Shown here: positions 1 through 29,598 of the stretch, piece after piece
Numbering within the stretch: position 1 is the first letter of the stretch
Layout: each line of letters begins with the position of its first letter
Program-made: the position numbers and the translations under genes
The notes under the pieces: generated by a model
The model's input: only the letters and a program-made list of their open reading frames with translations
The model's database searches: none
Told to the model about the DNA's origin: nothing
Virus record (IMG/VR): IMGVR_UViG_3300037584_004370
Location: 1-29,598 of that record
Direction: 5' to 3' (one strand)
Origin: a virus
Length of the DNA stretch: 29,598 bases

Positions 1-406
1 TAGGTTGTATTGTGGGTTGTATATAATGTTCAAGTCCTAAAGCATAAATCATGTCATATGCTGGGTGATAAAAAACAGTCTGGGGTTTTTGTATCTTCTC
101 ATAAATAGAAAAACTAAAATGTGATTTAGCATGCATATGTCTATCTTGAAAAGTGTTTTGATAAATGTTTCGCCAAATTTGTATTAATCTTATTTTCTTT
201 ACATTTACATCAATAAGACAATTAGATATTTTATTTAGTAGATAGCTTTCACCATTTTCGCTAAAAACATTATCTTCTGGATTATCACTAAAAGAAGATA
301 AAGTTCGACTACTCCAATGTTCCTTAAAATTTTTACTGCTAAGAAATAATTTTTGTGGTTCTATTTTAGTTACCCAAACAGGACTACCAAACAATTGTTG
401 AAACAT
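1..406 (-). CDS. Putative Fe(II)/2-oxoglutarate oxygenase, N-terminal part (cut by window edge)
   Basis: The frame opens with ATG at 406, fused to the previous stop as TAATG, and stays open for 135 codons to the window edge, so the 3' end is missing. The N-terminus (MFQQLFGSPVWVTKI) has the same pattern as the oxygenase at 1468-2013 (FETPLW near its start). A tryptophan followed by a His-x-His pair (H90, H92 in HMHAKSHFSFSIY) fits the first metal-binding strand of the PF13759-type putative 2OG-Fe(II) oxygenases. The distal histidine and the arginine that would bind 2-oxoglutarate lie outside the window. Family assignment is from pattern similarity only; substrate is unknown. It is the last visible gene of a translationally coupled late operon. 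Confidence 0.6.
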   Translation of the reverse strand, partial: MFQQLFGSPVWVTKIEPQKLFLSSKNFKEHWSSRTLSSFSDNPEDNVFSENGESYLLNKISNCLIDVNVKKIRLIQIWRNIYQNTFQDRHMHAKSHFSFSIYEKIQKPQTVFYHPAYDMIYALGLEHYIQPTIQP

Positions 407-606
407 TATTCTTTGGTTTTACTAACTAACTCCAATTTTGCAACCTTTATTTCTAGGTCTTGTTGAAAATCATCCACAGTAGTGTCAGTGTTGGGATCAG
501 CAACATCAGAATCAAAATGAGCTTTGCTATCATACACCTTACCTGTTCTTTTGTGCTTAACAATTTCTTTCGCTACCGCTGGTATCTTAATCAAATCGTC
601 AGACAT
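406..606 (-). CDS. Small conserved-type hypothetical protein (66 aa)
   Basis: This is a short charged protein without membrane segments. The N-terminal half contains KHKRTGKVYDSKAHFDSD, a mixed basic/acidic stretch, and the C-terminus (about residues 45-66) is predicted by eye to be an amphipathic helix. Both ends are fused to neighbours: its stop overlaps the ATG of the next gene at 406, and its own ATG at 606 overlaps the upstream stop, both as TAATG, which supports it as a real translated gene. I do not recognise a function. Its place among tail and oxygenase genes suggests a small virion-associated or assembly factor, but that is inference. Confidence 0.7.
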   Translation of the reverse strand: MSDDLIKIPAVAKEIVKHKRTGKVYDSKAHFDSDVADPNTDTTVDDFQQDLEIKVAKLELVSKTKE

Positions 607-827
607 TATTTTATTACCTCTGTTTCATTTAACTTTTCGTTTCCTATTTGCTTATCTATTTTATACACTTCTGAACGTAATTCAACTGCTGCCCCCATTA
701 ATTTTCCTGCAAACTTAGCAGCTCCTTCAACAGATAAATCAAAATATTTTTGTTTATTAATTATTTTTATTTCATCAAGTGTAAACTCAATTCTAAACTC
801 TTTGCCTTGTATCCTCTTAAAAATCAT
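606..827 (-). CDS. Small hypothetical protein (73 aa)
   Basis: The protein begins MIFKRIQGKEFRIEFTLDEI and continues with a region rich in Ala/Gly (VEGAAKFAGKLMGAAVELRS), which looks like a compact helix-forming domain with no signal peptide. The start at 827 overlaps the stop of the 46-aa gene upstream in an ATGA arrangement, and the stop is fused to the next ATG at 606, so translation is probably coupled across three small genes. I cannot name a family. No catalytic motif is visible. Confidence 0.7.
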   Translation of the reverse strand: MIFKRIQGKEFRIEFTLDEIKIINKQKYFDLSVEGAAKFAGKLMGAAVELRSEVYKIDKQIGNEKLNETEVIK

Positions 828-964
828 ACTCTTCCTTGTCCTTTATAGCGTTGTTTTTTCATTCTTCTTTTCTCATCCTTATTTTTATTTTTCTTGTGTG
901 CCCCAGGTCCTCTTTTCTTAGGTTTGTCTCTAGGTATAAAATGGGTAAATTTTTGTTTAGCCAT
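824..964 (-). CDS. Tiny Lys/Arg-rich phage protein (46 aa)
   Basis: Reading the minus strand gives an ATG at 964, starting MAKQKFTHFIPRDKPKKRGPG, and a lysine-rich C-terminal half ending KKQRYKGQGRV. Nearly half of the residues are Lys or Arg. It overlaps the 3' end of the 114-aa gene by eight bases and its TGA shares bases with the next ATG (ATGA). The layout, an aromatic N-terminus then a PKKR-GPG-HKK-type tail, recalls very short basic proteins found next to structural genes in many marine phages. Role unknown; nucleic-acid binding is a plausible inference. Confidence 0.75.
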   Translation of the reverse strand: MAKQKFTHFIPRDKPKKRGPGAHKKNKNKDEKRRMKKQRYKGQGRV

Positions 965-1301
965 TCTGATCTGATCTGTTTATTAATGCATAAGATATTA
1001 CTCCTTGAATTGCACTAGCTGTATCAGCTTGTATTTTTATACTATCGCTTTCTTCTAACACTAAAACCTTACCCGCAACATCAGTCTCCGTAGAAGCGTT
1101 TGCAACAGTCTTGTGAAAAAATTCTATATTACTTGCTGCACTATTATCCTTTACTTTGCATTTAACTAAAATACTTCCTGCAGTTTGATTTGTTATATTC
1201 ATACCTTTTATTAAAGCTCTTGATTGAGAATCAATAGTCAACACAGTTGTAAGATTACTTGTTGTCAGCTCAAAAGATTGATTCTTGTATTGTAAAGACA
1301 T
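957..1301 (-). CDS. Small beta-rich probable virion protein (114 aa)
   Basis: The sequence is dominated by Thr/Ser/Val/Ile-rich stretches (FELTTSNLTTVLTI, TAGSILVKCKVK, GKVLVLEESDSIKIQ), the pattern of an all-beta domain. It resembles in style the small beta proteins at 17419-18074, which also end in a term like DSIKI or a ring-forming strand. No signal peptide or membrane segment is present. The ATG at 1301 is fused to the previous stop (TAATG). A capsid decoration, tail or collar component is likely from composition and location, but no specific family is recognised. Confidence 0.7.
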   Translation of the reverse strand: MSLQYKNQSFELTTSNLTTVLTIDSQSRALIKGMNITNQTAGSILVKCKVKDNSAASNIEFFHKTVANASTETDVAGKVLVLEESDSIKIQADTASAIQGVISYALINRSDQNG

Positions 1302-1465
1302 TAATTATTAAACCAAGTAAATGCTTGGTCCTCCTCTGTTTGATCAACTTGAAACGTAGTATTAAGTTGGTCTTTTAAAGTTCTCAAGGCTTGTGCAATT
1401 TGCCTTTGGTTATCTTCAGTATATTCACTAGTAGGTTCTGGAATAATAATGTTAATTTTTGCCAT
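1301..1465 (-). CDS. Small hypothetical protein, tail-module associated (54 aa)
   Basis: A 54-codon frame starts at ATG 1465 (MAKINIIIPEPTSEYTED) just after the oxygenase stop at 1468, and ends in a TAA fused to the ATG at 1301. The middle (about residues 20-38, QRQIAQALRTLKDQLNTTFQ) looks like an amphipathic helix. The tail DQAFTWFNN is aromatic. Similar very short proteins with an RQI-QAL-T-K-QLNTT helix occur near tail genes of marine podoviruses, to my recollection. Function is unknown; the perfect fit between two flanking genes is the main evidence. Confidence 0.75.
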   Translation of the reverse strand: MAKINIIIPEPTSEYTEDNQRQIAQALRTLKDQLNTTFQVDQTEEDQAFTWFNN

Positions 1466-1467
1466 AG

Positions 1468-2013
1468 TTAAATATAAACCATATTAAATGATAATGCTAG
1501 TCGATCTTCTTGTGATCTATTAGTCTCTACCTCATGAGGCACCCAACACGGAAAAAATAGTATACCTTTTTCTACAGGTTTCAAAGAAAATTGATGCCAA
1601 AAACATTTGTCTTTTGAGTTTAAATCTTTGTGTTGAGCCACAGGGTTTGGGTTAGAAAATATTATGTTACCTGAATTTTCAGGTGTTCTCATATAATATA
1701 CTCCAGACAAATCACATCCACCATGTATATGATTTTTGTTTCTAGAACCAGGTGGGTTTTTACAAATCCAAGCAGTTGTTATAGATACACTTTGATTTGT
1801 AGTATCCTTAAATAACTCTTCTATTTTATTTTTAGAATATGCAAAGGGTCCTACTGAACACAAATTTTGTGTTTGAATAGAACCATCTACAGAACTTTTC
1901 TGTGCCATGTAATTATTTTTTACTGATTCATCAAATATTTTTAATAACAAATCAATATTTAAATTTAATTGTGAGCTCCATAATGGAGTTTCAAATAACT
2001 CATTTCGTATCAT
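1468..2013 (-). CDS. Putative Fe(II)/2-oxoglutarate oxygenase, PF13759-like
   Basis: The 181-aa protein shows the signature of the putative 2OG-Fe(II) oxygenase family PF13759. A His-x-His pair (H95, H97) is followed by LSGVYYMRTPENSGNIIFSNP at about 102-122, the strand and loop typical of the family. Later comes FFPCWVPHEVETNRSQEDR, with the distal metal ligand H160 and the likely 2-oxoglutarate-binding R171. I choose the ATG at 2013 because it overlaps the previous TGA as ATGA; a TTG two codons earlier at 2019 is possible. Family members bind Fe(II) and oxidise a substrate using 2-oxoglutarate and O2; the substrate is not deducible. It sits between another oxygenase-like gene and small tail genes. 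Confidence 0.85.
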   Translation of the reverse strand: MIRNELFETPLWSSQLNLNIDLLLKIFDESVKNNYMAQKSSVDGSIQTQNLCSVGPFAYSKNKIEELFKDTTNQSVSITTAWICKNPPGSRNKNHIHGGCDLSGVYYMRTPENSGNIIFSNPNPVAQHKDLNSKDKCFWHQFSLKPVEKGILFFPCWVPHEVETNRSQEDRLALSFNMVYI

Positions 2014-2507
2014 ATCCAAAAAAATCCATTAAGTGTTAATCGACAATCATCTTCTTGTCCATAATTTAATAAGGATTTATGTGGATAAGAACCTTTAAAA
2101 TATATAGCTCTGTTTTGTACAAAATTTATTGTCATTTGTTTTTCTTCTCCTTGATAAAAAACTGTACCAGAATCTAAATTTGTTTTAGATAAATAAACTA
2201 TTAAAGCATATTCACTAGCGTCAGTATGCACCCAATCCTTAGAATTATCTTCACTATACCTTTTATGAAATCCTAAATTTATCCCTTTGTGTTTTACAAC
2301 AGAAAACTTTTTTTTTGTAATATTTACAATGTAATCGTGTAATGTTTCGTCATGAAATAAATTTTTAGTTCTTTTACCAGGCCAAGTATTTATTTCACCA
2401 GTGTCAAAACTGAATTGATCTGCATCAAAATATTCTCTTTTATTTGCTTGCTGCAAAATAAAATCAAAATCATCAAAAAAATTATCTACTACTTGTAGAT
2501 CTTGCAT
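2010..2507 (-). CDS. DUF6445-like oxygenase-fold protein
   Basis: The 165-aa protein has the layout of DUF6445, a family related to 2-oxoglutarate/Fe(II) oxygenases. After an N-terminal VVDNFF and a WPGKRT loop (about 42-47) comes WVHTD, giving a His-x-Asp pair at H94/D96. The strand ALIVYLSK, the segment SGTVFYQG, a distal histidine H143 in SYPHKS, and R156 in CRLTLNGFFWI complete the facial-triad pattern with a 2OG-binding arginine. The start at 2507 gives full family-like length. It is coupled to the next oxygenase gene. Catalytic activity is inferred from the conserved ligands; the substrate is unknown. Confidence 0.8.
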   Translation of the reverse strand: MQDLQVVDNFFDDFDFILQQANKREYFDADQFSFDTGEINTWPGKRTKNLFHDETLHDYIVNITKKKFSVVKHKGINLGFHKRYSEDNSKDWVHTDASEYALIVYLSKTNLDSGTVFYQGEEKQMTINFVQNRAIYFKGSYPHKSLLNYGQEDDCRLTLNGFFWI

Positions 2508-2510
2508 GTG

Positions 2511-3233
2511 TTATCCGTGTAGTGCAGCACCTCTTTCAGCAGAATCGAAGCCGCTTCTACTCGCACTTCTTGTTGATCCGCTACTTGTTTGATCTGCTCC
2601 ATAGTTTTCTCGTCCAGTATCTTTGTCAGTGAAACTGCCTTTGTTGGTATTATACTTACCACTATCTATGTCTGCTTGCACCCTTTTTATATCACCTCTT
2701 CTTTGTACAGCTTCTCTTACTTTTTGATCTCTTTTTGCCTGCATGTAAGCTGCAAGTGTTTTTGATCTACCAAATAAGCTGCCTTGAATACTATCGTTTA
2801 TTCCTCCAAAGAAGCTCGCTATGCCTGCAATAGGGGCAAAGGCTAGGCCTAGTCCCGTTCCAACGGCTGCAGGCAATCCTAGGGCCTTAGCACCTAGACT
2901 TATACCCATTCTTTTTAAAGTATCTGGTATTTGTTTTTTCGGAGGTTCATTGTAATTAGATTTTTCCATTAACATTGGATCATCTGGTGCATATGTAAAA
3001 CCATCTTGATAAACCAAAGGACCAATACCTGTATTAGGAGCATTTAATGTACCCATGTTTAAACTCATGTCACTACCAGCTAAGGTTTGTAAACCTTGTT
3101 GATTTTGAAACCCTTGTTGAATAACATCCATTGCAGCAGCATTAACATTCTGCATTCTCTGATTTTGATTATATGTATCTGCAGCGTTTTGTGCTAATTG
3201 ACGATTATATTGTTCTAAAATTAAATCTTCCAT
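2511..3233 (-). CDS. Possible internal virion/ejection protein (240 aa)
   Basis: The N-terminal 50 residues are rich in Gln, Asn and Ala (EQYNRQLAQNAADTYNQNQ), the middle at about 113-148 is a small-residue hydrophobic stretch (GAKALGLPAAVGTGLGLAFA and the next ten residues), followed by a basic helix (AAYMQAKRDQKVREAVQRR) and a disordered Ser/Gly-rich tail. This mix of Q-rich, glycine/alanine hydrophobic and basic parts is reminiscent of podovirus ejection proteins that cross the host membrane, but no family is recognised. Its ATG is fused to the stop of the 717-aa tail protein (TAATG), which links its expression to tail assembly. Function is inference. Confidence 0.7.
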   Translation of the reverse strand: MEDLILEQYNRQLAQNAADTYNQNQRMQNVNAAAMDVIQQGFQNQQGLQTLAGSDMSLNMGTLNAPNTGIGPLVYQDGFTYAPDDPMLMEKSNYNEPPKKQIPDTLKRMGISLGAKALGLPAAVGTGLGLAFAPIAGIASFFGGINDSIQGSLFGRSKTLAAYMQAKRDQKVREAVQRRGDIKRVQADIDSGKYNTNKGSFTDKDTGRENYGADQTSSGSTRSASRSGFDSAERGAALHG

Positions 3234-5386
3234 TATCCTCTCATACCATCTGGTTGTACATCAGCTCTAAATGTTCCAAATCTCCAGTTTTGTCCTGTAG
3301 ATAAGTTTGCAACTTTTAAACTAGCAAATCTAGATCTTGCACGTGTATCAACCTTATCAGTTGTACTATTAATTGTAAATGGTCCAAGTGGAGAGGACGC
3401 TGCGGTGTCCGTTGGATAGTCGCGTAAATTAATGGTTACTTCAGCATCACCAACTAATAATTTAAAATCTGGAATGAATCGTTTCATACTCATAAAAAAT
3501 TGACCATCACCACCATCAGATAAGTCAAAGTCACCTGATTGTATAAATGCAGGGATTGCAGTTGCGTTACCTAAAAAATCTACTTCATCATTACCAACTT
3601 CATGTGCATAGTATGTAGATGCACCATTAGCTGCACTTACTCCTAGTATTGTAGGAAAAGATGGCGTTCCAGTATTACTAAACTCAGAAGCATATGGATT
3701 GTCATAGAGTGTTGCGTCATACCAAGAAGTTCTAGCTAAGGATCCTGTTGTCCAAGTGTTTTCTGTGTAATTAAAAGTTACTACTCTATCAATAGCAAAA
3801 GAGCCAGCTTTAGGATAGAACCAACTTATTTCTTCATACAAGTGATTTAGTCCAGCATAAATTTGTTCACCAGATGTAAAATTTATACCTAAATTATTTC
3901 CTTTAGATGTAAAAACAAAATCTTCTACCAAACAAGGTACGTTTTTAACTGTACCGTCATAAACAAAGAAACCACCTGCTTGTCCCATCCAATAAACTTT
4001 ACCATTAACATATTTAATAGAATGTTGACCTATAGCTCCACAATTACTTCCTACCTGCCTTATAGAAAATGTAAAAGGTGGTCCAACGAATTGCATTACA
4101 TATGCAGAAGTATCTGTAAGAATTAGAATATAATCTTTTGCTTTAGCAGCACCAACAATCTTAACCCCAGAGTCAAGTCTAAAAGTACCTGCAGTATTAG
4201 TTGATGTTGGTAAATATGTATCTATAGTTTCTTGATCTGAAAATCTAATAAACATTTTATCTTGAGATGTGGTTTGTCCTATATTTGTTTCTGTACCAAG
4301 TATAATTAAGTGTCTATCTCTTTCTGAAACAATAGACATTACAGATCTCGTTGGAGCTCCAGTTACTACTGTAGCTCTTGTTTGAAGAGCATTACCCGTA
4401 GCTTGTATAGGATTCCATTCATATGTTTTACCGTTCTTTACTGTAGCAATAAGTTTTTCACCAAAGTGGTCTAGTGACCAAGAAGCAGGTTCTAGAATTA
4501 CTGAACTCGTTGTAGATTCTTGTCCCCAAGCTGTATAATATTCGACTGTAGCTCCATTCAAATGTGCTGTCCTTGTTCCTGCAACAGCTCTTGTTATTCC
4601 TTCTAAAACATTTCCGGTAACAGCAGTGTATGAAATAAACTCAGTCCCCACCTTGATAGTTCCTGAGTTTGGAAAATTTGTTGTGCTTGTCAATGTAATT
4701 TCTGTTGATGACCCATTATTACCTGCAGTATCATCAGCTAAAGATCCATCGAGAGTTGATAAGGTTCCTGTTGCCCCACCGTATGAAGATGTACCCCAAC
4801 CGTAACCAGCTGTCTGCGTTAGAGGACCTACATTAACATAGGGATTTACGGTAGCAGATCCTGCAGCACTGGTCGTTCCTGTTGCTGCGGTGGCCATTGT
4901 CACTGTAAACGTATCCGCTGAAGGTGCAGATACAACTTCGAAAGTATTGGTCGTAAAGTCAGATGTTGAATAACCAGATCCTACTGGAACTACAACAGAA
5001 GTAAATGTAAGTAAGTCACCAGCTACTAAACCATGAGCAGTTTTGTTTACAGTCACTTGTGATTGTGTGTCCGTAGTATCAAAGGTAACTCCTGTAATAG
5101 TTCTATCAAAAGGTGTAATATCGTAAAAATTACCCTCGTAATAAATAATTAATGCTTTGTTAGTACCAAGTGCTGCATATCTTCTACCATCTAGGTCAGC
5201 CCAAATAAGTTGTTCTCTTACTGCTCCAACAACAGTCTTATCTGTTATTTGTTCCCACCCACCTATTTTTTCAGGCAAGCCGTATCTAAATCTTACAAAG
5301 TCACCATCTGTCCACTGGCCTTCAGCACCAGTTGCAGTAACTTGTTTATTAAATCCAGGTCTAATTTGTACGTTTGTTAATGGCAT
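3233..5386 (-). CDS. Tail nozzle-like structural protein (717 aa)
   Basis: The protein opens MPLTNVQIRPGFNKQ, with GQWTDGDFVRFRYGLPEKIG shortly after, a start I recall from large tail proteins of marine podoviruses. The body is beta-rich with repeated VIILGT/LIATVKNGKTYEW strands suggestive of a propeller, as in P22 gp10 or T7 gp12 nozzle proteins. About residues 115-170 contain an inserted domain (TAHGLVAGDLLTF), and about 225-285 another with GITRAVAGTRTAHLNGATVE, a motif seen in other phage tail proteins. Length agrees with nozzle proteins. It is followed directly by the possible ejection protein. Tail location is fairly secure; the exact homologue is inference. Confidence 0.8.
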   Translation of the reverse strand: MPLTNVQIRPGFNKQVTATGAEGQWTDGDFVRFRYGLPEKIGGWEQITDKTVVGAVREQLIWADLDGRRYAALGTNKALIIYYEGNFYDITPFDRTITGVTFDTTDTQSQVTVNKTAHGLVAGDLLTFTSVVVPVGSGYSTSDFTTNTFEVVSAPSADTFTVTMATAATGTTSAAGSATVNPYVNVGPLTQTAGYGWGTSSYGGATGTLSTLDGSLADDTAGNNGSSTEITLTSTTNFPNSGTIKVGTEFISYTAVTGNVLEGITRAVAGTRTAHLNGATVEYYTAWGQESTTSSVILEPASWSLDHFGEKLIATVKNGKTYEWNPIQATGNALQTRATVVTGAPTRSVMSIVSERDRHLIILGTETNIGQTTSQDKMFIRFSDQETIDTYLPTSTNTAGTFRLDSGVKIVGAAKAKDYILILTDTSAYVMQFVGPPFTFSIRQVGSNCGAIGQHSIKYVNGKVYWMGQAGGFFVYDGTVKNVPCLVEDFVFTSKGNNLGINFTSGEQIYAGLNHLYEEISWFYPKAGSFAIDRVVTFNYTENTWTTGSLARTSWYDATLYDNPYASEFSNTGTPSFPTILGVSAANGASTYYAHEVGNDEVDFLGNATAIPAFIQSGDFDLSDGGDGQFFMSMKRFIPDFKLLVGDAEVTINLRDYPTDTAASSPLGPFTINSTTDKVDTRARSRFASLKVANLSTGQNWRFGTFRADVQPDGMRG

Positions 5387-5409
5387 AATTTTAAACCATT
5401 ATATCAAAT

Positions 5410-5985
5410 TTATCGCTTAATTGTAACCTTGGGATAGCCTATCCCAATTCTCTTATCATATTTCCAGTCCTTATAAGGACCGTTTTGGTCAACATAATGT
5501 AAAAATACTTGTGCTTGTCCATCACCTGAATACTCATCTCTCCAATGTTCATTATCAATACCTTCATAAATAACACCATCACCAGGCTCTAAGTTAATTT
5601 CTGATTTACCAATATAGATTGGCCATGGTGTTCCATCTCCAGCTATGTTAATTGTAACAGATATCTCACAAGATTCTCTGTCAATGTGTTTTGCTAGGTG
5701 TGCACCATAAGAATACATTCTCCAAAAAGTATATGTTGGAAATAATTTTAAATTTGTTGCTCTTTCCATTAGGTCTACTTTTGATAATAATAAAGATTCC
5801 ATTATTGGATCGTCATAAAAACAAGTATCCATATTATCGCTTTGTCCTGAGCCATCAAAATTTTTAGTATTAAACCTATGTTGTATACTAGTGTAGTGCT
5901 CTAATAATAATTGTTCTTCTTTAGTAAGCATATTTTTAATTACCATGTAACCGTTTTTTATCTTGCCCATGCTACGATACTCCAT
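5410..5985 (-). CDS. Putative Fe(II)/2-oxoglutarate oxygenase (191 aa)
   Basis: The facial triad is visible: LAKHIDRESCEISVTINI gives H100 and D102, and NEHWRDEYSGDGQAQVFLHYVD gives the distal H147 with a conserved HYVD ending strand. PGDGVIYEG (about 134-142) is the usual turn before the distal histidine strand. These features fit the 2OG-Fe(II) oxygenase superfamily. The gene overlaps the upstream oxygenase by 28 bases. An internal ATG at 5970 (MGKIKNGY) has a GGAG nine bases ahead and would give 186 aa with a shorter overlap, so either start is possible. Substrate unknown; it lies directly upstream of the tail nozzle-like gene. Confidence 0.85.
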   Translation of the reverse strand: MEYRSMGKIKNGYMVIKNMLTKEEQLLLEHYTSIQHRFNTKNFDGSGQSDNMDTCFYDDPIMESLLLSKVDLMERATNLKLFPTYTFWRMYSYGAHLAKHIDRESCEISVTINIAGDGTPWPIYIGKSEINLEPGDGVIYEGIDNEHWRDEYSGDGQAQVFLHYVDQNGPYKDWKYDKRIGIGYPKVTIKR

Positions 5986-6557
5986 CTTACACCTTTAGTT
6001 ACAGGCTCAACTCCATGTGGATATAAAAAATTACTAGGCCATACAACTAAAGAATTAGGTTCTGGTTTAAGTCTCATCATTTCATTATCTCTATCATTAA
6101 AAACTAAATCACCACCCTCAAAGTCATTGTTCAATCTATAAATAAAACTTAGTGTTCTTGATATATTAAAATGATCATCTGTGTGTTGTATGTAGTGACC
6201 ACCTACTGGGTATTTTAATATTTGAATATCGGTGACATCACTTACACGAAGATGTTCGTATTGTTTATTATAATGTCTACAAGCTTTTCTAAAAGCAGCC
6301 AATAAAAAATTACACCAATGTTGATCTGTTTTAGAATCGTTTAAGTTTGTAAGACAATAATTATTAGTGTTTCTAATTTTTTTCTCAATAAATTCATTTT
6401 TTTGTATACCACCTTCTCCTATTATTGCAGCATCACCAAATTTATTCTCTGCATCTAATTTATTTATGTACTTCATTAATTTAGTGAGCACTCTGTAATC
6501 AAGAAACTCATTTATTTTAAATATGTGATCTGTTAGCGAAAAGTTTTTTTGTTCCAT
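5958..6557 (-). CDS. Putative prolyl-4-hydroxylase-like Fe(II)/2OG oxygenase (199 aa)
   Basis: This is the most canonical oxygenase of the window. ILKYPVGGHYIQHTDDHFN carries the metal ligands H125 and D127. It is followed by RTLSFIYRLNNDFEGGDLVF, the GG-L-F strand typical of prolyl hydroxylase-like (PF13640) proteins, then the distal H181 in YPHGVEPVTKGVRWSIVAW with the 2-oxoglutarate-binding R191. All catalytic positions are present, so it is probably active. Related enzymes hydroxylate protein side chains (PKHD/PiuC group) or small molecules; the substrate here is not known. It overlaps the DUF6065-like gene by 25 bases and the next oxygenase by 28 bases, indicating one translational unit. 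Confidence 0.9.
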   Translation of the reverse strand: MEQKNFSLTDHIFKINEFLDYRVLTKLMKYINKLDAENKFGDAAIIGEGGIQKNEFIEKKIRNTNNYCLTNLNDSKTDQHWCNFLLAAFRKACRHYNKQYEHLRVSDVTDIQILKYPVGGHYIQHTDDHFNISRTLSFIYRLNNDFEGGDLVFNDRDNEMMRLKPEPNSLVVWPSNFLYPHGVEPVTKGVRWSIVAWAR

Positions 6558-7270
6558 GCAATATTCTTATACTTATGTTTTAGAATTGTAAACCATCGAT
6601 ATGTGTAACTATCCGAAGCACTTTGCCTTTGTGTTTTAACTTCCATTTTCCAAGCTTCTCTTTTGAAAGGTATTACTTGAGCAAACACAGTACCCTTCTT
6701 GACAGTAAATTCTAGTTTAGGGTATTTGTCTCCATTTACAATAAATGGGAAATTTGTTTCCATTGGGTAAGTATCTGTATCAACAATACCAGGTATAATT
6801 TCAAACCTATCATCTTTGTTATTAAGTGGAGGCACAAACAAACAACTATAGTTTTTAGGTGTTCTAACTGTAAATGGATAAACTATTTTATTTACTTTTA
6901 AATTTGAATTTCTATTTAATAGTGAAGATCCTTCTAACTGCCATCTAGGATGTTCGGCATTACCTCTTTTGTTTACATTAATAGCTAATCTATCGTAGAA
7001 CTCTGGATTAGCATGATACGGGCATTTCATTTCAGTATTAGGTCTATTATCGTCATCAAGAAAATTGTGTTTAATGTAAATATCAGAAGTTGTTTTGAGA
7101 GCATACCCAGTGGTAATTGTATCTAAAAAAGGCATGCAGTTTTTAACTAAATCTTTTTTACCATCAAGTTTTTTAAACCACTCTGGTATATTTAATTTAA
7201 TTGGAACAGGTAAAATTGATTTGTCAGTAGCTATTTCTGGCTGAGTATAAAACTCTATGATTTGACTCAT
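6533..7270 (-). CDS. DUF6065-like conserved protein (245 aa)
   Basis: Segments such as IEFYTQPEIATDKSILPVP, LVKNCMPFLDTITTGYAL, PFTVRTPKNYSCLFVPPLNN and GIVDTDTYPMETNFPFI match my memory of DUF6065, a family common in marine phages and some bacteria and without known function. The C-terminus includes KKGTVFAQVIPFKREAWKME, a beta hairpin with conserved aromatic and basic residues. No catalytic motif of a known enzyme is evident. Its 3' end overlaps the prolyl-hydroxylase-like gene, and three oxygenase-like genes follow, so a related role in substrate binding or modification is an attractive but unproven idea. Confidence 0.75.
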   Translation of the reverse strand: MSQIIEFYTQPEIATDKSILPVPIKLNIPEWFKKLDGKKDLVKNCMPFLDTITTGYALKTTSDIYIKHNFLDDDNRPNTEMKCPYHANPEFYDRLAINVNKRGNAEHPRWQLEGSSLLNRNSNLKVNKIVYPFTVRTPKNYSCLFVPPLNNKDDRFEIIPGIVDTDTYPMETNFPFIVNGDKYPKLEFTVKKGTVFAQVIPFKREAWKMEVKTQRQSASDSYTYRWFTILKHKYKNIAWNKKTFR

Positions 7271-7301
7271 AGAGAATATATATACAATTATTTAAAAAAT
7301 A

Positions 7302-7760
7302 CTACGGTAATCTTTTAATGTTTCTAAATTCAGTAATATCACCATTTGTTTCTAATGGTAATATAGCGTTATTTCCGTTTGTTGGAAATGTAGTTGTAAC
7401 TGAATCTAAATCTAGATTTCTTAGCTCATTTAAGTAAGCTGTCCAAGCAGAAATTGATGCTGCATCTGTAGCTTTAGCACAAACAAGCCATTTATTTATT
7501 GCATCTATTTCGTGATTAATGTCAGCTTGAGTATCTTCTTTACTAAAGTCAACTGGATTATGATTAACTCCCCAATCAATACTTCCTCCGTTTTCACGGC
7601 ATTCATGAGTTGAGTTGTGGACTTTTGCATAATCTTCATCTGAAACAGTTACCCAAATTACATAAGGTGCATGTTCGTTGATTGCAGCTTTTTCAGCATC
7701 ACTTGATGCAAGAAAATCTGGTGTATGTCCTTCGTGATAAAATCCAATGTGTTTAGCCAT
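7302..7760 (-). CDS. Possible tail-fibre assembly chaperone (152 aa)
   Basis: The protein follows the tail-fibre gene after 12 bases and has a good ribosome-binding site (AAGGAGA, eight bases before ATG 7760). The C-terminal third contains ISAWTAYLNELRNLDLDSV (about 103-121) followed by a proline-containing segment, resembling the W-xxY-xxLR pattern of phage tail-assembly chaperones (PF16778 type). The N-terminal part has an acidic/aromatic stretch with two histidines and IWVTVSDEDYAKV. Position immediately downstream of the fibre is where such chaperones are normally encoded. The assignment relies on weak motif similarity and context. Confidence 0.6.
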   Translation of the reverse strand: MAKHIGFYHEGHTPDFLASSDAEKAAINEHAPYVIWVTVSDEDYAKVHNSTHECRENGGSIDWGVNHNPVDFSKEDTQADINHEIDAINKWLVCAKATDAASISAWTAYLNELRNLDLDSVTTTFPTNGNNAILPLETNGDITEFRNIKRLP

Positions 7761-7772
7761 AATTTATTCTCC

Positions 7773-9161
7773 TTAATTCTTAACCATTATACCAATGAAT
7801 GCAGTACCCGAAGCAGCAAAACCTGCCTGTGTTGGAACAATTGCTGGACTTGGTGAGTTTTGGTTTGTCTCTGCTCCAAGACCACCTACGTTATTTCCAT
7901 ATTCACCTAATGTACCAGGTGTTGAAAATACATTTTTCATAATGTGTCCACTAATTGCTTTAGGGTTTACAAATGTATTGTTTAAAGTTCCGTCACCACC
8001 GTTTGAACCATAAGCATTTGTAGGTGCTAACGGGCTGTAACTTACTGTTGCTAATGGGTTAACAGGAGGTAATGCGATACCTCTGTTAGAAGGGTTTCCT
8101 CCAGATTGAGGTCCTCTGTTTCCACCGTCTCCACCAGTTCCTCCCGGTGCAGTAATAAAGTTAGTTACAATAGTGTCTCCACCTGCTTGTCCTGGATTTG
8201 GCCCTGATGGTCCACCAGTTCCTGCTGCTCCAAGTGTGTATGGAGATGAAGCTAATGCAGTTGATAAAGTTGTTACGAAGAAAACCATTCCTCCAGCAGA
8301 ACCTTGAGCACCACCGAATGGACCACCGTTTTGACCAAGGTTTCCACCTCCGCCACCGGCTCCTCCTTGTGCATAAACCATAACTTCTGATCCAGCTTTC
8401 ATTTTAGTTTCTGGGTTTGCAATAACACCAGTATCACCGTTTCCTTGAACAAAAAATAATTCGTCTGCTTCACCAGCTGATCCAGAAGATGCTGCAGTAA
8501 CTTGTCCTTGAGCATTTACTGTAATACTAGCAACTGTGTAATCACCAGCAGTTACTGTTGTTGCAGAAAGTTTTGCTGATGTAATAGCAGCATCCGCTAC
8601 TTTAGCGGTTACAATTTGGTTTGCTGAAATAGCTGCAGATAAAACTGCATTGTCTGCTATTTTTGTGCTTATAATTTGGTTAGCAGAAATTTTTGCACTT
8701 GTAATTGAATCATCATCAATTTGTCCTGTTCCGATAGTTCCACCTAATGTGTCTAACGCGATTTCATTCATGTTAGTTCCATCAGAATATGCAGCAATAA
8801 TTTTTGCTTCAGTTGTTACAAAACCAGTTCCAGAAACAGTTTTAATAGTTAAATTTTGTGGAGCTACAACTGATCTCATATCTATGATGTAGAATTTTTC
8901 TATTCCATCTGGAATAGTTACAGTAGAAGCACCAGATAAAGTTCCAGTAAATTTAAGAACCATATTTCTTGCATTTGATAGGTTTGCATCTGACATTGCT
9001 AATGCAACATTTCCACCATCGTTAAGTGCAATTGATTCGAAACCAGCGATTGCTTGTTGAACTAAGTTTAAATTTGAATTTGTTTTATCACCCCATGTAC
9101 CCGCGTTTTCACCGGTTACCATTAACTCCAGTTTAAGGTCTGTTGAATAACTTGATGCCAT
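7773..9161 (-). CDS. Tail fibre / receptor-binding protein with Gly-rich tip (462 aa)
   Basis: The N-terminus (MASSYSTDLKLELMVTGENAGTWGDKTNSNLNLV) is typical of tail-fibre attachment domains in marine phages. Residues about 140-200 hold tandem SAKISANQI/STKIADNAV-type repeats of roughly 11 residues that should form a trimeric fibrous stalk. Residues about 238-410 are glycine-rich (GGAGGGGGNLGQNGG, GGTGGDGGNRG), like the polyglycine-sandwich tip of T4-type adhesins, and end in a compact C-terminal segment. The start has a strong AGGAGA ribosome-binding site. A role in host recognition is well supported by architecture; the receptor is unknown. Confidence 0.85.
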   Translation of the reverse strand: MASSYSTDLKLELMVTGENAGTWGDKTNSNLNLVQQAIAGFESIALNDGGNVALAMSDANLSNARNMVLKFTGTLSGASTVTIPDGIEKFYIIDMRSVVAPQNLTIKTVSGTGFVTTEAKIIAAYSDGTNMNEIALDTLGGTIGTGQIDDDSITSAKISANQIISTKIADNAVLSAAISANQIVTAKVADAAITSAKLSATTVTAGDYTVASITVNAQGQVTAASSGSAGEADELFFVQGNGDTGVIANPETKMKAGSEVMVYAQGGAGGGGGNLGQNGGPFGGAQGSAGGMVFFVTTLSTALASSPYTLGAAGTGGPSGPNPGQAGGDTIVTNFITAPGGTGGDGGNRGPQSGGNPSNRGIALPPVNPLATVSYSPLAPTNAYGSNGGDGTLNNTFVNPKAISGHIMKNVFSTPGTLGEYGNNVGGLGAETNQNSPSPAIVPTQAGFAASGTAFIGIMVKN

Positions 9162-9197
9162 AAAATTTTCTCCTAAATAATTTTTATTTTACCTTAT

Positions 9198-10589
9198 CTA
9201 TGCTGCTAAATCAACCTCTGTCCAAACATTAGTTACGTCAGGATCGATCTCGGCCCATGCGTTTATATTAAGCTGTCCAGCTGTTGGTGTCAATACTATA
9301 CCAGTTAATTGAACAGTTGCAGTACCAGTTATTGGTCCCACAGAACCAATAGAACTAGTTAATTGTTGACCTGTAGTTCCAACCATAACTTGTGGGATAG
9401 GTCCTTCATCTCCCATCAATGCAGTCATTCCAAATCCTGTAATAGATTCATTTGTTGACTGAATTAAAGTTATATTTCCAAGTGATGCAGTCATTCCAAT
9501 ACCGCTGACATCTACAGGAGTTATTAATCCACCAACTGCTTGACCAGCTGATCCAGTCATTCCCATTCCTGTTACAGGAACATTTGCAATACCTTTATGT
9601 GTAGTATTTCCTACTGACATTGTCATAGAGAAACTATGTGCAATCTCAGTATCGTTATTTGCTTTAGTTCCTACAGGAGTTATGAAAGTTTGTAATCCAA
9701 ATCCAGATACTTCAGCAGTAAAATTAGTACCTGCTGCTTCATCACCCATTGATGTAGTTAATTGTAAACCTGTAGCGGCAGCAGAGAACGCAACTCCCCA
9801 AGCTTGACTACCCCATTCTTGTCTACCCCAACCTATTTGAATTTTTGCATCAATCTCAATAGTACCAAGACTTGAATTTAATTGTTGACCTGTAATAGCT
9901 GCGATTTGTTCAAAAGCACCCCAAGCTCTTGTTCCCCAACCTTCTTCTCTACCCCAACCTTTTTGTACAATTCCAATTGCAGTAACTTGTCCTGTAGAAA
10001 TATTTGCTTGTAATGATTTTGTTTGAAGAGTACCTTGGATTCCCCATCCAGATTTACCCCATGACTCTCTACCCCAACCTGCATTGATTTCACCGTCTAT
10101 GGTGACCCCTGCTCCATTAAAGCCTATATTTAGAATCGAGTAAGTAGGTGCAGGAACTTGTTGTTGAGCATTACCCCAACCTCTTGTGCCCCAACCATCT
10201 TTTCTGCCCCAACCTAAATTTACATCAGCAGTTGTTTCAACAGAACCTATTGCAGTTGTCATTGACATCTGCTGAGGCATTACAGTTCCTCCAATACCCC
10301 ATGGATTAACACCATAACCTAATCGACCCCAACCGATGTTTATTTCAGTATCAATGTCGACTTGTCCTTGTGATGAGTTTAATTGTAATCCGTCAGATAT
10401 AAGGGTTCCGGAAATACCCCAGGATAGTGTGTCCCATCCTTTTCTTCCCCAACCTTCGTTAATTTCTCCTTCGTAGGTTGGAGGGCCAACACTTAGGTTC
10501 GCAAGTAGTCCGGCAGGGATCGGTGTGGTATTGTTTTGTTCACCGTAATTTCCTTGTCCCCAACTAAGCGTATCCCAAGTGTTTGCCAT
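9198..10589 (-). CDS. Repeat-rich virion/tail protein with WG boxes (463 aa)
   Basis: The whole chain is built from repeats. Six GWGR boxes at residues 46, 86, 126, 171, 211 and 253 are each followed by W-G and another W-G within about 12 residues. A second motif, a short strand ending in Gly (GLQLNSSQG, GQQLNSSLG, GMGMTGSAG), recurs at residues 27, 67, 107, 151, 192, 234, 274, 296, 319, 341, 363, 385, 407 and 430. There is no signal peptide or enzyme motif. It sits directly upstream of the fibre gene and after a small structural gene, so a tail appendage or capsid-surface role is likely. Exact function is unknown. Confidence 0.8.
   Translation of the reverse strand: MANTWDTLSWGQGNYGEQNNTTPIPAGLLANLSVGPPTYEGEINEGWGRKGWDTLSWGISGTLISDGLQLNSSQGQVDIDTEINIGWGRLGYGVNPWGIGGTVMPQQMSMTTAIGSVETTADVNLGWGRKDGWGTRGWGNAQQQVPAPTYSILNIGFNGAGVTIDGEINAGWGRESWGKSGWGIQGTLQTKSLQANISTGQVTAIGIVQKGWGREEGWGTRAWGAFEQIAAITGQQLNSSLGTIEIDAKIQIGWGRQEWGSQAWGVAFSAAATGLQLTTSMGDEAAGTNFTAEVSGFGLQTFITPVGTKANNDTEIAHSFSMTMSVGNTTHKGIANVPVTGMGMTGSAGQAVGGLITPVDVSGIGMTASLGNITLIQSTNESITGFGMTALMGDEGPIPQVMVGTTGQQLTSSIGSVGPITGTATVQLTGIVLTPTAGQLNINAWAEIDPDVTNVWTEVDLAA
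9824..10454 (-). repeat. Six WG-box coding repeats, about 120-135 bp apart
   Basis: Within the 463-aa protein, the GWGR boxes lie 40, 40, 45, 40 and 42 residues apart. On the plus strand they are visible as recurring ccccaacc stretches. The repeats are diverged in DNA but conserved at the Trp, Gly and Arg positions, which points to selection on protein structure rather than recent slippage. Confidence 0.85.
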
Positions 10590-10601
10590 TCATATTCTTC
10601 C

Positions 10602-11039
10602 TTACGCTATTCTTAATATAGCAGCTGAAGTTGTAAACGCTGGGAATTGGATAGTAAATGTTCCTGCAGTTGCAGTTTTATCACCACCAAAATCCAACAC
10701 AGCCACAGCCGAATTAGAGTTAGACGTATTGTAAATCAATGCACCTCTTGCTGTCAAAGTTACTCCAGTAAAAGACAGGTTTGCATAATCTGTAATTGCT
10801 ATTCCAGATGAAACAGAAGTTCCTGTGTTTACTAAAGCTCTTCCTCCAGATGAGTATCCGCCAGATGACGAACTAGCTTCAGAGCCAGTTGTAAATGACG
10901 TAGTTCCACTTCCTAGAGTGGCAGCACTTGTGTACATCGCTAATTTGAAAACACTTCCTCCAGAATTACTGAAGTTATGTTTACCCTCGATCAATTCTTT
11001 TTTAAAAGAATTTGTGATTGTATTTGCTGTTATTGCCAT
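10602..11039 (-). CDS. Conserved small virion protein (145 aa)
   Basis: The protein starts MAITANTITNSFKKELIEGK and contains FKLAMYTSAATLGSGTTSF, a low-complexity Ser/Gly region (about 51-70), and a beta-rich C-terminal half. I recall proteins with this start and the KLA-YTS strand as structural proteins in marine phage genomes. A strong AAGGAGA ribosome-binding site precedes ATG 11039, in line with a protein made in quantity. It lies between the adaptor genes and the WG-box repeat protein. A tail or fibre-base role is inferred from context. Confidence 0.75.
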   Translation of the reverse strand: MAITANTITNSFKKELIEGKHNFSNSGGSVFKLAMYTSAATLGSGTTSFTTGSEASSSSGGYSSGGRALVNTGTSVSSGIAITDYANLSFTGVTLTARGALIYNTSNSNSAVAVLDFGGDKTATAGTFTIQFPAFTTSAAILRIA

Positions 11040-11056
11040 AGTTGTTCTCCTTAAAA

Positions 11057-11722
11057 TTAACTAATAGTGTTTGGCGATGGTGAAGGTATTTTAATTCTTG
11101 GTACCCCATCATCGTATTCTGCACGTCTTCTTCTCCCCATTTGTTGAAGAGCAAAATTTTGTACTTCCTCATCATACTTCTTTTTGTATAGTGTGTATAG
11201 ATCCATGGGACCTTTTAAGAAAGAAAAAGCCTCTACTAATGTACCATGCAACAGCATCGACTCTTGATATTTTGCTAAAAAAGTTTGGTTTGAAGATGTA
11301 AATTCTGGTGGATCAGTTATATAATTAACTTGAATAGTATAAGCCTGATCAGGTATTGGAGCTACAATAAGATTAAAGTCATCCCAATTAGCCCAATATT
11401 TAGGTAATCCCGTAGCAGCGTTACTATTATATTCTGATATAAAACTTGTATCTCTTTTTTCAGCGAATGTTCTAGTTCCATTAGTTTCAATAACTTGGAC
11501 TGATCTAATAATTGTAAGATCGGCAGGTAAATTTACAAATCTCTTACCAGTGTTGAAAGTAGATGTTGAATATTTTCTTAAGTCATCATAATCAACCTTA
11601 CCTGCTATATCTAGTTCTGTAGCCCTAATAAAATTTTGAATAATACTATCAGTTAATACAGTTGAAGATACTTCTGTGTAGTCTCTGACTTGTGTTAAAA
11701 AATTAGAAAATGTTATAGCCAT
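11057..11722 (-). CDS. Head-tail adaptor protein, SU10-adaptor-like (221 aa)
   Basis: The N-terminal helical region (FLTQVRDYTEVSSTVLTDS, IRATELDIAG) followed by ADLTIIRSVQVIE and then the segment YITDPPEFTSSNQTFLAKY and LLHGTLVEAFSFLKGPMDL matches the general layout of short-tailed phage adaptor proteins that sit below the portal. The late helix with ALV-A-FLKG and YKKKYDEEV is characteristic of that group. The ATG is fused to the stop of the preceding neck gene (TAATG). The C-terminal basic GRRRRAEYDDG may contact the tail or DNA. The family assignment is from remembered patterns. Confidence 0.75.
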   Translation of the reverse strand: MAITFSNFLTQVRDYTEVSSTVLTDSIIQNFIRATELDIAGKVDYDDLRKYSTSTFNTGKRFVNLPADLTIIRSVQVIETNGTRTFAEKRDTSFISEYNSNAATGLPKYWANWDDFNLIVAPIPDQAYTIQVNYITDPPEFTSSNQTFLAKYQESMLLHGTLVEAFSFLKGPMDLYTLYKKKYDEEVQNFALQQMGRRRRAEYDDGVPRIKIPSPSPNTIS

Positions 11723-12162
11723 TATGCAATACTCACTGTTACTTTTGCTAAACCAATAGAAAGTTGTCTATTTCTATTTTGTTGTGATGGATTGTTTGGT
11801 ACCATACTTGATACTGAAGTGGTTTGTCCATCTCCTGTTGTAATAAAAGTCTGAGTTGAAAAAGCAAAATCACCAGGTAATGATAAATTAGCAACTGCAA
11901 CCGAAGCTCCACCAGAATCAGCTAAGGTAATATCTTGTGGAGCAACAGTTTTGGGGTTTTGAAATCTTTGTGGTCTAGCATTAGCCAAAGCAATAGCATC
12001 TGAAACAGCTTGTCTTCTTCTAATCTGTGGATGCTTAGGTTCAAACTCAGAGTAATGAACTAATGATCCATTCCATTCCTTGACCATTTCATTGTAAGGA
12101 AAAGCTTGTCCAGATCTATCTGATATAGCGTGTGATCTTTTACCTGTTGCCCATTTACCCAT
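11722..12162 (-). CDS. Conserved neck/head-completion type protein (146 aa)
   Basis: The N-terminus MGKWATGKRSHAISDRSGQAF and the segment MVKEWNGSLVHYSEFEPKHP, followed by an Arg-rich QIRRRQAVSDA, are a recognisable conserved pattern in marine phage structural modules. The C-terminal half is beta-rich with many Ser/Thr/Val. It lies between two adaptor-like genes, two bases after the first and fused TAATG to the second, so a connector or neck role is likely. The N-terminal charged/His stretch could bind metal, but no clear zinc motif is complete. Confidence 0.7.
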   Translation of the reverse strand: MGKWATGKRSHAISDRSGQAFPYNEMVKEWNGSLVHYSEFEPKHPQIRRRQAVSDAIALANARPQRFQNPKTVAPQDITLADSGGASVAVANLSLPGDFAFSTQTFITTGDGQTTSVSSMVPNNPSQQNRNRQLSIGLAKVTVSIA

Positions 12163-12164
12163 AA

Positions 12165-12860
12165 TTAAACTCCAGTAGGGTAAAAGGATTGAGGTGTAAT
12201 AAATGTTGAAGCTCTTTGACCATCTTCATCTAATGCTCTTTTCAATTCATCTTCGTAAATTAATTTATTTTGTTGTACAAGTTGTGGTGACTTTTTCATA
12301 GCTAAATAATAAGCTAATCCTGCACACATGCACGGAAGAAATCTATATGCTACATCAGCATCGTTTGTGTAAGCACCAGCATCTTCTATTCTTTTTATTA
12401 CATAGTATTTCAATGTATTATAAGTGTTCAAATCTGGAGCTTGGTATAAATATATATTAGGTGTTTTATGTCTTTGCACATAGTATTGTGATGGTTGTCC
12501 AGTTGCTAATTTATTAGGTAATGCTGAATAAGCAGATCTATCAATTTTTGTTAATGCTATATCTTGTGTATTAGCATTATCACTTGCTGCAGCAGAGCTA
12601 GATACAAAAGCTTCTAAAACATCACTTACATTTGATGCTACTGCATATTTAGCTTGTCCTTGAACCAAAGCAACTTCTTGTAAAGCTACTTTCCATAAAT
12701 GAATTCCTCTATTGCCCCATTCAGCAAATAATAAATCTAGGCTTCTTCTAGCAGATTTTAAATCAAAACCTGCATTAGTTGAAAGACCACATCTTTCATA
12801 ACCTTCATCTATTATGTCATCAATATTTAAATTGAAGCTAGTAGTTCCTGATGTCGCCAT
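12165..12860 (-). CDS. Head-tail connector/adaptor protein (231 aa)
   Basis: The start MATSGTTSFNLNIDDIIDEGYERCGL, the segment SARRSLDLLFAEWGNRGIHLWK, and the C-terminal YRFLPCMCAGLAYYLAMKKSP are strongly reminiscent of phage connector proteins that I recall next to SU10-like adaptors in marine phages. The helical N-terminal bundle, a beta middle and a C-terminal long helix (LIYEDELKRALDEDG) fit a ring-forming adaptor. A strong AAGGAGA site lies before ATG 12860. It starts the visible neck/tail block after the endolysin and the small basic genes. Confidence 0.75.
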   Translation of the reverse strand: MATSGTTSFNLNIDDIIDEGYERCGLSTNAGFDLKSARRSLDLLFAEWGNRGIHLWKVALQEVALVQGQAKYAVASNVSDVLEAFVSSSAAASDNANTQDIALTKIDRSAYSALPNKLATGQPSQYYVQRHKTPNIYLYQAPDLNTYNTLKYYVIKRIEDAGAYTNDADVAYRFLPCMCAGLAYYLAMKKSPQLVQQNKLIYEDELKRALDEDGQRASTFITPQSFYPTGV

Positions 12861-13022
12861 CTATATGTTCTCCTTTTTAGCCGCGGCTTTGTAAGTGTAT
12901 AACTTATCCTTTTTGCGGTTGTACAACTTCTTTAATTGTACCACTTTTTGACTAAACTTTGAAGACCTTAGGTTTTTTGCGACTGGGTTTGACTTTGACT
13001 CGTAATTTTTTTCTTTTTTCAC
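12861..13022 (-). CDS. Overlapping GTG-start small basic protein (53 aa)
   Basis: A hidden frame begins at GTG 13022, with GAGAGG eight bases upstream, and ends in TAG one base before the connector ATG. The product starts VKKEKNYESKSNPVAKNLRS and continues FSQKVVQLKKLYNRKKDKL. The NPVAKNLR plus KVV-x-KK-x-Y-x-RKK pattern matches tiny proteins I remember from cyanophages and pelagiphages. It shares 71 bases with the 43-aa gene in a different frame, and it fills a stretch that otherwise would be non-coding. The last codons carry the ribosome-binding site of the connector. Role unknown, possibly nucleic-acid or capsid associated. Confidence 0.7.
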   Translation of the reverse strand: MKKEKNYESKSNPVAKNLRSSKFSQKVVQLKKLYNRKKDKLYTYKAAAKKENI

Positions 13023-13083
13023 CTCTTGCACCTCTCAGTTTACCATCTATTTGTGCTGGTATTTGTCCTCTTGATATTGCCAT
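12952..13083 (-). CDS. Tiny lysine/arginine-rich protein (43 aa)
   Basis: ATG 13083 is fused to the endolysin stop (TAATG). The product MAISRGQIPAQIDGKLRGARG continues with a dense KRKKLRVKVKPSRKKPK tail. The MAISRGQIP-Q start followed by a basic end is typical of very short proteins in marine phage late regions. Its 3' part overlaps the GTG-start gene by 71 bases. No enzyme or membrane feature is present; binding of DNA or RNA is a reasonable guess from charge alone. Confidence 0.75.
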   Translation of the reverse strand: MAISRGQIPAQIDGKLRGARGEKRKKLRVKVKPSRKKPKVFKV

Positions 13084-13559
13084 TAAACTAAATCTTTAGC
13101 CTTTCCCATTATTGGTTTGTATTTAGTTTTACCCTCTGATTTGTATGCATGCAAGAATTGTTTTCTTGGTTGGTCGGTAGTATAGCTGCAATGTATCCAC
13201 CCACTGTTAGGCTCACCAGGAGTATAGAACTCAAGAATCAATTGATCGAATTCTAAGTTCATATAAATCCAATCAGCTAATTCAGCATTGTCAGTTCCCA
13301 TACATTCAAAATCTGCCGCCTCTGCTTTTGCATGTTGGCTGTTGACTGAGCTACCTATTTTTAGGCACAGCTGTTCTGAACGGAAACCGCTCGTCACCTT
13401 GACCCTGCCAAAGTGATCACGCACTGGCTGCAAAATATTTTCACAAAGTGCTTTTAGTTTTTCTATCTGACCTGAATTTGGATTGTTATTGATGTCCAAC
13501 CTAACAGCAGTGTCTGATTTAATTAATTCTTGAAGAGTGAAGTTACGAGATAAATTCAT
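13083..13559 (-). CDS. Endolysin, M15-type zinc peptidase (158 aa)
   Basis: The Peptidase_M15 signature is clear. VTSGFRSEQLCLKIGSSVNSQH (about 55-76) leads to the ligand H76, AADFE supplies D83, and SGWIHCSY supplies H123; LILEF near E110 may carry the catalytic acid. Members of PF08291-type cut peptide cross-links of peptidoglycan (D-Ala-D-Ala or L-Ala-D-Glu bonds). The length of 158 aa is normal for single-domain phage endolysins. There is no signal peptide, so a holin is needed for release. The start overlaps the oxygenase stop as ATGA. A virion-associated lysin is the alternative role. Confidence 0.9.
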   Translation of the reverse strand: MNLSRNFTLQELIKSDTAVRLDINNNPNSGQIEKLKALCENILQPVRDHFGRVKVTSGFRSEQLCLKIGSSVNSQHAKAEAADFECMGTDNAELADWIYMNLEFDQLILEFYTPGEPNSGWIHCSYTTDQPRKQFLHAYKSEGKTKYKPIMGKAKDLV

Positions 13560-14059
13560 GTGTAAATAATAATGTTTAAATTATATCTTAATCCTTTTGT
13601 AGGTCCAGTCCCTCTATGAACTTTATTACTGTCGAAAACAATAGCTTCTGAAGCTTTGCTAACAAATTGTGAATTATCAATTTCAGTTGTTCCATCATTT
13701 GTATTTAAATTATATAGAATACTAACACAGTTTGGATGCTCACTGTCAATATGTAGCTTACCTCTAGAAAGAGGATGATAAAAGTTATAATTAACTCTTT
13801 TTAATCCCTTAAATTTAACTTTCAATTTACTACAAACAATAGATGCAACTATATGTGCAAACATATTTAAGGTTTGTGTGTTTTTATTTACAATACAATT
13901 GTCACCAAAAGTTCTAAGTGCTAATCCTTCATCTTCATTTAAAAAACTATTTGGTATTTTTTCATCAAAACCAAAATACCAACCTTCAGTTTGTTTTAAT
14001 AATTGTATTATATCTTTGTTGATATTTTCAGGTAGGATTGAGGATACTACTTCTTGCAT
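13556..14059 (-). CDS. Putative Fe(II)/2-oxoglutarate oxygenase (167 aa)
   Basis: The segment FYHPLSRGKLHIDSEHPNCVS provides the metal ligands H103 and D105; SILYNLNTNDG gives the following strand with a glycine turn; EAIVFDSNKVHRGTGPTKGLRYNLNI supplies the distal H148 and the 2-oxoglutarate-binding R158. The HxD...H...R spacing is normal for small non-haem oxygenases. It overlaps the 3' end of the carbamoyltransferase by 13 bases and the endolysin by four bases. Coupling to the carbamoyltransferase suggests that both may modify the same glycan or small molecule, which is inference. Confidence 0.85.
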   Translation of the reverse strand: MQEVVSSILPENINKDIIQLLKQTEGWYFGFDEKIPNSFLNEDEGLALRTFGDNCIVNKNTQTLNMFAHIVASIVCSKLKVKFKGLKRVNYNFYHPLSRGKLHIDSEHPNCVSILYNLNTNDGTTEIDNSQFVSKASEAIVFDSNKVHRGTGPTKGLRYNLNIIIYT

Positions 14060-15654
14060 ACTAATTTATTATAATCGGCTAAATAACAATACTTTAAATC
14101 TGAGTTATTCATCATAAATGCAACATCAGAATATTCTTCACATAATACATGACCAGGTAAATTTAAAGAAGTATTTAAAACTATTGGGTGTTTTGTTTGT
14201 TTTTTAAAACAAGTTATTAGCTCATGGTATTTAGGGTGAAAAGATTTATTAAGAGTTTGTATTCTGCTATATCCATCTACTGAACATACATTTTTAGTTA
14301 AGTCATTTTTAGCTTTGTAAACAAACATCATATATGGAGATGTTTCATTTTTATCCATATGAAAATATTTACTTGCATCTTGCTCAAGTACAGTACATGC
14401 AAATGGTCTGTACCATTCTCTTTTTTTTATACGATTTATCTTATCTAAAATATCTTTATTAAAAGGATTACCTAATAATGACCTAAAACCTAAACCTCGT
14501 TGTCCTTGTTCACTCTTACCAGATACTATGGCTACTGGCTCTTTGACTAGAATAGCAGCTACTTCTTTTGCAGAAGTATTTTTTACTTGATAATTAGAAA
14601 AAGCTACTAAATCTTTTGAAGGTTCAAATCCACAACAAATGTGTTTAAGTGGTTTTACCTTTTCATTTGTAGCACTCAATGCAGCACCCAAAGATATACC
14701 GAAGTCACCATTAAAAGGGTCAGCCAATACTTTATTATCTAATTTATTTTTTAGGTTAGTATTATTCAATACATTTTGTGCACATCCACCTGTCAATAGA
14801 ATTGTTTTACCTTTGTAATTTACTTTGTTAAGTGTAATCAGATAAAGTGCTTCAAAAGCTTTTTGAAAAGTGTGTACAAAATCTAAGGTTGGTGAATCTT
14901 TAGATAGATGGTTTATATCTGGATTTAACATAAACCTGTTATATTTATTTTTAGAATCATAAGAATCTTGAATATCATTTATTAAATTTATATTCCAAGA
15001 ATCATTGAATATAAGTCCTTGAAATATATCTTCTTTGTATTTACCGTATGAAGAAAGAGCCATAGCTTTACCTTCTTCATGTTCTTCTAATCCTAATTCA
15101 AAAGTAAGTTTTTGATAACCTTTTCCGAAAGATACACCATTATGTATTCTTAAATTTTCAGAAAAAACATTCATTGGTTTTGAGCTGTTGTATTTTTTAT
15201 ATAAATTTTCATGTTTACTATTTAAAATAGTTTCGTTTTCAATAACTCTTAGAGTATTCAAATATTCAGATTGATGTTTAAGAAAATGTTCAGCACCATC
15301 ACCATCAGCCACATAAGTAATAAAATTATCCTGCTGTTGGTAAAAAAATTTAACACATTCAGCATGAAATATGTGGTGTTGTGTTTGTGCAACATCTATT
15401 AAATCTTTGTGTTCTAGATCAAAAAACTTTTTTATAAAATACCAAACTGGAAAATTAATACCTCCCATTGAAGTTGTAACAACTTTATCTATCTTTAGAT
15501 TAAGATCTTTTATTTTTTGTAGAACTTCGTAGGTAGGAAAAAATTCGTTTTTAAATTTATTAAATCTATCTAATTGGTGATGTGCAATAACTTGATCACC
15601 TGATATAATTGTTGCAGCACCATCGTGCCCCAGATGCAATGCTAATATATTCAT
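14047..15654 (-). CDS. Carbamoyltransferase, NodU/TobZ family (535 aa)
   Basis: The N-terminal Carbam_trans_N domain starts MNILALHLGHDGAATI (ATPase-like fold). It includes HHIFHA at 93-98, VADGDGAEH at 115-123, a HEEGKAMALSSYGK block at 192-205 and LLTGGCAQNVLNN at 286-298. The C-terminal domain (about 370-535) has GKSEQGQRGLGFRSLLGNP, a variant of the usual G-x-x-E-x-GPRALGxRSIL motif, then REWYRPFA and LNTSLNLPG. The family uses carbamoyl phosphate and ATP to carbamoylate sugars or antibiotics. Related genes occur in cyanophages. It starts soon after the 70-aa gene and its end overlaps an oxygenase. Substrate unknown. Confidence 0.92.
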   Translation of the reverse strand: MNILALHLGHDGAATIISGDQVIAHHQLDRFNKFKNEFFPTYEVLQKIKDLNLKIDKVVTTSMGGINFPVWYFIKKFFDLEHKDLIDVAQTQHHIFHAECVKFFYQQQDNFITYVADGDGAEHFLKHQSEYLNTLRVIENETILNSKHENLYKKYNSSKPMNVFSENLRIHNGVSFGKGYQKLTFELGLEEHEEGKAMALSSYGKYKEDIFQGLIFNDSWNINLINDIQDSYDSKNKYNRFMLNPDINHLSKDSPTLDFVHTFQKAFEALYLITLNKVNYKGKTILLTGGCAQNVLNNTNLKNKLDNKVLADPFNGDFGISLGAALSATNEKVKPLKHICCGFEPSKDLVAFSNYQVKNTSAKEVAAILVKEPVAIVSGKSEQGQRGLGFRSLLGNPFNKDILDKINRIKKREWYRPFACTVLEQDASKYFHMDKNETSPYMMFVYKAKNDLTKNVCSVDGYSRIQTLNKSFHPKYHELITCFKKQTKHPIVLNTSLNLPGHVLCEEYSDVAFMMNNSDLKYCYLADYNKLVCKK

Positions 15655-15657
15655 TCA

Positions 15658-15870
15658 TCATTCTAATATCAGTTTTTTTATACTTTTACTACCGTCAATA
15701 TTAGATTCAAGCTCAGCCATCGATTTTATACACTGGTATTGAATGTTATTATTTTTATTAGTTCTCATTGCAACTCTTTTACCTTTAAGACAGTCAGACA
15801 TAGTTTCTTGTATTCTGTGTTCCTTGATCTCTCCGTTGACAATCATAAGTAGGGCTATAATCAACTCCAT
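15658..15870 (-). CDS. Small secreted/membrane-like phage protein (70 aa)
   Basis: The N-terminus MELIIALLMIVNGEIKEHRI has a short hydrophobic run that could be a weak signal anchor. Two cysteines follow (C27 in SDCLKGKR and C47 in YQCIKS), which could form a disulfide if exported. I recall conserved proteins of this exact opening in marine phages. Its ATG is fused to the stop of the 126-aa coiled-coil membrane protein (TAATG). That pairing resembles inner/outer spanin gene arrangements, but there is no convincing lipobox, so the role is open. Confidence 0.75.
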   Translation of the reverse strand: MELIIALLMIVNGEIKEHRIQETMSDCLKGKRVAMRTNKNNNIQYQCIKSMAELESNIDGSKSIKKLILE

Positions 15871-16250
15871 TAGTGTGCTCCGCTTCCGTTTTGTCTAACT
15901 TTATCTTTTAATACTTCTATATCTTCTAATGCTTTATCTAGCTGTGCTCTTAAAAATTCTATATTAACTTTGTTTGTCATGTTCATCTCTTGAGTCTCTT
16001 CCATTTTCTCTACGGACTTATAAAGATCCTCAATTAAAAAATGTTGCTCCTGATCGGTAGGGACCTGTTCACTTTTTTTAAGCAAATCATTTTCAAATAA
16101 TTCTCTTGATGTCTCTAACGATACCAACCTTGCAGTCAGCTCCGTATAAGCGAAGACGCCCATTGCTACGAGCACAATCAGGCTAGCTACCGTCTTCATC
16201 GGCATCTGCACGCGTGCCTCTTCTCCGATGTTGAGTGGTTTATTGGACAT
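15870..16250 (-). CDS. TM plus coiled-coil protein, possible inner-spanin-like (126 aa)
   Basis: I choose ATG 16250 (MSNKPLNIGEEARVQMP) rather than the upstream start at 16280 because GGAGG lies five bases before it. Residues about 20-36 (TVASLIVLVAMGVFAYT) form one transmembrane helix, followed by a long charged coiled-coil region (RLVSLETSRELFENDLL and 70-118). A cytoplasmic N-terminus with a periplasmic coiled coil is the topology of inner spanins, though positively charged residues are few. Similar proteins are common in marine phages without known function. Neighbours are small membrane proteins and a 70-aa protein with two cysteines. Confidence 0.75.
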   Translation of the reverse strand: MSNKPLNIGEEARVQMPMKTVASLIVLVAMGVFAYTELTARLVSLETSRELFENDLLKKSEQVPTDQEQHFLIEDLYKSVEKMEETQEMNMTNKVNIEFLRAQLDKALEDIEVLKDKVRQNGSGAH

Positions 16251-16338
16251 GTGGTCCTCCACATAAAGCCAAAGTAACAAGCATTATTATTAACAAACCT
16301 GTAAAGTAATAGTTCATCCTTTGACACTCCATAATCAT
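16240..16338 (-). CDS. Tiny single-TM protein (32 aa, or 25 aa from inner ATG)
   Basis: ATG 16338 shares bases with the preceding TGA (ATGA). The product contains FTGLLIIMLVTLALCGGPHV, one hydrophobic helix. An inner ATG at 16317 (MNYYFTG) has GGAG nine bases ahead and may be the true start, giving 25 aa. The stop lies inside the start of the TM/coiled-coil gene, whose ribosome-binding site it encodes. The LALCG end is only weakly like a lipobox. It could be a lysis-associated micro-protein; that is inference. Confidence 0.6.
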   Translation of the reverse strand: MIMECQRMNYYFTGLLIIMLVTLALCGGPHVQ

Positions 16339-16430
16339 TTTTTCTTCTTATCCTTATGAAACAGATTATCTAACAAAGACCAGAGCTTGTCTAGTAGCCC
16401 GAAAAATTTATAAAAAAACCTATCTATCAT
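16335..16430 (-). CDS. Tiny amphipathic protein (31 aa)
   Basis: ATG 16430 overlaps the stop of the 221-aa gene (ATGA). The product starts MIDRFFYKFFGLLDKLWSLL and ends in a run of lysines. The aromatic, amphipathic helix with a basic tail suggests peripheral membrane binding. I recall similar MIDRF-Y-FFG-LD micro-proteins in marine phage genomes. It is followed, again in ATGA coupling, by a tiny single-TM protein, making a string of three membrane-associated genes. Confidence 0.65.
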   Translation of the reverse strand: MIDRFFYKFFGLLDKLWSLLDNLFHKDKKKK

Positions 16431-17092
16431 TCGTATGTTTTGTCCTCATCTCTCTCTTTTTCATGCATTTCGTAAAACATTTTATTACTATCTTCCGTAA
16501 CCATATTACTATCTTCTGCATCCCATATAGTGGTTTGCACAGAATAGTCTGGCCAACTGTTATCAGTAGTAAAACTATTAACATGCCACAATATACGATT
16601 ATTAGGCTGAGCAGCAAAATTACCGTTATCAAGTGCAAGAATATGTGCACACTTATGCTCTTGAGGTATTTCAGAATGTTCAACATCTAGTATATTTGGC
16701 TCTGGGTGACCCCAATCTAAAGTAAATAAATATTTGCCGTGATAAAATTTTTTATCTAGTCCTAAATATTTACCTTTTAGACCAGCCAACCAATCAAAGC
16801 TATGGACACTAGGATAATAACTAAAACAGTTCCACAGTTCCAACTCGTGCGTCTGCATATCCGGCACAGTGGTTCTATCATGCGATTTTTGGAAAAACGC
16901 TGCAATAGGCAATCGCCAAAAGCACGCCCCGTTTGGTAGCATGATGTTAAATAAGATCGCACGCCCTGAAATCGATGTAATACCGAAGACCACGCACTCT
17001 TCACTTTCTCCCTTGTGTTCTTTAAGATCATATAGATACTCCTTCCTTACCTTACAATATATAGGTGGTGTGTTAGCATTTAAATAAGACAT
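16427..17092 (-). CDS. Conserved marine-phage hypothetical protein (221 aa)
   Basis: The segment IYCKVRKEYLYDLKEHKGE, then VVFGITSISGRAILFNIMLP and ACFWRLPIAAFFQK, matches a conserved protein I remember from cyanophage and pelagiphage genomes, without known function. The middle has LELWNCFSYYPSVHSFDWL and the C-terminal part ends in a long acidic helix (about 195-221). Many aromatic residues and a compact alpha/beta pattern suggest a folded soluble enzyme or binding domain, but no catalytic motif is recognised. It lies between a basic 108-aa protein and a set of membrane micro-proteins. Confidence 0.8.
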   Translation of the reverse strand: MSYLNANTPPIYCKVRKEYLYDLKEHKGESEECVVFGITSISGRAILFNIMLPNGACFWRLPIAAFFQKSHDRTTVPDMQTHELELWNCFSYYPSVHSFDWLAGLKGKYLGLDKKFYHGKYLFTLDWGHPEPNILDVEHSEIPQEHKCAHILALDNGNFAAQPNNRILWHVNSFTTDNSWPDYSVQTTIWDAEDSNMVTEDSNKMFYEMHEKERDEDKTYE

Positions 17093-17419
17093 CTAGCATT
17101 TCCATCTTCTCCGTGCTTGTCTTATTCGTGAATTAGGATCATTTCTAGTCTTAGCTGAAGATCTCTTTAATTGTCCGAGTGACCTAGCACAATATGATTT
17201 TCTTCTCTTTGCAGCAGCTGATCCCTTTTTAACATTTCCCGTCACTGCTGTTTTTAATTTAGAACCTGGATTTGCTCTACGATATGCTGCAACTCCCTTT
17301 GCAGTCATACCTGCTCCAGATTTTGTTTTTCTGTAATTACCACCCTTACCAGTGGTTCTTCTAATAGGGGTTTCTCCACCTCTACTAAAACCTAAAACTT
17401 TTAAACCGTATTTATTCAT
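17093..17419 (-). CDS. Lys/Arg-rich DUF6321-like protein (108 aa)
   Basis: The sequence has GAGMTAKGVAAYRRANPGSK at about 35-54, followed by LKTAVTGNVKKGSAAAKRRK and SYCARSLGQLKRSSAKTRND, which resembles DUF6321 as I remember it, a small basic domain shared by phages and some eukaryotes. It is very basic throughout, with two cysteines late in the chain (C77 and the terminal C108). The start is fused to the previous stop (TAATG). Nucleic-acid binding or packaging inside the capsid is an inference from charge; function is not known. Confidence 0.75.
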   Translation of the reverse strand: MNKYGLKVLGFSRGGETPIRRTTGKGGNYRKTKSGAGMTAKGVAAYRRANPGSKLKTAVTGNVKKGSAAAKRRKSYCARSLGQLKRSSAKTRNDPNSRIRQARRRWKC

Positions 17420-17739
17420 TAACCTGTAAATGAAACAGTCACTGATGCAGTATTGGTTGCAACTATTCCAAGTCCTTTTTTAAATAAAACACCTGAACCT
17501 GGAAGGTAAACATCAATACCTTCACTTCCAAAAACAAATCTACCTATTTCAGTAGCTGTTCCGCCTTGTATAGCACCAGATGTAAGTGAATCATAAAATA
17601 TTACAATATTGTTAGTAGCGTTAGTTCCAGCAGCTTGAATTGAAGTTACTCTTAGTCTGCCTGAGTGAACAACAGATCCTGTTGTAGTTACTTGTTGAAG
17701 TAAACCTTGATCACTTGTAAAACTTCCGCCACCACTCAT
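17419..17739 (-). CDS. Small beta-rich virion protein (106 aa)
   Basis: The protein is Gly/Ser/Thr/Val-rich with alternating strands (HSGRLRVTSIQAAGTNATNN, IGRFVFGSEGIDVYLPGSG, GLGIVATNTASVTVSFTG). The end GIDVYLPGSGVLFKKGLGI parallels the SLPEDGILFPNGVYL segment of the next upstream gene, so the two are probably distant paralogues. This fold type fits capsid decoration or tail ring proteins. It is placed just upstream of the basic 108-aa gene with a TAATG junction. Virion role is inferred. Confidence 0.7.
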   Translation of the reverse strand: MSGGGSFTSDQGLLQQVTTTGSVVHSGRLRVTSIQAAGTNATNNIVIFYDSLTSGAIQGGTATEIGRFVFGSEGIDVYLPGSGVLFKKGLGIVATNTASVTVSFTG

Positions 17740-17741
17740 AA

Positions 17742-18074
17742 TTATCCGTTCTGACCAGTAAGATTAGGTCCAGAAAATTTATCAGTTAATAAAGTTACGG
17801 CTGTAACTTTTGTTGCTGTTGATAAATAAACTCCGTTAGGAAATAAAATACCATCTTCAGGTAATGAAAAATTAATTACATCTCCAGAAGGAACATCAGC
17901 AGTAAATAAATTTACTCCACCTGATGATGAGTCAGTATTCAATGCTACTTGACCAGCACCTGTACCATCAGAAGCAATAATCATTCCTTTGAGTCTAATT
18001 GGTGCAGCAATCACTACAGTAGAAGTTGCTGTTCCAACTATTCTTGTTGCTTGTATATCAGCTTTAATAGCCAT
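17742..18074 (-). CDS. Small beta-rich virion protein (110 aa)
   Basis: The start at ATG 18074 (MAIKADIQATRIVGTATSTV) is preferred over an upstream ATG at 18113 because AAAGGAGA stands eight bases before it and because the longer version would run through a hairpin. Strands such as IRLKGMIIASDG, GQVALNTDSSSGG and DGILFPNGVYLST suggest an all-beta domain. It shares the ILFPNGVYL-type motif with the downstream 106-aa protein. Strong translation signals and location after the capsid gene suggest an abundant virion component such as a decoration protein. Confidence 0.75.
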   Translation of the reverse strand: MAIKADIQATRIVGTATSTVVIAAPIRLKGMIIASDGTGAGQVALNTDSSSGGVNLFTADVPSGDVINFSLPEDGILFPNGVYLSTATKVTAVTLLTDKFSGPNLTGQNG

Positions 18075-18093
18075 AAAAATTTCTCCTTTGTTC

Positions 18094-18113
18094 GTGGCTC
18101 CCGAAGGAGCCAC
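18094..18113 (-). promoter_or_regulatory. RNA hairpin with cUUCGg tetraloop before RBS
   Basis: On the minus strand the RNA would read GUGGCUCC-UUCG-GGAGCCAC, an eight-pair perfect stem capped by the very stable C(UUCG)G tetraloop. It sits between the 164-aa gene stop and the ribosome-binding site of the 110-aa gene. It lacks a following U-run, so it is unlikely to be an intrinsic terminator; mRNA stabilisation, processing or translation control is more likely. Confidence 0.75.
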
Positions 18114-18123
18114 TAATTACTTA

Positions 18124-18618
18124 TTAGCCTATTTTACCGTCATCTTTTACATAGTAGTAAATGATTCCAGTTACTGTTCCGCCAGTTGCTGCTGAAGCAC
18201 CTTGTCCACCAACAATTTTTATAATTTCAGTTGCTGGTAAAGCTAGGTTTCCTAAAGAAGCTCCTGAAGTTGAATCACCACCCCAAACGGTTGCAATTCC
18301 ACCATCAGCATCTGCTTCATTTAAAAGACCGTCAACATCAACAAAGTCTGTTCCACCATCAAGGTCAGTGTAACCCATATCAACAGTTGGGTTAGTACCA
18401 CCTGTTGCTGCACCGTTAAAAGTAATTCCTGTAACGATTGCATTTTTTGGAAGAACAACTTTTCTTGTATCAGTTGCTGATACTTGCACATCAGTTCCCT
18501 GAGCTGCAGTTGGCACAAAATAAAATTGAGCCTGTAAGCTTACTGAACCTGCGTAAGTTGTTTTTGTACTATCTCCACCGCCAGATCTGACGTTAGATAG
18601 AAATGTTGTATTAGCCAT
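18124..18618 (-). CDS. Probable virion protein following the capsid gene (164 aa)
   Basis: The protein is acidic and beta-rich, starting MANTTFLSNVRSGGGDSTKT, with repeated Val/Thr strands (VVLPKNAIVTGITFNGAA) and a Gly/Asp-rich middle (DLDGGTDFVDVDGLLNEAD). ATG 18618 has a perfect AAAGGAGA site. It is the first gene after the terminator of the capsid gene, and the likely promoter/inverted repeat lies just upstream. Abundance signals and composition suggest a capsid-surface or head-fibre component; no family is recognised. Confidence 0.75.
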   Translation of the reverse strand: MANTTFLSNVRSGGGDSTKTTYAGSVSLQAQFYFVPTAAQGTDVQVSATDTRKVVLPKNAIVTGITFNGAATGGTNPTVDMGYTDLDGGTDFVDVDGLLNEADADGGIATVWGGDSTSGASLGNLALPATEIIKIVGGQGASAATGGTVTGIIYYYVKDDGKIG

Positions 18619-18641
18619 AATTTTCTCCTTTGTATAGCTGC

Positions 18642-18686
18642 TAATTTGTAGTCTCTATACCGTCTGCTTAGTCAGTCTACAAATTA
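18642..18686 (-). promoter_or_regulatory. Possible promoter/operator: inverted repeat overlapping TATAAT
   Basis: Ten-base inverted arms TAATTTGTAG (18642-18651) and CTACAAATTA (18677-18686) flank a 25-base loop. On the minus strand a TATAAT (18688-18683) overlaps one arm, and a second TATAAT lies at 18710-18705. No clear -35 box is visible. The site is between the capsid terminator and the 164-aa gene, a sensible place for a new promoter. A structured 5' leader is an alternative reading. Confidence 0.4.
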
Positions 18687-18713
18687 TATTATCTAAGTGT
18701 TTTAATTATACAT

Positions 18714-18746
18714 AAAAAAAAGGGCGATGTAAAACACCGCCCTTTT
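18714..18746 (-). terminator. Strong intrinsic terminator after the major capsid gene
   Basis: Minus-strand RNA forms GGGCGGUGU-UUU-ACAUCGCCC, a nine-pair stem with one G-U pair, flanked by AAAA on the 5' side and followed by a run of eight U. It begins about 25 bases after the capsid stop at 18770. A weaker seven-base hairpin (TAAATAC/GTATTTA) lies between them. Confidence 0.9.
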
Positions 18747-18769
18747 AAAGTAAATACTAGTTGTATTTA

Positions 18770-19687
18770 TTAGCTAGTTGGTAAATTTCCGTTACCAAAA
18801 ATACATCTTGGATCAGAAAATCCAAAAGAGTATCTTTCTCTAGCTTTAAATCTCATGTTGCCAGTATCGAAGTCACCTTCCATTGCAGTTTTGATTGGTG
18901 ATCTAACGAAGTATTTTAATCCGTTAGGCACATCAGTCAATAAGAAGAATGCGTCTGTGTCAGTTAAAAAGTTATTAACTCTGTAACCTTCAGGGACCAT
19001 TCCCATATTGTTAATTGCATTGATGTCGTTGTCGGCAGTTCCAACTCTCATTGGAGACTTCATGATTCTTTCAGCAGTAAATTGTAATTCTTTTGGAATT
19101 ATCATTTTTCTACCTGTAGAAGCAATTTTTAAGCCTCTTTCGTCAACAAAACCAGCAATGTCAATTAATGACTGCTCAAGCGAAGTTTCATTCAAGTCTG
19201 CAGCAGTTGCAAGAACATTTGAAAAGACACCACCAGTAGCTAGTGGGTGAGAAGCATTAATTAATGATACTCCGTCTCCACCTGTTACAGTAGCAACTTG
19301 TGCATTGTTCAAAACATTTGCAGCTTTAGTCTGCTTCGTGTTTGCCATAGATCTTGCAAGAGCTCTTGTGTATCTTCCTGCTAATCTATCGTATAGGTTA
19401 TCTTCGATTGCTTCCTCAGTGATAGAGAATGCTAATGCGATTGTTTCGTGGTTGTATCTTGCTGTGAAAGTTTCACCCGCAGTATCAAACACTACTCCAG
19501 CACCTTCTTGTTTAGTTGGTGCAGAAGCAAAACCGCTTAACATTACTTCCTCTTCGAAAGCTCTGTCAGATGTTTCAGTAGAAAAAATTTCAGCATGCTG
19601 ATTTTCATATCTACTATATTCCAGGCCGAATAAAGCATTCAAACCTGGCTCTAGTTCTTTAACTAGTTGGGATCGTGATATAGCCAT
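18770..19687 (-). CDS. Major capsid protein (305 aa)
   Basis: The N-terminus MAISRSQLVKELEPGLNALFG, followed by YENQHAEIFSTETSDRAFEE and EEVMLSGFASAPTKQEG, matches the Mu gpT-like major head protein family (PF10124) as found in marine phages. Further family-like parts are FTARYNHETIALAFSITEEA at about 73-92 and LARSMANTKQTKAANVLNNA at about 109-128. The end FKARERYSFGFSDPRCIFGN is also typical. It should adopt the HK97 fold and form the icosahedral shell. Scaffold is a separate upstream gene. The AAGGAGA site and the following terminator agree with very high expression. Confidence 0.9.
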   Translation of the reverse strand: MAISRSQLVKELEPGLNALFGLEYSRYENQHAEIFSTETSDRAFEEEVMLSGFASAPTKQEGAGVVFDTAGETFTARYNHETIALAFSITEEAIEDNLYDRLAGRYTRALARSMANTKQTKAANVLNNAQVATVTGGDGVSLINASHPLATGGVFSNVLATAADLNETSLEQSLIDIAGFVDERGLKIASTGRKMIIPKELQFTAERIMKSPMRVGTADNDINAINNMGMVPEGYRVNNFLTDTDAFFLLTDVPNGLKYFVRSPIKTAMEGDFDTGNMRFKARERYSFGFSDPRCIFGNGNLPTS

Positions 19688-19699
19688 AGTTTATTCTCC

Positions 19700-20284
19700 T
19701 TATGCTAAGCCTGTGCCACTTCTGTAGAAGTGATTGTTGATTCTAACAAGAATATTAGCATTTGCAGCCGTAGTATCCGAATTGTTTGGATCCTGCGAAA
19801 TGTCAATTGCTTGTACTGCGAAAGTAGTTGCAATACCTGAAGCACCAACATCAAGTTGAGCTTTAGATAGTCCTGTTTGTGTAACACCAGTAGTGTTTAC
19901 AACTGAGTAGTTCTTATATAGATCCGCTCTCGTGAAAGCCGCGTCTGCATCTGCTAAGAATACTGCATCTGGATCATCAACAACAAAGGCAGTAATATCG
20001 CCTTGAGTTGGTGTAATTCCACCAGGGTAGAAATTCTTATAAGTCGGCTTTTGAGTAGTTGGATCATTATAAAAGCATCCGTTGAAAACGCCCACAATAG
20101 CATCACTAGTACCACCAGTATGTTTTTCAATATTTCCAGTAGAAGTAGGGATAACCATATCTCCTTGGAAAATTAAAGTAGCATATCCAGGTTTAACTGT
20201 GTATCTATTTTGAGCACCTACTAATGGTGTGCCGTCTAGTTTTCTGTAAGGTCTAAGACCGAACTTTTCTAACACGTTTGCCAT
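19700..20284 (-). CDS. Probable head decoration/stabilising protein (194 aa)
   Basis: The protein begins MANVLEKFGLRPYRKLDGTP and has a beta pattern (RYTVKPGYATLIFQGDMVIP, AIVGVFNGCFYND, ITAFVVDDPDAVFLADAD). It lies directly upstream of the capsid gene, 12 bases away, and has an AAAGGAGA site. Proteins with a LRP-R-L-G-P start in this position are common in marine phages with gpT-like capsids, in my memory, and a decoration role is likely from context. The KPGYA...GDMV pattern resembles an SH3-like barrel as in lambda gpD-type families. Family not proven. Confidence 0.7.
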   Translation of the reverse strand: MANVLEKFGLRPYRKLDGTPLVGAQNRYTVKPGYATLIFQGDMVIPTSTGNIEKHTGGTSDAIVGVFNGCFYNDPTTQKPTYKNFYPGGITPTQGDITAFVVDDPDAVFLADADAAFTRADLYKNYSVVNTTGVTQTGLSKAQLDVGASGIATTFAVQAIDISQDPNNSDTTAANANILVRINNHFYRSGTGLA

Positions 20285-20347
20285 AGTTGTTTTCTCCTTT
20301 AACTTATTTATTTAATCCAAGCTATCTAGGTAGGTAATGCAAAAAAA

Positions 20348-20821
20348 TTATTTTTTACTTTTCTGACTACCACCAAAGGTAACTCTAGACTGTCTATCAA
20401 TATTGATAGGCATGTCCGGGTGTTGTTCCTTCATAAGATCTCTGTCCACCGCGTCTGTTCTGTCTTGAGTTATTTTTTTAAAATACTCAGCACGACTTCT
20501 TAAAATCTCTTCCGGTATCCTTGCCAACACAAGGCCTCCAATTCCGATTAAACCAGCGTGTTGTCCGAGTTGGATTACAGGAAAATCATTTTCACCAATT
20601 TCACTTTTCAATGTATCGGCTCTAACAAATTCCCAGCCCTCTCGTAGTTTCTTAGATACATTACCTGGATCTTCGAAACCATTTGCCGAAGTTCTTACCC
20701 ATCTATGTGAGTATCCCTGTGGCGGCACTGGTGCATCCAAACTGGATGGTGGAGTCCAATCTTTTTTACGAGCTAGTTTTTGCCTCGTATCAGACTCGCG
20801 TGAAGTTTTTATAGATGTCAT
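20348..20821 (-). CDS. Conserved head-module protein (157 aa)
   Basis: The N-terminal half has DWTPPSSLDAPVPPQGYSHRW and REGWEFVRADTLKSEIGEND, then a Gly-rich hydrophobic segment LGQHAGLIGIGGLVLARIPEE. The second half is a charged helix (RSRAEYFKKITQDRTDAVDRD) and a basic tail. A layout of W-PP-L-P-GY-RWVR plus EGWE-V is conserved in phages with gpT-like capsids. It sits between scaffold and decoration genes, so a role in head assembly is likely. There is no known catalytic motif. Confidence 0.7.
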   Translation of the reverse strand: MTSIKTSRESDTRQKLARKKDWTPPSSLDAPVPPQGYSHRWVRTSANGFEDPGNVSKKLREGWEFVRADTLKSEIGENDFPVIQLGQHAGLIGIGGLVLARIPEEILRSRAEYFKKITQDRTDAVDRDLMKEQHPDMPINIDRQSRVTFGGSQKSKK

Positions 20822-20822
20822 A

Positions 20823-21827
20823 TTATGCTCCTTCCTTCACGTATTTTGCGTATTCCTCTAGTGGCACCCCTAATTTCTTAGCGATAACTACCTGCGATTT
20901 GGTGAGTTTCACAGACTTGCGTCCTCCAGATCTACGACTAACAGAAGCAACATTTTGGACGGGCTCACGTGTACTTTGTTTTACTTCAGTCGTTTCTTGA
21001 GCAAATTTCTGAGGGAAATACTCCTTCATACGTTTGTTGATTTGATTATAGTATTCATCACTCTCTGCGTCAATTCCCTGCTGTATAAGGTCTTCATGTA
21101 TTCCCATTGCAGCAGATGTTAAAACTCTATCAGTGCCAAACCATTCGTTCTCTTCAGCCCAACCTTGAGCTTTACGACTAATTTGTGGCTGTGGAGCTTC
21201 TTGACCTTGCTCTTGCACAGGTTGTGATTCTACTTCTTTTTTCTTTGCCTCTTTTTCACCAAGCGACATTGAAACTTTTTCTTTCTCAACTGCTAATTTA
21301 GTAAGGCTATCTTGAGCCTCTAAAATAGCATCTGTATCTTGAGAATCTAAAGCAGTTTTTAGGGCAGTTTTTGCCTTATCTCTTTCTGCTTCTATTCTTG
21401 CTTCATACTCTTTGAGATAATTAGTATCTTTCTCTTCAAATTGACTTTGAACAGAGTCATACTTATTTTTTAAACCTTTAGCATAATCAAGTGCAGCTCT
21501 TTCTTTACGTTCAGCTTCCTTAATTTGAAAGGTAAGTTTTTTTATTCGTTTTTGAACTTTCTCGGAGTAACCTTGCAAGTCATCATCAGATGCTGCAACT
21601 TCTTCCTTCTGTTCAACTTTTGCTTCTGGTTCTTTCTCAGCTTCTTTTGCTTCGTTTAAAAGTTCCTTTGCAGTTTTTTGATTTGAAACATCTGTATAAC
21701 CTAAGTCTACATCTTCTTTTTTTTCAAAAGCAGTTGTATCTTCATTTGGTGTTTCGATTGTAATAGTTTCGTCTTTAACGCCATCAGTATCTAATTCAAC
21801 TTCTGGATTTTTATTTTCTTCAGCCAT
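20823..21827 (-). CDS. Head scaffolding protein (334 aa)
   Basis: The protein is highly charged. An acidic, disordered N-terminus (about 1-80) leads into long coiled coils (KRIKKLTFQIKEAERKERAA and the stretch up to about 205), then a Gln/Pro linker (QEQGQEAPQPQ). A small domain WAEENEWFGTDRVLTSAAMG follows, and finally a basic C-terminal helix-turn (GRKSVKLTKSQVVIAKKLGV) as used by scaffolds to bind the capsid protein. The WFG-DR motif followed by an LIQQGID helix is common to podovirus scaffolds. The AAGGAGG site is strong, and the gene precedes the capsid gene in the usual order. Confidence 0.85.
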   Translation of the reverse strand: MAEENKNPEVELDTDGVKDETITIETPNEDTTAFEKKEDVDLGYTDVSNQKTAKELLNEAKEAEKEPEAKVEQKEEVAASDDDLQGYSEKVQKRIKKLTFQIKEAERKERAALDYAKGLKNKYDSVQSQFEEKDTNYLKEYEARIEAERDKAKTALKTALDSQDTDAILEAQDSLTKLAVEKEKVSMSLGEKEAKKKEVESQPVQEQGQEAPQPQISRKAQGWAEENEWFGTDRVLTSAAMGIHEDLIQQGIDAESDEYYNQINKRMKEYFPQKFAQETTEVKQSTREPVQNVASVSRRSGGRKSVKLTKSQVVIAKKLGVPLEEYAKYVKEGA

Positions 21828-21836
21828 TTGTCCTCC

Positions 21837-22289
21837 TTAATAATGGTGCAAAATATCGTTAGGGTCTTTAATATTGGCAATGATCTCATCATCATTCAAT
21901 ATTCTTACTTCCCCTCCGTCTATTTTGAATCTTGAACCTGCATACCTACTAAAAATTACCCATTCATTTAGTTTGCACCAAGGTCCTTTTGAGAATTTAT
22001 CTTTATCTTGATAACAAAGATCTCCCATTTTCAATACAAGACCACATACTGTAGTCATTTGTATTGTTTCTTGTGTCGTATCAGATAACCACAAACCACC
22101 TTTGGTTTTTTTAGGACCAGCATAGGGTAATACTAATAATCTGTATCCTGTAGGTGTTGGTAGACTATCTAATGTTGATTTTTTGATCGCTTTAGGATCA
22201 AGGACTGTTTTGACTTCTTCTTCGCTTTTATAAGCGTTTAAAAGTGCTTCAGTCCGTTTCGGTGTCTCCGTGGACTTGTTCATCTTCAT
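21837..22289 (-). CDS. GroES-like co-chaperonin (150 aa)
   Basis: Residues about 47-138 show a GroES-type barrel: TGYRLLVLPYAGPKKTKGGL, a loop with GGLWLSDTTQETIQ, VCGLVLKMGD, EWVIFSRYAGSRFKIDGGEV and LNDDEIIANI. The mobile-loop tripeptide that is IVL in GroES appears as LWL. It carries a 45-residue N-terminal extension absent from GroES. The role would be to act with host GroEL in folding the capsid, like T4 gp31. It is next to the scaffold gene. The start region overlaps the 72-aa gene by 41 bases; an inner ATG at 22283 is also possible. Confidence 0.85.
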   Translation of the reverse strand: MKMNKSTETPKRTEALLNAYKSEEEVKTVLDPKAIKKSTLDSLPTPTGYRLLVLPYAGPKKTKGGLWLSDTTQETIQMTTVCGLVLKMGDLCYQDKDKFSKGPWCKLNEWVIFSRYAGSRFKIDGGEVRILNDDEIIANIKDPNDILHHY

Positions 22290-22467
22290 ACTCCGTGTTT
22301 GTCAGCAGGTCTTTTAGATCCTGTTGCAGATCTTCTAATGATCTGATTTGACCTCTAACATATTGTAGTTTCTCCATAGTGTCAACACCATATATAGCGT
22401 GGTCTTTGAGTTGTTGAAGACTTTTCTTAATTCTTCTTTGTACTAATGAAATTGTATCTATATCCAT
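22249..22467 (-). CDS. Small coiled-coil hypothetical protein (72 aa)
   Basis: The product (MDIDTISLVQRRIKKSLQQL...) is nearly all helical with heptad-like leucines and ends in an acidic tail (EYEDEQVHGDTETD). Its ATG is fused to the stop of the methyltransferase-glycosyltransferase gene (TAATG) and its 3' end overlaps the GroES-like gene by 41 bases. I do not recognise a family. Such short helical proteins in head modules are often assembly factors, but this is a guess. Confidence 0.7.
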   Translation of the reverse strand: MDIDTISLVQRRIKKSLQQLKDHAIYGVDTMEKLQYVRGQIRSLEDLQQDLKDLLTNTEYEDEQVHGDTETD

Positions 22468-23612
22468 TAAGTTAATTTCAAACTGTTAAAATGTTCATCT
22501 TCCAACATATCAATAACTTTTTTTGAATGTGGATATGGATCATCTGCTTTGTACCAATGATAAATGTAAATACCATTAACTACATGAAACTCATGACCAC
22601 CTTCTACAATTTTTTTATGTATTAAATTGTCTTGGCCAAGTGTATCTCCTGTATATGGAAAGCCACCAAGATGTTTCATTGTTCCAATGTGAACACATAG
22701 GAATGTTCCTGAGTAATGTCCTACTTCTTTTGGGTTAATATGTAATGAAGTTTTACCCCATTGTGCTTTTGCTAGTCTTTTGCCTAATTTTCTGTGATAA
22801 GTCATATCATGATTATGTGGATCTACTCCAGGAATCATCTGTCTCAAACTTGCAAGTCTATTTACCCTACAAGTAAATGCTTTGCCTTTTGGATTGTCCA
22901 TTATTGCTTGCTGCAACTGTAAGTACCAATCATAACAACAAAACATAGCATCATGATCTATTATTGCTAACCAATCATTATCATCATGTTGATTTAAACA
23001 ATCGTTATAGGCTGATCCCATACATCTTCTACCAAACTCATTATCATCCCAAGCTATGTGAGTCCAAATCCTAGGTTTACTTTTTTTAATACCCCAAAAA
23101 TATAAATCTTTGTGAGTTTTTTCATAAGTAAATTCAAAATCTACAAATATTTTTTCTATATCTAATACTTCTCTAACATCTGCCTCAGTTAAATTTTTAT
23201 AATAGTCAGACCACTCACCTTGTAGTAAAGGTGCATCTGATGGAGATGTTCTTCTAGTTCCATGCTCAGCTCTTCCTGTAGAGGCACAAGTAAACATAAA
23301 CAATCCACCTGGTTTAAGTAAATTTACGCAGTTTCTTAATGTATCTCTGTAATACATGTCGTGCTCAAAACATTCTGTGCTAACTACAATGTCAAACTTG
23401 ATATCAGAAACAAATTCGTGACCCTTACAAACAAAATCTACATTGGGTCCTTCACCAACATCTATTCCTATATACTTTGCGTTTTCAAAAAGAAATCTAG
23501 TATTACCATTTATATCTAATGATCCAATATCGAGTACGCTGCAATTTTTAAAATGAGGTTCAAACTTTGTTTTTACAGATTCTAAAAAATTTACCTGCTG
23601 TTGGTGAGCCAT
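22467..23612 (-). CDS. Methyltransferase-glycosyltransferase fusion (381 aa)
   Basis: Two domains are visible. Residues about 8-175 are a SAM-dependent methyltransferase: motif I VLDIGSLDINGN at 26-37, acidic YIGIDVG at 47-53, DIVVSTECFEH at 74-84, and LLKPGGLFMFT at 98-108. Residues about 180-370 look like a GT-A glycosyltransferase: AYNDCLNQHDDNDWLAIIDH with a DxD-like D219-H-D221, MIPGVDPHNHD, SGTFLCVHIGTMKHLGGFP and GQDNLIHKKIVEGGH, then YIYHWYK. The fusion could build and methylate a glycan on the virion or on the host surface. It stands between small basic genes and the head module. Start at ATG 23612. Confidence 0.85.
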   Translation of the reverse strand: MAHQQQVNFLESVKTKFEPHFKNCSVLDIGSLDINGNTRFLFENAKYIGIDVGEGPNVDFVCKGHEFVSDIKFDIVVSTECFEHDMYYRDTLRNCVNLLKPGGLFMFTCASTGRAEHGTRRTSPSDAPLLQGEWSDYYKNLTEADVREVLDIEKIFVDFEFTYEKTHKDLYFWGIKKSKPRIWTHIAWDDNEFGRRCMGSAYNDCLNQHDDNDWLAIIDHDAMFCCYDWYLQLQQAIMDNPKGKAFTCRVNRLASLRQMIPGVDPHNHDMTYHRKLGKRLAKAQWGKTSLHINPKEVGHYSGTFLCVHIGTMKHLGGFPYTGDTLGQDNLIHKKIVEGGHEFHVVNGIYIYHWYKADDPYPHSKKVIDMLEDEHFNSLKLT

Positions 23613-23621
23613 GCATGGTTT

Positions 23622-23801
23622 TTAGCCGATATTTTTAGTATTTGCAACTTTGTTTTTATTGATACCCTTTTTAATTACATATTCTTGAGTACCATTTGCT
23701 CCAGTTTCTACCTCTGATTTTAAATCCTTAAATAGAAGCTTTTCTTTGCGTATTTTAGCAGTATTTGCAGAATACGTTGTCAGTAATTTAGTGTCTCTCA
23801 T
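23622..23801 (-). CDS. Small basic hypothetical protein (59 aa)
   Basis: I prefer ATG 23801 (MRDTKLLTTYSANTAKIRKE) to the upstream ATG at 23846, because the longer version would run through most of the 46-aa gene. The short version overlaps that gene by 14 bases. The first 20 residues plus the basic region KIRKEKLLFKDLK look like a single helix, and the end GTQEYVIKKGINKNKVAN is a beta-type tail. No known family can be named; I have a sense of similar small proteins in marine phages. Confidence 0.65.
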   Translation of the reverse strand: MRDTKLLTTYSANTAKIRKEKLLFKDLKSEVETGANGTQEYVIKKGINKNKVANTKNIG

Positions 23802-23928
23802 ATATATTCTTGATCTTACCTTGAGCTTTAAGTTTTTTAAGATCACCTTTTGTAAGTTTAGTTAAATCTATTTTAACTTCTTCATATTGTCTTCTTGGTT
23901 TAAAAATATTTTTAATCCATCTCCACAT
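23788..23928 (-). CDS. Tiny hypothetical protein (46 aa)
   Basis: ATG 23928 is fused to the stop of the 110-aa gene (TAATG). The product MWRWIKNIFKPRRQYEEVKI is followed by DLTKLTKGDLKKLKAQGKIK and ends YERH. The aromatic/basic N-terminus could lie on a membrane; the rest is a charged helix. Support comes from the tight junctions at both ends and from clean non-overlap with the next start. Confidence 0.7.
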   Translation of the reverse strand: MWRWIKNIFKPRRQYEEVKIDLTKLTKGDLKKLKAQGKIKNIYERH

Positions 23929-24260
23929 TATGTTCTCACATTAGTTGGTTTAGGTCCTGAATTCCCTGCAGCTCTTTTTCTGCTGACAGCACTCGCCTTT
24001 TGCGACTTTGACATCGCTGTGGCTTTTGCAAGTGGTACGCACTTCGGGTATTTCCTTTTTGAACCACTCGCGGATTTTCTTCCACACTCCTGATACTTGC
24101 CACCTTTTTTCTTTGCTCCAATATCTACCCATTTTTCTGCAAACCATTTTGTTAATCCGCCTGTTTTCATTGCAGGCACACAATTAGGAACTGTACGGCC
24201 ACCTTTTTTCTTCATGCCCTTTTGAACATAGCCTTCCCAACATGTTCCTTTTTTATACAT
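23928..24260 (-). CDS. Cys/Lys-rich protein with duplicated CVP modules (110 aa)
   Basis: The protein contains two similar halves. The first is TCWEGYVQKGMKKKGGRTVP followed by NCVPAMK, the second is GAKKKGGKYQECGRKSASGS followed by KRKYPKCVPLAK. Each has a KKKGG turn, one cysteine before or after it and a CVP end (C7/C27 and C59/C74). The C-terminus is basic and disordered. C-x-GY-Q-GMKKK-GK-VPNCVP is a motif I have seen in many marine phage proteins without known function. Metal or nucleic-acid binding is plausible. TAATG junctions on both sides. Confidence 0.75.
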   Translation of the reverse strand: MYKKGTCWEGYVQKGMKKKGGRTVPNCVPAMKTGGLTKWFAEKWVDIGAKKKGGKYQECGRKSASGSKRKYPKCVPLAKATAMSKSQKASAVSRKRAAGNSGPKPTNVRT

Positions 24261-24733
24261 TATCTTCCTAACAGTGATTTATCTCTGTTCGTCAATTTAC
24301 TGCCGCCATGCATTTTAATTCCATACTTAACATCAGTTTTTGCGTCAGATCTTTTACCAGCACCTCTTACACCGCTTTTCATAATTTCAATTATGTTTCT
24401 ACCACCAGCTTTTCGGTATTGTTTGTATCCATATTTAATTCCTTTGGTTAACAAACCACCAACTAATTTTTTTTCTGGATTAATAGTCATAAGTGTTCTT
24501 GCTTGTTTAGCGTGAAGCTTTGATGCTTTTTTTAAACCCTTAACAACACCTTTAATTTTAACTTCCATTCCTACTTTTGCTTTTTTAGGTCCCCAATCTT
24601 TTCTTCTTACACCAGAAGGATCTTTTGCTTTACCTGCACAAATTTTACTAGCGTATGCATTAGCATATGCTGACGGGTATACCTTAAATTTTCTTTTTGC
24701 TGCCGCTTTACCTCTTGGACATAATTTAGTCAT
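24260..24733 (-). CDS. Lysine-rich conserved protein (157 aa)
   Basis: The N-terminal MTKLCPRGKAAAKRKFKVYP followed by SAYANAYASKICAGKAKDPS is a very conserved opening of small marine phage proteins, in my recollection. The rest is basic with glycine-rich turns (GGLLTKGIKYGYKQYRKAGG) and ends with KLTNRDKSLLGR. Two cysteines (C5, C32) flank the conserved YANAYASK helix and may bind metal. No enzyme motif is visible. It lies next to the 110-aa Cys protein and a holin-like gene. A nucleic-acid binding role is inference. Confidence 0.75.
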   Translation of the reverse strand: MTKLCPRGKAAAKRKFKVYPSAYANAYASKICAGKAKDPSGVRRKDWGPKKAKVGMEVKIKGVVKGLKKASKLHAKQARTLMTINPEKKLVGGLLTKGIKYGYKQYRKAGGRNIIEIMKSGVRGAGKRSDAKTDVKYGIKMHGGSKLTNRDKSLLGR

Positions 24734-25117
24734 CTATTTTTTTCCTCCCTTAAATATTTGAGTTCCCTTAATACCAAAAATACTTCCCACGACAAGGATC
24801 CAAAGTGTACTGAACCAGGTCGGGAGTGCCGCGAAGTGTTCGAAAAAAGTTTTTACCTTATCAAGAGCTCCCGGATCCTCCGAGAAGACTCCCCAAGCGA
24901 GTACAATTATTGGAGCGGACAATATTATAAGAACGAACTCGTCCTTGTAATCGTTTTGTCTAGCTTCTAATAATTTACCTTGGTATTGTTCCTCACCTCG
25001 AGCTTGACGCTCTGCGTGTAGCAATTGTGCGTCTGACATTGCTACTTTTGCCTTTTGCTTGTTAGCATAAATTTTTGAACCAGCACTTACTGCTAATTTA
25101 ATTGCACTTAACCACAT
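24734..25117 (-). CDS. Holin-like membrane protein (127 aa)
   Basis: A short amphipathic/weakly hydrophobic N-terminus (MWLSAIKLAVSAGSKIYANK) and a charged helix (AERQARGEEQYQGKLLEARQ) precede two transmembrane helices: about 61-78 (FVLIILSAPIIVLAWGVF) and about 98-116 (LPTWFSTLWILVVGSIFGI). A basic tail, FKGGKK, follows. This resembles two-TM holins and similar proteins in marine phages. The endolysin is encoded some 11 kb away, which is unusual but known. The start overlaps the end of the LAGLIDADG gene by 20 bases. Function as a holin is inferred from topology. Confidence 0.7.
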   Translation of the reverse strand: MWLSAIKLAVSAGSKIYANKQKAKVAMSDAQLLHAERQARGEEQYQGKLLEARQNDYKDEFVLIILSAPIIVLAWGVFSEDPGALDKVKTFFEHFAALPTWFSTLWILVVGSIFGIKGTQIFKGGKK

Positions 25118-25439
25118 TATATTTCTCCTGTCTTCTAATACACATATATTCTATCAAAATATCGATGCAATCGTAAGCCCTACCACCTGAGAGCTTCCAT
25201 TTGTACGTTTGTGACCAATGAGATTTTCTTAATCTAGGTTTTACTACTTTTCCACCAAAAAATTCGGCAAATTTATTTACAGAATCTTTATCACACATTT
25301 CAACAGAACATTGAAAGGATTTTCTACCATCTCCCTTACCCCAAACACCGAAACTTCCTTCGCCATCAAACAGTCCAGCCAAAAATATAATTTTATTTCT
25401 TTTTGGCAGCTTTTCGTAAGAATTTTTTAGCTTGTGCAA
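25098..25439 (-). CDS. LAGLIDADG-type homing endonuclease (113 aa)
   Basis: The segment IIFLAGLFDGEGSFGVWGKG carries one LAGLIDADG motif (about 18-30) with the acidic residues that bind Mg2+. The rest (SVEMCDKDSVNKFAEFFGGK, WKLSGGRAYDCIDILIEYM) fits the alpha-beta core of the single-motif class, which acts as a homodimer. The frame opens with TTG at 25439, eight bases after GAGG; an in-frame stop lies just upstream, so no ATG is possible. It overlaps the 44-aa gene at its start and the holin-like gene at its end. It would cut a specific site, probably in related phages lacking the insertion. Confidence 0.85.
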   Translation of the reverse strand: MHKLKNSYEKLPKRNKIIFLAGLFDGEGSFGVWGKGDGRKSFQCSVEMCDKDSVNKFAEFFGGKVVKPRLRKSHWSQTYKWKLSGGRAYDCIDILIEYMCIRRQEKYNVVKCN

Positions 25440-25527
25440 TGATTAATCCTCGTGGGTTGGGTCCTTTTTTTGGGGGTGGTCCATATTTTATTCCCCCACT
25501 CAAGCCTTTTTCTTTATTTCTTCTCAA
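25393..25527 (-). CDS. Overlapping TTG-start Pro/Lys-rich small protein (44 aa)
   Basis: A frame beginning TTG 25527, inside the last codons of the portal gene, encodes LRRNKEKGLSGGIKYGPPPK followed by KGPNPRGLIIAQAKKFLRKA. The GIKYGPPPKKGPNP core resembles a group of tiny marine-phage proteins that I remember (IKYGPPP-K-GPN). It overlaps the portal by 14 bases and the endonuclease by 47 bases in another frame. A second TTG in the same frame is possible. It accounts for the 75-base gap and its unusual G-rich plus-strand run. Function unknown. Confidence 0.6.
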   Translation of the reverse strand: MRRNKEKGLSGGIKYGPPPKKGPNPRGLIIAQAKKFLRKAAKKK

Positions 25528-27838
25528 TTTTGTCTCTCGCTATCTCTAATCTTTCATCAGATTGTGAATCTTGTTGTGCTAATCGATCATATTCGAATTC
25601 CATTCGTTGATTATTTGTAATTCTCTCTTGTTCAGCTCTAAATCTAGTCTCTTCTGCTTTTCTTTGTAGATCCATTGCTCTTAAATCAACTTCTTGTTGT
25701 TTAATTTTAACTAATGGGTCTTGTTTTGCACCTGATGCTGCCATTTCACCCTTAACAAGTGACTCTGTAATCTCTGCTACAGCAGTTGCAACAGAATTAT
25801 CGTATGCAATTTGAAATTCTTCTGGACTTTGTTGCTGCAGTTGCATCATATTTGGATCATTTTGCATTTGTTCCATAACTTCTTTTCTAGCTTTAAAAGA
25901 AACATGGTCAGATACGTGTGCTTGGAGCAATGCGTACACTGGTGGATTAATTTGTACCATTCTTGATTGCATAAATGCCATGTGAGCAGCAATATGTGCA
26001 TCGTGATCTTGAAATTCAAAAGCAGTTGCAAACTTCATCTGCAATGCTCTAGCATTTTCTTTAGCAGGATCCATAGGTTCTGGTTGTCTTGGTGGTGGTT
26101 TCAATAAAGTTTCTATTTGTTTTGTACCAAGTGCTTCGTAAACTCTTCTGTATGCTTCGTGTAAATTATGCATTTGAGGATTTGATTGTGCAATTTGTAA
26201 TTGTGCTTGGGCTAAAGTAACTCTTTGAGCCATTGACATAATATTTGGATCAGCAACAGGTAAAATATCTACTCTTTCATCAAAATCAGATTGTTTAATT
26301 TGTCTTGGACCACCATAAACATCGTAAGGATATTCTGGTGGGAGACTGCTTGCACAAATTCTTGCTAAAATTTTAAATTCTAGACGCATTGCATAGTAAC
26401 ATCTTTTGTGAACACCACTCATTACTCTGCTTCCACGCTCCATAAGAGCTACTGTTGTTCCTACAGCTCTATTTTGTACATCATTACCAATGTTTTGATC
26501 TGTAATAGCTGCAAATTTTTGTCCTGCTTGTACTACAAAACCAAGTAAGTTGTATAAAGTTACTGAAGGCTCTGTAAAAGGTAAATTAAAAAATTGATCT
26601 CTTATGTTTCCGCCAGGTGCATCTACATCTCTAAACTCTCCTGGTTGTATAGGTTGATCATCATCTCTAACTCTTATACCTCTAGACTTAAATCCTGCTG
26701 GTAAATTTTTCAAAGTACCTGCATCCATTAGCTGTCTCAAAGCTTGTGTTGCTGCTCTAGACAAACCACCAATCATATGTGTTAAGCCAAAACCATAAAA
26801 ACCAAGACCAGGTAAAAATTTGTAGTGAACAAAAAATTCTACTCTTGCATAACCCGGATCATCAGGCATATAATTTCTGTATATAGATAAAACCTCACCG
26901 CTTCCTTCATCAATACTAACTATGTAAGGAATTTTTATTTTTTTTGCTTTATCATCAAAGTTTTCATAATCATCTAAATTTAAATCAACATGCATTTCTA
27001 AAATGTTATGCATGTAATCTGTTTCAGTTTTCTTAATACCTTCTAATTCATTTAATTTTTTTTGTAGTGAATCTGGTTCGTTGTCAGATTCTGTTAATTC
27101 TATATCTCTGTAGAAACCTGCTGCTTGTTTTTTAATTACATCGTTTTGTGTCATCTTAACAACATGAGTAATTCTTTCACAATCTTTTAAGTCAGATGCA
27201 TAATAAGGAACTACTAGATCTTCTGCAGGTATAAATTTTGATACTGCTCTATTGAGCATTGCATCGTAATAAACTTTTTTAAATGTTGACCCAGATAGCG
27301 GCAAATAAAATAACATCTGATCCATGTCAGGTGTGTATTCTTCCATCTCTTCCATAAGAAGATAATTCATGTAGTCTTTAACTCTATCTGCTTGTCCTTC
27401 TGTAGCCGGTGTCTTTAATCCAACGACCTGTGTTCTTACAGGGCCATCACTAGGTACAAGTTCTTTAAAAGCTTGAGCTTGGAATTGTGTAACACTTTCT
27501 GCTAATAACGGATGAGTGACACTAGAAGCTCCTCTAAAAGGTTTTGTTACTTCTTTGTATTGTGTTCCAAGTAAATCAAGTCCTTTGATATAAGCGTCTT
27601 CCCATTCTTTTCTTGATAGCTTATCTTTTTTATATTCAGCAACTAAATCACTAGCCATGGATTTAAGAGTTCTCTCATCCATGTCCTCTGCTAAGTTTGC
27701 ATTAAAATCTTGTTCTGGAGCTTCAGTAATCTCCTCTTCACCTTCGATAGTGACTTCAGGTAAACCCTCAGGTTGTTCCTGAATTGTCTCTTCTACTTGT
27801 GTATCTTCAATGATTTCGTTGTTCTTTTCTACAGCCAT
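25514..27838 (-). CDS. Portal protein, P22 gp1-like (774 aa)
   Basis: After an acidic N-terminus (about 1-55), the body has RGASSVTHPLLAESVTQFQA at about 103-122, LFYLPLSGSTFKKVYYDAML at about 178-197, FIPAEDLVVPYYASDLKDCE and FFVHYKFLPGLGFYGFGLTH, followed by ATQALRQLMDAGTLKNLPAG, the typical portal stem/wing region. The GFKSRGIRVRDDDQPIQPGE segment and NRAVGTTVALMERGSRVMSG are also conserved in the large podovirus-type portals. The final 75 residues form a long coiled coil, like the barrel of P22 gp1. It forms the dodecameric DNA gate at one capsid vertex, binding the terminase and then the adaptors. Confidence 0.9.
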   Translation of the reverse strand: MAVEKNNEIIEDTQVEETIQEQPEGLPEVTIEGEEEITEAPEQDFNANLAEDMDERTLKSMASDLVAEYKKDKLSRKEWEDAYIKGLDLLGTQYKEVTKPFRGASSVTHPLLAESVTQFQAQAFKELVPSDGPVRTQVVGLKTPATEGQADRVKDYMNYLLMEEMEEYTPDMDQMLFYLPLSGSTFKKVYYDAMLNRAVSKFIPAEDLVVPYYASDLKDCERITHVVKMTQNDVIKKQAAGFYRDIELTESDNEPDSLQKKLNELEGIKKTETDYMHNILEMHVDLNLDDYENFDDKAKKIKIPYIVSIDEGSGEVLSIYRNYMPDDPGYARVEFFVHYKFLPGLGFYGFGLTHMIGGLSRAATQALRQLMDAGTLKNLPAGFKSRGIRVRDDDQPIQPGEFRDVDAPGGNIRDQFFNLPFTEPSVTLYNLLGFVVQAGQKFAAITDQNIGNDVQNRAVGTTVALMERGSRVMSGVHKRCYYAMRLEFKILARICASSLPPEYPYDVYGGPRQIKQSDFDERVDILPVADPNIMSMAQRVTLAQAQLQIAQSNPQMHNLHEAYRRVYEALGTKQIETLLKPPPRQPEPMDPAKENARALQMKFATAFEFQDHDAHIAAHMAFMQSRMVQINPPVYALLQAHVSDHVSFKARKEVMEQMQNDPNMMQLQQQSPEEFQIAYDNSVATAVAEITESLVKGEMAASGAKQDPLVKIKQQEVDLRAMDLQRKAEETRFRAEQERITNNQRMEFEYDRLAQQDSQSDERLEIARDKIEKK

Positions 27839-27846
27839 GATTTATA

Positions 27847-29598
27847 CTACCTTATTGGTTTAAATATATCTACTACTAAACCTCCAGTAGATTTATAGGT
27901 TTTAAGTGTTTGCCTCATTAGTGGATTTACTTTTATAGCAAATGCATCGAAATACAAGTTTGGATCTGCTGCATCCATAAATTTGTAAGAACCTTTATCT
28001 TTTAAAGAATTATACTCATCTACTGAAATTGCATCATCATGGTATTTAGAAGTAAATTTTTTACCTTTCATACCAGAACTCTCTGGATAATCGAAGCTAT
28101 CTGTTTGTTTTATTTTATATGGCTTTTTGGGATCAGACAAAGAAACTTTAATTGGCCCTGCCTTAGTATCATAAAATCGTGCATCTCTTTTCATAAGATC
28201 TGGTAAAACAGCTTTACCCTTTTTTCCTATTCCCTTACCACTTGCATAACCGTAAAATCTTTCGTTACCTGCTTTGTATCCTTGCCTAAAACTTAATTTG
28301 TCAAAAGGAATAACGGCAACATAATCAGCATTCTCTTTTGCTGCTTTATTCATTAGGTATTTAAGTGCATGATCTCCGTAAGAGTCTGCCTCAACCAAAG
28401 GAAAATAATCAAAAGCTTTATCTGAATAATCATCTTTGGCTCTGTATGTTTGGTTAATCTTTCTATTAACATCTGCTAAGTCTTTCATAATTGCATTAGC
28501 TCTATTTGTTTGACCTTGCTCTATTGCTGTATCTACTTCTTTAAGTAGCTGCGATCTATTTTTTGAAAGTAAACTAATTTCTAAATCTTTTTGAAAAGGG
28601 TTAATTCTTTTTGTGCCATCAAGTTGTTCAAATTTAGTTAAGGCTTTTGCAACTTTTTGATTAGCGTCTGATTGTATTTCATGAATCATTAACACTTTTT
28701 TATTATCTGGAGTAAATCTTGTATCAAACCTAACATGATATACCATGTTTTGGTTTACACCATCGAAGTGTCCAAATGTTTTTCTAAGTGCAGAGTTTCC
28801 TGGTATATCTTCATTTAATCTAAAAACTGTTTCTCTATAATCATCACCGCCTTGTAATGTATAGCTTGATTCATTTTTATATCTTGTTGCAATATTTTTA
28901 TCTGTGTATGGTTTTATAACTTTATTGGTTTCACCTATAAGTTGATTGATTTTTATTTTTTGTTGTTGGCTTAGGTCTTGTGATTTATTAATTTTTTTTA
29001 AATGATCTACAACTCCTTTACCTGCTTTAGAAATTGTAGAAGCATCCATTGAAGTTTTCATTGAAGCTGCTTTGTATGCTGCTTCTGTAAGTTCCTCACC
29101 AACTCCTAGTAAATTTTTTGTTTCAGCTTGTTTTGCTAAATCAGCTAAAGTTTTTCTAATAACTTCTCCTTGAACATTTAATACTTCACCTGCACCTTTA
29201 GGTAATCCTAACTCTACTGGTTGTAATCTATTAACAGGATTTAATTTTATCATTGCACCTAAAGTATTAGCATCTAACTTAAGACCAAATTTTTGTGCAG
29301 CATATAACAACCCACCTGTTAGTTCTCCCGCTTCGTCAAAGTTTGCAAGGTTAGCATCGAAAAGTTCTTCTTTATTAATTGTAACTTCTTTACCTTTAAA
29401 CGGACCACTGTCATATTTAAATTGCTTGGGTCCTCTTTCAGTTTTACTTGCTGGTTTACCAAATATTTTAAAGTTTACTTTTCTTGTAGATGTTAAATGA
29501 TCTAGCCATTCATCTGCAGAAAACTTACCTCTACCTTTTTTCATGATCCAATCATAAGTAGATGATCCAAACATAGGAGCAGTATCGTCTCCCATATG
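27847..29598 (-). CDS. Large polyvalent/internal-type protein, C-terminal part
   Basis: The frame is open to the right edge, with an ATG at 29595, so the true start may be beyond the window. The part seen (582 aa) contains SSTYDWIMKKGRGKFSADEW near the start and YRETVFRLNEDIPGNSALRK at about 253-272. FGHFDGVNQNMVYHVRFDTR follows at about 274-293, and then HEIQSDANQ at about 305-313. That order (YRE, HFDGVN, R-DTR, EIQSD-Q) recalls domains of large polyvalent phage proteins. The last third has a PFDKLSFRQGYKAGNERFYG segment. Such proteins are often injected or packaged. The function cannot be fixed; it precedes the portal by eight bases. Confidence 0.7.
   Translation of the reverse strand, partial: HMGDDTAPMFGSSTYDWIMKKGRGKFSADEWLDHLTSTRKVNFKIFGKPASKTERGPKQFKYDSGPFKGKEVTINKEELFDANLANFDEAGELTGGLLYAAQKFGLKLDANTLGAMIKLNPVNRLQPVELGLPKGAGEVLNVQGEVIRKTLADLAKQAETKNLLGVGEELTEAAYKAASMKTSMDASTISKAGKGVVDHLKKINKSQDLSQQQKIKINQLIGETNKVIKPYTDKNIATRYKNESSYTLQGGDDYRETVFRLNEDIPGNSALRKTFGHFDGVNQNMVYHVRFDTRFTPDNKKVLMIHEIQSDANQKVAKALTKFEQLDGTKRINPFQKDLEISLLSKNRSQLLKEVDTAIEQGQTNRANAIMKDLADVNRKINQTYRAKDDYSDKAFDYFPLVEADSYGDHALKYLMNKAAKENADYVAVIPFDKLSFRQGYKAGNERFYGYASGKGIGKKGKAVLPDLMKRDARFYDTKAGPIKVSLSDPKKPYKIKQTDSFDYPESSGMKGKKFTSKYHDDAISVDEYNSLKDKGSYKFMDAADPNLYFDAFAIKVNPLMRQTLKTYKSTGGLVVDIFKPIR

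Follow-up and report, generated by a model that had tools for sequence, protein, structure and literature searches.

Divergent iron-dependent oxygenases encoded in the tail region of a pelagiphage of the HTVC023P type include a putative oxygenase annotated as ferrochelatase

The 29,598-nucleotide stretch of viral DNA analysed here (the window) belongs to a pelagiphage of the HTVC023P type, as judged by a portal 62% identical over 94%, by homologues of the capsid, fibre and structural genes, and by gene order. Phages of this type are reported to be the most abundant pelagiphages known in the ocean, with about 7.6% of viromic reads (PMC12753301). Among the tail genes lie six open reading frames that a first-pass annotation had read as oxygenase-like, all present on the minus strand and with every coordinate correct (A to F, Table 1). 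A complete copy of A (170 aa) is supplied by positions 10102-10614 of G001, a 99.97%-identical 63-kb contig, and a TTG start would extend the frame of B to 1468-2019.

Table 1. The oxygenase genes and their neighbours in the window
Feature	Position	Strand	PHROG match	Other family, motif or remark
Oxygenase A	2..406	-	phrog_81	PF13759 type; cut by the window edge
Oxygenase B	1468..2013	-	phrog_81	PF13759 / TIGR02466; HxH...H...R
Oxygenase C	2010..2507	-	phrog_1644/274	PF20043 (DUF6445); HxD...H...R
Virion structural protein (tail/nozzle-like)	3233..5386	-	phrog_3287	Conserved beside D and E
Oxygenase D	5410..5985	-	phrog_2954	'Ferrochelatase' (apparently misnamed); modelled DSBH fold; HxD...H
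Oxygenase E	5958..6557	-	phrog_61	PF13640; PHD2-like
Protein X	6533..7270	-	phrog_7084	
Tail-fibre-like protein	7773..9161	-		Gly-rich C-terminal part; candidate substrate
Oxygenase F	13556..14059	-	phrog_274	HxD...H...R
NodU-like carbamoyltransferase	14047..15654	-	phrog_1601	PF16861, PF02543

Each of the six proteins carries an HxD or HxH pair, as had been claimed, and a distal His, which had been claimed for five. The 2-oxoglutarate-type Arg, which had been seen in most of them, lies 10-13 residues past the distal His in B, C, E and F; its place is taken by Gln in D and by Thr/Met in the completed A. By itself, an HxD/H pair with a distal His is weak evidence, because it arose by chance in 16-42% of trials when each protein was shuffled and occurs in 36/264 other phage ORFs of similar size, and we rejected motif counting on account of this frequency. 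The assignment rests on curated profiles for A, B, C and E, and on AF2 models compared by Foldseek for D and F. Searches against PF13759, PF20043 and PF13640 gave matches above cut-off for all three families (PF13759 twice), and the Pfam and PHROG families bear out at least three oxygenase sub-types interleaved with tail genes. Pfam cut-offs are reached by A once completed (PF13759, 32.3 bits, curated cut-off 27), B (PF13759, 65.6 bits, cut-off 27; TIGR02466, 84.3 bits), C (PF20043, 27.8 bits over residues 3-135, cut-off 24) and E (PF13640, 67.9 bits, cut-off 27), while D and F have no Pfam family. The predicted place of C in the oxygenase superfamily rests on this DUF6445 match and on profile iteration, which links the protein to the superfamily; a minor coat protein label for C is unsupported. 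E matches PHD2 and prolyl hydroxylases by sequence as well, Arg included. The AF2 models of D and F (mean pLDDT 90.2 each) are both double-stranded beta-helices and not another fold, with PHD2/P4H oxygenases among the PDB matches listed. The PHROG name of F, endonuclease V, is unsupported, with no Pfam match at E <= 1 and oxygenases as the PDB matches listed.

The iron triad HxD/E/H...H is present in all six proteins, and it is conserved where alignments were compared: H100/D102/H147 are invariant in 48 D sequences, H125/D127/H181/R191 in 59 E sequences, and both His of F in a 40-row alignment. With dN/dS of 0.18-0.31, A, B, D, E and F are under purifying selection. By fold and family, it is well supported that A-F are double-stranded beta-helix (DSBH) Fe(II)/2-oxoglutarate-type oxygenases, and 2-oxoglutarate dependence is predicted for the Arg-bearing members B, C, E and F.

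The number of these genes had been called dense, but a reading of six as exceptional did not hold. The whole genome has about nine iron-dependent oxygenase-type genes, the six among the tail genes included; three in G001 are at 50-55 kb, a long way from the tail region. Gene content varies strongly among HTVC023P-type relatives, and their genomes carry 3-9 oxygenases, compared with 8-20 in the marine myophages checked; an 83-kb contig (G003) in which the fibre and structural genes are present in duplicate was excluded from the counts as a possible chimera. Homologues are multi-copy and clustered, not single-copy at unrelated sites. Oxygenase arrays in this lineage are already known, as Wittmers et al. 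2022 list eight non-orthologous 2OG-Fe(II) oxygenase types in HTVC023P-type phages, several per genome (PMC9599517), so that the density is a reported lineage trait and nothing special to this phage. T4-like cyanophage arrays share PF13640, PF13759 and the many divergent copies, with 24 2OG-Fe(II) oxygenase genes in S-SCSM1 (PMC9602691), but these are myoviruses of cyanobacteria, and the roles proposed for the arrays lie in host metabolism and nitrogen signalling (PMC9602691; Sullivan 2010, PMC3037559). We found in the literature no tested function for the HTVC023P-type arrays or for their 'ferrochelatase' partner.

That partner is D. Its family, PHROG 2954, is named ferrochelatase, and two surveys treat it as a partner auxiliary metabolic gene, discussed in terms of iron and haem or of seasonal enrichment (PMC9599517, PMC11561400), and always beside an oxygenase in HTVC023P-type phages (PMC9599517). 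On the published reading, D would supply haem or iron to the partner oxygenases. Our model suggests that D looks like another oxygenase-type protein rather than a ferrochelatase, which appears to be new. No signal of PF00762 (ferrochelatase) was found in 48 D members or in 10 genomes, with a control search positive in 8/14 cellular genomes, and D has 190 aa against the 317 positions of the ferrochelatase model. A model was needed because sequence searches gave no proof: phmmer found no match of D in PDB, and hhalign against the other profiles gave probabilities of only 3-36%, though HxD was aligned with HxD. All 50 PDB matches listed for the model are oxygenases, and a chelatase fold is not among them. 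PHD2/EGLN1 and bacterial prolyl-4-hydroxylases share the DSBH fold and HxD...H with these oxygenases, at 14-18% identity in the best fold alignments; D differs from them in having no Arg at the usual place. Since, moreover, haem is not used by 2OG oxygenases, we rejected D as a ferrochelatase, a reading that we consider barely credible despite its place in PHROG and in both surveys.

The fold comparisons also bear on the idea that the oxygenases act on nucleic acids or metabolism, through DNA repair or hypermodification or by consuming 2-oxoglutarate and so altering nitrogen signalling. DNA repair and 2OG/NtcA roles were proposed by Sullivan 2010 (PMC3037559), a fused cyanophage protein has a weak Tet_JBP match (E = 0.0015, below cut-off), and an AlkB-domain structure is among the 50 best matches of D, with a low TM-score. 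However, the best fold matches are protein hydroxylases, the block sits with tail genes in HTVC023P-type genomes, and bulk consumption of 2-oxoglutarate needs no set of many divergent paralogues, all of which makes such a role very unlikely.

Genes B and C overlap by 4 nt, D and E by 28 nt, and E and the gene of protein X by 25 nt; protein X adjoins an oxygenase in 45/46 cases. An oxygenase lies directly upstream of D in 51/59 loci (with a 13-nt overlap in 35), and a homologue of the structural protein is present in 57/59, although these adjacency counts are inflated because most D loci were retrieved via D itself. In cyanophages, D is fused to an oxygenase of the E type. Because their genes overlap and the proteins occur fused, D and E would act as a pair. 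We consider it somewhat unlikely that the paralogues have separate, unrelated targets, such as host translation factors, ribosomal proteins or regulators, and lie near tail genes simply because insertions are tolerated there. The paralogues are very divergent, several lie outside the tail region in genomes whose gene content varies strongly, and a Pseudomonas P4H solved in complex with EF-Tu is among the fold matches. Against separate targets, E and D are conserved as an overlapping pair with a fibre gene on one side and a structural gene on the other, and PF21722 genes recur beside the E-D block in different phage types.

These neighbours bring tail fibres and adhesins to the fore as substrates favoured by genomic context. 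The D gene lies within 2.7 kb of Gly-rich, often PF21722, adhesin-like genes in 10/12 genomes examined, a proximity that appears to be new, and PF21722 genes stand beside the oxygenase block in S-CAM8, P-RSM4, HTVC008M, Mosig, HTVC033P and HTVC023P. In pooled tests, 29 oxygenases lie within 5 kb of Gly-rich genes against 9.0 expected (p = 0.0006), and the D-to-Gly-rich distance is likewise significant (Fisher p = 0.001), but no per-genome circular-shift test was significant singly (0.05 or above), and the genomes in which the link first stood out, few and partly related, also served to test it. The D-type gene is far from tail-fibre genes in the cyanophages P-SSM7 and ACG-2014f and 7 kb from a Gly-rich gene in S-T4, and HTVC027P has three oxygenases, yet no Gly-rich ORF at the threshold used.

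A second recurrent neighbour is a NodU-like carbamoyltransferase. The gene next to F, which it overlaps by 13 nt, scores 145.1 bits with PF16861 and 57.9 bits with PF02543, while its score of 109 against the NodU equivalog cut-off of 1000 places it in the NodU-type family without making it NodU itself. This phage has two carbamoyltransferase-oxygenase pairs; in the other, seen in G001, the A gene overlaps a carbamoyltransferase gene by 4 nt. A carbamoyltransferase directly beside an oxygenase recurs in many relatives and appears to be new: it adjoins an oxygenase in 21/32 cases, compared with 0-12% for comparison genes (two glycosyltransferases and one tail gene). Pairing was found in 3/8 isolates retrieved by the carbamoyltransferase, and we rejected it as a universal rule, as it is absent in G010, Mosig and 5/8 phage isolates.

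NodU-type carbamoyltransferases act on sugars, which suits the possibility that the oxygenases belong, with the carbamoyltransferase and glycosyltransferases, to a cassette for decorating sugars. Such a cassette would modify glycans or lipids on the surface of host or phage, rather than virion proteins, and alter the envelope of the infected cell, for instance to block superinfection. In G001, oxygenase A, the carbamoyltransferase and three glycosyltransferase-like genes form a row, and the P-SSM2 carbamoyltransferase sits among sugar-nucleotide genes. Glycosyltransferases nevertheless seldom adjoin oxygenases (3/25 and 0/24), and protein prolyl hydroxylases are among the structures that D and F match best; we regard such a cassette as unlikely.

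We favour, tentatively and at a probability of about 40%, that the oxygenase array modifies tail-fibre or adhesin proteins, with carbamoylation sometimes following. The oxygenases would hydroxylate side chains of newly made fibre or adhesin proteins, most likely before assembly, with the Gly-rich fibre encoded beside the E-D pair as the prime candidate substrate. A carbamoyltransferase adjoining an oxygenase may then carbamoylate the new hydroxyl, and a possible benefit would be, for example, a varied receptor-binding surface. In a full two-step pathway encoded by the phage, polyglycine-type receptor-binding adhesins would be hydroxylated by paired oxygenases and then carbamoylated by NodU-like carbamoyltransferases, which would diversify the binding surface of these abundant ocean phages; PHROG 2954 would be a new DSBH oxygenase family within it, able to bind its co-substrate although the usual Arg is missing. 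As a whole, this pathway seems to us doubtful. The viral collagen hydroxylases PBCV-1 vCPH (5c5t) and mimivirus lysyl hydroxylase (6ax7), virus-encoded DSBH enzymes among the fold matches of D and F, offer a model for the hydroxylation of viral proteins, but their substrates are collagen-like, and we rejected a substrate of that kind here, as GXX runs in the scanned genomes are short, the longest (7) being in HTVC023P. The accessible open literature on phage fibres with hydroxylase or hydroxyproline, and on cyanophage prolyl hydroxylase, yielded no report of hydroxylated tail fibres in marine phages.

Compared with the available text of Wittmers et al. 2022 (PMC9599517), which describes the same lineage, the 'ferrochelatase' is here itself of oxygenase fold, as modelled. 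Neither the pairing of oxygenases with a carbamoyltransferase nor the proximity to Gly-rich adhesin genes appears in that text, in which carbamoyltransferases are mentioned zero times. Reassigning PHROG 2954 as a probable oxygenase would remove the basis of the ferrochelatase reading and make hydroxylation or carbamoylation of fibres and adhesins in HTVC023P and HTVC027P virions a directly testable question.

The six oxygenase-like genes proposed in the first-pass annotation are all present at the coordinates given there (Table), and each of the sub-types suggested there (PF13759, PF20043 and PF13640) is reached by at least one of them in a Pfam search. The entire window is 99.97% identical to positions 10209-39806 of the 63,122-base viral contig G001, whose complete copy of A scores 32.3 bits against PF13759 (cut-off 27). 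D and F matched no Pfam family and match PHROGs only, with the labels 'ferrochelatase', 'DNA endonuclease V' or those of related oxygenase PHROGs. By itself, an HxD/H motif with a distal His proves little, as it arises by chance in 16-42% of shuffled copies of the proteins and is also found in 36 of 264 other ORFs; profiles and folds must therefore carry the evidence.

Table. Features of the window
Feature	Position	Strand	Evidence or description
A	2-406, cut by edge; complete copy G001 10102-10614, 170 aa	minus	HMH + distal His
B	1468-2013	minus	PF13759, 65.6 bits
C	2010-2507	minus	PF20043, 27.8 bits
Structural gene	3233-5386		
D	5410-5985	minus	
E	5958-6557	minus	PF13640, 67.9 bits
Protein X	6533-7270		phrog_7084
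Fibre	7773-9161		glycine-rich C-terminal part
F	13556-14059	minus	
Fusion gene	22467-23612		methyltransferase and glycosyltransferase-like domains
ORF by portal	25098-25439		113 aa

Iterated profiles unite A, B, C, E, F and two more G001 genes in one superfamily, to which D is not joined; because such profiles overlap, the resulting 'types' are groupings, not orthologue sets. Human PHD2 is a sequence match of E (E-value 1e-5) with the iron ligands in register. Residues H125, D127, H181 and R191 of E are invariant across 59 relatives, as are H100, D102 and H147 of D in an alignment with 47 relatives; at the position of the 2OG-binding Arg, present in most family members, D has Gln. Structure models, made for D and F of the six genes, bore out the expected fold: the AlphaFold2 models of D (mean pLDDT 90.2, pTM 0.86) and F (pLDDT 90.2, pTM 0.87) match oxygenases in the PDB, including all 50 of the 50 matches listed for D (best E-value 3.6e-8) and, for F, Pseudomonas P4H and PHD2. 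Sequence position and fold match together predict an Fe-binding triad. Between G001 and the HTVC023P-type genome G008, dN/dS is 0.18-0.31 for A, B, D, E and F, indicating purifying selection; C is absent from this set, as G008 yielded no orthologue of it. We put the probability that these genes encode DSBH Fe oxygenases at about 0.95.

The family of D, PHROG 2954, is called 'ferrochelatase' in a 2024 Western English Channel study (PMC11561400), which cites Wittmers et al. 2022 (PMC9599517) for an oxygenase-ferrochelatase pairing. Sullivan 2010 (PMC3037559) named T4-GC 615, a cluster number present in P-RSM4, 'Hyp. with ferrochetalase domain'. We found this assignment to be unsupported. Searching 48 PHROG 2954 members and 10 phage genomes with PF00762 gave no signal, whereas 8 of 14 cellular genomes gave a ferrochelatase match in the positive control; PHROG 2954 is almost certainly not a ferrochelatase. 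Additionally, two Synechococcus phages, S-T4 and ACG-2014f, encode D and an E-type oxygenase as a single fused protein, of 386 and 362 aa respectively. The ACG-2014f protein matches PF13640 in its second half (63 bits) and, below threshold, 2OG-FeII_Oxy_2 in its D half. Given the oxygenase fold of D, the lack of PF00762 and these fusions, the 'ferrochelatase-oxygenase partnership' is an oxygenase-oxygenase pair, at which the double name in GenBank record 023Pt_psg01 already hints. PHROGs 274, 1644, 2954 and 3531 are matched by C, D, E and F; these families, whose members here are oxygenase-like, go under names such as 'DNA endonuclease V', 'minor coat protein' or 'ferrochelatase', which automated phage annotation passes on.

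Genes were taken from mechanical ORFs, and the choice of ORF filter affects all adjacency counts. Of 59 distinct D loci, 51 have an oxygenase immediately upstream of D (E-type in 42), overlapping it by 13 nt in 35; homologues of the structural gene occur at 57 of these loci and of the fibre at 43. Protein X, which gives a dUTPase-like match below threshold, has an oxygenase as its neighbour in 45 of 46 relatives and is a fixed partner of the E-D pair. Of 32 distinct NodU-like carbamoyltransferase genes, 21 adjoin an oxygenase; the same count gives 3/25 and 0/24 for a pair of glycosyltransferases and 1/35 for one tail gene. Most of these loci were obtained through D; among isolates fetched by the carbamoyltransferase itself, adjacency is seen in 3 of 8. 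Both carbamoyltransferases of G001 overlap oxygenase genes, one of them F (13 nt) and the other A (4 nt). Just past window position 1, at G001 6226-10614, five genes with overlapping ends stand in a row: A, the second carbamoyltransferase, and DXD-type, group-1 and Anp1-like glycosyltransferases.

The portal of the window shares 62% identity with its counterpart in Pelagibacter phage HTVC023P, whose lineage the capsid and tail genes also follow. Using the same profiles throughout, G001 has nine oxygenase-like ORFs, including one piece of a split gene, and other HTVC023P-type genomes have three (HTVC027P), four (HTVC023P, G009), five (023Pt_psg01) or seven (G002, G008, G010). The marine myophages checked range from 8 to 20 (S-T4 8, P-RSM4 11, P-SSM7 11, Mosig 12, S-CAM9 14, HTVC008M 20, the last being a Pelagibacter phage with a 147-kb genome). 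The density of the array that was remarked on initially is real, but it was already known: Wittmers et al. 2022 (PMC9599517) describe eight non-orthologous oxygenase types in the HTVC023P lineage, and 24 oxygenases are published for one cyanophage (PMC9602691). The split PF13759 gene of G001 (54191-54759) falls into ORFs of 103 and 100 aa that overlap; the frameshift between them is either genuine or an artefact of assembly. The contig G003 (83,261 bases) holds two sets each of fibre, structural gene, M15 and D-E, and is either chimeric, built from two phages, or a double genome of an unusual kind. Elsewhere in the window, the fusion gene lies among head genes, where G008 has a 206-aa relative, and the ORF adjoining the portal gene, with the sequence GLFDGEGSF, looks by eye like a LAGLIDADG-type homing endonuclease.

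Glycine-rich ORFs (at least 18 Gly in 60 residues) in HTVC023P-type genomes, HTVC033P and Mosig are nearly all fibre- or adhesin-like and close to the oxygenase block, and many match PF21722 (Gly_rich_2); their composition and position suggest that they encode adhesins. Across nine genomes, the oxygenases no more than 5 kb from a glycine-rich gene number 29, against 9.0 expected from circular shifts (p = 0.0006), and the distance from D to such genes gives Fisher p = 0.001 over eight less related genomes (0.001-0.006 at other thresholds), in a small set of genomes from which the hypothesis itself was drawn. P-RSM4 and S-CAM8 share the order PF21722 gene, carbamoyltransferase, E, D; P-SSM7, S-T4 and ACG-2014f are exceptions to the association. 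The link is a lead, not proof. In the virion proteome of cyanophage S-SCSM1, no oxygenase is named among the non-structural virion proteins, 13 of which are of unknown function (PMC9602691), a result consistent with an enzymatic and not a structural role. Tentatively, and at somewhat less than even odds, with modification of glycans or lipids and action on unrelated host-protein targets as the main rival readings, we propose that the oxygenases modify the fibre: they would hydroxylate side chains of the tail fibre or adhesin inside the infected cell, before assembly, and carbamoylation would then follow in phages with the oxygenase-carbamoyltransferase pair.
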